This document shows positions 1 through 64,000 of a DNA stretch of 64,000 nucleotides, piece by piece. A model generated the notes under the pieces. That model worked only from the letters and a program-made list of their open reading frames with translations, was not told the DNA's origin and searched no databases. Source of the DNA: Sclerodactyla briareus (taxonomy: Eukaryota > Echinodermata > Holothuroidea > Dendrochirotida > Sclerodactylidae). The position numbers and the translations under genes were made by a program. The DNA lies in NCBI GenBank assembly GCA_026419785.1, contig JAODTK010005634.1, positions 248,001 to 312,000 of the forward strand, in the 5' to 3' direction. The first letter of the stretch is position 1; every line of letters starts with the position of its first letter.

Positions 1-1120
1 GACTTCATCGTCCAAATTGTCATTACTAGTTTACTACATTTGGTGTGTCGTTAGGTTTGCCATCATCCACAAATGGAAAGTGGGGACTTATTCTAAATTA
101 GGTCCAATACCTAAGCTGTTAATTGAGGCAGTCCTATCCGGCCATCGTATTGAACAATGAAGCATTCATATAAACGGTAGCCTTCTCTTTTTTGTACTCA
201 GAATTCATCCCATAATAGCCTTTTTAAGAAATCAAACGAATAGGAAATAGCAATCAATAAATTCGGCGGCATGAGGATAGCACCAGATAAAGACGTTCAA
301 CTCCCCAATGGGGAGAAGAAAAACACTACTTTCAAACCCCTTTTTTTTCCAATTAGAGTCACTAGGATATGTCAGCAACAACAGTCCCACATGCCTCGCC
401 AGAAACATCACCCTCGTCTTAAACCCCCAGCTAGGTTTTGAAGTACTTCTCACGATTTCCAACAGAAGATTGTGGACATTACAAATTTAAATTAAACATT
501 CGGGAAAATTGACATTACCTGTGATTTGGAAGTCCATTCAAATAACATCTCAACCCCAAACCCTTACACAAGCACTGACGCGACGATTAATCTGGCCCCC
601 ACTTATTCCGGCCCACACTCTACCTCCACGATCGCATTGTTTATTCCATGATGAACAATCGATGGTTTCAAGCCGAATAATGTGAAGCCTATGCCGTTCC
701 TGTTTGGAACGTTGCTTCAACTCAACTTTCTCAAAGCCTTCTGCCCTCAAACATATATCACCTTTCGTCCCACAACGATGTTGGGTTCTCATATAATTTA
801 ATTACTTTAGGTATTCAATACTTAGTAATCAACTGATCAATACAGGGGAAGTTTATTTATGCATTATCTCACGAAATATTTGCATCTCTACACACACCTC
901 TGTATAAGAGCATCCTTCAGTACATTATGTCCCCGCGCAAAACACACGGAAATCGGTGGTGTTGTCAAGCACACTTCTATAAATGCATATTATAGGCTAA
1001 CGGGAGAAACAATCCTTGAACAATTGAGTTACCCTCTTTAGTGAACATCAAGTGCAATTACAGCTAGATTGGTGATGCGGGATAATTGCTCCTAATAAAC
1101 ACGGTTAGGCTATAACCCTA
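1..1120. other. No recognisable gene
   Basis: AT-rich intergenic sequence. The reading frames are short (80 codons or fewer), overlap on both strands and match no family I know. No tandem repeat or RNA gene is visible. Confidence 0.5.
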
Positions 1121-1124
1121 TCTA

Positions 1125-1460
1125 AAAAGACCAATTACCAGGTTTCACACGCAAGCCTATGGGCCCTATTAGGGGAGATGTTATGCGTTGAAACACATTC
1201 TTGTTTATGCCATATTGCAGCACAAAAAGTTATCAACAAAACAGCCTTGACCGCTTCTTCCCTCTGGTGGAATGATGACATAGTGGTATCAGTGACGCTT
1301 TGCAAGCTACAAATTCCATGTTCGAAAATTCCAGCCGTCACAGACGTTTTTTTGCCTGGGGTCTGCACTTGGCTCAGTTGCGATGGGTCTAAGGTCTTGA
1401 TCTCCACTTCCGTGGTTCCGCTGTGATGCAGTTGACCTTTCGGGGTTTCTGGTGGATGAT
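1125..1460 (+). repeat. Dispersed repeat family D, copy 1
   Basis: The core (about 1280-1450) reads in order 'atcagtgacgctttgcaagc', 'ccgtcacagacgttttt', 'cctggg' and 'gtgatgcagttgac'. The same series recurs at 54035-54110 and, in part, at 11040-11150 and 61220-61250. The sequence is not coding in a stable frame. It lies just past the 3' end of the minus-strand LINE at 1600. Family identity is inferred from cross-matching within the window only; it could be a SINE-like or MITE-like unit. Confidence 0.5.
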
Positions 1461-1599
1461 ATTTCTTTGCCTTGTCTTGTCTGGTATCATGCAAACACCA
1501 ACTAGTGGTTATCACTGCAGAGGGACACACACAACAGGCACAAGCTAATTGAAGAGTCTAGTTGAAGATGATGAAGAATTCACAACATCACCAAAAACA

Positions 1600-2750
1600 C
1601 CACAGATATTTAATTCCGCATGGAACTAGATCATTCCAATCTGGAATTGTTTCTGGGCCAAATGACCACTTGAAAACGTGTCGGTATTAACAATAACATG
1701 TCTATATTTAAGTCATTCACTGATGAAGATCGTGTGCGATAGCTATTCTGTACCTCCACAAAATCAGGACCGGTAAAGCCAATATTTCTTAATGGCATTA
1801 TTAAACAGCTTGCGTCGTGCATTGCTCCTTCTCTTCCTGCATAAGTAGGCAAGGCAAGATGTTTGCAGGACACTGCGCCACTGGTTGACCGACGGTGATC
1901 CTTGCAAACCAATCTGCAGCTTTGCGCTGACCATTTCCAGCTTCTTATGTTACAAGCTTTGTATGGAGCCCCAAACTGAGAGCATAATTCCAAACAGGGA
2001 CGACCAAGAGATTTAACAATGTCTTTCGTTTAGTATCACAGTCATACAGATGTCTAAGGATTAGATTGAGGATCTTGTAAGCTTTACCATCTATATTGTT
2101 TATATGAGTTGACCATGGAGCTTTGAAGTGATGGTTACTCCAAGATAGGGATGCTCTTCACCCGTTCAAGGCGAGTAATCGTCAATAACATATTGTAATG
2201 TACCACTTGCCTTTTGTTGGTGACAATCATTGACTTGGATTGTGATGCATGCAGATCGATCTGCCAAGTCTTTACTCCATTGCGAAAAATTAACCAGATC
2301 TTGCTGGAGCATGTAAGTGTCATTGATGCCATTGATGGCTTGGTAGATTATGCATTCATCAGGCAAACATTCTGTAGCGATGCTACAACAGTCGGAATAT
2401 CATTGATGTATATAGAGAACAGCCATGGACCTAGTACTGTACTTGTGGGGACCCCTGATGGCAATTCCCAGAGTGACTTCACACCATTTATGACAACAGG
2501 CTGGGTACGATGGTTCACAACGAAGTATCCAAGTGCGAATGTTGACCCCTAATGGCCGTCATGTTGACTTATGAGCCAGTCGCTTGTTGGAACCTTGTCC
2601 AAAGCGTTAACCTACCATCAGTAATACCCATTTGTCCTGAGCCTTGCAGTCTAGATTCTTTGCTAGAATTCATTTGACAGTTTATAGCCAGTTGGGGATA
2701 TGGGACTTTGCATAAGTCTTTGTCCCGCCGACGTCCACATTCACGTTGCA
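1600..2750 (-). mobile_element. Decayed LINE reverse transcriptase (CR1/L2/Jockey-like)
   Basis: Read on the minus strand, short frames joined across frameshifts give the order of a non-LTR reverse transcriptase: a motif A remnant 'ALDKVPTSDWL' (about 2580-2610), a motif B region 'SGVPTSTVLGPWLFSIYIND' (about 2400-2465), the catalytic-loop region near 2351-2367, then 'INGINDTYMLQQDLVNFSQW' (about 2275-2340) and the thumb region with 'GVTITSKL' and 'LVVPVWNYALS'-like text (1950-2140). The catalytic FADD motif reads about LPDE, so the enzyme is dead here. There are many stops and frameshifts and no endonuclease domain, so the copy is 5'-truncated. The RT assignment is firm; the clade is inferred. 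Confidence 0.8.
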
Positions 2751-2770
2751 ACTTGATCTTAAAGCTACTA

Positions 2771-2800
2771 CTAGGATCCGAGAAGTTGGTTGGATCCTAG
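2771..2800. repeat. Perfect 9-bp inverted repeat
   Basis: CTAGGATCC (2771-2779) and GGATCCTAG (2792-2800) are exact reverse complements around a 12-base loop. The hairpin sits between the LINE 5' end and a family D repeat, so it may be a terminal or junction feature. That role is inference. Confidence 0.5.
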
Positions 2801-2814
2801 ATTAACCGGGATGT

Positions 2815-2995
2815 CCTTCAGAGGGGAGACGTGCATAGCAGTTGGGATGGTTACGGACGAACGGACGACCCTCACTCGCTATATCGAAACCTTGTCGAGA
2901 AGAGGAGGCGAGTTATCGCAGGTGCTCATCCACCACGATCAATACGGCCGAGGTTCCTTGATGAATCCTTACTTTGGCTCCTGTGCCCTGATTCA
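2815..2995. repeat. Dispersed repeat family D, copy 2 (inverted relative to copy at 54100)
   Basis: The stretch containing 'aggcgagttatcgc', 'tgctcatcca' and 'ttccttgatga' matches, in order and spacing, the reverse complement of 54110-54235. A shorter match is the 'gtcgagaagagaaggcgag' stretch at 11388-11406. Confidence 0.65.
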
Positions 2996-3007
2996 AATCA
3001 CACGAAA

Positions 3008-3290
3008 TATCCTACTCCTCTTTACGCTCGGTCTTCTCCTACGTCCCCTTCCCCCCTTCCTACCCTACTACTACTTCTTATTTCCACCCTCTGTTTCTAT
3101 TTCACACATTTCAAATCCTAATTCTGTCATGCCGATCTCACTCTCTTATTTCTTCTCCTTCGTTACTTCCCCTCTTCGTCGTCCGTCTTTCTTGTTTGCC
3201 CGTCTTTTACTCCATATTTATTCTCCTTTCCCTTTCTTTTCTTTCTCTCCGTTGTTTTCCTCTCATCATCTGTCCTGGTCCCTTTCTTCA
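3008..3290 (+). repeat. Pyrimidine-rich (CT) tract
   Basis: About 280 bases are almost purely C and T on this strand, with runs such as 'cttccccccttcctaccc' and repeated 'ttctcctt/tttctt' words. The long open frame across it (2790-3296) is a by-product of composition, rich in Ser, Phe, Leu and Pro. The tract runs directly into the minisatellite that starts at 3291. Confidence 0.7.
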
Positions 3291-4330
3291 GCATAATGTA
3301 TAAATTAGTACTCACCCAATGTATCACTAAATTATCATCATCATCAACAATCCTCAGCATATGTATTAATTAGTAACTCCTCAATTGTTTTACCATCATT
3401 ATCATCAATCCTCAGACCTTGCATCTGTATCAATTACTCACCCAATTGTTATACCATCATTATCACATCAATCCATCCTCAGACCTATGCATATGTTTCA
3501 ATTAGTACCTGCCTCAACCCGATTTGTTTATCACTATCATTATCATCATCCACAATCCTGCACCAGAATGTAACAATTAGTACTCACCCCAATTTTTATT
3601 ACCATCATTATCATCTCATCCTCAGACCTATGCATATGTATCAATTTACCCCGTCCACCCGATTTTTTATCAATATTATCATCATCCCCATCTCACATCT
3701 GTTCAATTAGTACCACAAACGTCCCCAATGTATTTTACCATCATTATCATCATCCACATTCCTCAGCATATGTTCATTAGTACACTCACCCAATTTTTAT
3801 TACCATCATTATCACATCAAATCACCTCAACCTATGGCATATGTATCCATTAGTACCCTCACCTCACCCGATGTTATCACTATCATTATCATCATCCACA
3901 TCCTCAGCATATGTTATCAATTAGTACCCCACATCACCCATTGTTATTACCATCAATTATCATCATCATCATCCTCAGACCTATGAATTTATCATAGTAA
4001 CCCTCACCCAATTGTATTCCAACTATCATTATCACATCATCATCCACAATCCTCCTCAGCAAATGTATCAATTAGTACCTCACCCCAATTGTTATTACCA
4101 TCATTACTCATCATCATCCACAGTCCTCCTCAATAATGTCTCCATTAGTCCTCACCTTCACCCAATGTGTTTAATTACCATCCATGATCATCATCATCCA
4201 CAGTCCTCAGCATATGTATCAATTAGTACCCTCACCCAATTGTTATACCATCATTAATCATCAAATCATCCCATCCTCAGCATCTGTATCAACGTAGTAA
4301 CTCAACCTGCGCAATTGTTATCACTCTCAC
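3291..4330 (+). repeat. Minisatellite, about 58-80-bp unit, about 15 copies
   Basis: Each unit reads 'cctcagcatatgtatcaatt', then 'agtaccctcacccaat', then 'taccatcattatcatcatcc'. Unit starts fall near 3291, 3356, 3414, 3479, 3559, 3623 and onwards to 4276. Copies differ mainly by small indels, including variable (ATC)n runs, which suggests slippage or base-calling errors. The 60-80-codon frames inside it (His/Tyr/Ser rich) are not genes. Confidence 0.85.
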
Positions 4331-4339
4331 CTATCAGTG

Positions 4340-4495
4340 TTTGTGTCCAGAAACCGACACCTCCGATCCGAGACCGAGATCGAGACCCGAGGGTGTCCGA
4401 TACCGAGATCGAGACCGAGACCAGGAGCACAACTCGAACCGAGACCCGAGACAGCACTGTCCGAGAGGCCGAGATCGAGACCGAGACCGGATTAT
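4340..4495 (+). repeat. Hexameric GAGACC/GAGATC repeat block
   Basis: The words 'gagaccgagatcgagacc', 'cgagacccgag' and 'gagatcgagaccgagaccgg' recur with 6-bp periodicity over about 150 bp. Translations are low complexity in every frame (RDRDRD, ETEIET, RSRPRP), so the frames here are not independent genes. A related block is at 5778-5920. Confidence 0.75.
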
Positions 4496-4499
4496 TTAG

Positions 4500-5770
4500 T
4501 TTATCGGGCACAATCAAAGTCCGCAACTGTATTGTAGGCCTATTTACATTCACATGCTCTATTTTTTTGACATGATAGACAAACCCTGCTCATTGATACA
4601 TTGGCGTTTTCTATGATCCACAAGCGACAAGGAATAGTCACCCACGAGCCTAATCATGGGTAGTGCCATGTGCAATGCACATTGCACGCCAGCCCACCCC
4701 ATATCCCCCCCCCCCCCTCCCCCAGTTCCCAAATTCGCGGTGAAGCCATGACCAAATGTACCACCCCTCAATCATCATTTTAACAATAAATGTCTCAATA
4801 AGAATTGAGAAGACCCGCCCAAGATGTCCGACTGGACTAGGCATTCACAGTACTGAATTGGTACTGTGTACAACACGGAAACCTTTGAACAATGCACTGC
4901 CATCATAAACCCCCCTCATCACCTCTTCACTTGGTCTATCCTTCTCTTGGCCATGGGAGGCATTTTCTTTTCTTCATCCTCATTCAAGCAAACATTCAGA
5001 ATTACTAACAGACAGCTTCCTAAACCAGGAAGTTATTGATCATCTCTCTCTCAGTCTCTGTCGTCCAATTAGATTATTAGATCGTACCCCCCCCCCCCCC
5101 AAACCACCACCCCCAGGACACTCTGCTTTCCCTATATGTGCCAGGTGGGGCGCTATTGGGTCTCCTCCATAGCCCCCTCCCTAGATTCCAAAACCCATCC
5201 CTACTTTACCCCTTCGACTTCATTTGGCCCATTAGCGTGGTCCTATGATTGCGATGAACCAATTTCATTTTCATAATCATGTACTATCACGTTTATTTCT
5301 CACTGTAGGCCAAGTGAATTCTTGCCAAACTGTGATAAAAACAAATGCGCAAATGTGAATTCATTGTGTTAATCATCATTGAATTCATTGGATAAAAACA
5401 ACTGGTTAATAGGCCTAACAATACGGGTTTGAAAATCGTGGAAGCTACAGGATACTTTTCAGGTTGAACGACACATACAATGATTTTGGAACAATTTTTG
5501 GCTAATGCCTTATATATTCACTGTCAATACAGGCATTTTTGAAGTGAACCAACAAAATCGTTACCAGGCTTCTGACACCATGCTACATTACTGTGCTACT
5601 GTGAGTGACTGCCACAAGTTGAAGCTAGCAACATAACTGGCCCTGGGCGTTCCCACTTTGACCAAGTTAAAGGCCCCCTCCACTTGCTAGTTCATCGCAA
5701 AACTCAACACGTGAATTGCAGGATGTTTTTTTTTTCACTGACCTAAAATGTTTCCAAGGAAAATAACAAC
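4500..5770. other. No gene; two C-homopolymer tracts
   Basis: Only short overlapping frames are seen. C-runs occur near 4704-4720 and 5088-5101. AGGCCTA words occur at 4536 and 5411. I see nothing else. Confidence 0.45.
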
Positions 5771-5777
5771 ACAAATA

Positions 5778-5936
5778 TTTTTTGCTGGTCTCGCATGCAG
5801 ACCGGAAGAATTTCCGAGACCAGAATTGTTCAGACCGAACCGAGATCGGGCCCACATGTGTCGAGACCGAGATCGGACCGAGACCAGCAAAAAACTGGTC
5901 TCGAGACCGGTCCGAGACCGGGGGGGGGGGGGGGGG
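5778..5936. repeat. Inverted repeat with GAGACC words and a G17 tract
   Basis: A 16-base arm (5778-5793, TTTTTTGCTGGTCTCG) has its exact reverse complement at 5879-5894. The 85 bases between are built from GAGACC/GAGATC words like the block at 4340-4495. It is followed by the self-complementary 'ggtctcgagacc' (5897-5908) and a run of about 17 G (5920-5936). It could fold as a long hairpin, or be a small MITE-like element. No transposase is encoded. Confidence 0.75.
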
Positions 5937-6040
5937 ATACCGGCCATCGGACACTACAACATTGCTCACCTATCATCATCTCTTCATCCACAGTCCCGTG
6001 TAAATTTTCGACAATCTAACACGATAGCAGCATGTCTTAG
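5937..6040 (+). promoter_or_regulatory. Probable 5' untranslated sequence and splice acceptor of Amt
   Basis: A pyrimidine-rich stretch ending in 'catccacag' (about 5985-5994) precedes the first ATG of the Amt frame by about 46 bases. It looks like a 3' splice site ending a 5'-UTR intron. No TATA box or initiator is recognisable, so the promoter is not located. Confidence 0.35.
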
Positions 6041-6584
6041 ATGGATACCCACGTCAACTCGACCGGACGTGACCAGAGTTCGCTGCAGGAAATCGTGGGG
6101 TCACTGGATGACGCCACTTGATCCTGACCAGTGCCTTCATTATTTTCACGATGCAGTCGGGGTTCGGTCTCCTCGATTCCGGGGAGCGTCTCGTGTCAAG
6201 AACTAGGTCACTATCATGGTCAAGAACGCTGTAGACGTCCTCTTCGGCGGGATCAAGCTACTGATGGCTGGGTTTGGCCTCAGCTACTGGGTAGACGGGT
6301 AGTCAAAACCAATTCATTGGGGGTCAGCCACTTCTCTTTCCCCTACATCGGGTACGCGTGTAGAGCGCCACCTCTACTCGCTGTTCTTCTTTAAGACCCT
6401 CGTTTGCCACGACGGCGACGAACATTGTAGTCGGCGCTATTGCTGAGAGGACGAAGGTGGGGCCCTTTGAGGCTACATTCTCCTTCTCCTTCTTTAAATA
6501 CCTTCATCTACTGCTTTTCCCCTCACATTGGCATTGGAACGCGCGAGCCCTGGTTCAAGCAACTTGGAGTCACCGACATCGCGG
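6041..6584 (+). CDS. Amt: Ammonium transporter (Amt), exon A: N-terminus and first helices
   Basis: Amt/Mep/Rh proteins are trimeric membrane channels that conduct ammonium or ammonia. From ATG 6041 the frame gives MDTHVNSTG..., a short extracellular N-terminus with an N-glycosylation-like NST, then 'DDAT'. After a one-base shift at about 6119 it continues as ILTSAFIIFTMQSGFGLLDS, then VTIMVKNAVDVLFGG (6207-6251) and MAGFGLSYW (about 6264-6290), all classic Amt helix 1-2 motifs. Downstream are FATTATNIVVGAIAERTKVG (6403-6462) and WFKQLGVTDIAG (about 6551-6584). A good donor, G|GTGAGT, follows 6584. Oddities: at least four single-base indels, and a TAG at 6204-6206 where Glu is expected. Family identity is firm; whether the gene works is open. 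Confidence 0.88.
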
Positions 6585-6639
6585 GTGAGTAACTGTCCTG
6601 AAACCAGATGCTGGTCATAGCCCTAATAATAGGCGTCAA

Positions 6640-6740
6640 CATGGGCGTCACAGGTGGGGACGGGGGGACATGTCCACCCTCCCCCACTTTCAAATAGGGG
6701 GGATATCATATCGTTGTTGGTCCCCTCCACTTTTCTCCGG
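6640..6740 (+). repeat. Short dispersed repeat, inverted copy at 40690-40790
   Basis: 'ggggacggggggacatgtcc' followed by a C-rich stretch, 'cccccactttcaaa' and 'gatatcatatc' matches the reverse complement of 40710-40785. It lies in the first Amt intron. Confidence 0.55.
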
Positions 6741-6769
6741 ACCGTAATAAAACAAAAAATAGGCACATT

Positions 6770-7640
6770 CACGATTTTGTAATCCCTCCTAACTGTTTCA
6801 ATCTTTGTCTAACCAAACAATAAGTCGCGTTGGAAATTGTCTAAGTCCACTAATTCCGGTGCGGACCCCGGGTGAGGATCTGTAACCCCGACTAGGGCCG
6901 AATTGAAAGGATTACCCATTTTTCATACCGATTTCTCGAATTTTAAACCATACACCAAAATGCATATTTTTTCGCAAGCGCAATGGCGTTTTCTTCCAGG
7001 CGTTGTAGGTTAAATATGCGATGTAGTGCTTCGAATCATTTTGTTTCACGTCGAATAATTTAAAGAAGCCTTGGGGGCAGACTGCTCCTCCCCCCCCCCA
7101 CCCCCCCATTTTTTTCCTGAGATAAAACTTCGGCGAAAATTCGTGGATATTTGGGAAGGAAAAAAGCAAGGAAAAAATTCTGACGTTTTGCAGACTGTTT
7201 CGATAAAATGCACGAAAACATGCAATTTCCGGTAGTTTCTAGTGACCTGACTATTGGTGTTCCCGACGCCTATGGTTTTTCCTTCATGTTCGATCCCACC
7301 GAGACCGTTCGGTAACCCCTGGATCCCTCGCAAAACAAGTAGAAGCCAGAGTAAAAAGGTAATAAAAAAAAACCCCCCAAATACAAGGTATGATATTCGT
7401 ATCTCTTCGTAGGCACAATGCAACCTATTTTGTTCTTTCTTTTATTCAAACACAATCACCGGTAGATGGGTGGCGATTGAGCCTGGCACGTGCCGTTCCC
7501 GTCGATCTGGAAGGTAGGAAATCTCTGCATTTTCTTATTACGCCTTCGCGCCAACCGTGTCCGCCGCTTAGATGTCATTTGCATTCGATGTCTCCCGCCT
7601 CTACTTTTCGAAACGGTCCGACCCCTTGGCGTCAATCCCA
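6770..7640. repeat. Dispersed repeat family C, copy 1
   Basis: About 850 bp that reappears inverted at 37250-38090. Shared landmarks in order are 'tccactaattccggtgcgg', 'actagggccga', the C-tract with 'gcagactgctcctccccc', 'cattttatcgaaa' (inverted) and 'cgcttagatgt.atttgcattcgatgt'. It has no long conserved frame, no terminal repeats that I can see and no transposase. It fills most of the intron between exons A and B. Confidence 0.7.
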
Positions 7641-7762
7641 ATGCAAATGAAAAACGATACGATGTTAGTTTTTCTGATGTTTTATGTGCTATTGAAACCT
7701 TCGCTCACCGCTAACACTCTGACTCGCGAGTAATATTGAATCATAACCCCAACTCACCGGAG

Positions 7763-7900
7763 CCTCCCACCGTTCTCTAGTAGCGGTGTCACAGGACTGT
7801 TGCTACTATCATGCTTGGACCGAGGACAGGAAGTTCATGAGACAGCGACTGCAGGAAGATGGATCACCAACCAACGCGGTTTTAGGATTGTTATGCTGTG
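7763..7900 (+). CDS. Amt: Amt exon B: GVTGLVATIMLGPR to LWW
   Basis: Two overlapping frames together give (S)GVTGL, VATIMLGPRTG, FMRQRLQEDGSPTNAVLGLL and a final L-W: the Amt segment after the first pore histidine, up to the conserved LWWGW motif. At least three single-base shifts are needed (about 7812, 7831 and 7892). The donor reads G|GTAGTG at 7901. The exon ends two bases into a Trp codon, and exon C at 32687 supplies the missing base and the next Trp. The start is uncertain: AG at 7761-7762 or 7779-7780 could serve, and the VVH motif with the first twin histidine is scrambled here. Confidence 0.8.
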
Positions 7901-9823
7901 GTAGTGTTTATGTTTACTTTCAGGGAGTGCGATTTTTCCCAAACCAAGCTTCCATTCCGATTAATCCTTACGTCGCTCGTCAGCACCGATGATATTTAGC
8001 TGCAACAGTCAGTACTCGCGCTTACCCAAACTTCGCGGCGCCCTTGGCCTGAATAACCGTAAGAGAACAAAGTGTTTTCGATGTACCGTTAAGACTCGTC
8101 CATTGTATCTCTATCAGAATGTCCATGCTCCTTCGCCGTGGCGATGCAACCATTTCCCTCAAAACAGTAATAGGTTGACAACATTAATGCCGAATCGCCA
8201 CAGCGTGTTTCCTGTCAATGTCACATCCCGTCTTAATTCTGCACATTGTTGCTTGGTGTTCTTGGTATTTTGAGGCGTCGCCAGTTCATTCGAAGGGACC
8301 AAAGCCACGTAAACTATTGAGCTGGAACATAAGTTTCAATCATTTATTGGGTCATAGCGTACGAGTCGTCACCTTGTTAAAAATTCGAAAAACAGACGAA
8401 CTAGGGAAATGGGAGTTCAGAGAATAATCATTTGATAAGATTACTACATTATTTTATATTTGATATCAAAACGAATATTGATGAGACATATTAGAAATAA
8501 ATGGTTTCGTTACAGTAATAGAACCAACCGATTTGATTGTCTGCGTATTTGCTCTCCTAATTTTTGTTTCAAATTGTTTTTGTCAGCAGCTCGAGCGCAT
8601 TCAATGTGGACATTCGCGAGTTATTATGATTTTCCCCTTCATGCGTCATATAGCTACTTCGAAATATTTTATGACTATTGGTCGTTTATCACTGTTTTTT
8701 TTGTTTAGGCCAATATGGATTAGCATGAGTGTTACGAGGTGGTAGTCCACTTTTTTTTAACCTTCGTTTTACTCGTCGTCATCTACGAATGTTACCCGAT
8801 TTACCCCTTCGAGACCGGAAAAACGTATGATTTCGCCGGAAGTCAGTACTTCAAGTGATTTCATTACGGCTGATTCATTTTACCAATTGGGTCGGGTTTA
8901 ACGATGTCTTCTCGGCATGCGAATATGAATTGAATCACATGTCGGTTCACTGAAGGAAAAATGACAAGGGGGGGGGGCGGCGTCAATAATGTCATGATTC
9001 GGGGGGTCGGTCCACTAATGTTCATGATTTGTTGATGGATGCAGGGGTGCCGAATTTCGTTAGCTGAGGGCCTAGTCTGAAGAAATCATTCACAAAAACA
9101 GAACAGTGGTAACGAAATGGATGCCCTTTTATACTATACATCTACAGTCGATTACAAGATTCATTAGGAGAATACGAGTCTCACAGAGTTGGTTTGATAG
9201 GTTGCGTTCCACATAGTCCCATTACAAGTGTTAAACAGTCCCTGCACATACATATGGTCAGAAGTGCTTGTGGAGCAAACCCACCGTTACTGCGTTCCGC
9301 GTCCGAGGAATCGTACCGACGGAGATCAGATAAGATTAGTCGGTAGGAGTTTCAGACTGTTGCTCGCGAAAAATTTTGGTTCGAATTCACTACAGCCAAT
9401 CGGCTTCCCCGTTAGTTCCTCGAACAAGACCATGCATCTCTTCACCCGGTGTTATAATTAGGAGTTGGGAGATCTTGAGTACGCTGCATAGCTTCTGTCA
9501 CATAATCTCCAGATTGTGGGAGTGAGTGCGCATCAGTATCCGAGAAATATCTGTGAAGCGTTTTGGTCACTTCGGTGGACGCAGATATATATCATCATCA
9601 GTCATTATTTAGGGCTGAATGCAAATTAATGTACAATGGCAAATGTAGTACATAAACGGAAGAGTGTGTTTTCAGGGTGCGTCATCTAACGATTTATGTC
9701 GGGTTCTTGCATCCAAGAACATGCCAAGTGTCCGGAGGTCGTAATTGGTCGCAGAGATAAAAACAGGGTATGCGTAAGTCATTATACGTTTATATCCGTC
9801 ATTATATTCCCGCAACACTGTAA
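7901..9823. other. Start of a 24.8-kb Amt intron; no gene seen
   Basis: Intronic by position between exons B and C. Only short, unrecognised frames. A G-run is near 8968-8976, and there is an imperfect local duplication of 'aat.atgttcatgatt' at 8985-9035. Nothing else is supported. Confidence 0.5.
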
Positions 9824-10351
9824 GAGTTCGGGGATATTATGGTATTGGGGGGTGTAGCCGCCGTCTCCGCCGCTGCCGCAGCCGCCGGAAACTCCAGGCA
9901 TTAGCGCAATAACTCTTTAACGCTTTATCCGATTGATCTGAAACTTGGTACACATGTCGTCCTAGCAAAATCTCGGATGAGTTCGAAAGTGGGCGTCACT
10001 GCGTGTTTGCTGCCCTCTACTTTGCAGGTTTTGAACGAAAAAACAGAGTTGGTCCAATTTACACGAAACTTGGTGGGTGGGGACAAAAAATGGTCCAGAA
10101 AAACATGATGGTGATTTCAAGGTCACCAGAGGTCAAATTTGTGTTTTATTCGAGATTTTTCTAACTTCGGATTTGAACGAAACTTGGAGAATGTGAATTA
10201 CAGTTGGTCTTGAACAACAGGTAGGGCCATTTCAGAGTCACCAGAGGGGAATGGACATAAACTTCAATGTGCTTTCTCCAAACGAGGTCAACAAGGCCAT
10301 TTCTGCGGGGATATACACGCCGGTGGTTTACCCGCCTGCACATGTCTAGTT
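9824..10351 (+). repeat. Dispersed repeat family A, copy 1
   Basis: About 530 bp opening with 'ggatattatggtattggggg' and a CCG-rich block, then 'ccgattgatctgaaacttgg', 'tctcggatgagttcgaaagt', 'gctgccctctactttgcagg' and ending 'acccgcctgcacatgtctag'. The same order is found at 33551-34020 and, inverted, at 44182-44665. It has no consistent long frame, no obvious terminal inverted repeats and no A/B boxes. It behaves as a mobile, non-autonomous repeat of unknown class. Confidence 0.75.
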
Positions 10352-11029
10352 GAAATATAATATAACGAGCTCTGAGTAAGCCAACGTATGTTATTATTTA
10401 TACGTGATCAGTGCAATTGTGTATTTAATCATATCTTTGCGAATATCTCGATATGTCGTGCTCGAAGCTTCGCCACACTGCTATGAATATTTGTTTGTTT
10501 TTTTTGTTTTTTTTTCATTTAACAAATATGGCAATCGAAAATGGGCTAACATAATTGGGTCAGATGAGTCTTCGCTCCAGTTGATCATTTGCACTTTTGT
10601 ATTGCTAAGATCAATTTTGGGCAATAAGTTCTTTTGTCTTATGTTCTCGAACAACGTTTGAACGAAACAGAACAATAAACATACCGTTAATAATGCTAAT
10701 CATGCTGCAGCAATAATTGGGTTAACTAAGGAGAGCAGGAGATAAGCAGAATGAACGAGCGACGGCGGAGAGAGGTCGACAGCCTGACCCGATACCGCGG
10801 GCGCGGGAAAGCTTGAGAGAAGGACTGAAAAAAAACTGTGCCCCCAAGCTAATTCCTAGTTATCCGAGGTTAGCCAAACTGATGTGGGAACAGAGTAAGG
10901 ACAGGGTTGGGGAAACGCTCGTGGAAAACAGAAGGGAGAATCTGAAAGACCAGCATTTGGTACGGAGAAATATAAGTCCATAATGAATGGAAATGGAAAC
11001 TAAGACATTGGAGCTATGATGGAAGGAGT
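10352..11029. other. No gene seen
   Basis: Intronic by position. Purine-rich patch at 10730-10850. No recognisable coding or RNA feature. Confidence 0.45.
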
Positions 11030-11440
11030 GGTGAGGGTATAAGTGACGCTTCGCAAGCAATTATTTCGATTAGTACTAGTTGCATTTGCGAAGGGCGAGA
11101 TCTTGGTCCTCACTTTAATGGTTCAGCTGTGATGTAGTTGACTTGTGGATTTCTGGGGATCGGGGGGTTGGGGGGGGGGGGGGGGGGGGTCCAGGGTATT
11201 TGCAATAAGTTTCGTCGGCCGCTGTGAGCAGTCACGTTGGACTCGTGTCTTCTGCTTCGCCGGATTTCGAGGAAGTGGGCGGATTCTGGAGTTCACTTAC
11301 CACATTTTCCAAAGGGGACCAAAAAATGGCGGTCACAGGAGCAGGTTGGAATCGGTTACATCCCTGCCTCGATATTATCTGAGCACTAGTCGAGAAGAGA
11401 AGGCGAGCCTTAACTGACTTCCTGAACCCGTAGAAAATTA
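11030..11440 (+). repeat. Dispersed repeat family D, copy 3, with a long G tract
   Basis: Matches copy 1 at 'agtgacgctt.gcaag' and 'gctgtgatg.agttgac' and copy 2 at 'gtcgagaagag.aggcgag'. It contains a G-rich run at 11161-11190. The Gly-rich frame across it is compositional. Confidence 0.5.
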
Positions 11441-14400
11441 AATCAAATCATATGGTTGCTCTATAACGGGGAGTGTTTCTGCCTACCCTCGTTAAAACAT
11501 GACTTGCTGACATGCTAAGTTGGTGAGGATGAAGAAAAACCTTGTTGGAAAACGAGCAGTCTCATACGGGAAGTAATTTTACTAAGATTACACCACTTGC
11601 GATGCCCCTTCCCTTGGTCTCATAAGTTTTCCCGTCTTTCTTCGATTATGGTAGTTTCGGCTGGAATTTTTTCGGTGTACAATCTAACAATTTTGGGGTA
11701 CTCCTCATACCAGGCCTCATGAGCCTCCTTCACCGTTGTACCGATGAGAATATCGTTTTTGGGAGAGGCGCTTTGGATCTTCGATTTTGTGACTGTAATT
11801 TCCCATTCCCTAATTGTCGATATTGTGATGTAATGAGCATTTGATGCGTTTCCAACAAATGGAAACAAACTACTGTGTGACGTTGCATAATACCGACACT
11901 GGCACGTATCGGCTGTTCCGATATAATCATTTTTCGATTGCTCGCAATCTAATATTCAATAAACAATCTGTTTGCCCATTATGCGACATCCCGCCGATGC
12001 GGTTGCGAACGCGATGTCGGCATCTAGTGTAGTGAGCACCCGTTGAAAGCGCTCGCGACGTTGGCACATTGAAGCATGATCTTTCTATTAATACACAAAT
12101 TATCCGTTTCGAACTATTTCAGTAATGCATACATGGTTAACGCTGTTTCATCCTAGCTGACTTGAGAATAACAATCCATCATTGAAAAAAAACAAAAATA
12201 CCAAAGCACGAAGCAGAGGAATATGGGCGGAATACCTAATTTCGAATGATTCAAACGAACAAAACTAAATATTGTCCACTTCTTTACATTACAACAAAAA
12301 TTAGTCAGCATGCCCAATATATATGGACGTTCATGAAGAAGAACGTAGAGCGAATTTGGACGGGGTAACTAAACGAAATTATATACATTAATACAATTGG
12401 ACTTTCACAAAGAAGGTATCTCATGGATAGAATCTCTCCATGCATTTTGCAGTGATGCGACATCCATGTAACATTAGCATACACATGATAGTTTTGCCTA
12501 CTCGGTGCTCGTTCATTTTATTCGGGTGAGCTTATGCGGACACTTTCCACGATTTCCTAGCCTTTAGATCAGGTTGTCAGTTCATCGGCCCTGAGAAACA
12601 CGGTTTATTTACATTTGGCTCACAGCGAGGTGAAAAGTTCGAGAATCATGTTGTAGGCCTATGTATCATTCGAATGACCTGATTCCACGAATCTGGTGAG
12701 TGTTACATGTAGAGTTGCGTTTTGTTTTTGATTTTGTTTGAATGACTAACTGAGAATATATTACCGCGAGTGAAGCCCGCTATCCGGTAAATTCTGGTCC
12801 TTTTTATCTTACGGTGTGTCATAGCGTTGGGTTGACTAGATTGACCCCATATAAGCGGATCGGTTCAATAGAGGGAAAATATTTGCCTAACTTTACGGTG
12901 TTAATACAAATTAATGTTGTAACAATGATGTAAAATTGAGGGGGACTATGTAAACATTATATTCTCCAGCAGAATCAATTCGACCCTGACACCAGTACGG
13001 GCTGTGCATTCTGAAACAAACACGAATATAAAAGTTGTTTGGCGCAATAAAGCGTCCTACTGATTACACTCTGTTGTTGTTTCAGTGCTGCTGGATACAT
13101 CATAACTCTCACTGCTCGAGAGGGCTACATTACTTGAGTCTGAAGGCTGCAAGTAATCATTCTTTGTTAAATAACGTAGACAGGCGACATGCTTATTTTA
13201 CTCAATTAAGGAACGGCGACAACACCGCATAATACAAAATGGTTCCGTTGAAGGAAGTATGGTTATTCAGCTATTCTTGTCATTGTCCCGAGCCGACTTG
13301 ATTGTGACTTATTTGTCGATTATTTTAATATCACGAGAAGTCTTCAATTATGTTTTGTCAATAACGGAGGGTTACAGCATGTCTCGTTTCACTCAGTTGT
13401 GTGACATATGCACGTGATGTATGATGGTTCAGATAAAATGAAAGATACTTATATTTGCCTAGTACTGCATGGACTGTTTCTTCTGAAGTTGATAGAACAT
13501 TGCTACGCCTACAGTGTAAGCATTGTAAAAAAAAAAAAAAAGTCACAGTGTGAAGTCATCGGAATAGAGAAAGAATGAATAATTTGAGAAAAGAGTGTAT
13601 ATAGTTTACCTCTTAATCTTGAGGATTTAGGATCTTCGTTTCAACTGTCTATTAAGTTAGTTGGTCCGCAAATATTAGAGACTTAGCGATGATAGGTGTT
13701 TTCTCTCTTTTTAGTCATCGCAGCTGCATAATTATTCATGAACGCTGAAGTACTGTGAAACCTAATCGAAGTACAGTTTACATGTGCTCGAGTGTCGTGT
13801 GTACGTTTTGTCTTGTCCTGTCGCTCCGTTCCTGTCGTTATATCTTTACGCCCCCGATATTACAGATTTATATCTCCTTCCGAGATAGGCGAATGCGCGA
13901 GTAATATCCGGTACTGTCCTCGCGGGACCAGGAGCACGCGAGAGATTTCGGGAAGGCGTTACTTCAATTCGAGCATGTCTACGACGAAAGCGCTATAGAG
14001 GTAGATAGGCACTCAGATAACATAATTCGTTATACCAGTAGTGTATGGTTCAACTACATACAGTTCATGTACACATGGACAATTTTGCCGAATCAATTCA
14101 CTATCCGCTCACATAAGCAATCACCGGGATACCTCTTACAGTTTATTGATCATACATCATATCAGATTGTTTAACAAAGAGAAGGAGGTGCTCGAAATCC
14201 ATTTGCCTTCTTAAGTTTTCTTTCCCTTTTAACCCTTGCCGTATACGTAAAACTCATACCGGCGTCTGGAGCTAATACGTTCTAGCCAAACTGCAAGTAT
14301 CTTCGAGTAGTTTCTATGATGACGAAATGGCAAGGGATGTGGTCACTCGGTTAGCCAGAATCTCGTGTCTCAGAGTCATTTTTCTAGGGAGTAGTGAATT

Positions 14401-14484
14401 CGTGTATTACCAGGACAGTCTTGTCCCTCTGGTTATTCAATGCAATCGAAGGCATTTTCAAAAACTATGGTGTCCCGTGCATAT
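11441..14484. other. No recognisable gene; one unassigned minus-strand frame at 11620-11868
   Basis: Intronic by position. The minus-strand frame 11868-11620 (82 codons, with a charged C-terminal half including HEAWYEEYPKIVRLY) has a protein-like composition but no domain I know. It may be a transposon remnant. A poly-A run is at 13527-13541. I see nothing else. Confidence 0.4.
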
Positions 14485-15556
14485 GAAATAGTTTCCCGGT
14501 TAACTTTAGGAATACTGGTTCGTAGTTTATCTTGGTTTAGAACGATGCTGCCTTGACAGCATACACATTGTTGACTGCATACCCTGTACTCAATATACCA
14601 GTCACTCACTCACACATGGAGAACATACCTGGGAGACATATAGCGACAATTCACCCGTCGCTTCCAATCAACCAGCCACATATGAACAAGCGAACAGTCA
14701 TGGGCCTGATCACCCCCCCCCCCCCCCCCTCTCCAGCTCCCGAGGGGTCCCGTGACCATGCGAATGCGAAAATACCATAAGAATGCAGCAGCGCATGCAT
14801 ATTGTCGTTGCTTGGCTTTTTAAGGAAGAAATATTTTCGTGTGATCCGCAATCCGTATACGCATTTGTACATGCGCTTGTTCCGCCTATTCAGTGTTGAG
14901 TTGTCGTATTATCATGTTATTGCCTTTGTGGAACCAATATCCATCTTTGCAAACTGAAATAGTTTCCCGGTTAACTTTAGGAATACTGGTTAATGGTATA
15001 TCTTGGTTTAGAACGATGCTGCCTTGACAGCATACACATTGTTGACTATAGACCCTGAACTCAATATACCCAGCCACACATCAACAAGCGAACAGTCATG
15101 GGCCTGATCACCCCCCCCCCCCCCTCTCCAGCTCCCGAGGGGTCCCGTGACCATGCGAATGCGAAAATACCATAAGAATGCAGCAGCGCATGCATATTGT
15201 CGTTGCTTGGCTTTTTAAGGAAGAAATATTCGTGGTGTGTGGTGATTTGACGCATCCGTATACGCATTTGTACATGCGCTTGTTCCGCCTTATCAGTGTT
15301 GAGTTGCCGTAATTTATCATGTTATTGCCTTTGTGGAACCAATATCCATCTTTGCAAACTGAAATAGTTTCCCGGTTAACTTTAGGAATACTGGTTAATG
15401 GTATATCTTGGTTTAGAACGATGCTGCCTTGACAGCATACACATTGTTGACTATAGACCCTGAACTCAATATACCCAGCCACACATCAACAAGCGAACAG
15501 TCATGGGCCTGATCACCCCCCCCCCTCCAGCTCCCGGGGGGTCCCGTGACCATGCC
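14485..15556. repeat. Direct tandem repeat, 405-471-bp unit, 2.4 copies
   Basis: 'gaaatagtttcccggttaac' starts units at 14485, 14956 and 15361. Each holds 'atgctgccttgacagcat' (a small inverted repeat), a C-tract of differing length (about 14711-14730, 15111-15124, 15516-15526) and 'ggtcccgtgaccatgc'. Copies 1 and 2 also carry an inverted family B fragment ('atattgtcgttg'). Copy 1 has about 70 extra bases. Copy 3 stops abruptly at about 15556, where LINE sequence begins. The minus-strand frames starting MAGYIEF are repeated with the unit and match no protein I know. Confidence 0.85.
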
Positions 15557-16310
15557 GGCGGGCGGCACGACTCACCTGGTCACGTACCGACAGGACCCGG
15601 CAGACGATCGTTCGCAGTGAGGCGCGCCTTCTGGCCGAAGAAAAACGCAGTTGACGGTCGCAAATGAAGCAACTAACCTTCACCAATCCTGCCTCCCTGG
15701 AACCCTTCATTGTGCATTGAACAAACAATCGGAGGTATTCAAGGCTGTGGAGAAGTGAGGTAATCAAAGAGGGATAGAGTCTCCGCCTCAGCCAAACAGT
15801 GAGCGTCCACGACTCACAGATATAGCAGGACTGAAAGCACATGGTGCCAGAAAACGTGAATCTTGGTTCCTCTGCACAAATATCTGACCACCACGCGGTG
15901 CTATTCAATGACTTCACGATTCCACATGCCAATTCAAGGTGTCTACTAATCTTAGCTCGCACGACACAAGAACGATAATGGCCCTGCCGTTGTAGTCTCA
16001 GCTGACCTCCACGTTCTTGCGTAACACCTGTACTGACTCTTCAACAGCACTGTCCCAATACCACTAAAGGACTGATCCTTGGTCCCAGTCAATGAGACTC
16101 GAGCCTGGAAGTATTAACTCACGACCGAGTGCTTTCAAGGTTCGTTCCACCCGAGAATACACGAACTAAGAGAGGAATGCAAGCATCCATATGCAAAGTA
16201 AACAGGGCTTCCACGTACCCGCCCGTACCCCTAGTCCATACAGGTGTTGAAAAGTGTTGGAACCAGCGAGCGTGCACCCCTCTACACCCGAGAAACCGGG
16301 AAGACAGTGG
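15555..16310 (-). mobile_element. LINE reverse transcriptase C-terminal fragment
   Basis: Read on the minus strand, frames linked across shifts give a motif B-like 'GCTLAGSNTFQHLYGLG' (about 16260-16300), 'KALGRELIPLGSSL' (about 16100-16150), 'GIVKSLNS', 'WWSDI' and 'RFTFSGTMCFQSCYI' (15800-15920), 'ESWTLTVWLRRRL' (about 15780), then 'GLVKVSCFICDRQLRF' (about 15650) and 'VLSVRD' (about 15590). This is the order of the thumb and C-terminal region of a widespread animal LINE family. The catalytic FADD motif is not readable. Frameshifts and stops show a dead copy. It abuts the tandem repeat at 15556. Confidence 0.82.
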
Positions 16311-19300
16311 AGTGAGAGTTAGCACCAGTACGCTTCACATCACACTCAGTTCCAGATATTTCCGGAGAACATCGGGAGCGAAAGACGAAATGGCACACAA
16401 AGCTATTCGAAGATTCTCCAAACAGGTCTCTTCGAAAGCTTTGCGAAATCCGATATAGACATTCGTTTTCATCTGTGGCATGGCAGTCAAAGAATGACTA
16501 AGCCCTTTGTTAGTTAACACAAGTCGACCTGAGCGTTGATACGAATATTACTGTCAATAATGTATGAAAAATGCCTAAGACTGTAAGAGGAGTCCTACTT
16601 CCTTCTGATTCGATTATCTGCGTATGTTGCTTAACCTCGTCTTGGGTGCTTTATTTCCTTCCCAAATTAATTATTCATCAGCATGAACCAACATTCGTTA
16701 CATCGCGATATTGAAATTGTTTGTCCTTTCTTCGCGTCAACGTAGCTGCATAATCTTTGAATAATGTTGCGATATTTACAGAAATTTACTACTGTGTGCG
16801 AATTCTCAGGGTGCTATGTGTATGTGTGTTTTGTTTGATCCACGGCCCTATTATTTGTACAGGGGTCTATCAAGAGTCGTAGCAGAGTAAGCATTTACCT
16901 GGTCGATATAACGGGGGTGAATTCCGCAGGAATTGCTCACATCAAAGGCTTTTCTTTTAGGCGGTTCTGATTTCAAAATTGGGTGCATCCTTTATATGCC
17001 CTGACTAACTTTTACAAGTATGTTTTTGATACCACACTGGTGGCTTCATCACACACACCACCACCTCCTTTGTATGAGTTCATTCATCAATCCTGGGGTT
17101 TGGAAGTGCTAAATGGGGGCGGGACGGTCTACCCCACCCCCGGTCTTCACTACCTTCGCTTCCCAAGAGCAGTAGCGGATACATAGGGGTCCCGGACCCC
17201 CCTTTTGGTTCATAGCTCTTTCGAACACTAATGCATTCTACCAATAACGTGGATCCAGGTCTTTTGGGGAGTCAGACCCCCCCCCCCCCCACACACACAC
17301 ATACTCTCCCCGCTATGTTATGTCTTCTGTGCTGAGTGTACTCTAAGGCATACCCTTTACAAGATGTAATGCCCCTAAAAATTGGCACTATTGAAGGCGG
17401 CCAGGCAATTTCCCCCTAGAAGTCTATCCCCAGAATAAAATTGTTTAATTTGTCCTGTCGCATACAAGACATCTTCCGCGTGAACCTTGAAACCGCGAGA
17501 AATTTGGCGCGCTTGGCTCGTTCCGTCTCCTGTTAACTTATTGTACATCCACCCTATACATGCGAAGGTCCCACGAGCAAATAAGTGAGTATACACGCAT
17601 CCATCATTTGCTATATAGGACAGCTGGTAGTCGTCGTTCACGCACATAGGCCTCTCTGCACTCTACATCTCGAAAGAACCATAAGAATTTCTCCCTCGCG
17701 TTTTTTCTTCATTTTTAAAGGGTTAATACCTAGTAGCATAAACAATAGATGGGGGCGAATACCTCCCTCGCAGATTCCGTGAGAATCGTTGTATAGTTGC
17801 GAACACATGCAAAACAGTATTCAACACACGTGAACTACTGACGCGGATTTGAGTGATTGAAAGTCTTTCAATCCGTATTTGACCGACCTATCCATCAACA
17901 TTCTGTGAGTCTCGCGCATGAAGAATGTGGCGTATGTTGCGAGTCCCATGGTGGCCGCCTTACGACCATGGCTCATGGAGAAGTATATACGTCGTACGTT
18001 AGTGTGTACGCTTTTCCTCGGTGCTTTGTGCTACGCATTGACCTATACAGCTCTTGTTTTACATATGCGGACTTACTAGCCACCACTTTGTGATCGATTT
18101 TGGCGTGTGGTGGGAATCAACGCAGGAAAGGAAGTAACTGACTTAGCACCAAATCGCATCTTAGGCCATGTGAAAATGCAAATTAATTTCCCAAAATTTA
18201 ATGAGTGTGAAAGTGTGTTATATTGCAACCAAATTGCATCTAGGCCACCGAGAAATGAGAATCTTAAAAACCCCCCACAGCCCCCCCATCAATCTCCCCC
18301 CCCATAAAATCACCCCCCCCCCCCACTAACAATTCCTGGCTCGCCACTGGTTGGATCCCCTTAAACACTGCTAACTCACCCCGGGGACAGACTGCAGAAA
18401 GAACACGTCGTCCCCATTTTTACCTCCAATTTTGGTATTGGCCCATTACCAAGTGGGAAACTTAAATAAGAGGCCTAAGTGTAGCCTTTGTGGTGTGGAT
18501 GAAGCTGGTTGATGCTTATTCCCTTGACCTTCATATATTTGCACCTGGGTCCTATAGGGGGCTTTAAACCTGTAGACTTGCAGGCGAAGTTAGGATTACC
18601 CCCCAACCACTGCAAATCAGGAGATGCACTACACTCTAAGCGCATGTTTTCGTTTATTTATACCTTTTTTAGTCCGCCTGTGGACCATTGAATCTGACTT
18701 CATGATTTGTAGAACACAATTTGTTTCGTCATCTTCATCAGAGATTGCCCAATTTAAATTTTCCCCCCTTAGCCAGTTAATTCTTGTGCCTCGTCTATAT
18801 ATTTGAACTAACAATCCGAATTCTCTCTTCTTGCAATACCTCCGTAATATCACCTAATTCACCAGTTCGCAGTTCCTGTCAACATAGGCCAATTTTCCTT
18901 ACAAAATGGGTTTGAATCGCAGTTGTTTTCTGCTTTTCTCGGCCAATGGCACAGCATTTGATTTAATTTCCTCATTCTTGAACCAAGCGTACCTACGTTA
19001 TTTTGATCATACCTCTATCTAGCACTGCAATTTGCTTCGTATTGATCGAACTTAACCGCGATTACCCGCATATAACCCCTATTCTGCAGTTTGTTCATGA
19101 AGTCTTGAATTGCAATTCTTCCAACAAGGTTCGGTAGGGTTGTTGTTACATCTCATTACTCTGACACGGTCTTTTACAAGGTTTCGCATTTTCACCTTCA
19201 TTGGGATTGGAAACGAACGACCTTGGAATGAACCTCAATGTTATTGCTTCTGGAGCTTTTTATTGTTATTCACAAGAGAGTATGGCTAACAACACTACGC

Positions 19301-19964
19301 CATCGTGTTCATGGTTTAACATAGGGAGATGACTCTATCGGCAATCAACATGACTATGAGGGATTCTAGCTACAGCGCGGTAAATGGTTTTCGAGAGTCT
19401 GCATAAGTTTCGCATGATCAGTCCCCCATCACTCAGCCGCTCATTAGCATTTAATTGAAGTAATCATCTCGATAAAGTTCCCGGTAAAGTTGATGTTTGA
19501 AATCGGGCTGTTTGGGAGTTATTGAAGTTGCAGCTAGTCGTCATTTGAACTACTGCCATTTCGCTACTGCACTTCTAGTTACTAGTGGATGACTATATAA
19601 GTCAACCGAGACTCCTGTGACATACAGTGAGATACAATGATCCACCAATTTTCTGCCTAGTGTGCTCCGAGACGATACGATACATTTAGGAGATGAAGCG
19701 CAATTGTTAGACTTTTGGCGGATTTGGAAATAAACAGCCAAGACTCAACATTCAGCCTAATAATTCTTAGCTGAATGTTCGTCGTGACTGTTTGTCACAC
19801 GACAAAAGTCGAACCATTGCGTCCTAAAACATACATGTTTAACCATCTGCCCCCTCGCTGAAACTTCACCAAATTATTGCCGTATCTGAAATTTACCCCC
19901 TCCCCCTTTTACGCGTGGAAATGACGCAGAAATCGATCATCATATCCCCCAAATCAAATGTAGC
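16311..19964. other. No gene; minor repeats
   Basis: Intronic by position. C/G-rich patches at about 17171-17300 and 18260-18352 share the pattern 'ggggtcc/ggacccccc' near 'cgccactg' or 'gtagcgga', also seen at 49640-49690, and may be ends of one repeat family. A (CA)n patch lies at 17291-17301. No coding family is recognisable. Confidence 0.4.
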
Positions 19965-20540
19965 GCTCAACGCCGTCCAATAATCTATAATGTTGCAGAA
20001 AATGGAAGCTTAAGCTAGCAAATTCCCGTCTGTGCGGCATTTGGAATACTGGAGACCGGTTGATTGTTGATTTCAACGACCACCCTTTGAGGGTAGTTGT
20101 TCCAGGCTCTGAAGGCAGAGTTGATGAAGTAGCTGTCCATTGTAAGAGTTTCAACATCTGGAATAGTGAGAGCATGAACAGGATAGACAAATTGGTTCGA
20201 GTTACACGGCGTTTTATTGGCGGTGGGGAAAGCGGAGCTTGAATTAGTGGTGACTGCTGCAGCAACTCCTCGTCGCCAGTGATCCAGAACTGGGATGGGT
20301 AACTCTGTGCATCCTGTGACATTATCATTGTGAGTGTCTCCTTCAGGATGTTATCAAGTTGCCCGAGGGTTGTGGGTGAATTCAATCCAACACAGAGATT
20401 TTTTTTTTTAACCATAAACAATCATATCGCGGAGTTTTGCCTTGTAGCCTAGTAATGCCATCCAGACCAGTTTGGTAGCAACTTTCCGAAGTGCACCGAG
20501 CTCCTGTCCGGCCTTCATAGAGCCGTGTATCACGGAAAAA
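19965..20540 (-). mobile_element. LINE 3' region (reverse transcriptase thumb and C-terminus)
   Basis: On the minus strand the joined frames give 'KAGQELGALRKVATKL' (about 20455-20500), 'PTTLGQLDNILK' (about 20335-20370) and 'FINSAFRAWNNYPQRVVEIN' (about 20075-20135), the typical 'xxxRxWNxLPxxVV' ending of CR1/L2/Jockey-like elements. The palm domain and catalytic motif are absent, so this is a 5'-truncated, frameshifted copy. Confidence 0.78.
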
Positions 20541-23500
20541 CAACCAACGTTAGCGGCGCCACGAGAAATATTTCCTATTTATTGATGCTTCTAAAACTGT
20601 CGAATTGTTGAAAATCTATAATCTGCTTCCGAATAAATCGGCCCTTCCCACGCTTATACAAAAAGAATTACAGCCCAATACCGTTGGCTGTCTGTTTTCG
20701 AACCTGATGGACCCTGTAGGTCCGATTCGTTTTTGAACGTTTATTCCTCAATTCTTTCTCTTCTTCTTCTTCTTCTTCTTCTTCTTCTTTTATCCGGGGG
20801 CTGGGCGGTGGCTGTTACTTGAGTAGATTTGTCTCATTTCAGGTTCAATGGAAAATTAAGACATGTTTCATTGACTAGATTGTCGTTTGAGACCTCCAAT
20901 AATATTCACAACTTCTACTAATTTCTTGCAAGTATTGTTGCTTGTATTTTCAGGTACAGTGACCGCAATTATTTGTGGCGTGCTCACTTGCATTGACTCA
21001 CTACCCAGTGCGAAGCTGCAAACACCATACCCAGAATACAAAGGCGACACTAAAGAACTTGTCATCTGTTCAGGATCGCCCTGGTATTGTTGGAAACAAT
21101 ATTATCCTGTCCAGCCTGACATACTGTTTCGTGTTTTACTAGGCTACTGTACGAGTTACCGGACTTACCGGTGCTTGCAGTCAGGACTAACGATTACAAC
21201 CAGATAACAGACCACAGGTCTCTTATAGTACGTCCAATAAATGTGCAGCGCAATGCAAACCAACAGTTTGATGAAGGGCTGTATGAACAACTACGTGGAA
21301 TACGAGTACTTGCTGGAACAAATTGTTAAATATGGGTTCAGGAGACCCTAGTCAATAACATATCAAGCAATCTGCCCGAATTTCAATGGAAACAGAATGA
21401 CCAATTTATTTAAAATTCAATATGGAAATGAAAGTATCATATAGGTTAGGCTTCACAACGCGAAAATGAATAAATACCGATCTATTTTCTTCAGCAAATT
21501 CATTATACATTATGTGCTTTCACTTCCATTTTCTATAAAATAAGAAACACCGCGTGTCCAAGTTTCTAAAATAAATCACCTAATGCCTTCTGTGATATTG
21601 GAATAGCCGTCCATAAATATAGTCTCTAATGTCTGCTCGACCAAACACATACGTAATTAGTATGGATTTTTTTCTTTGAGATATCCTCCTATATTCATAT
21701 TCGGTAATGATTCGAGAACCATAACATGCTCAGGCCGCGGTAACGCATAATGTGCGCTAAAATGATTTTTGAGAGCTTCGTAGAAAAGGAATCTCAGTGT
21801 TTCTGTTTGATGCAGTTAATTAGCAATTTGGTTGTCTCAGCTGAGATTGATCACCTCGAAATGCTGCGAGGCATATTTAGTTGCCGGATATAAGTGATGA
21901 TTCTAATTGTTCTCACAAAGAATGATGAGTCTGAGTGTAGAATTCTATTCTTCTATTAGTCTGATCCCCGTAGAAAGTGCGAAATTAAGACACCTAGACA
22001 CATCATCCCACCGTTTCATTGCCCGGTTTCTCCGAATAAGCAGCTAGGCCTAGGTCTGACCGAGCTCTCCCGCTGCCGAAAGAAAACATCTCACGAGTAA
22101 AGACATTCGGCGATGGGCAGGGCGACGGTTTGCTATTACGAGAACAAACATAAACACGTCTTCCTTTGTATACGACGGCGCACGTCCTACATATGTATAA
22201 TTGATTTAATATGATTATTCACTACTATTCTCAAAACATCTACTGTACAATAATCTTCATTATTGACACTCTGTTAAACAGTAAGTACAGTTCTATATGC
22301 TGGTCTAGGATACATTCATTGTAAAGTGTAATGTTGAACTCTGTTAAGCAATTTGGAAATAGGTTCTTATTATATCTATCCTGCGCATCAGCGAGAAGGA
22401 GTTCGAAGTAAGTTACTTTTGTTCTGCTTGCCCCTCGCATCGTGTGTAATGTATATTTTTGTTCAGAGCGACATGATTAACGTATGTCTACTGGTGGCCT
22501 AATTACTAAAATCACTCGGGTGATGCAGTGTCAACATTCAAGGTTCGCCTCTATTTATTCAAGTTTTAATTTCTATATTTTTAAATTTTTTTCGCCAAAT
22601 AAATTTGAAACGAATCTAGGAAAACAATGAACTAGTTTATACTGAGGATAAACTTCGCCGCCTCAGCAATTTGCTCATAGCTCGTAAATTATTGCATTAT
22701 CACCTACCCTGCGCAACATGGAGTAACTGTTTTCAATTTCATCTGGGAGGTCCATCATTCAAGCGCACTCGAAAAAGTGTCGATTCTTCATGGGTTTTCG
22801 CAGATATTTCGAGAAATAACTGGACATTTCATACAAGGACGAACTGTCGTAACCATAACACACGAAGAATATATCATTAGTACATAGGAGAACATAGACA
22901 ACTCTTCGACAAGCCATGTAATTTGGGGCGGTAGAATTGACACTGACACTGTACAGCTGTGTGGCAATTTCTCATTTCCGCTGATTACCACTGTCTGTCG
23001 AGATAATTCATGATCACGATAACCCAATGATTTTGAATTTTCTAACAAGTCACAAAATACAGCGTTGCTGCTGCGTTGAATCGAAAATTACTAACATAGA
23101 TTTTAGGGGGGAAAAGACAATATTTCTGCCACATTTTGAAGATTTTTCGAGACATTGGGAGATTGCAATTACTGACAAGGCAAAAGGTCACAAAACACAG
23201 ATTCACATTGAATTTTACTAAACAATTATCCCTTTGAGCGGAAATTTCTGATGATTTTCATGTTATTCAGAGATTGAAATGAGTGAATACTCTCACATTT
23301 TTGAAACACGCAACAATGGGTTTTATAGTTGCATATGTGTGGAAATTACTACAATAGTTAAAGAGAATTTTCGGAAGGAATGCGATTGGACCGCAACTCG
23401 GAATTGCCCCACTAGTTCGATAGTTATTTTCACCCACATCTTTCCTATCTACTCCAAATTATGTTAACTATATCCTGCGCTCGCCATCACGTGTGTTCAG

Positions 23501-25904
23501 TGCAACCGTTTGTTGATGATAAGTCTTTGTCAACAGGGTCAGTCGCTAGGGGTGTGAAATCATAGTCTGGCATTATTTAACGATTCCCTTATTTAGTCTT
23601 CATTCCTCCTTCATTTCTTCTATATTTTAAAATGCATCAAATGAATTTTGGAATATTACCTAAACGTCGGCTTATAGTCATTCCCTGTGAAGTATTTACC
23701 TTATTTTTGTCCCGCTGCTCTGCACTGCGTGTGTACTTTTTTTCTGGTCAATGTAAAAACGACTGATGACCTGTCCCCGGGTGAATATTGAATTACACGA
23801 CTTTGCACGAACTTATCCGATATCTGTCACGAGCATCGCCTGATGTTGCACTTCCATCCATCTACCTTTTTGGTGAAGAAGTCACTGTCCGAAATTCCTG
23901 AGGGTTGGTACCCTATAAATTATTCACGATCAAACAGTGCTTAGAAAATGAACCCTTTCCTGTACAATACTTCGACACTGCTCCTAAATATGTCTATACT
24001 CTACTTTGTTAGTTAATAAAAACACGGTTTCCAAATTGAAACGAAATGTAAACCGTTTCCAGCAACTTTCCCGATTTTCCCTGAAAGAAGTTGTCTGACT
24101 CGATTACATCAACACTGCGATTCCTCTTCAAGGCTCTGATCATACGCTGTTTAATTATGCGGCGCTGCAGGGCCTGAATCCTATGTTGTCTTATGGTAGG
24201 CTATACAGCAATCATGATTCGTGCCACAACGGAATTATGAGCACTGGCATTATCTATTCGTTTTAATTTTCATACGATTGTTCGGATTTGGTGCTAAAAA
24301 AAAAACCTGTCCGACTCCAAGGGTAAGACTAGAGATCAGCAGGCGGTAGAGCCACTAAATTGTATATCCCCATTTCTCATCAATTAAATGGGTGAATAAT
24401 TTAACTGTGCGTATGGTCTCCTAACATTATTTAGAAACTGAATATATATATCAGCAGTTTGGAGACTTAGAGACACCAACGTTTCACAGCATTTTGAAAC
24501 ACATCACTTATAAGAAATTGACATCGCGTTTATAGTATTCGTGCAGAAATGTGTTAAGCCTTTAGTGATTAACATAAGTGTAGAATTTTAGAAGTCACTG
24601 CTGGCTATTCGGAATACATTTAACCCTCTGCCGATCAGAGTACAAACAATGGCTGTCATTCAGCAATAACTTCCATAACACGCCTAAAAACAACATTGGC
24701 GCAGAGGATTTTCGAGAAGGTAATGACTTTCCTTAAAACCGACATGACGAAGCTAGCCCTAATATTCATTTGAAATTCTTACCAATGGTATACTTCGTGC
24801 TATCATTCACGATTCACGTTGTCGACATTCTTGACATGTTGGGATTCGATCGTGTTGCCAGCGTTCATTATTTCTGTCATTCCAATTCGCGATTCCAAGC
24901 AATTGAAGAAAAAAAAAATAAGGTTGGGATGGACCAAGGCGTTGGAAATGTAAAAATGACTTCCTGGGAGATACACGCGTGGTCCTAAATTTCATTAGAT
25001 CATCACTGAAGCATATTCATAACGCGAAGAATAGTCATAGAATTCCGTAGATATTCAATGAGTTTGAATAGGTATAGTGTACACTGATGCCCGCGAAAGC
25101 TTCACTGAACTGTTTAACTCGACTCTTATACTAGAAAACCTATAACTACTTTATCATCAAAATGAATAAATGAAACTGGAATTCCAGAGAAAAAAGTCTC
25201 AAAGACGAACTGATCATTCCTATCGAACTAGGCTATACTGGGCCGAGTTTTCTATTCCTCTCCGATTCGCATTTTCCAAGATTTTTCATTTCTGTCTGAA
25301 CATGATTCGGGTCAAGCAAAAAAGGGCTCGTAATCGTCTGTCTTCTGGGGTAATCGAGTAAGTCTGGGTCTAATAACCGTGTTAGCATAATTATTGGGAT
25401 GCTGGTTTCTTAGCGGAGGGTGTAGCCCAATTTTCATGAATGTGATGGTCTATTGGTATAACTTTGACTCATCGAATTGGAGAAAACACCGCGACCAGTT
25501 GCCGTGCCCAGTGGAGTGAAGGTAGACGAATGAAGCCTATACCTTAAACGATCTGCATCGAATCATTGGATATACCGTGTAGTGTTCAACATTTATTTGC
25601 TCTCACATTTCACACAACTTGAAGTTGGAATTAACGAAATATTATTTCTGTGATGATTTCTGCTGGTCATGCTAGCGAAACATCAGATCTCCTACACGAT
25701 TGGCAGAGAGGCGTTAGCAACGAATACACTCTGGAGAAGAAAATGTTTTTCTTTAAGAGTGTAGTGACTGGATAACTACACATGACCTGTACTGGTATAC
25801 AGTTGTTTCCCGTTATGTACGGTATTGTTCACTAGATATAGCAAACTAATTCATATTTGTGATGGTGCTGGTTGTTAGTGTTGGTTCTTGGGATTTCATA
25901 GATC
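20541..25904. other. No firm gene; (CTT)n microsatellite and one possible exon
   Basis: A (CTT)n run lies at 20759-20789. At 20931-20952 'gttgcttgtattttcag' is a strong splice-acceptor-like sequence followed by an open frame to about 21060 (GTVTAIICGVLTCI...). It matches no family I know and would lie inside the Amt intron. The remaining 5 kb shows only short frames. A short AT run is at 24441-24452. Confidence 0.35.
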
Positions 25905-26290
25905 TCAGGCGAGTCCCGTAACGCATGTGAAAAAATCGCGGATTCACGTAATGGGGCCAGTATCTGAATATGTTCGACCCGTATTTAGTTTGAAAAGGTC
26001 GTAGATATGGGTTCCCAGAGGCAAAAGGTTTCAAATGAAAGCAATACTGAATAGGCAAAATAGGCACATGCACCAATGCGTATATGATGCTTATCGCCGG
26101 GAATGGATTATATACAATATCTCCTTCAAAGAGCCAATCAACGACAATATGCAAAGGCTGCCGCCTTTTTATGTCTTCTTCTCGCATACACTTACAGTGT
26201 TTTCTATTCTGAAACAACGTTCGTTTCTGTGAATATGTGATTTTTACATCCAGCCCGGACACGCATACGCATCTATGGAATCCCAACTGA
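25905..26290 (+). repeat. Dispersed repeat family B, copy 1
   Basis: Landmarks in order are 'gtgaaaaaatcgcggattcacgt', 'ggggccagtatctgaatatg', 'agaggcaaaa', 'aatgaaagca', 'caacgacaatatgcaaagg', 'cgcatacacttacagtgttttc' and 'acatccagcccggacacgc'. All recur at 48258-48578 and 48570-48920, and the middle part recurs inverted at 14755-14880 and 15150-15270. The unit is about 330-380 bp. It may encode nothing: the shared peptide text (INDNM, NDNMH) reflects DNA identity. Confidence 0.75.
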
Positions 26291-26309
26291 ATCCCTTACG
26301 TATCCGGAA

Positions 26310-26580
26310 TGTGCACTGGAACGGAGACGATTTCATTCGATTTCATCCATGCACCATTATATCTTGCCAGACTCGTTGCACCGTATATCCCTGCTCGAAC
26401 TCTTCGTTCTAAGAATGCTAATTGTTTTAGTGGAACCTCGGTTTCAGCATCTGTGATGGACGAGAGTTTTCTCGACAGGCTCCTAGACTGTGGAACGCTC
26501 TCCCTTCTCACATGTGAGGAATCCCAAGAGGAAACTCGAGAGTAATCTCTCCAAAGCGCTTTTGATGTGTCCACGATTTG
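26310..26580 (+). mobile_element. LINE 3' coding scrap
   Basis: Frames joined across shifts give 'LVAPYIPARTLRSKNA' (about 26358-26410), then 'RQAPRLWNALPSHM' (about 26475-26520), then 'RKLESNLSKAL', the usual C-terminal ending of CR1/L2/Rex-like LINE ORF2 proteins. It begins directly after family B copy 1. The rest of the element is missing. Confidence 0.72.
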
Positions 26581-27486
26581 AGCGCTCTACAAATACTGAT
26601 TTATTATTTAAAGGAGAATTAAGGTCTGGAAAAATCTCCGCATATATGAAGCAGCAGTGGGTACTGAACATTCTACAAAAAATTCAAATAAAAAATATTG
26701 TTCCCTTCCCAAGTTACATGCGTTTAAAACAGAGAGACGGGCGCTGCCATTTTCCCTCCAGGTGAATGGCAGGAGACTTAGAAGTCTAATTATGATGTCA
26801 CACGACCCCTACCAGCTGGCATTTATTGTATTCCTTTGTTTTTCCCACCTATCATTCACATGACTGTGCACAACATGTAGGCTTTTTTACATTGAAATCA
26901 CGAAGGGTTAATGCAAAGAGAAATTCCAGACTAAATTGGATCGAATATATGCACATATCTTGGAATTATTCGATCATAAATTATAATAAACACCAAAAGC
27001 CTACAAGTAAAAGTGGTTAGGTGATATCACAATCCTCATCAAAGATGGCAGCGTCCTGTTGTTTCATTAAAAGTGACATATCACGGAAAGTATGCAATAT
27101 TTTTAGATGAAATGTTGTGGGAAGATGTTCCTGACCATGATGTGTCTCTCATTAAAAACACTACTATTTCACTTCCAAGTTCAGACTTAATTCTCTTTAA
27201 TATTAGATCAGTGACGAAGCACGAACTCCATTGACCGGGGGAAATACGAATGAAGTGATGAAATCTTCATGAAACTCGAGAAAAAACGGTTAAACCTTGG
27301 TCATACGATCCTATTTAATAAAGGTTTCATATGCCGAATGATAGCCGAAAATACCGGTACGTACAAGCGGAGACCATCTGAAGGTAAAGTCGTGTTCCTT
27401 TCCCTTCGTCGTGAATTTGATACAAGCCTGTACAGTTCAATCAACTGACTGTCCTACTTGAAGACATGATATCACGATCGCAAGAG
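26581..27486. other. No gene seen
   Basis: Intronic by position. Short frames only. No repeat or RNA signal recognised. Confidence 0.45.
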
Positions 27487-27545
27487 ATATTATTATTATT
27501 ATTATATTATTATTATTCATTAATTATTATATTATTATTATATCT
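27487..27545 (-). repeat. (ATT)n / (TAA)n tail of the R2/NeSL-like element
   Basis: An interrupted ATT run on this strand, which is (TAA)n on the minus strand. It sits at the 3' end of the minus-strand LINE, as expected for non-LTR elements that end in a simple-repeat tail. An independent microsatellite cannot be excluded. Confidence 0.6.
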
Positions 27546-29464
27546 GTTTTTCTTCCACAACCGCCCTCCTTGGTTCGTACTTGTAAGTCCTGTCCTTAGA
27601 CCTCTGATTCTACCCGGACTCTTGGAGGTCTAGCAGCCCGTATATGTGCACTGCCAAGTAGTGCTGCCTTTGGTAGTGGGCGTACTCCCTGTTGTTGGAT
27701 ATTGCTTCCGGTGCCCGATCACCACCGGTAACACTCTGGTCGTGGTGTCCCACATCCTCTGGATCTCCAGGCGCATCCGCATGTCTGGTATTTTCTCCAC
27801 TTTTTTCTCTTCTTTCCTCAACGATGTGGGTGTCGTTCGGTATTTCCACGTCGTTGTGGTGTTTCGTTCTTGCTTCGTTCCCCTGCTACCAGGCCTGGTC
27901 TCCGTGCGCTGATTACTCTGTTTGTTCGCACCTCGAAGTCCCAGAGCCAGAGGATCTTGCTCTCGGTTTCCTCCGTCGGTTTCGGAGTGCCGGAGCACGT
28001 ATTGTCACATTCCGTCTGGATCCCGTAGTGCTGACATATCCGTGATGTAGTGGCGGCGCTTACGTTTGTTATGCCGCGTCTTATCAGACCTTCCGGGCGA
28101 TCTTCGAGCAGGCCATTGTTATATGAGCCACCTTTTCGTCTTTCTGGTGGCACATGCGACATTTCGGGTCACACGATGTGCGGGTGACTTTCGCCTGATG
28201 ACAATTGGTGTTCAGGCCTGGTTTTTGGCGTTCTGTATCGACGTTATATTTGGGACCTGTCGTCTGTATTGGCCGTGTAGCGGTTTTGGCTCTTCGCCAT
28301 TTGTCCCGTAAAACAACTCTTCTGTCAATGTGGCCTTCGTATCTTTTTCTTCGTTCTATACCCCGTGAGCACCTCACTCCGCCACACAGCCCTCTATCAG
28401 TCTCCCTGTTTGCTGCGAAGTACTCCTGGAGTCCGGCACACCGGAGTGTCATGGTTACCGCGACCCCCTTCAGGCCTCTCCCGCCGTTCCTTCGTGGGAT
28501 GTACAACTGGTGCATGTCAGCTCGTGAGTTTAGTCCTCCATACATGTTCATCGTCTTCCTCGTCTTGCGGTCCAGCTCAGCCAGCTCTTGCTGCGTCCAG
28601 TCTATTATGACCGCCGTATAGGTGATGACAGGCAGAGCGTATGTGTTCATGGCACGTATCTTGTTCTGCCCATTGAGCTTGGGCTTGGGGATCTGACGTA
28701 GCTTCCTCTGTACGTTGCCGATGACTTGTAATTTGACCACCTCTGTTTGTTTTCCATGTTCTGCAGTGTGCCCAATTATTTGTACCCCTCGTTAGGGTCG
28801 GGCATCTCTGATCTTTTCCGATGTGATGCTGGAGCCTGTCAGTCAGCTTGATTTCCCGTGGGGACCTGCCTGGCCCCACATTTGTCAAGTCCGAATTCCA
28901 TAAGGAAATGTGTCGCTGAATATCCTCACTGTCTCAATCAGTGCTGTGAGGTCATTCTCATTTTTGGCGTACACTTTCAGATCATCCATGTACAGGAGGT
29001 GATTGATTTCATGGCCAGTCTTGAGTTGGGATCCTCTGTCCTGGCCTGCCGCAGCAGGTGGCTCACGGCGTCGAGAGCCATGCGAAGATAGTGGAGCGAG
29101 TGCATCCCCCTGGAATTTTCCACACTCAATCTTGATGTCGGCGGGGGGTTTCCCCCCACTAGTTATGGACGTCGATCATTTCGCCATCGACTTCTCTACG
29201 ATTCTCGTTATCTGGGGTTGACCTTGTGTGTTCTCATGATCATGATGTGGATTATCCAGGAATGTGGCACTGAATCATATGCCTTCTTGTAGTCGATCCA
29301 TCCCACTGCCAGGTGTGTGCGCCTCCGCTTCGAATCTCTGGTGAGAGCTTTGTCGAGTAGTAGCTGGTTTTTGTACCTCGACATCCGGTTTGAACCCCTT
29401 CTGCTCGTATGCCAGGATTTGATGATCATTCAGGTGGGCGGTTATTTGACGGGCAATGATCCCA
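27546..29464 (-). mobile_element. R2/NeSL-like LINE, 3' part: RT palm, CCHC and restriction-like endonuclease
   Basis: Minus-strand frames in order: 'IIARQITAHLNDHQILAYEQ' (about 29395-29455), RT motif A AVGWIDYKKAYDSVPHSWI (about 29253-29309), motif B remnant with 'MALDAVSHLLRQA' (about 29040-29080), and an intact catalytic LLYMDDLK whose YMDD is at 28981-28992. Then comes the frame 28740-28084 with 'INTYALPVITYT'-like text, DWTQQELAELDRKTRK, LYIPRRNGGRGLKGV and a CxxC...HxxxxC knuckle (about 28090-28165). A restriction-like endonuclease follows: ILW-DFEVRT and ISARRPGLV (about 27880-27950), where the family has RPD and this copy has RPG, then EIQRMWDTTTRVLPVVIG (about 27690-27750). Frameshifts mark it as inactive. 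The order RT-CCHC-PD-(D/E)XK is that of R2/NeSL-type LINEs. Confidence 0.88.
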
Positions 29465-30909
29465 ACGCTTGATTTTAGCTGTCATAAACTGATTAACATA
29501 ATATCCAGATACCGGCCTATCATCCAGAGACAAAAGCCAACGACAATAACTGTGCAGCAATAGAATGAAGACCGCCTGGACTCCTCGCAGCGGAGCTGGA
29601 CTGTTTATTGACGCCGTATTGAGTCTGAACGACCCTGACCCGAAACCGATAAGTGATTACATCAATACCGAAGTTGTAATCCCAACCAAACAGATTCAAC
29701 TATACCCTAACAACAAGCCATGAATTACCAAGCGCAGTGAAGGATCCATCACAGAACAGGAAAGAAGGGGGTCGTTGGGAGAGGTGATCGAGAATGTTAA
29801 GACAAATCCAATCCGAATTAAAGAGAGTAGTCCGAGAGGAGAAGGCGGCATACAAGGACAAAGTTGAAGGTCATTTTACAGAGAACAGTATGAAGAATGT
29901 TGGAATGGTATCGCTTGAGGAGTGATCAGGAAACAAAACGACTCTTGCCAACTGCCACAGATGATACTGAATAGGCAATGGACTAAATATTTTTATAACC
30001 GTTTTAATCATCAGGACTTCTCGGCTGAACGTCACAGAATGCGGCTCCAGTTTCCAGAGGGTGGATTCAAACTTCACGATTACCGAAGATGAAGTGCGAC
30101 ACCACTTTTCAAAAAGCGCACTCATCAAAGGCAGCTGGACCTGACAAAGTCACACCTGGGGTCCTGAAACATTGTGCAACACAACTGGCTTTTATTTTAC
30201 CATACAGTTTTAATCAGTCCTGTACTACGAATATCATACCAGATTAGGAAAGCGATCTTGTAGGATTACCTGTGCCAAATTCCAGTGCAATATCCTGTTA
30301 TAATTATCTTCGACCCGTTGCCCTTACAAAACTGTACCAATGAACGTGTGTGAACGCATATTTTTTTAAAGCAATTTAAACCATTTGTATCAATGTTTTT
30401 AGCATCGCTTTCAATTTGCATATCAGTTTGGGCGAAGCTGTGAAGATGCCATACTTGTACTTTTAGAAAGTTTGTATTCTCACCTTGAACATTCTTGCCG
30501 TGGTATTATGCTCGTGTCATGTTTTCGACTTTCATATGAATTTAATACTAAACAACCACATATCCTAGCACAGAAACTTGCAACTATGAAGGTCCCTCAT
30601 ATTCTAGTCGAATGACAAGGAAGTACCGTAAGAACAGGTCGCAGTATGCGAAACTTGCTCCTATCTGCTGTTCGAAATTATTTATTCAGACACTGGTGCT
30701 CCCCAGGGACGGTTCTAGCTCCATTCCTTTCATATTATACACCCATGATGCAACATCTCTAGAGCAGGGGTGCTCACTCATTAAGTTTGCGGACGTGACC
30801 ACGCCCTGGGGGTTAATTACTGGTTCGATGGACCGCTGCATACCTCAAACAGATCGAGGATTTTACAATTACTTTTTTGGATCAATAAAGGGTTACCTTA
30901 CCTTACCTT
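29465..30909 (+). mobile_element. 5'-truncated LINE nested inside the R2/NeSL-like element
   Basis: Opposite orientation to its host. Joined frames give 'ELKRVVREEKAAYKDKVEGH' (about 29815-29875), 'DFSAERHRMRLQFPEGG' (about 30015-30065), 'PGVLKHCATQLAF' (about 30155-30195), then 'FILYTHDATSLEQGCSLIKF' (about 30730-30788) and the catalytic loop FADV at 30786-30797, where FADD is needed. The element ends 'aataaagggttaccttaccttacctta', that is AATAAA plus (TTACC)n, a typical LINE 3' end. ATCCCA occurs at both edges (29459-29464 and 30910-30915), a likely target-site duplication. The clade (CR1/L2/Jockey side) is inferred. Confidence 0.85.
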
Positions 30910-32240
30910 ATCCCAGACAGCAGCTTCCACGTTGTAGGGCCAGGGGCATGGTATGTGGGAAAGGTCCGGGCGATTATTGCGCAAGGTAGGTACCTTTCGC
31001 TGAGGTCCATCTGGATCAGGACCGTCCTTCTCTTAGTTAGCCAGGGGGATGCTATCAGGATAGTCAACTTTTCGCTGCGAACTGTGATGCCATTCCCTAG
31101 GTTCGCGTTGAGGCTGGTAAGGTGTTTTAGCCAGAATCCTTGTACTTAGTCAGGTCCAGGTGACTTCACCTTTCTTCACTTTTGATTTGAAGTCCTCATC
31201 GGTGAATCAGATGTCAGTTTGGGAGGGGATCTCGCCCACTCTCCATCTCCATTATGGGTCTTTTCCCCATATGCCCTTCCAGAGCGGTAGGTCTCTGTTT
31301 TTTCCGGTATCTGGGTTCTGTCATGTCGAGACAGTTGAGTGACGAACATTCGGTTGACCCTGAACTGTTCTATTCGGGCTCTGTATCTTTGGAGTCTGTG
31401 AGTCTGCTGTCAGCCTCTGTTGGGCGTCCTCTATAGCAGATGAATCTGTCGTGCAACTGCAAATGTGAGGGCGTTAGTTTCTGTGATGGTGTCGGTACGG
31501 ATGTGCTTCAGTACATGGTTCGCCTTGGCGTTCGTTCACGGATCTTTGGCATCCTTTGTTTGTCCATCCATACCGCGTCACGGGGTGTTGTTCGTCTTGC
31601 AGCTCCTGGTTTATTCTCTCCAGGAGCTGTTTGTTTCTCCTCCCCGTTGGGGGTGATATCTGCTCAGGTTGTGTTGCTTCCTCGATTGTTGGTTCGCCAA
31701 TGTCCTCATTTGGGAGAAATTGGATCGTTTATATTGTCGTGTGGATGTTGTGGCTGTTCTGCAATTGTTTGGATCACCGCTAGTAGAGGTGAACATGGCG
31801 GATGAGTTGATTGCACGTCGTTGATCCATTAGGTGTTGCTCGTCGATCTCGAAGTCAGGGTTCCTTCTCGCCATGTGTCGTGCATTCTCCTTCTCCTCCT
31901 GTAACCGCGCCGTGATGGGTCGCTGATGAAGTAGCATGTCTTTAGCCCTTGGGGTGTCCATTGTCTCCGTTGTTTGGTTTTGCTTCCAGTAGCCCATTTT
32001 TCCCCTGACCGTCCTGAAGGCGCAACGGTTGTCGCAGACCTTGTTAACCCGGGCGAAGTCTGAGCTGGTATGGTTATTTGATTATTCATCTCAAATGTGG
32101 TGGGTGTGGAGGACAAGCATTGGAGAGACCCCGCTTTGTCTCTCCCCATGGTGTGGTGTGTCTTGAGCGTGACGCATTAGATTAATCCCGTGTCGCCTCG
32201 CCATCTCGGTGGTGAATAGAGTCGATCAGACGTGAACACC
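30910..32240 (-). mobile_element. R2/NeSL-like LINE, 5' part: N-terminal region and start of RT
   Basis: The missing half of the element at 27546-29464. Minus-strand text ends 'RTVLIQMD' (about 31010) and 'TWKLLSG' (about 30912-30935), which runs on into 'IIARQITAHLN' across the nested insert. Upstream are 'SPGPD.VQGFWLKHLTSLNA' (about 31100-31160), 'FVTQLSRHD' (about 31310-31340), and an N-terminal segment with CDNRCAFRTVRG-like text (about 31990-32040), probably a worn C2H2 zinc finger used for DNA binding. The 5' limit is set by the loss of recognisable reading near 32240. The many plus-strand frames here (Cys/Ser/Val rich) are shadows. Confidence 0.8.
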
Positions 32241-32686
32241 TGCTGAAAGTAATAAAGTTAAAGTTAGTTTTTCTTCTTCCTCTTTCGTATCTCCGGGACC
32301 TCTGGCACCTAACCGGTACTTATACCGCGTACTTCACGTGTGGCTCGGAAACTTTCATTATTATTATTATTATTAGTATATTAATCATTAGGCCGGCTGA
32401 GATTCGTGCGTCGTCGTTTGCCATTTTGTGTGTGTGTGTGTGTGTGTGTGAGGTGAGCATCGAAGCATCGGAGTCCCAATCATCCACGCTGTGCTCCATT
32501 TGAGTAATAGTCGTCACAATCAGTGGCTTCAGTTACAGGGGTAGTTTTGGCGGTTATCCCCCCAAGTGGGGGTAAGAACCACGACAAACCCCCTGAAGTT
32601 CTCCTTTCCCTGCTCTACCGCTCAAGGGCAGAAGCAATTAGAGAGTACATTTTTGGTGCTGACCTAGACTTCTTTCCTCTTCTTAG
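32241..32686. other. End of the large Amt intron; (ATT)n and (GT)n microsatellites
   Basis: (ATT)n at 32356-32375 and (GT)n at 32430-32450. The tract before 32686, 'ttcctcttcttag' with 'cttctttcc' upstream, is a good polypyrimidine-AG acceptor for the next Amt exon. The frame at 32523-32750 is chance sequence joined to the real exon. Confidence 0.6.
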
Positions 32687-32756
32687 GTGGGGCTGCTTGG
32701 ATTTCAACTGCGGGAGCACATACGGAATTGCGGACAAGAGTGGGTCCTAGCCACGA
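32687..32756 (+). CDS. Amt: Amt exon C: WWGWLGFNCGST core
   Basis: Reads, allowing for three one-base indels, as G(W)WGWLGFNCGSTYGIADK then EWVLATR. The motif GFNCGST is diagnostic of Amt/Mep proteins. As written, the frame gives WGCLDFNCGSTYGIADKSGS and a stop, the shifts being a missing G near 32694, an extra T near 32704 and a missing G near 32738. It joins exon B in phase (tg|g) and exon D in phase (ag|a, Arg). The donor reads CACGAG|GATGAGT: one extra A breaks what would be GTGAGT. Confidence 0.85.
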
Positions 32757-33550
32757 GGATGAGTGACATGCGTATTCCGCTGAAATAGGATTCATGATCG
32801 ATGTCGAGAGCTGTTTTTACAATTTACTGATATTCCGGTTTGCGAATCGCGACCGTATCGGCGCGTTCTATACTACTATAAAACTTTTTGATCAGTAATT
32901 TACATTTTGTGAACATATTTTATTCACTTTGGAGACTCACATGCTAAACACCGTTCATTTTTCCCGCGTATTACATACTGTGTTCTGTTGTTAATCGTAT
33001 CTAGTGTCGAATTTATAGACGTAATTAACCCTGTATACCGACTGGGCCCTTTCGCACTTTGTAGTTTTTAATACGATAGGACAAAGGTTTATTATCACCA
33101 CTATCTCCCTCCGACACTAAATTTATAGCAGAAAGACGAGAAGATTCTATAATCATTGAGACCTAACACTTTCCATACATTACCCATTCAAGGGAAATTA
33201 GCTCCTGTTTTTCCCTTGATATACGCGCATTTTTGGGAAATCGACGACAAATGCAAGGTCAATAACTGGGGAATGTTCCATTCCCATGCAGGAGCAAAGG
33301 AATCTATGCAGTCTTGTCTTTGCGTCTGTGGGTGTGTTTTGTGTGTGTTGTTTGGTTGTGCGTGTGTGTCTGTCTGTGTGGTGACCCCCTTTTCACACGA
33401 TTCTGACAACCAAACAGGTATCACGTTCCATTAGCACGTTAGTTGCTCAGGTGGTGAGGTTAACCCAATGTTATAGTGCCTGTTTAAAAACCTTGTTCAG
33501 GTACGATATCTATGTTCAATATCTATTAATTATAGCCCCTCACACTTTAA
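32757..33550. other. No gene; TG-rich patch
   Basis: Intronic by position. TG/CA-rich stretch at 33318-33384. The Thr/His-rich minus-strand frame over it is compositional. Confidence 0.45.
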
Positions 33551-34020
33551 GTGTTCGGGATATTATTGTATTGGGGGGTGTCGCCGCCGTCTCCCGCCGC
33601 CGTAAACTTCAGGCGTTTAGGGGCATTACCTTTTAGCCGATCGATCTGGAAACTTGGGACTCAGTCTGTCCGAGTAAAATTTCGGATGAGGTCGACAGTG
33701 GGCATTACTGCAGTCTACTGCCCTCTATTTTGCAGTTCCTACCGAAATACAGAGTTAGTCCGAAAAAAAAAAAAATTTGCATGAACCCTGTCCCAAAATA
33801 TGCCGTCATTTCAAGGTGACCAGAGGGCAAATTTGCCGTTTTTGCATGATTTCCTAACTTTGCCAAGTGGACTACAGTTGGTCCTGACCCAGGTAGGGCA
33901 TTTCAAAGTGGCCCGAGATCAAACGGACCTAAATTTAATGTGCTTCTTTCAAGAGGTCCACGAAGCCATCTCGGGGGATATAACACGTTCGGAGGTTTAC
34001 CTGCCTGCAACATGTCTAGT
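33551..34020 (+). repeat. Dispersed repeat family A, copy 2
   Basis: Same order of landmarks as at 9824-10351: 'gttcgggatattattgtatt', CCG-rich block, 'cgatctggaaacttgg', 'ttcggatgaggtcg', 'ctgccctctattttgcag', ending 'cctgcaacatgtctag'. It is about 60 bases shorter than copy 1 and has a poly-A run at 33763-33775. Confidence 0.75.
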
Positions 34021-34149
34021 TCGCTATTAGGTATTTGGGTTGCACTATGTGAGATGAACCCTATTGTTTTTGGTGCCAAGGGCTTTCGAAAGCAACGAAA
34101 CATTTCAGAACAATGCTGTAATGAGAAGTTTTGTTAGTCTAGGTAAACT

Positions 34150-34760
34150 ACCTTATGACCTACTACTTTCACCTCATTTGCATCTTCTTCGGGATCATTT
34201 TTCGTGACGAACCAGACGCTTCTTTTTCAACAAACCAATAGTCAAAAACCACTGACGTAATAAAACACTGGCTTTTCACACGCTATTTCCCTATTTCCTC
34301 TGTAAAAGGGTGAAACAGCTTGAAACACTGGATAAAAGGCCAAATCTTTATAATTCTTCTGCAACAAACTTTTGGGGCGTTGGCGTAATGGACAATTTTG
34401 TTCGTCTGCAAACTACACCTGGCGACCTACTTTGACTTCCTCTGAACCTTTGACCTCAACTGACCGTGGCTTTGTGACTTTCTTCTGGGCAGTTTCTCCG
34501 TCGTACGACTAGCCTCATCGTGTTGCAACAAACCAAATAGTCAGTGTTGTACGATCTGCTACGGACTGGACACTCCTATCACAACGCAGTTCCAGTTCTG
34601 CTCTTTGTAGTAGGGTGAAACAGCTTCCAAAAGCTGATGATTTCCATGTTCATTTGGGAGGTTCCACACGTGAATGGAAGTTATGTTCGTCTGTGTGGCT
34701 ACCACCAGACCCAACCTTGGGACAATGCAGTGATTGCAGTCTATCAAACCAATTTACATA
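34150..34760 (+). repeat. About 300-bp direct duplication
   Basis: 'caacaaacca.atagtca' at 34228 and 34526, 'gggtgaaacagctt' at 34308 and 34613, and 'gttcgtctg' in each half place two diverged copies about 300 bp apart. No coding family is seen. Confidence 0.6.
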
Positions 34761-37249
34761 AATCTTCACTGAGGTCTCTGAAGTGTCCCAGTAGCCAGCT
34801 ACTGTGGTTATTTATAACATTTCAGTCAAGGAAACACAAATGGACTTGAACTGCTCACTACATTCCCTTCTGAGTTGCTTGTATCCATTCAGCTCCCAGT
34901 GGTATTGTCATACTCATTTTCTCTTAATCTATGGAAGACTTGGGAACAAAACCTTTTGGTACAGCTTCCTGTTGCTAAGTGAAGGGTGGCATGAGTCTAG
35001 GCGGGGAGGGGGGGGGGGGGACATCAATGTAGCTTACCCCCCCCCACTTCAACAGATTCCCCCTCTCCCACCACTGACAATTCATTTGTCTGATTTTGTT
35101 GAAGATCTCGATCGGGTATGCTCACATGTGGAATATTCAAGGAATTTCTCAAATTAAAATCTTGAAAAGGGAAAATGAGAAGGCGGGTTTGCGTGTCGGG
35201 CTCCTTGTTCACTCCCTTCGACCTCGTCGAATCCTGGTGCCTCCTGTTAGGTGTGTGATTCTCTCATGCTCCATTGCTAAATTGTTTTCTGTCGGTTATG
35301 AAATGTGCCAACATCCTGCGAGATTAGGTTGGCAACTGTAGATTTTCTTCACTCAGTGTCTCGAAGGTCTTGGTGTGCTTTTGTGTTCATGGATTTGCTG
35401 AAATCTTCCGGCTAATACTATTAGAACCACTGAATAATAATCGCTAGCAATCTCATGAAATGGCAATGAAACACAATGCATACTTTTCGTTCTTGTTAAG
35501 GGCCTCTATCTACGGTGTCGGTAAGATTGCTGGATCTGGTAGCCGTAATGATAGCAGTCCTGGGCTACTTCACTAGATGTCGTGGTTTAAGAATCGCTGG
35601 TTCTTGCTCCCGAAGATCCAATGTTAGCCTGGTTTCTACCCTGTGTTTTACTATGGAGATAGAAGACCAGCACTCATAAGACGGGAAATGGAGGAAGCCC
35701 ATGGACTGCAGGGTCTTAAGGGGTGACCCAGTCCCCACATTGACCACAGGTTGCCGTTCAGTACACCACCAGGCCTGCTTTCAAAATCCCATGGAAAGCT
35801 AAGTGGCCTACAAAAAGTTGAACGTGAGCCAATGAAGAATTTGAAAGTAGCCACAGTTAATGCTCACAGGCTTTGGCAGTCGTTTGAAGGTCCAAGTGAA
35901 CGTTGACCACGAGAAGGGTTGAGCAGACCTCAAAACCTCAAGGCAGGGGGTTCAGCCAAGGCGATTGGAAGCGGCGGGTCGGGCGGCTAGTTGCCTCACA
36001 TGCATGAACTCCCATGATTGAGTGAGTGGTGGGGTGGGTTGACCATGTTGATTGACCATGTGGAGGCGTCTGAGGGAAAGCGTGTACTTCGAAATTCGTT
36101 TGCCTGAATTGCAATTTGGTGCAAATAGCACCAACTTGTAAGACAACGATTCTATTATTGAATTATGACGAACGATGTTATCATTTATTGAGAATGAAGG
36201 GGGTTTTGACTCGGAAGTGGAGGAAGACGAATATTTTCCGCTTTTTCCTTGTACTCACTTCGCCAGACTGCTTCCTAAATTTTTCCCGACTAGTTGGATC
36301 CACTCGTCTTCTGGCATCCCCCCCCCCCCTACCCTATTGCAGCCGCCATGAAGCAGACCGAACTGCAAACGGACCAGTAAGCGCGAAGAAACAATAACTC
36401 GACAAGGAAATAGCAAGTGACATAACAGCCTCTTGTCAGTTTCTAAAACGAGGTTATCTGTAGAAAACGCCACTTGACCCACTTGTCCCATTCATTCCTT
36501 AGGAAATATTCGCGAAATAAAGCGAGGGAAGGAATGTCACATCGTTTCGAAATCTCATCTATAAGAACTTCGGTCAAAATTGCACACTCAAATCATTTCG
36601 ATCCTCGTAGAAAATGGTGATCAGTCCGCGAATTTGAAAAAAGACGGCCGGCCTCACATATGTTTGTTTCGCCCAGGGACCATCCCACGAAATTTGTTGA
36701 CCTAATACTATCTAATACTTTTGACCTAATACTATCGTTCCAACAACAAAAGTCAATGTAGTGTTACTGCAGTGTTGGTATCTTCGTAGCTGGAACGGAG
36801 GACATAATAAGGCTGAATGGAACTTTTTTCAAGCTGTGGTTATTCTTGGATTGTCTGGGATTCTATAGTGATGTTTACACCATCACTATCAGTTCTTGGG
36901 ATATACTGCTTCTCTAAACCTAATTTGCTAACTTCCAACGCGTTTTAAAAATGTGCATAACTCGATTGTGAAAAACGTGGGTTGGTACTTAATTGCTGTC
37001 TGTATATTGTTCAGTTGCCGAAGATTTGAGTATAAAAACGTTTGAAGTAGAACGTAATTTGATTGAAAACTGCCTCAGTTCATCTTGTTTTTCACAATGC
37101 AGCCCATCATATACATCCATGTCGTGAATACGCCTCCGCCTTGCTACTAGCGTCCTGTTTTTCACCGCAGGGCGATTTTTCTGTGTGGGTATACTTGCAG
37201 CAGAGGATCGATCCTATTCCAGGCCAGGAATGGTGCAAGACCTGCATGG
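34761..37249. other. No gene seen; C/G homopolymer tracts
   Basis: Intronic by position. G and C runs at about 35008-35021 and 35037-35046 form a potential inverted pair, and a C run lies at 36318-36327. Frames at 35565-35854 and elsewhere are unrecognised. Confidence 0.4.
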
Positions 37250-38090
37250 CGTCGATCCGTTTTGAAAAGTGGGGGGGGGACACATCGAATGCAAATTACA
37301 TCTAAGCGGAGCGCCACCATTGGTTGGCGCGAAAACGAAAGTACAAAGAAAATTTCGCTTTTCATACCCTCCAGATCGCGGTAACGGCACCTGCCAGACT
37401 CGATAGCACCGATCTAAACTGTGTGATTGAGTAAGAGACAGACAAAAAGTGTTCATTGTTGCATCTAAGATTGATTTACTGCATATCACACATGGTATTT
37501 TTAACTTTTCTACTATGGCCCGTTTGCGTGGATTCCAGGGGTATGCCAACGGTCCCTGGTTGGATTGGAGAGAGAGAGAAAAAGCCATGGCGTACGGGAC
37601 CCTTCCATGGGGAGCAGTAACTATTTGGCCGAAATTTACAAGTCAGTCATCGAAGTCTACCAGCGCGCGCGAAGGCACGAAATTTTTTGCATGTTTCCGG
37701 GCATTTTATCGAAAAAGTCAGCAGAAAATTCAGGAACTTTTCACTTTGCCTTTCTCCTTTCCAATTTTCCAGAATTCTTCATCTCAGAAAAACTTAGGGG
37801 GGGGGGGGCAGTCGTCCCCCAAGGCTTCTGAATATAGAGTGAACAAATGATTCGAAGATTACACGCTATTCACAATGCCGAGGTTAGAGAAACAACGCCC
37901 CCATTGAAAATTTATGTACTTTTGGCCATTCGATTTTAATACTCGAGCCTCAGTATGGAACATTGGGGAATCCTTCGACTTCGGCCCTAGTGGGTCCAGA
38001 TATTCATTCTGGGCGACCGCACCGGAATTAGTGGATTAAGACAATTCCAACGCGATTATTGTGCGGTTAGACATAATTGAATCAGTTTAG
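37250..38090. repeat. Dispersed repeat family C, copy 2 (inverted relative to copy 1)
   Basis: Reverse complement of the 6770-7640 unit: 'acatcgaatgcaaattacat', 'ttggttggcgcgaaaacg', 'gcattttatcgaaaaagtc', G-tract (about 37798-37808), 'gggccga' side and 'ccggaattagtgga'. A weaker partial relative may lie at 38860-39000. The frames within (e.g. 37449-37850) are not conserved between copies. Confidence 0.7.
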
Positions 38091-41032
38091 ATAATCATCA
38101 AATTATGATTAAGCACTGTGAACCACCGCACACCACTATAAATAAAACTTACCCAGAATAAAAATGGGTTAGTGGATTCACTGCCAGTTACTTTGCCCAC
38201 AAAATTATATCAGTACCGGATGCGCGCGAAAATTCGACCACCAAACCATAATTAAAAAAACTTTTCATTTGTACTATGCCCAAATTTCTTCCATATTTCT
38301 CCGAATTTGGTGGTATTTTCTTAGTGTTTTTCACTTCATATCCTGCAACCCGGACCCGACCCAGTCTTGGCATATTATGATGATTGCAAGTTGGTTCTAT
38401 AAGAATCCGTGATATACCATCTTACCATATTGATGATTTACAATATCACCGAACTTGGGGTTTAAAAAATGAATGAATATATATTTGCCATTGTAGCAAT
38501 TATCGGTTGTATCATTCGGGCTAGGACCATTTCCAATTCAAGGGCGCAATGGGGTCGTGACCCCAACTTTTTGAAGTCCTCCGTACAGATGTGTTTTCAC
38601 TCTTGACCACCTGGGACCCTCAAATTTCAGCAGGAGAATGGTCCATTGTTATTACGCAAGCATGTGATGCGGCCATACCAAGCTGGTTTGAGCACAAGTG
38701 GAACAATTTGGTCTCATGCATTCGTAGGCAATGCAGAATAATAAAATTCGAAAGGAGAAACAAAGTGTTGATGAGTGGGCTGGCGTACGGGACTTTCTGA
38801 GTTTTTTTGCAGAACAGTATGCATGTTTTTTGGGGGGTTGGTTTCTTGTTTTGCATGTTTTTTCCGGGCAGCTGATTGAAAATTAAGGCCAGTCAGCAGA
38901 CATTTCGGGCATTTCCTCCTTTTGAATTTTTCGGTCCAGATTTTCCCCGAATTATTGCGCTCTCCAAAGGGCTACGCAATTTAGTAATTCTGAGCCAGAA
39001 GTCAAGACAGGTTTGTACGGTTTTTTAGTTTTAGATTTACAATTAATGAATTGTGAACAAACTATGTAGCCTAGTTACTCTGGCCAGACTGGGGCGTAGC
39101 CTCCCTAGCTCAAATGATTTATTGGGTGAATGTATTTTCGCCATGCGAAAATTAGTAAGTACCATGTGATTTCATGTTGTAGAAGAAAGGAAAAACTTCT
39201 ATAATCCGCCACTGTGTGAGTTACGCTTTATTTTTCACTATGTCGGCTGCAGTGACGTAAGATATTTCTGACTAGGTGAGGGACTAACTTTATTAGGGCC
39301 CTGTGAGAGGCCCCTCCGGTTCTAGGCAGTCAGGGTTGACCCGTCCCCACTTGAAAAGTTTTGGCTTTAAGTGTAAATTCATGCTCTAAAATTGTGATTC
39401 TTTTTTGTCGAAAGATGTTGCTGTCCACAAGGGCAGTAGTCTATTCTTTGCGTTTTGGCCTGATCTACCTTCCATAGGACCACCTTGTTGGTTAGGGGAA
39501 AAGGCCCCCCTGGAAGAGACCGGTTAGCCCATTTAGAGAACCCAGGTTATAATTTTTCGTTTTGCTCGTAGAGCTCGTTCCGATTCTTTCGACCGGAAAT
39601 CTCACAAGTTGTTCGATTTTTTTTTTTTTTTGCCAATTCATGAGGTTTTAGAACACACAAAAGTCGAAGGTGCTATTTCGCACGGGGTTCCCGGGTATAG
39701 TCTATGATTTTAAAAAATGCTTCTCATCTTTGCGAGAATTATACATTTCTTGCCCGGGCTTTGGTAACATAACATGTTCCTTAATATATAGCGCATTACA
39801 TGTAGGGCATATCTTAACGCGCTCAACAATTGTTTGCTGTCTCGTTTGGGATCATGGGCCACGGAAGTTTTTGTTGAAATGAATGCAAGATATATATTGT
39901 TTACAAATTGGAGTGTATCGTCTAAGATTGCAAGATGGCTAGAGAAATTGCATGTTAGGAGAGCAATTTGTAAAATATAGTCCAGAATTACAAAACTGCA
40001 CTCAAAATATTTTTCACGGAATCTCATAGCGACCGTGCACGTGGTCTACAGCTACTGAAGCGAAAAACATCAGGTCCCGAAACGGACAAATTTTTTGCAT
40101 ATTTCTTGGACATCGATAAAATCACAACGTTCCTAAAACTTGACAAGATTGAAAAAATTTTGCTCAATAATCGGGCTTTCGACGAGAAAAATCGGCAATC
40201 TGCTGAACATGTGGCATTAATCCAATTTTGTGCCTATTGTGCCTTATTCTTCGCCCAGCGGTTGACTCTCGATCTGCAAACGTGCGTTTGCTCCCATAAG
40301 ACTGGGAGCGGTGACTCATCATCCGCCTCGTCTATCAAACGCCGCTTCGCTGCCATATCAAGGTACATTCCATTGTGAATACTACCCTTGTTGAAAACAA
40401 CAAAAGAAAGTGCTCACGATGTTTCTTCCTGTTGGTGCAGAAACTTGCAAAAGCTTCATATCGCCAGAATATGCCCTTCCAAAATGCATCGCTCATAGAC
40501 ACTATAGAAGGACCAACAGTGACAGGTTCCATCTGCGTATGGCGCAGGCCTGCGCTGGGAATTTTGGCAATCGGGTTCGGAATAAAGGTCACTGTGGTTC
40601 TTTGTGAGGCTGCTTCTCAATATTTTCGGCTCCCACACAGCAACTAACGTGTGATAAAAGGTAATGTAATTTCGTCTTCATTCGAGGATCACAAAGGGGG
40701 GGGGGGGGGAAATTTGATATGATGTCCCCCACCCCACTTCGAAAAGTGGAGGGGACGTGTCCCCGTCCCCAGGCTCGGAGCAAGGCAGACTGGATAATGC
40801 CACCCTTAGTGTCAGTGCGAATCATCCACAAGGTAATCACACGTAGACGGCAACTTGCAAATTGCCTACACCCTCGTTTGTCACGGCTCCAATCCTTCGT
40901 GCTGGTTCCAATTTTAAAGTCTTTGGAATGACCCGACCTCCACCAATTGTGCCAACCACTCGTTAAACTAAATAATAAAAATTAACGCTAACACTTTTGA
41001 ATGCCCTAAATTCTCTCACTTCAATTATTCAG
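38091..41032. other. No firm gene; one unassigned splice-bounded frame and a G tract
   Basis: 40441-40588 lies between 'ttcctgttggtgcag' and 'aag|gtcact' and is open in more than one frame. An upstream frame, 40106-40378, has charged sequence (DKITTFLKLDKIEKIL). Neither matches a family I know. Poly-T at 39618-39631, and a G run near 40697-40710 inside the inverted repeat paired with 6640-6740. The last 15 bases before 41033 include 'tcaattattcag', an acceptor. Confidence 0.35.
40690..40790 (-). repeat. Inverted copy of the short repeat at 6640-6740
   Basis: Its reverse complement gives 'ggggacggggacacgtcccc', 'tccacttttcgaa' and 'gacatcatatc', in the same order as the 6640-6740 copy in the first Amt intron. 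Confidence 0.55.
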
Positions 41033-41105
41033 ATCTGCCGTGGCGACGATCACTTCCATCGTGGTGGCGGTATAACCGGAAAAAAAATTGCTTAGAGGTA
41101 ACGAA
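41033..41105 (+). CDS. Amt: Amt exon D: SAVATITSIVGGGITG helix
   Basis: Starts after 'ttattcag' with the single base that completes the Arg codon left by exon C, then SAVATITSI and, after a one-base deletion near 41063, VGGGITG: the helix that follows ..WVLATR in Amt proteins. As written the frame hits TAA at 41072. The 3' end is uncertain: GTAACG at 41098 and GTAAGG at 41106 are both possible donors. Short, but its phase and place in the family order make it convincing. Confidence 0.68.
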
Positions 41106-42059
41106 GTAAGGAACGATATTGGTCAATTCCAACAATCGGTGAAAATGAATGTTTTCCCGTTGTAACCCTTAAATTGCACGCGTCGAATATTCCCCTCATA
41201 TCAGCATCATCATTCATCTTTAACGTCCTGATTTCATGTTTGAAAGTTGTTGTTTTTTATCACATCGTTCTTCCAACTGCGGTGATGTCACAAAAATGTT
41301 AACACCACTGATCAGTATCCCCCTCTCGTCAATTTCCCCGGACCATCGGGACCATCCCCTCCTGGATTCTATAGACTCATAGCAACCAAAGATTTCCTAA
41401 TCAATATCGCGCTCGATGACCCAGTTATCGTCTTCTATCCTTTCCTTGTGGTTAGAATCACCTTAATCTCTTACACGATTTTTCTATCACTATCCTACCA
41501 AACGTAATCTACTAATCGGTATATCATTCCTCTCTAGTTTTCTGAAGATTACCAAACACCCAAGTCGCCCCGTCGCTTCCGCCGCCGTGTAGATGACTAT
41601 TTTGCGTAGTTTCTCTCAGGGACAGATGGTCCTAGTGATTTCCGTCGAAAAAGGCATTTCAATCTTGACAATGATAAATTCGCTCCTAATACTATTGAGG
41701 TCCTGTTGAAGTTTGATGAATTTCTGTTTTTTTCCCTCCTTTCTGTTTGTGCCTTTTCCATTCCTTTAATTTGACTTTTCCACATTTACAACCATCACCA
41801 AACGAAGGAAGTTCGATATCGTATATATCATTAATGGAATACTCGGCGCACTAGTGTCTAAACAGGTTAGTGGAATTAGTATTTATTCTATTGGTTATGT
41901 TTATGCATCCCTGTACCTAATCAATTGCTGCTAAAGAAATTTGGAGAACAATTATACAAAATTTGGGATAATGTCAGAAATTGTGGAAATCATCCTACTG
42001 CGATGGTGCTCCACTATGAAAGTCTACGTTGTATGTTTTGAGGTGAGTGACCTTTCAAA
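41106..42059. other. Intron; expected Amt segment not found
   Basis: Amt proteins have about 25-35 residues between GGGITG and the segment of exon E (a loop and a helix around NG-xLxxLVxIT). I see no frame for it here or up to 43594. No other feature is recognised. Confidence 0.4.
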
Positions 42060-42860
42060 TGTTTTAGGTTATGTTCACCCAATAATGTTTGCAAGCGATG
42101 TGGCTCGAGCACGGAGACGAGGGAAGCCGAGAGGAGACTTCAAGAGTGGACAAGAGCACTGAAACGAATAGGCATAAAAGTTAGCAGGGCTGGTAGAAGA
42201 CGAATAACTGAATACCGGTTACAAAACAGCAGGTACCATCAGTCCAGTCCCACGAGTCCAGAGTTTAAGTATCTTGGTTCGCGGCAGGAAAAACTCGACG
42301 CGGTACCAACAAAGAGGTGACATTAGGAGCCTAGCAAGATGAGTCAGTTGGAGGAAACTAGCTGGGTTTTGTGTGACAAGAAAGTATCCACAGCAATCAC
42401 GGGGCGACTATATACAGATATAAGTTGTTGATCAGACTAGACATGCTGTGGGATGGAAATGATAGCATGCAATCACAAAGCGTCATGATAGCAACTGGGC
42501 GTAGCAGAGATGAGGTTGTTAACATTCTATGTGGCACGAATGGACAAGGTGGCGTATGAAGAAATTAGGAGGAAGATTGGATTAGTGGGGATGAGTGCAA
42601 ACTTGAGAGAAACACGCATGAGATGGTTTGGCTACGTCGAAAGGAAAGAAGAGAACTTTGTTGGGAGAGAGTACCGAGGATGAAAGTTTGACAAAGAGGA
42701 AGAGGCGGATTCAACTGTCGCATGCGTGTTTGCTACGATGATGACATGTAGGAACTGGCCTAGGAGCAAAGAGACGCACAAACAAGAATTAGATGGAGAC
42801 AACGTCCGCACCGGCGACCCACTGTCTGTGGTAAAAGGCTCATAGAAGAAGAAAAAGGTT
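42060..42860 (+). mobile_element. RTE-like LINE, C-terminal reverse transcriptase fragment
   Basis: Begins at the catalytic region (as written FASDVARA where the family has FADDVAL, about 42087-42112), then 'EFKYLGS'-like text (42265-42285), 'VTRKYPQQSRG' (42377-42410), 'QLGVAEMRLLTFYVARMDKV' (about 42493-42553), 'RETRMRWFGYVERKEE' (about 42608-42656) and a basic end, closing in 'gaagaagaaaaagg' (about 42845-42858). This is the familiar C-terminus of RTE and related animal LINEs. The catalytic Asp pair is damaged and stops are frequent. Confidence 0.82.
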
Positions 42861-43594
42861 ATGTCTTACCAATTCGAAAGGTACTTCCATGCTTTGTGGC
42901 TCTTTTATTCAATTAGACCATTTTAATCTCCATTTATCTCGGAAATCTCGATGAAACATGTTGGGAGAAACAAGTTTGACCACAAACGGAGTTTTCTCTC
43001 TCTGAAATCCGTATTTTTTTTTACCCAATGTTATCGCTGTCTATGGAGAAACGTGAGTCTTGTGAACGATGTGTTCAAAATTTGAGTTCGGGTCTTAATA
43101 GGCCCAGGATGGGTATTTTCGAAAATGAATTAAAACAGCACAAGCATGAACATATTTTTAATGTCTTGTTATGAATGTTTTACAACAGGTCTATTTCCAA
43201 CTTTCTGTGAAATTTTATTGTTGAGAATACATTGTTGTGAATTGTACACAGTTACGTTGTCCAAATGATAAATAACGAAATCCAATGGAATATCGTTTAT
43301 ATACTGCGCCTTGGTAAGTTATGATATAACATTCCTGAGTAGATGACATGGGCTATCAAGACGAACAGACGATCATGGTGACTGCTGAAAAAAAGATAAC
43401 ATATCGTGCCGCCTGAGATGATCAAAACGTCGTGTGATCCGTCTGCAGAAATTCCAATGAATTATCATCAATCATATTGGTTGGCAAAAATAAACTAGTT
43501 GGGGTTGATTAAATTACTCCCCAATACTTCGAAAATCGCCGATTCATCTTTTCCCTTTTTTTTCACAAGAGGCTGTTGTTAATTTTTTCCCCAG
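42861..43594. other. No gene; splice acceptor at the end
   Basis: Intronic by position. AT-rich, with only short frames. It ends in 'aattttttccccag' (43581-43594), a strong acceptor for exon E. Confidence 0.55.
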
Positions 43595-43803
43595 CTTACT
43601 TGCCTTAGCGCGCCCTTGGGAAGGTCTGGTCATCGGGGCTATCGGTAGCGGGCTCACTTGTCTCAGCGTCCCACTCATTGAGAGGCTATCCATCGATGAT
43701 CCGGTGGGAGTCATTCCAGTGCACCTGGTTGCAGCTGTCTGGGGGATGCTCTCCGTCGGGATTTTCGCCAGGTCGAGAGTTCAACATCATCTCGACTATG
43801 CAG
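43595..43803 (+). CDS. Amt: Amt exon E: ARPWEG to DDPVG-VHLV pore helices
   Basis: A clean 69-codon frame with no stop or shift: LLALARPWEGLVIGAIGSGL, then IERLSIDDPVGVIPVHLVAA and VWGMLSVGIFARSRVQ. It matches the Amt region where DDPVGxxxVH leads into the helix carrying the second pore histidine, here the H of PVHLV. It is bounded by CCCCAG| and GCAG|GTAAGC. It ends one base into a Gly codon that exon F completes, giving DYAG-LL. Of all the exons this is the strongest evidence for the gene. The minus-strand frame 43686-43955 is a shadow. Confidence 0.93.
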
Positions 43804-43924
43804 GTAAGCCGAATACCAATGGGACGCCAAATAAACAACTGAGCTAACAAGAACGCACAACTAGACAGGCCCAGACCACTGGTAGCGCAATGGTCGTTAA
43901 ATAGTCGTATCATCCTGTATAATA
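43804..43924. other. Short intron stretch
   Basis: Begins with the GTAAGC donor. No other feature. Confidence 0.5.
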
Positions 43925-44181
43925 TGAAATATATTTGAGAATGTATATAGCGCAACTCACTCTGGGTTGCATTGAGTGTGCTTCACAACATTACCCTGGT
44001 CATTGGAACAACCTGTGGTCCCACACAGATGTGTATATGCTGCACCGACGTGCGCTTTGGCACATTTCGCATCTGTTCCTCCACAGGTACCCAATTAGCA
44101 CAAAGCACTTTGCTCAAGGTGCAACGTGGACTCGACCCCACAACCTCTGGGTTATAAGCTCAACGCCCAACCACCTATTGT
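43925..44181 (-). mobile_element. tRNA-derived SINE
   Basis: On the minus strand it starts 'gcgttgagcttataacccag' (A-box-like), followed by 'ggttgtggggtcgagtccac' (B-box-like GGTCGAGTCC, 44122-44141), then a body with 'agcaaagtgctttgtgctaa' and 'tgggtacctg', and ends in 'gagttgcgctatatacat' (about 43940-43960), the 'gcgctatataaat'-type tail common to many invertebrate SINEs. It abuts family A copy 3, so one probably inserted at the edge of the other. Confidence 0.75.
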
Positions 44182-44665
44182 GTAGGCGGGTAAACCGCTC
44201 ACGTATTTATCCCGCTTTTGAACAATCATTGGGAAAAGAAGTATCTAACACCTCAATTTTGTTCCGAACCAAGATGAGCCTTCATATCTACAAAGTTTTG
44301 TTGTAATCAATGGATGTTACCAAAAAGTCACAATTGAATTATGCAAATTTGACCTCCGATGACCTTGAAATGACAGCCACATTTTTCGGGATCAACTGTA
44401 ATCCCTACCCACCAAGTTTCATTCAAGTCCGACTAACTTGAAAATTTCGCGTAAATTATGCAAATGAGCGGCCCCAGATGCAGTGATGCCCACTTTCGAA
44501 CTCATCCGAGATTTCATATGGCGCCATTTGTAATCAAGTTTCAGATCGTTGGATAAAGCGTTAGAGAATTATTGCGCTAACGCCTAAGTTTCCCGGCGGC
44601 GGCGAGCCTAGGACGTCGGCGGCGACTACACAGTCACCCAAAACCATAATTCCCCTGACGCCTTC
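44182..44665 (-). repeat. Dispersed repeat family A, copy 3 (inverted)
   Basis: The reverse complement shows the family landmarks: CCG-rich block, 'gcgcaataattctctaacgc', 'tccaacgatctgaaacttg', 'tctcggatgagttcgaaagt', 'aacttggtgggtaggg' and 'cggtttacccgcctac'. Among the three, this copy is closest to copy 1 in length. Confidence 0.75.
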
Positions 44666-45245
44666 CAGTGTCGCGGGGATTTAATTAGGCCACCAGGGAA
44701 AAGAATCCCACATAACGTTTAACGCATACGTGGCTGATGTGCGCCATAATAACACTGCTATAGATCGAGTAATTCGTTACGACAGTTGGAATTGTGACTA
44801 ATCGGTATTCGTTCAGTTATACAACACAACCTGACGTAGAGCAGTCGTAAGCAAAGCTAATTGTGAAAATGATGTTGCTGTCACAGCCAAGTCAATATAC
44901 ACCCTGCAAATAGACATACATATACAAAAGAAAAGGAAGGGCAGGTTGCATGACAAATTTCTTCTTTCTGGAAGGTAATAGGAAAGGTATTGAAGTGGGA
45001 GGGAGACTTGAGTAAGGGATGAGAAATCAAGACCTTGAATGACCTCGAGCTAATGCCAAAAACAATTGGTTTCATCCCTCGCATACATCTACTCACTCAC
45101 CTACCAAACCTGATACCTACATGCGTCCTTTACATATCGTACTTACGAGCTACTAACGGCTTTTCCCTCTTTCCACCTTTACTGATCTCGAGTTCACCTT
45201 TACCTAATTCAAGTTACTTTTACTTTGCTATTTTTTTCCCGATAG
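44666..45245. other. No gene; splice acceptor at the end
   Basis: Intronic by position. Ends 'ctatttttttcccgatag' (45228-45245), a strong acceptor for exon F. Confidence 0.5.
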
Positions 45246-45689
45246 GCCTTCTCATGGAGGTGGTCTCAGGCTTCCTCGGTGCCCAGCTGTCCGCGTTCGC
45301 GGATCATTAGCCTATTGGGCTTCTCGTTTCCTATTATTGTACTCAAAGCCATCGATTTGACTATCGGCTTACGCGTCCCTCTTCACGAAGACTTATGGTG
45401 GCATACCCTGGTCGAAGCACTCGGTGAACGGGACTTACGACAAAACGTCCTGAGGAGTGTTATGATGTCCCAGGCAAGCTTGTCCAGTCATAGACAGCGT
45501 CTACAAAGGGAGGGGGGACGACATGGTCCATTGGCATTTTGCAACCTGAAACTATACAAGCGACATATTGAACACGGTCATACATGGGGTAGGAAACCTC
45601 TTCCGGGGTTCGGGTTCAGCAGGACACCTTCTATGACATGTGCAGCGCATCTCCGCAACGGCGAGGCCACAGCGATTTTTTCGTTATAA
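45246..45689 (+). CDS. Amt: Amt exon F: last helix, TIGLRVP motif and cytoplasmic tail
   Basis: Allowing small shifts, it reads GLLHGGGLRLLGAQLSAF, then LLGFSFPIIVLKAIDLTIGL, RVPLHE and LVEH-SVNGTYDKTS. These are the Amt closing motifs HGGG, (L)KAxDxTxGLR and ExELLGxDxxEH. The clearest uninterrupted part is IIVLKAIDLTIGLRVPLHED (45334-45393). Shifts are needed near 45257 (missing C), 45276 (extra C), 45306 and about 45418 (extra G). The stop is uncertain: TGA in the SVNGTYDKTS frame comes soon after (about 45452), while the written frame stays open to 45689. The tail is therefore not settled. Confidence 0.85.
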   Translation, partial: AFSWRWSQASSVPSCPRSRIISLLGFSFPIIVLKAIDLTIGLRVPLHEDLWWHTLVEALGERDLRQNVLRSVMMSQASLSSHRQRLQREGGRHGPLAFCNLKLYKRHIEHGHTWGRKPLPGFGFSRTPSMTCAAHLRNGEATAIFSL

Positions 45690-46258
45690 AGGTGCCGTCC
45701 TAAAGTTTTGGCTATTATTTTTCCCAGAACGGACTCGGAACTTAAAGAGTACCGTTAGGTTCACCCGGAAGATAGGGACACAATATAGCATTTACTCTAA
45801 GGATTTTGTAGAGGAGGCCTCCAGAAGAAATGATAGCGCTTGTTTCGACTGAAGAATGAAGTCATCGGTTATCGCTATAAACCATGTGTTGCCTTGCGGC
45901 CTGTGTTGTCGTTATGTGTTCAGTTTCTGGGTATACAGATATTCTGTCTAGACACAAGCTGTCCATTCTATAACCTTTAACCATAATTTTAAGACAAAAT
46001 TGAAAAGTTGTAAAATTCCGATTTAGCCATATCGAAGTTGTGTGTGTTTGAGATGATGCGATTCATCCCGCAAGATTTCACTCAGTCTCTCGTTTCGTAT
46101 AAGCGTCATCTTCATGGTTGGCGCCTCCTATTACGATCATTTATTTGCAACCCTCACCAAATAGACCTGCCTTTGAACGTATGTGTTTGACATCTCGTGA
46201 GTTGAAACTTTTCGGCATGGTCAGGCGAAGAGTATGTATGTAAATGGTCATGATAGTA
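45690..46258. other. Probable 3' flank of Amt; nothing else seen
   Basis: No clear polyadenylation site was chosen. Short frames only. Confidence 0.4.
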
Positions 46259-46331
46259 TGTAATTGTATGTATTTCTGTAGGTATGTATGTATGTATGTA
46301 TGTATGTATGTTGTATGTATGTATGTATTAT
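46259..46331 (+). repeat. (GTAT)n microsatellite
   Basis: About a dozen GTAT units with two small interruptions. The Tyr/Met/Cys and Thr/Tyr/His frames on either strand are translations of the repeat. Confidence 0.9.
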
Positions 46332-46987
46332 GTGTCACTATCTATTTAGCCTGTCGCTACAGACACATGGCCTTCTTGTATTGTCATGCATCACAGGTTA
46401 GTTACATCAACGGTCATCCCGATACCTCCTCCGCAGAGAAGCTATAGAGTCGTTTTCGTTAAACTCTATTGATAAGGCGGGAGTTAATTATATCGGGCTG
46501 GAATTGAAGTACTTTAACCGGCAGGTCCAGGGACGCTCACCATTGTACTGTCCGTCATACTGAAATCGCCTCGGCTGGGTTTTTTAAAATGGACGTCGCC
46601 AAAACTGGAGCTCTCTAATTTGCTCACTTTCCTCAGATGGTATGTATTTCGGTGGAATTCGAGACTGTATATTGTAATTCGATGGATTAAGGTGAATGCT
46701 ATACCGCATCGTTTCATTATATTTTATTTTTTGTTTTTAACAGTGTAGTAGTGACGAACAGCAAGACCTTTTATTCCTGGGTGTTCCTCGGTTTATGCAG
46801 TGTGTGTGCACAAATCACTGTTTAAATGCCAATGGCTCATGTAACAGACCTTGTTTAAATAGCCCAGGTGGAAAGGATGACATATCATAGCCCCACGAAA
46901 ACCCAATTTGATGTTCTACCATTTTGCTTTGTTGGATATGTCCAGTTTACTTTCTTAGACATATTACATCACTGTGTGGAAACGATA
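46332..46987. other. No gene seen
   Basis: Short unrecognised frames only. Confidence 0.4.
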
Positions 46988-47357
46988 CAATGGGCGGCCC
47001 ATAATCCCACACATTGGAATGCTTCATTGGCGGCCCTATATCCCCACAGTACATGCCTGCATGGCTGCCCATAGATCCGCACACAGTAAAGATGCTGCAT
47101 GGTCCTCCCCATATATCTCATACAGTAACGCTGCATGGGCGTTCATAGATCCCGACAGTAATTCGCATGGGTCTCTCATTCCCTAGATCTCATACAGTAA
47201 ATGCTGCGTGGGCCGGCCCATAGATCCCACTCAGTCAATGCTGCATGGACCGTCCATAGATCCCACACAGTAAATGCTGCCAGTTCTTAGCGGCCCATAG
47301 ATCCCCCATTCATGCTACCGGCCTCCCATCTATCCCACACAGAAAATGCTGCATTTG
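46988..47357 (+). repeat. Minisatellite, about 37-bp unit, about 10 copies
   Basis: Unit 'ggcccatagatcccacacag' followed by 'taaatgctgcatgg'. Units begin near 47068, 47107, 47142, 47183, 47218, 47255, 47295 and 47326, with worn copies before. Copies differ by substitutions and small indels. Confidence 0.82.
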
Positions 47358-48257
47358 TTGCCGCCATGGAAACTGAGAACAAAAGACGAGATTGTTCTTT
47401 AACATCTCGCGTAAGACCATTGGTAGGGTTCTCATCCAGCTCAATCTACAGTTTTTCGGTACACGTTTTGAAAAGTACATGTTTTCTTGACTTTTTATAT
47501 GGGGGATCGTGCGCCACATTTTCAGGTTAGATTAACCAGGGGACTGCCTACAAACACGGAAATTGCCACGTTATGGTTCTTTAAGCAAGTTTGTTTTTTT
47601 AACCAGGATCTTTTTGAGTTGACCAGGAGCTCGTTGGAGTCTGCTAGAATCTGACCATTCCTCCTGGTAATTTAACCAGGTGGTTTTTAATGATTGTGGA
47701 TTCTACGAGCTGATAACATCCTCGTGATGTCTCGGAGGGATAAATCCTTTGTAGCTACCGTACTGTATATTCAATATGTAAATGACAACGGCCTTCAAAC
47801 GGAAACAATTAGGCCTAACCTGGAAAACCCTAAAAGTCGTCTCTGGACACTCAGAAGTCTTTCTCTAGCGGAATGATTGGCCTCTACTCTCTACTCTCAT
47901 TATAGTTCACATCAGGTACCGGATGAGGTGACCGTCGGAACCTAATTTACTTCATTCCCCTCCCCCCATCCACTTTCCCTGATTTTATTGACCTTGGTAC
48001 TACTACCCGCAACAATGAGGTTTTATCTCTTCTTGAGTTGGAACCCTATATACCTACTTAGAAGTTAATCGAATATCGCGATCGCCTGATACTGTGCTGA
48101 TGAACATTTCCGTTTTTTACCTTCCCTGATCTCGAACTACTCATAGATTGGTATCGAAATAAGAGAGTTCCTCCTCTCCAGGAATAAAAAACAGTGAGCA
48201 CAAGTTGGTGAATGCCATTGGAGGTACGGGTTAACAAGGCTGGATTCGATAGATGTG
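47358..48257. other. No gene; short inverted repeat
   Basis: CCTGGT (47663) and ACCAGG (47675) form a small hairpin within a patch of repeated 'accagg' words (47525-47685). Otherwise nothing recognised. Confidence 0.4.
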
Positions 48258-48578
48258 GATGCCGGTCTGGTACGCTGTGAAAAATCACGAATTCACGTGA
48301 ACTGAGATGGGCCATGTCTGAATTGTCCTATTTATTTTCGCACAGATAGTCACAGCAAATTTTAAATGAAAGCAAACTGAAAATGAATAGGCAAAATACG
48401 CACAGCACGATGCTATACGATGTCTATTGAATATCTTGCTCAACAACAAATTAATGACAATATGCTAGCTGTCTGTATTTCTATGGTTTTTTCGCATAAG
48501 CCTATAGTGTTTTCTCTTCTGAAACAACAAATGGTGATTTCCACATCCATCGATGAATCTAGCCTTAGGCGTATTATG
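48258..48578 (+). repeat. Dispersed repeat family B, copy 2
   Basis: Carries the family order 'gtgaaaaatcacgaattcacg', 'gccatgtctgaatt', 'aatgaaagca', 'ttaatgacaatatgc', 'cgcataagcctatagtgttttc' and 'cacatccat'. It is directly followed by copy 3 in the same orientation. Confidence 0.75.
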
Positions 48579-48920
48579 CGGATGTGAAATGACAATTTAC
48601 GTCAACTGAGCTGGGGCCAGAGTCTGAGTATGCCCTTTTAGGTTCGCCAAAGATGGAGGTTTGTTTCACAGAGGCAAAACCCAAATTCTAATGAAAGCAA
48701 AACTTGAAAAGGCAAATATACCACCAGAACGGAGCGTATCACCGCGAATGATTATGGGGGGGGAAATATCTTTCTCAAAAAAGCAAATTAACGACAATAT
48801 GCATAGAGGCGTATTCTTGTTTTGTCCGCATAAATTATCGTGTGCTCTTTTTTTTTTATATGGATTCTTTGATCACATCCATTCCGGACACGCCTACGCT
48901 TCAAGGGAATTGCCAGCGTA
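48570..48920 (+). repeat. Dispersed repeat family B, copy 3
   Basis: Same order as copies 1 and 2: 'ggatgtgaaatgacaattta', 'ggggccagagtctgagtatg', 'cacagaggcaaaa', 'aatgaaagca', 'ttaacgacaatatgca', 'cgcataaattatcgtgtgc' and 'ccattccggacacgcctacgc'. Copies 2 and 3 form a head-to-tail pair. Confidence 0.75.
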
Positions 48921-50128
48921 AGAAAGTTTATGGCAGTCGATGTCAGTTGTTTTCAAAGATACGTTCGTTGGCATTACAGGAAACTGATTGCACCTCTTGA
49001 TAAAAGTCGAATCATAAAGACCTGAACTTTGAAAATCCTCAACAACAGGAATAGAATGACCGGTTTTTTGTTCAATTCAGGCAAGATCGCAACTTCGACA
49101 CATAAGATTTTTTTTTTTCAGAAGCAAAGTTCAAAGCGATGGTCACAATAGGTTCCTTCGCCACTGGCAGTGAATCGAAATCGAGGAGAAAAAAAAACCG
49201 CTACTAAAAAGTGAATCAGTCCAAATAGTTCACATCGTCGGAAACTCAATGCATTAAAATTACACTCAACAGTAGAAATTTGAAGGCGAATGACATTGTT
49301 CATCGAAACGAGAGGAAACACGTTGCTTGCAGAAAAAAAATCTCGCCTAGGCGGTCATTACTTTCAAGTAAGTTTTGGTGTCTGGCATCTTGCTATGGTA
49401 AGGGAGCCAATACTTTTTCCTACCTCAGCAATTAGCGGAGCATTACACGTCAGGGTCAATTTGAAGCGTCTCTATGTCTATGTAATGTGGATATCTGACC
49501 TAGAGCACTAATGCTGTGGTAGCTCAAACCGCAGAACGCTACCAAGACGGATTGCAGGCGCGTCGTACCGGAGATTTGTCTCCACTGAACTGCACAAAAT
49601 AGGTTTTTGTGTTCAAAGTGTTTGATCCACTGGGTTCATGGAGGGGGGGGGGGTTCGGGGGGGTTCTGACCTTCGTGGGTACGCCACTGAACGAACGTAC
49701 AATTATGTGGTTTAAATATCACGATAACCCTGAATCCTGTTAATGCACACAATGGCCTATTGTGCCCTGTTTATGACTTGACCTTGATCTGCACATGGCC
49801 AAAGATGTCTTCAAAGAATGAACATAGAGAGAAAGAGGCAAACCCACACAGGCCATTACCACTGTACATGCGCTGTGTAAACAAAACAAAAGTCACTGTA
49901 AAGATCGAATGACAGTGATCAGTGAGACCACAATGGAATGTAGTAGTAACAGAGAGATATGGCCAGAGTATTACAGCATTCCACAGTAAATTGGACATGA
50001 ATGAGCAAATTCAAAAAACAAATTATGCATACGTGTTGATTCATTATTCAAGTGCACAGGATATTTTGGACTTTAAATTTTGTTTACAAACAAATAACTG
50101 CTATGGTAGCGAACGGTAACGAATATGT
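48921..50128. other. No gene; G tract and repeat scrap
   Basis: A G-rich run at 49642-49665 next to 'gtacgccactg' resembles the C/G-rich scraps at 17171 and 18260. Poly-T at 49110-49119. No coding family recognised. Confidence 0.4.
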
Positions 50129-50895
50129 ATTGCAGACAGGGCACTATACATTCCCTGGTATTAATGTAGAGTGAGACAGAGGAGGAATTATCTAAAAGCG
50201 CAAATCAGTTGTTCGTATCCTATTAATATTGATAGCTTAATTATATATTTATAGCGGAAGTGACAAACTTAAGATTATGTTGCGGACAGGTATCATGCCC
50301 TGAATTACTGTAGTGGCGGGACAGAGGAAGAATTATTTCGAAAGTTGTTTTGACATATGTAGCATCAACGTATTATGTTGATATCATTAATGAACCTCAG
50401 TATGGCGAAACTTCCCGTCCGCAACAACTTCAAGGTTTTCCAATATAACTATTAATGTTTCATGATCCTTATTGTCTGCAACACAGCACTACCCACGTCT
50501 ACCTTATCTCAGTGTTATTGACCAAGCATTTAATTAATAAAAACTATTACGACTGAACATTTTGTTGCCAACCGACTTTTTCAGTGAAATAAAAGTCTTG
50601 AAACCACTCCCCACTTGGCCATATGTTAACCCATTATTATTGTCTGTTATACCTAGCAATGATTTATCCTGACCGCACAATATTGAAACCCGAATCATGA
50701 ACGAAACCTCAATTATAAAAAAATGTATCGGACGAAACATTTTGTTAGAAACAAGACATTTTTTCATGAAGTAAAAGTCTCGAAGCCACTCCCTACTCGT
50801 CATAATAATTCAATATAATAAATATGTTACAGTTTAAGATATATTCGTCTACTATATAATAGCAATGATATGTGCTGACCGCAAAAATATAAACC
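50129..50895 (+). repeat. Two adjacent local duplications (about 150 bp and about 170 bp)
   Basis: Pair 1: 'attgcagacagggcactata' with 'gagacagaggaggaattat' near 50130-50192, matched by 'ttgcggacaggtatcatgcc' with 'gggacagaggaagaattat' near 50280-50336. Pair 2: 'aacattttgttgcc' with 'ccactccccact' near 50555-50620, matched by 'aacattttgttaga' with 'ccactccctact' near 50738-50797, both followed by 'tagcaatgat.t..tgaccgca'. It lies just before the 50-bp array. Confidence 0.65.
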
Positions 50896-50945
50896 ACACT
50901 GGATCAGTGCTTCAGGTGAATACAGGTTCTTCAGTTATATGATGA

Positions 50946-52490
50946 TAACAGAGTATCCAGCAGTCCTGGAACTCTTCAGGCTATCCCCTGAAGAGAGTAG
51001 TCTATCCAGCAGTCCTGGGAACTCTTCAGGCTATCCCCTCAAGAGAATAGTCTATCCAGCAGTCTGGGAACTCTTCAAGCTATCCCCTCAAGAGAGTAGT
51101 CTATCCAGCAGTCCAGGGACTCTTCAGGCTATCCCCTCAAGAGAGTAGTCTATCCAGCAGTCCTGGGAATCTTCAGGCTATCCCCTCAAGGAACTAATCT
51201 ACCAGCAGTCCTAGGAACTCTTCAGGCTATCCCCTCAAGGAACTAATCTATCCAGCAGTCCTTGGAACTCTTCAGGCTATCCCCTCAAGGAACTAATCTA
51301 CCAGCAGTCCTAGGAACTCTTCAGGCTATCCCCTCAAGAGAGTAGTCTATCCAGCAGTCATGGGAACTCTTCAGCTATCCTCTCAAGAGAGTAGTCTATC
51401 CAGCAGTCCTGGAAACTCGTCAGGTCTAGCCCCTTCAAAAAAAAAGAAAAAAAAAAGAGTAAAAAAAAAAAAAAAAAAGTCTATCCACAGTCCTGACTCG
51501 TCAGGCTATCCCCTCAAGAGATTAGTCTATCCAGCAGTCCTGGGAACTCTTCGGCTATCACCTCAAGGAACTAGTCTATCCAGCAGTCCTGGGACTCTTC
51601 AGGCTATCCCATCAAGGAACTATCTATCCAGCAGTCCGGGAACTCTTCAGGCTCTCCCCTCAAGGAACTATCTATCCAGCAGTCCTGGAAACTCTTCAGG
51701 CTATCCCCTCAGGAACTAGTCTATCCAGCGTCCTGGGAACTCTTCAGGCATCCCCTCAAGAGAGTAGTCTATCCAGCAGTCCTTGGAACTCTTCAGGCTA
51801 TCCCCTCAAGGAACTAATCTACCAGCAGTCCTAGGAACTCTTCAGCTATCCCCTCAAGGAACTAATCTATCCAGCAGTCCTGGGAACTCTTCAGGCTATC
51901 CCCTCAAGGAACTAATCTATCCAGCAGTCCTGGGAACTCTTCAGCTATCCCCTGAAGAGAGTAGTCTATCCAGCAGTCTGGGAACTCTTCAGCTATCCCC
52001 TCAAGAGATTAGTCTATCCAGCAGTCCTGTGAACTCTTCGGCTATCCCTCAGGAACTAGTCTATCCAGCAGTCCTGTGAACTCTTCAGGCTATCCCCTCA
52101 AGGAACTAATCTATCCAGCAGTCCTTGGAACTCTTCAGGCTATCCTCTCAAGAGAATAGTCTATCCAGCAGTCATGGGAACTCTGCAGGCTATCCTCTCA
52201 AGAGAGTAGTCTATCCAGCAGTCCTGGGAACTCTTCAGGCTATCCCCTGAAGAGAGTAGTCTATCCAGCAGTCCGGGGAACTCTTCAGGCTATCCCCTCA
52301 AGGAACTAGTCTATCCAGCAGTCCTGGGAACTCTTCAAGCTATCCCCTCAAGAGATTAGTCTATCTAGCAGTCCTGGGAACTCTTCAGGCTATCCTCTCA
52401 AGAGAGTAGTCTATCCAGCAGTCCTGGGAACTCTTCATGCTATCCCCTCAAGTGAGTAGTCTATCCAGCAGTCCTGGTGAACTTATGTAT
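50946..52490 (+). repeat. Minisatellite, 50-bp unit, about 31 copies, two unit types
   Basis: Unit: 'ctatccagcagtcctgggaa', 'ctcttcaggctatcccctca', then either 'agagagtagt' or 'aggaactaat/agt'. The two endings define subtypes that occur in runs. Single-base losses are frequent. An A-rich insert at 51437-51479, with AAAG and long A runs, interrupts one unit. Since 50 is not a multiple of three, all frames stay open for long stretches (e.g. 51360-51719 and 51783-52079); these Ser/Pro/Gly-rich frames are not genes. Confidence 0.93.
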
Positions 52491-52814
52491 AAGCAAATCC
52501 CCTGACCTATCCACAAGAGTATTCAGGGACCATCAAATAATTCCATAATGACCTTTCACTCAAATCCCTGAAAAACCGTAGGCAGCACTGTTCAATCATC
52601 ATACTGACCACCTTTCGTGATGATCCGCCGGTAAATGTGGAGATGATGAAGAGTTTGCCATTTTCGACAAAATGAGTAACAGGACCCCTTAACGACTTTT
52701 GACCTTGGAATCCCTGAATACTCCGTATCACTGTTCCATGATAACGCTAACATAGTCAGGCCTACTGCGGGGCGGGGCTGAGGCTGAGGTTTTGTCATTT
52801 TCTAGTGATACGTG
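52491..52814. other. No gene seen
   Basis: Flank between the array and a LINE. Short minus-strand frames are unrecognised. Confidence 0.4.
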
Positions 52815-53870
52815 GCCTACGGTCCACCCCTTACATATTATTAATGCTTATGCCCCAACGTCGGTGTTAACTCACAAGAACCCCAAAGAGAAAAAAGTCT
52901 ACCACAATCTAGAAAATCTAATAAATACAATAAACAAAAAAAAGATTGAAGGAAAAAAATAAAAAAATTAATGCGAAAGTCGGCTCATCCAATTCCCTCT
53001 ACCCGAAAAGTATCGGAAAATATGTACCACGGGTGAAACTAATACAAATGGTGAATTGGCGAAACAATCTCTACTTATGTAAAACACTCTACAAACACAA
53101 ATCATTATAAGTAGTTTCACCCTAAATAGATCAACGAAAAGGCAATTTATCCAGTCAATAAGAAAGTTCGGAGAAGTAATTCGAGTCATCTCAAACCAAA
53201 TTGACTACAATGAAAATGTAACAGGACTCTGAACGAATCAACTTTTTCTGAATCACCTCAAGCTAACTGGGACAAACTTTCATCGATTCGCTTAGAGAAT
53301 GCCGAAACCATGAACCCACCCTCAGGAAAAGTTCGTTTCAATTAAACTACAATAGCAGACAGTATCCAAAAGAACAAAAAGATCTTAGACTCTAAATCGA
53401 CAACTGTAAAAATGCACATTGAGAGGAAGAGTTGAAAACTCAAAGGTACAGAATAATAAAGAACAACATTCACTAGTCTAATCTGCAAACGTGCTTCCAG
53501 GAAAACAGAACAAACCATTTGATGAAGATGAAATCAAACACGGGTTGCATTCATTGGAAAAATAACAAATCGCCAAATTGGGACCAAATCAAAGCTGAAC
53601 ATCTAAAATATGCCCCATGCACCTATGAATACATAGCTGATATACTATAAATAACATAGCCGGAACAGGAGAATACCAATAGAAATCAAACAAGGGCTAT
53701 TAACACCAAATAAAGAAACCCAGGAAAGTCTAAATGTTCCCCAGAGAATTCACGACCCGTGAACTTACTTTCAACGCTAAGGAAAATCCTCGCAATTTGT
53801 TTTGCCAGGAGAATCCTTGTAATGAATACATACATGATCCTTACTTCTGGATCAGGTGGAAGGACTGGAA
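52815..53870 (+). mobile_element. LINE fragment: end of endonuclease to start of RT
   Basis: Read with shifts: HIINAYAPTS (52834-52863), the closing motif of an APE-type endonuclease; a long, worn linker; then NNKSPNWDQIKAEHLKYAP (about 53560-53617), EYIADIL (about 53627-53650), 'EIKQGLLTP' (about 53683-53710) and ENSRPVNLLSTLRKILAICF (about 53743-53802). The RT core with FADD is missing, so the copy is cut at about 53870. The orientation and domain order fit RTE/Jockey-type LINEs. Confidence 0.8.
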
Positions 53871-53924
53871 ATCCTTATTAACATGTTTAATAAGTCACGA
53901 ATGCTTAGTCCGATCACACTGAAA

Positions 53925-54300
53925 CTCAGTTTGCAGCTTTCGTATGGGGAGTACATGAACCCCAGTGTTTGTGTTCGAACCGGGGATCATTTTGGAGAAA
54001 GAAAATAGTTCGTCAACACGGTAACTCAACGGAGTGGCATCAGTGAGGTTTTGCAAGCAAACATTCCGAACTCCAACAGTCACCGGCGTTTTTCCCAAGG
54101 TTGCCGTACTTGCAATTTGAATCGATTTGAATTTTACCGGTTCAGGGAGCCAAGTAAGGCTCATCAAGGAACACTGACCGTATGATCGTGGATGAGCACT
54201 GGCGATAACTCGCCTTCTAATGTCGACTAGTGTCCAGGTAAGGACCGCTCACGGGACTGCCAATTTACGCCCCAAATCAAAGCATACTCCACCCCACCTG
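53925..54300 (+). repeat. Dispersed repeat family D, copy 4
   Basis: Contains 'catcagtgaggttttgcaag', 'acagtcaccggcgttttt', 'gcactggcgataactcgcct' and 'gtcgactagtgtcc', matching copies 1-3. A 'gtgttcgaaccgggg' box at 53969-53983 resembles a pol III B box. Partial echoes of the 5' section ('tttgcagctt.tatggggagtaca') recur at 54430-54460. A SINE origin is possible but not shown. Confidence 0.55.
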
Positions 54301-56719
54301 GGAGGATGAAGCCCCTACTTGATATATGGGCTGCAGCATATTGAGTACATGAACCCTGTTGCTTCGGGGTCAAGTCAGAAATCTCTGTTACACGATTAGT
54401 CCAAAAATTATTAATCTGATCAAGCGGAAATTCGGTTTGCAGCTTCTCATGGGGAGTACAGTAATCTCATTATTTGATAACTGGTTCCAACCAGGTGGGC
54501 ATTCTAGTTAGAGTAGAGTACGAATTGTAGTGAACAATTATCTATTTCAGCCAATATTAGCGTTTTAACACGCTAACTTGACTCCACCTGGATGGATGAA
54601 GCTCATACTTCGTCTGTGAATTTTCCATGAAATTAGTGCATGATCCCTATTCTCCAGGAGGCAGGTCAACAGAGGTCAACGGTTCATTTCTGTTTTTGGT
54701 GTGAACATTTTAGAGAGATTTTGAAATTGTGGAAATTATTATTTTGGCAAATTTTAGTTGTTCAGCCTGCAGTGTTCATGCCATTGTGTTCAAGCTCCGA
54801 TATCTTTGGATATATTCCTTTCCAAACGATGTTGAAGAGTAAACGGGTTTACTTATCATTCCTCCCCCAAAAGGAATATGCTGATGGCATGAAGAATTAG
54901 AGGAGTGGATATCGATTATCAAATGACAGAGCCCATCTCATCGAATATCGACAATAGAAGAGAGTAACTCCCTGTATCTTGTTCAATTCAGGCGTGTGAT
55001 CTCGAAATCCTCTCGATCTCTGGAGCAAGTATCAGGAATAATAGGTATATGACTGGAAGGTAACAAGCCCATCCGTACTGTATCCTATCATGTCTCGGTT
55101 TCTTTCTTTTTCCCCTTTTATTGAGATGTGGCCCTCCGTCCACTCCACTATTGCCACATATTTACATATCCATATAATTAGATATTTACAACGACAAATG
55201 AATTTACATGGCATAGTGAAGGAACTACACAAGGTCCAACAGGGTAAACAACTCAGAAGTAGTACAGATAATCTCGAACTTATGACAGCAGTAAACCCCA
55301 GAAATCAATTTAGAGGATGAAATTTAGCTTCCCATTACTGAATCCCTATCGTCAAATGCGTTTATTCCTAGCGATAACGATGAAAATCAGATTCCACACG
55401 ACACCTAATTTCCCGCGTGACGATAGAATTAATTACTGAACCGTTTTGAACCTGTGACTCGAAAATCTGCAAACATCTCGACTTCCAAATTACGAACTTA
55501 AACAGAAAAATAACCAAATTCTCATAAGAAACAAGTCGACATTGGACCTTAAGTCGTCCCCTGTCATAAAATGTAAAATACGACAAACCCATATGAGAAC
55601 TTTCTAATTTTCGGATATTCTCAAAATATGGGCCGCATCCTCAATACTGTGTCACTGCGCAAAAGGTCAGATGCCATCACCGTATCCCCCAGTCTTGAGT
55701 CTCTTCCCGGTAGGAATGCCCCCAGGGGCTGAACGCTACTGAAACTGATTAACCTATCAGACAAAATGTCAATGAAAAACCATAGGCCAAACGATATTCC
55801 AAGGTCTATTGGGATGGTGGCCGCGCTGCAGCAATGCTAACGTCGCTTGGCTGTAACAGGTTGGCAATATCTTTGATGCTGATGCTCGACTGACCGGACG
55901 TATGATCTTTACGATCAAGTTTCCTATGGACGTCACACGCCGTAGAAGAGAAGGATAAATCAAATATCAACGTTTGGTCTTATGTTGGACCAAATATGGG
56001 GATATATACTTCGAAGTTGCTTGGCGATTAAAAACATACTGAAAATGAGATAATTGGGATGTCCTCCCATAGCAACCAGTAGTTGCTTAACCAAAAGCGC
56101 ATTCATTTATTCCTGATATGTCCTAATCCCAACCACACCGGTTTCCCCTCAAGTAACAACGTTTCTGGCAACAGATGTGCCCTTCGTCTCGCATTCCAGA
56201 GAAAGGAGAATACTGCCTTCTCCCGGTCTTTAATACAAAATCAGGTACAAATAACAGCGCATGAAATATATCACGGGTAAATACTTGAAATAATAACCAA
56301 GACTGTCCAGTAGAGTTTAAATTTGCGCCGTTTCCAGGAATCCGTGCGAGAAACAGCCCTTAGGATTGTTCGACCAATGAGATGCTAACATTTTACTCGA
56401 TCCAAACAGTAACCCAGTAATGCGTATGGAGGCTGTTTCCAGATCATATCTTAGGATAACGTCTATGAATAAAACCCTCGAGGCAACGAAGCCACTAGGT
56501 TTCGTATTACCGGAAGCCCCAGTAGCTTACTCCGAAAAGGGCACACACTGAAGATGTAACATCATTAACACTTGTGGCAACACAGTGACGTGGGTCAGCA
56601 TACGGAGAGGAAGCTTGATGACGCGACTACCATTCCCACAGGGATTGTTCTTTGTGAGCGAGAACTCTTTCATAAAAATAATGTGCGTTGTCATACAGTT
56701 CATAGAGCGCTTCCTGCGT
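54301..56719. other. No recognisable gene
   Basis: Open frames such as 54640-54900 and 55090-55320 match no family. No tandem array. Partial family D echoes at 54340-54460. Confidence 0.4.
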
Positions 56720-56990
56720 AACTCTCAAAGCGCTGGGAGACCATTGGTAACTTGGTTCTAGCCGCGCCACATGCACACCTCGATTTATACATTTCCTCCT
56801 GGCAATCGCCAATGGGTGCCCCACAGCGCATGGTCCCAATAACGCCTGGGTAGGACGACTGACGAGTCAGCGGAGATAAAGCGCCTTGTCCAAGGACGCA
56901 CCGGAAAGGCCACCCGGCCGGGATTCGAACTCGATCACTAGTCCTAAGCTCTAGGCTATCAACCGAGCTAATCCGATCTCGTTGACTATT
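56720..56990 (-). mobile_element. tRNA-derived SINE
   Basis: On the minus strand: 'ggattagctcggttgatagc' (A box, about 56956-56975), then 'gagttcgaatcccggccggg' (B box, about 56918-56937), then 'gcgtccttggacaaggcgct' (about 56880-56900) and 'ctacccaggcgttattggga' (about 56836-56855). This tRNA head plus '...cttgggcaaggcactttat...' body is a well-known SINE layout in aquatic invertebrates and fishes. A functional tRNA is unlikely: I see no acceptor-stem pairing, and the body runs on past the head. Confidence 0.82.
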
Positions 56991-57294
56991 GGTAGGTACA
57001 GACACATGAGATGTGACAAAACGATCCCCCAACCCACACTTCTCGTTGCTAATAGAACGCACACTGTTCTAGATCAACATCAAACGGGGGAGAACGGTGT
57101 GCCTGGTAACGCTCCATCATTTCAAGGTGATCGCCGAGTCTCTTTTCTTAATCTGTTTTGTGTCTGGCCAACCGCAAGGTACACATTTTTCGGGTGATGA
57201 CGCACGTCAAGAGACGCATAGAAACTCGCTTTTTAGTTCATAAGTGCGCGCAGTGGGAAATACCATTGAGCATCGGACGATTGTTAACATCGAG

Positions 57295-57440
57295 GGATCG
57301 AATGCCCGAGCGGTGAGTTGGCAGCAACGGTATAGTCTACGAAGGTCCCTTGTTCGAATCACACACTACGCTACTTTCTCGTATAGAAGAGTGACTGTAG
57401 TGTAAACCTGCACTCACGTCCTTCGTAAATGCTGAATTGC
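57295..57440 (+). mobile_element. Possible second tRNA-like SINE head
   Basis: 'gcccgagcggtgagttggc' (57306-57324) resembles a Leu/Ser-type A box, and 'cttgttcgaatcac' (57349-57362) a B box, with suitable spacing. The body is unrecognised. Confidence 0.35.
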
Positions 57441-58904
57441 AGCCCCGAATCGGGAATTCTCACCCCTGTTCGTTACTTCAGAGCACAATTCTGAAGAGGA
57501 ACGAGATTCGCCCCCGTTCTGCCACGCTCAGTTCTTGTGTGTCGCCCCAAAAATCCCCGTCTAAAGATGTCCTCAGTCTGCTGAAGAACCTTCGAACGGG
57601 AGCGCAACACGAGTCGTATCGATCGTATCGACAATATGCTCGAATAGCTCTTGGTATGGAAGCTTATTAAGCGACTCAAGAGATAAGCGAGGAGCAGAGA
57701 GGACCATTAATCTTTATTATAAACGTATCAGTCTTGACAGTATAACTAGAAACTTCACCCCTCAGCACCCCACGACATGACTCAGAATATTAGCAGCGAT
57801 CGGAATGGATAGCGTGGCGACATTATCTCATCAATCTAAAATCAGCTGCTGCGAGTTTTTTTTTTCCAAAACAGTGGATGGCAGACACGAACTGATGAAC
57901 TTGAGAAGGAAGTACTGAGATAACATGGACGCTTGAATAGACAAACGCATCTTAATGCACACGCCTCTTATAAATAACAGCATGGCTCGACAGAAATATA
58001 TTCAAACTGTGGACAATATAGGGTATATATACTAAATAATGTGTTGCAGAATGAAATATGAAAACAAAAACAGAAAGTATGAATAAAATATAAGGTGACG
58101 TAACGAAGGTATAGAATATGAGGCTTAACCAATCCAAAATTACCTGGTTTAAAAGCGACGTGACTCATACGTAAACAGCTTTGAAATGAGCAAAGCTGAT
58201 AGGTAGGGTACCAACAAATGCGGGGTGGAACTGGGTAAGATGGTAGGCTTTGACGTGTTGTTGTTCTTTTTGGCGACCGACTCGGTTTGATAGATGACTC
58301 CCTTAAGTTATCGGTAATGGCTAATCCGAAAACTTTTTCCAGTTCCACAGACGTTCTCTTGCTTGCTGCAATTTTACATTATATGAATAGAGCAGCGAGG
58401 ATCATATTCATTTTCAAGAGGAATACCTCCCTAGTTCTCGGATTCTCCATAATGGCAAAGCAGAATACGTTAAATAATGTATTTTTGTGATGTGACTATT
58501 CAGGCACACTATCAGCGAAGCAATAACAATCTCTGAAATGGAAAATATGGAAGCAACTCGAAATGAACAATTACAGAAAAATACATCGTGAGGTAATTTA
58601 AAAGCTCCCAAACTTCAGGTCACATTAATTTATAAACATGTTACTAGACATCCGTAATACTTACAATAAGGGTTCAATAAATACATATAAATTATAATAA
58701 AAGTTAAGAAGTTACTTAATTTCCGTGAGATTAGCGAAGTGATTTCGAAAAGACTCGAAACGTTGTTTATGTTGCTTGAAAAGAAGTTGGAAATCCAAAA
58801 ATTGACATTATTACGGACACCGCTTGTGGGGTTCTGAATCGACGGCCTTTATAGTTCTTATCATTTTAGCTTGTTGAGAAGTGGCACAAGATCACGTGAA
58901 GTCA
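57441..58904. other. No gene seen
   Basis: AT-rich, with short overlapping frames on both strands. Nothing further supported. Confidence 0.4.
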
Positions 58905-60625
58905 AAATTGATTGATCAGTCGATGGCACATCGAGTGTTCAGTTACACCCAGTGTTGGGTAAACACGTGCCCAACTTACTAAACTCTCTACAATCAACTA
59001 GTTAATAGCATAGCGAATGTTCAGTGTCACTGAGTGTTAGGTTGATACTTGCAAAATCAACTAGTTGGGGGCACGGTGAATGTTTTGTATCACTCGGTGT
59101 TATGACAATACGTGCAAAATTACTCTCTACAATCGACTAGTCGATGGCACAACGACTGTTTAGTTACACTGAGTGTTAGGTTGATACTTGCAAAATCAAC
59201 TAGTTGGGGAGGGGGGGGGGCACAGTGAATGTTCTGTAACACCGGTGTTAGGTCAACACGTGCACAATTTACTAAACCCTCCATAATTTAAAGGTTGATG
59301 ACATGAAGATTGTTTTGGAACACTGAGTGTTAGGTTGACACGTGCAAAATTAACCAGTTGGTGACACGGTGAATGTTGTGTAACCTCAGTATTAGTTCAA
59401 CAAGTGCACAATTTAGTAACTTCTCTACAATCAATCAGGGCAAGCGAATGTTATAAACTGAGTGATAGGTTGACACGTGCAAAATCAACCAGTTGTTGAC
59501 ACGTTCAATGTTCTGTATCACCCAGTGTTGGGTCAACACGTGCAAAAATGACTATCCTCTCCACAATCAACTAGTCGATGACACGACGAATGTTCAGTAA
59601 CACTGAGTGTTAGGTTGACACATGCACAATCAACCAGTTGGTGGCACGGTAAATGTTTTGTGGTACTCGGTGTTAGTTGGACATGTGCACCATTTACTAA
59701 CCTCGCTACAATCAGTTGTGAATGTTTTGTAACACTCAGTACGTCAACATGTGCACAATTCACTAACCTCTCTACAATCAACTACTAAATACCACAGCGA
59801 ATGTTCAGTAACACTGTGTTATGTGTTATGTTGATACTTGCAAAATCAACTAGTTGGGTAAAGTTCTGTAACACCCAGTGTTAGGTCAACACGTGCACAA
59901 TTTACTAAACTCCCCATAATTTACAGGTTGATGACATGGTGATTGTTTTAGAGCACTGAGTGTTAGGTTGACATGTGCAAAATCCACCAGTTGGTGGCAC
60001 GGTTCATGTTTTGTAACAACCGGTGCTAGGTCAACACATGCATAATTTACTAGCCTCTCGACAGTCTACTGGTTGACGACACGAATAATGTTTTGTAACA
60101 CGGAGTATTAGGTTGACGCGTGCATAATCAACCAGTTGGTGGCACAGTGAATGTTCAGTGCGATACACTTGGTGTTAGGTCAACATGTGCAAAATATGAC
60201 TAACCTCAAATATAACTGTGTAGGGGAAGGCACAACAAATGGCACAGTAAATGTTTAGTAACACTGAGTGCTAGGTAGACACATACAAATTCCACCAGTT
60301 GGTGGCACGGTGAATGTTTTGTAACAACCGGTGTTAAGTCACCGCGTGCACATTTTGCCAGCCTCTCAACATTCAACCATTTGAATGATGGCACTGCGAA
60401 TGGCACAGCGAATGTTCAATAACACCGAGTGTTGGATTGATATGTGCAACATCAACCAGTTTATGGCACAGTAAATGTCTCGCAATACTCGGCGTTAGTT
60501 CGATATGTGTACAATTTACTAACCTCTCTACAATCGACCAGTTGATGACACGGTGAATGTTTTGTAACACTGGGTGTTAGTTCAACATGAGCACAATTTA
60601 CAACCTCTCTACAATCGACCGATCG
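58905..60625 (+). repeat. Satellite array with alternating units of about 65 and 80 bp
   Basis: Type 1: 'tctctacaatcaactagt', 'gatgacacg.cgaatgtt', 'cagtaacactgagtgttagg' and 'ttgacacgtgcaaaa'. Type 2: 'caaccagttggtggcacggt', 'gaatgttttgtaacactc', 'ggtgttaggtcaacacgtgc' and 'acaatttactaacc'. The two alternate, giving a dimer of about 145-150 bp repeated about 11 times. Units hold short palindromes (CAACTAGTTG, AACACTGAGTGTT) and an exact CACGTG in at least six places (e.g. 58965, 59252, 59341, 59474, 59537, 59890). Minus-strand frames at 59533-60570 are translations of the array. Confidence 0.9.
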
Positions 60626-61786
60626 GCTGCGATCGGCTGCCAGGCTGATGATCAGTTGGATCAGTTGGATAGTCAGTTGTGTTCAGATAGCCAGTTGGAT
60701 GTTGTATTATTTCTTCCGGCAATAATAGCACGAAAGGAACGACTCTCTGAATAAGAATTCCCATTCTCGGTCTACGCTACCCCGGTCCCTGATATGGAGT
60801 CATACGAGGAGAGGCTTATCTTGTATGCTATTATAGCATGGACATCCCATTCGATATGGAAGAAACCGTGCTCACGTTTTACCACGATGTAAGGGGCAAT
60901 TGCTCCCAACGGGGATCAGTACCCCACGGGTCCTTGCTGACGCCGCCTTGTACATCAGCCAGATGGCTGAATGGCTTTCTTGCTTTGCCGTTAAGGAGGC
61001 CACTGGACCGTATATTTCGGGGATAAATGTTGAGGTAATGCGCTTCGGTCCCTCCCTGGATAAAGTCTGGCTGAAAATACCCTAGTGTTGTTAGAAGGTA
61101 GTTATCCAGGGAATCTAACATTGTGGTCATGGTGTAATATGCACATTTATTTGTAGGCTGCAGACCTTAAAATCAACGTTTCCGTAAGAAGGTTCCATCC
61201 CAGTAATGTTCGAAACATGAAGAAAATCTCCGTCACAGACGTTTTCGAACCTGGGCCGGTTGGCATGTCCTTCTAAGTCAACACCATATTTTGACATTAG
61301 TTATTGACTATGAGCACCAAATAATAAGTACAATGTGTACACGAGCACGAGCACGAGCGATGTACTGTTTCTTCTTTCTTTTATTCAAACCGTGGTCAAA
61401 ATAATATATTACTACATTGTAATGTCTGCATCCACATTTCGCGTTCGCCTTATATACGCATATACCTGCATAAACATCACACAGAGTTCATCATTCTTCA
61501 GGAATTCGTGAGCATTCTCTGTATTGAAAAGCTATTCAAGAAGACATTGCCCCAAATTAGATGACATCACCTAAAACCTAACGCTGGATTTGCAAGAAAG
61601 GTCTGTTAGAAGGGGCGAGCTGCCTGATATGAACTAACAATACCCACGTCGGGCGTATATACACGCCAATGAACCAGAGAATGATAATACTCGCTAGTGT
61701 TATTGAGGGCTTGCGATAACTATAATAGTGTCAAGAAGTACAACCGTGTTAACATAACACGAACCTTCTATCAATCCGAACGTTTA
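60626..61786. other. No firm gene
   Basis: A short run of 'gatcggctgc' and 'cagttgga' words follows the satellite (60620-60700). Frames 60838-61130 on both strands are unrecognised. A family D echo ('ccgtcacagacgttttcg') is at 61229. Confidence 0.4.
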
Positions 61787-62496
61787 TCAAAATATAAACT
61801 TAGAATAGAAAATACCTGCAAGAGGGAGTCCCACCATGTGTTCATACAAACTGTTCCAGATGAGCGGATCGAGCGTTCTGCGGTTCCCTGAGGGTGATCT
61901 TGTCGACGTCACATGCGTGCTGGTTTGCGTTCCTTGTTCCCGCAGGACTCTAGTATACCGTCGGCCGAGATCCCTACTCTCTTCACGAACAGTGCCACCA
62001 TCTACGTCGACCCAATTCCCACGAACCCCCAGAACTTCGGACCATTTCCCCGGCATATTCTGAATCCGTCTAGCTCCTCGTCGGGAATACGCGAACCCCT
62101 CGTCAAACCTCGGGTTGTCGTTATGATCAGAGACGTACCCATTGTTTATACATCCGTCACCGATCTGGGATTGACAGGTTGTGAATTTTTCCTCCGTTTC
62201 TTCGCCTTTCGAAGCTTCCACCTCGAACTGGCCAATATCTTAAAGGAGGGGTTCTTGCGCCTGCGGTGTGACATCCTCTCCGGGTAAGACGAGGTGGTAC
62301 ACTCTGTGACCTGCTCGGCCTGCAGGATCGAGATCCGGCGGGTTCTCACGATCCCTCTCGTCTCCAGACGCTGTCTCCACTTGGGTGGGTCGACGAGTCG
62401 ACCCCGTACCTTGTCGTATACCCTGTCGCCGATGCTGTGTTCCACCATGTCAGCGCCGAGGAGCTCCTCGTGGTACGGGAGTCTTAAACCGATCGT
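61787..62496 (-). CDS. Amt: Second ammonium transporter (Amt paralogue), last exon
   Basis: Read from 62496 on the minus strand: TIGLRLPYHEELLGADMVEH, then SIGDRVYDKVRGRLVDPPKW and RQRLETR..., the Amt ending (T-x-GLR, EELLGADxxEH) plus a basic cytoplasmic tail. The frame is unbroken to a TAA at 62146, giving about 116 residues. A second frame (62221-61787) stays open and looks tail-like (GYVSDHNDN, RVLREQGTQTSTH), so a shift may hide a longer tail. The acceptor upstream, 'tcctgcttcctcg|acg', lacks the AG by one base. It differs from exon F at 45246 (LPYHEELLGADM against VPLHED...), so it is a paralogue, in tail-to-tail orientation. Its upstream exons were not found between 62497 and 64000. 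Confidence 0.85.
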
Positions 62497-64000
62497 CGAG
62501 GAAGCAGGAAAAGAACGATGGCAGAGAATATGGAACACCATACGATCATACAACAGCACTAGTAGCTGTACTCTCTAGTCGTGTTACCCCGCCTCCCTGT
62601 AGAAGTGGAGAAGAATGGATATGAACACATATATTCAGACACCATGGTATGGATCTGAAGTGACAAAATTGACAACAATAACATTCTCCGGTAAGTCGAA
62701 GCTGATGGGATGAGTGATTCCCGTGAAAGCGCGCCCTAGTAAATTGTTGGCGTCACTAAATGATGGGTATCAACGTAAAATGGCCTCCGTAACCGTTAAC
62801 CTCCACATCTTTTCGACAGATGTAAATCTGTCACTGTTGAGAATTACGTTAGGTATGTGAATTCTCTAATAACGACACTGGTGACTGTTGAAAGACCCTT
62901 AGACTATCGCCACGAGGCGTCAATTGTCAGAAGTTAGAACAAAATTATGCAATTCGGCATATTATGACCTCTGGACGACAATCACGTTCCAACCACTTGA
63001 TGAAGTACCGACAGTATATTGAAAGTTTATCGTTTTTCGTAATGATTCAAATTAGCCTGTCAAATTAGCATATTGCTCAAATGCTCGAATTATATTTCGG
63101 CAAGGGCCTTATGAACACGGTGCATCCTATGACCCCAAGCAGGATTCAGCCTAATATTGCATCTAAGGCTTATGTTACATAAACAACAAGCATACGAAAG
63201 AGCGACACGGTGTGGTTGCGTCGATTACCCGTAACTAAAGGGTGTCAGATATCTATTTCAGCTTGTGAAAATATGGTTATGATTGTAACGCTCGATATTT
63301 TCCACCTCGATTTTTTCAAACTCGTGGTTTGAGCAGTGGTCACCTACGTTTATTTTCAGCTGTGTGGAATTAATGGTTCTCTTCCCTACTTCAATGAGAC
63401 CTGATCTTCGCCATGACTCGACCCCTAAACTACACTGATCTCGCGACTGCAAGGTTCTATACACTCGACCAGGCCCTGTGGTAACACATGTCTATGACGA
63501 GGGTATTCCTTTAGGGGCGCCAGCGGAGTGTAGGAGGGACACGTGACCCGTCGAAAGCTTCTCCCTTCTCCCCTCGCGGGGACCATTGAGCAATGGCTGG
63601 GGAACACTGCCTGGAACCTTTACATTCGAGGTGAAATTCGACGTTCGAACGCATAACACCGTTCAGTACTAGTTCGGAAGTCGGAGAAAGACACTAATAT
63701 TGTCAGGATTGATTGACATTGCGAGACGAATCCTTCGAGTTCGGAAGAGTATGGCGGATCATTTTCGAAATAGTAACTATTAGGGAATGGGAAAGGAATA
63801 CCAAAGAGGTTGTTGTGGTCAGGTGAGCGAGGGATCAAGAGTGGTCACTCTGTCGGGTAATACCTACCGCCACTACCGGATTAATTCTACCTAATTGTAC
63901 TAAAGGAGAAATAAAGTTTGAGAGTAAACACGGGGACCTGCATGTCAACACAAACCCTTATTCACCTTTTGCATATATAGGCTATCCGTTTGAATGACCA
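62497..64000. other. Presumed intron of the minus-strand Amt paralogue; nothing recognised
   Basis: If the paralogue continues upstream, this is intron. I looked on the minus strand for the HGGG/LLGAQ exon that should precede and did not find it. Frames at 63258-63838 (minus) match no family. Confidence 0.4.

Follow-up and report, generated by a model that had tools for sequence, protein, structure and literature searches.

A Sclerodactyla briareus Amt/Mep ammonium-transporter copy in a four-copy cluster, with a broken reading frame that may be an assembly effect

A 64,000-nucleotide stretch of the Sclerodactyla briareus genome assembly (319 Mb in 3171 contigs), spanning C2877:248001-312000 and referred to below as the window, contains a genuine Amt/Mep ammonium-transporter gene copy of the ordinary animal type, which we call copy c. 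Its Amt identity is secure. As read, copy c carries 16 to 24 frame shifts, depending on the alignment setting, and 3 in-frame stops in about 380 aligned codons. Our preferred reading, to which we give a probability of roughly 0.52, is that a genuine Amt/Mep paralogue is obscured by an insufficiently polished assembly and that the lesions of copy c are mostly assembly error; that copy c is a decaying duplicate is almost as probable. Under the preferred reading, the frame shifts would be wholly or mostly consensus errors of that assembly, so the true gene of copy c may be intact or nearly so. If expressed, copy c would be predicted to act like other Amt proteins.

The first-pass annotation of this DNA had described six Amt motifs in order. 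An exact six-frame search of the window located five of the six, in that order and all on the + strand: FTMQSGFGLL at 6145-6174, VKNAVDVLFGG at 6219-6251, ATIMLGPR at 7802-7825, DDPVGVIPVHLV at 43695-43730, and KAIDLTIGLR at 45345-45374. The first two of these share an exon but not a reading frame. The sixth motif, WWGWLGFNCGST, had been idealized by two residues: the same search found no exact copy of it in the window, and the 7900/32687 splice reads WWGCLDFNCGST, with 2 substitutions, at the place where it was expected. Read further, that splice gives MLWWGCLDFNCGSTYGIADKSGS, followed by a stop.

A profile search had been proposed as a check on the Amt assignment, and it matched the Amt/Mep family PF00909. 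In a Pfam scan of 10 window pieces, exon E matched with an E value of 7.1e-16 (58.4 bits, against a curated cut-off of 23.2) and one piece of exon A matched below the cut-off (E value, 7.7e-4); the other 8 pieces, including exon F, had no PF00909 match. Searched in six frames with the same profile, the genome gave 10 matches, 2 of which are in the claimed part of the window, at 6121-6555 (E value, 1.8e-6) and 43608-43850 (E value, 1.3e-13), both above the cut-off. For the main part of exon A, an alignment that allows frame shifts scored 314, compared with no more than 16 in 12 shuffles. In PDB, the closest sequence matches to exon E are ammonium transporters (e.g., 8qj3 and 8qpf; best E value, 3.4e-7). 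Amt proteins form a membrane trimer in which ammonium passes a pore lined by two histidines. We take the twin-His positions from E. coli AmtB and presume that the second pore histidine is the one in VIPVHL; this residue is present in exon E, and the exon B stretch expected to hold the first histidine is frame-broken. Copy c has the same motifs in the same order as animal Amt genes, together with the PF00909 match of exon E, but differs from them in having, as read, no intact frame and one noncanonical donor and one noncanonical acceptor. The original reading as an Amt gene holds for the locus, its single orientation, and its exon order; copy c as read does not encode a full transporter, that is, one continuous coding sequence with about 11 transmembrane helices. 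The broken frame may be an assembly effect.

Homologous exons follow one another in order on the + strand from 6041 to about 45444. Exon A (6041-6584) runs from the start Met to ..GVTDIAG and has several frame shifts, an in-frame TAG at the NEVN motif, and a GTGAGT donor at 6585; its start, MDTHVNST, resembles that of a neighboring paralogue, copy b (MDISTNST). Exon B (about 7758-7900; ..VATIMLGPR.. MLW) has 2 to 4 shifts, 1 or 2 stops, and a GT donor at 7901. The 24.8-kb B/C intron described earlier stands, at 7901-32686, although its length is not conserved, because the equivalent intron is about 1.6 to 4.3 kb long in copies b and d. Exon C (32687-32757; WGCLDFNCGSTYGIADK..WVLATR) has one shift, an intact AG acceptor, and a donor that reads GA, not GT. 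Exon D1 (41033 to about 41090, with an approximate 3′ end; RSAVATIT.SI..GGGITG) has one shift and a CAG acceptor. Exon D2 (about 41797-41866; RKFDIVYIINGILGALVS) had been overlooked in the count of six exons; it has one shift, an intact GT donor, and an acceptor AG that is lost as read. Exon E (43595-43803; LARPWEGLVIGAIGSG..DDPVGVIPVHLVAAVWG..) is fully open across 61 aligned codons, with AG and GT both intact. Exon F (45246 to about 45444; GLLMEVVSGF..KAIDLTIGLRVPLHED..HSVNGTYDK) has 2 to 6 shifts, depending on the penalty. The extent first assigned to the gene, 6041-45689, keeps its start; its end belongs to a frame that has parted from the homologous frame near 45415.

Among the splice sites of copy c that could be placed with confidence, a set without the exon B acceptor and the exon D1 donor, there are GT donors at exons A, B, D2, and E and AG acceptors at exons C, D1, E, and F. 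Three junctions had been said to agree in phase. Two of them, 7900/32687 and 43803/45246, have GT-AG borders and preserve the homologous phase; after the second, exon F shifts frame upstream of KAIDLTIGLR. The third, 32756/41033, has GG or GA as its donor, and no single frame is open as well as homologous in both flanking exons. Exons A to F likely form one transcription unit, because the neighboring copies share the exon order. The warning that an automatic gene finder could miss this gene owing to its shifts was a fair one.

Exon-by-exon tblastn over 240 kb of contig C2877 mapped four Amt copies to a span of about 210 kb (133.9-342.7 kb of the contig), with the orientations - + + -. Copy a lies at about 157.7 to 133.9 kb (-), copy b at 178.2-212.9 kb (+), copy c at 254.0-293.4 kb (+; C2877:254041-293444), and copy d at 342.7-310.4 kb (-; outer end, 342726). 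The last exon of copy d falls inside the window (62353-62496, - strand) and the rest beyond it; the open reading frame of this exon alone has no Pfam match. Copies a, b, and d have exon order and most intron positions in common with copy c, but in copy d exon A is split after ..MQSG and exons A1 and B are fused. The nearest relative of copy c is copy b, with the same residue in 224 of 333 aligned codons. The splice sites of copies b and d that could be placed are GT and AG, with the sites around exon B of copy b and exons E and F of copy d placed without certainty; the positions of exon B in copy b and of exon E in copy d come from a low-threshold exon search in which the matches listed were otherwise mostly noise.

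The strongest alternative to assembly error, which we rate a little short of even odds, is that copy c is a duplicated, nonprocessed Amt pseudogene, i.e., that it shares a recent ancestor with copy b, kept its introns, was once functional, and is now decaying, with assembly errors added. As expected of a nonprocessed pseudogene, copy c has introns at the positions found in its paralogues; the retained introns lead us to reject a processed (intronless) pseudogene. Lesion counts from frameshift-aware protein-to-DNA alignment also argue for decay. With the looser penalty, copy c had 24 shifts and 3 stops in 379 codons, compared with 7 shifts in 391 codons for copy b and 11 in 384 for copy d, neither of which had an in-frame stop; copy a, scored in part (split exon A1 and exon F left out), had 6 shifts and 2 stops in 187 codons. 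A recount at the looser and the stricter penalty covered copies b, c, and d and every control; at the strict penalty it gave 16 shifts and 3 stops in 381 codons for copy c, 3 shifts and no stops in 388 for copy b, and 5 and none in 388 for copy d. At the strict setting, lesions were more frequent in copy c than in copy b (P = 0.002) or copy d (P = 0.015); the references for the main exons of copy b came mostly from b itself, which favors b, and d was scored mostly against other copies. Divergence alone makes no false shifts in exon A1, because copy d aligned to the b reference gave 0 shifts in 136 codons with 74 identities. Under stricter penalties, exon A1 of copy c still had between 3 and 7 shifts and between 1 and 3 stops, according to the setting and reference used. 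Copies b and d are clearly cleaner, although both are on the same contig and no more than about 50 kb from copy c.

Lesions other than shifts point in the same direction. The 3 stops, the non-GT donor, and the lost AG acceptor of copy c, set against the GT and AG sites of copies b and d, argue against assembly error and for a pseudogene, as do changes at conserved residues (e.g., WWGWLGF to WWGCLDF). Where the two or three other copies compared are unanimous, copy c departs at 40 of 185 sites, compared with 18 of 168 for copy b, which also counts against assembly error; the values for copies d and a are 64 of 213 and 17 of 88, respectively.

Housekeeping genes in the same assembly were scored as controls. 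Three actin last exons had 1, 2, and 4 shifts in 170 to 172 codons, and three alpha-tubulin stretches had 2, 10, and 16 shifts and 0, 1, and 2 stops in 324 to 332 codons (for the third, 12 shifts at the strict penalty versus 16). Both CCT7 exons read with small in-frame length differences only: exon L032 had 0 shifts in 57 codons and one extra codon, and exon L029 was in a single frame with a small gap. A genome search with Cpn60_TCP1 gave at least 4 matches, 3 of them with stops, among the best candidates scored. Single-base consensus errors are thus common and uneven in this assembly, unless the affected actin and tubulin genes are dead copies. Because actin and tubulin genes are broken too, shifts alone are not proof of decay or of exotic biology; and because similar single-base shifts hit actin and alpha-tubulin genes that are expected to be intact, the controls argue for assembly error in copy c. 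In this assembly, reading frame shifts as pseudogene or as biology calls for read-level proof.

Copy c nevertheless has more lesions than the pooled controls (24/379 versus 35/1556 codons, P = 2e-4; at the strict penalty, 16/381 versus 31/1558, P = 0.02), and it exceeds every one of the seven control stretches in lesion density at either setting. The excess over the pooled controls argues against assembly error and for a pseudogene; the CCT7 exon that has no shift in 57 codons also counts against assembly error. In contrast, copy c did not differ from one alpha-tubulin stretch, L046 (P = 0.51; strict, P = 0.85), whose lesion density is only slightly lower. That one alpha-tubulin is about equally broken supports assembly error and weakens the case for a pseudogene, although L046 might be a dead gene copy. 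The excess in copy c had looked very strong with actin as the only control and was weakened by tubulin.

We compared codon positions in a trio alignment of copies b, c, and d (329 codons). Changes unique to copy c fell at codon positions 1, 2, and 3 in the numbers 31, 26, and 61, and a uniform distribution was rejected (P = 1e-4). Uniformity was likewise rejected for changes unique to copy b (22, 12, and 47), and the patterns of copies c and b did not differ (P = 0.39). The bias was weaker in copy d (74, 49, and 75) than in copy c, probably because copy d is the longest branch; the codon-position test is therefore limited in what it can show. The alignment is protein-guided and drops codons that cannot be aligned, so that the bias toward constraint is somewhat overstated, which counts against the use of this test in favor of assembly error. 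We conclude that the codon-position signature of copy c shows past protein-level constraint and that the copy was conserved for much of its history. The third-position bias of its specific changes, like that of copy b, and its clean, open exon E argue for assembly error and against a pseudogene, in which codon-position bias is expected to be lost; no such loss was found in copy c, but a recent loss of function would not be visible in this test.

It is very improbable that the shifts are used biologically, by programmed frameshifting or RNA editing, in a gene that is functional as read. Conserved amino acids flank the shifts, and nothing else speaks for such use, whereas the shifts are scattered and unlike between copies; we reject programmed frameshifting because shifts of the same type occur in actin and tubulin. 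The idea that short motifs read by eye, one of six of them absent from the sequence, matched by chance where there is no Amt locus is refuted by the PF00909 E values, the matches to ammonium transporters in PDB, the shuffle control, and the ordered exons in three neighbors.

The lack of a full transporter in the sequence as read, the lost donor and acceptor, the three further Amt copies, and the shifts in actin and tubulin were absent from the first-pass annotation. Across the window, Rfam at gathering thresholds gave zero matches to RNA genes, and no tRNA or tmRNA was found. A search of the assembly for COX1 gave no match. The window has 43 open reading frames of at least 110 amino acids, and of the 10 scanned with Pfam, two matched below threshold and 8 had no match.

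We suggest, tentatively and at less than even odds, that the four Amt genes over about 210 kb are a lineage-specific cluster in which copy c is losing its function and its neighbors are keeping theirs. If true, the cluster with its decaying copy c would be a snapshot of the birth and death of ammonia-transport genes. An earlier study (PMC6687202) already documents that Amt genes have duplicated independently in animals, and the cluster of four copies adds modestly to what is described for this gene family. The genome search with PF00909 also matched C407:288488-289261. Rh (Rhesus) ammonia channels belong to the same superfamily, and PF00909 covers this locus as well; copy c has the Amt-type DDPVGVIPVHL, whereas the C407 locus reads LHDTCGVHNLHGMPG, which we take to be Rh-type.

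The Amt gene lies within a cluster of four neighbouring copies (a to d) spanning 133.9-342.7 kb of contig C2877, in the orientations -, +, + and -; the window holds copy c. The last exon of copy d lies on the minus strand at window positions 62353-62496, and the rest of this copy is outside the window, extending to C2877:342726. In copy d, exon A is split after ..MQSG, and no intron separates exons A1 and B, which are fused. An additional match, on contig C407, looks like the Rh type (Rhesus ammonia channels, of the same superfamily).

Single-base frame shifts are present in the actin genes (contigs C2792 and C1260) and alpha-tubulin genes (C2306 and C894) of the same assembly. The assembly appears to be poorly polished, and frame-based findings drawn from it therefore need to be treated with caution.

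The large intron of copy c contains a decayed reverse-transcriptase-like (LINE-type) fragment on the minus strand (27630-32081), within which a zf-RVT match at 28087-28791 was below the cut-off. Judged by eye, a second stretch, 41980-42850 in the intron preceding exon E, resembles a retroelement remnant. The window also carries a 405-bp tandem duplication with 94% matches (14672-15555) and a long tandem array of 49-50 bp units (50954-52483), among which single missing bases are frequent differences.
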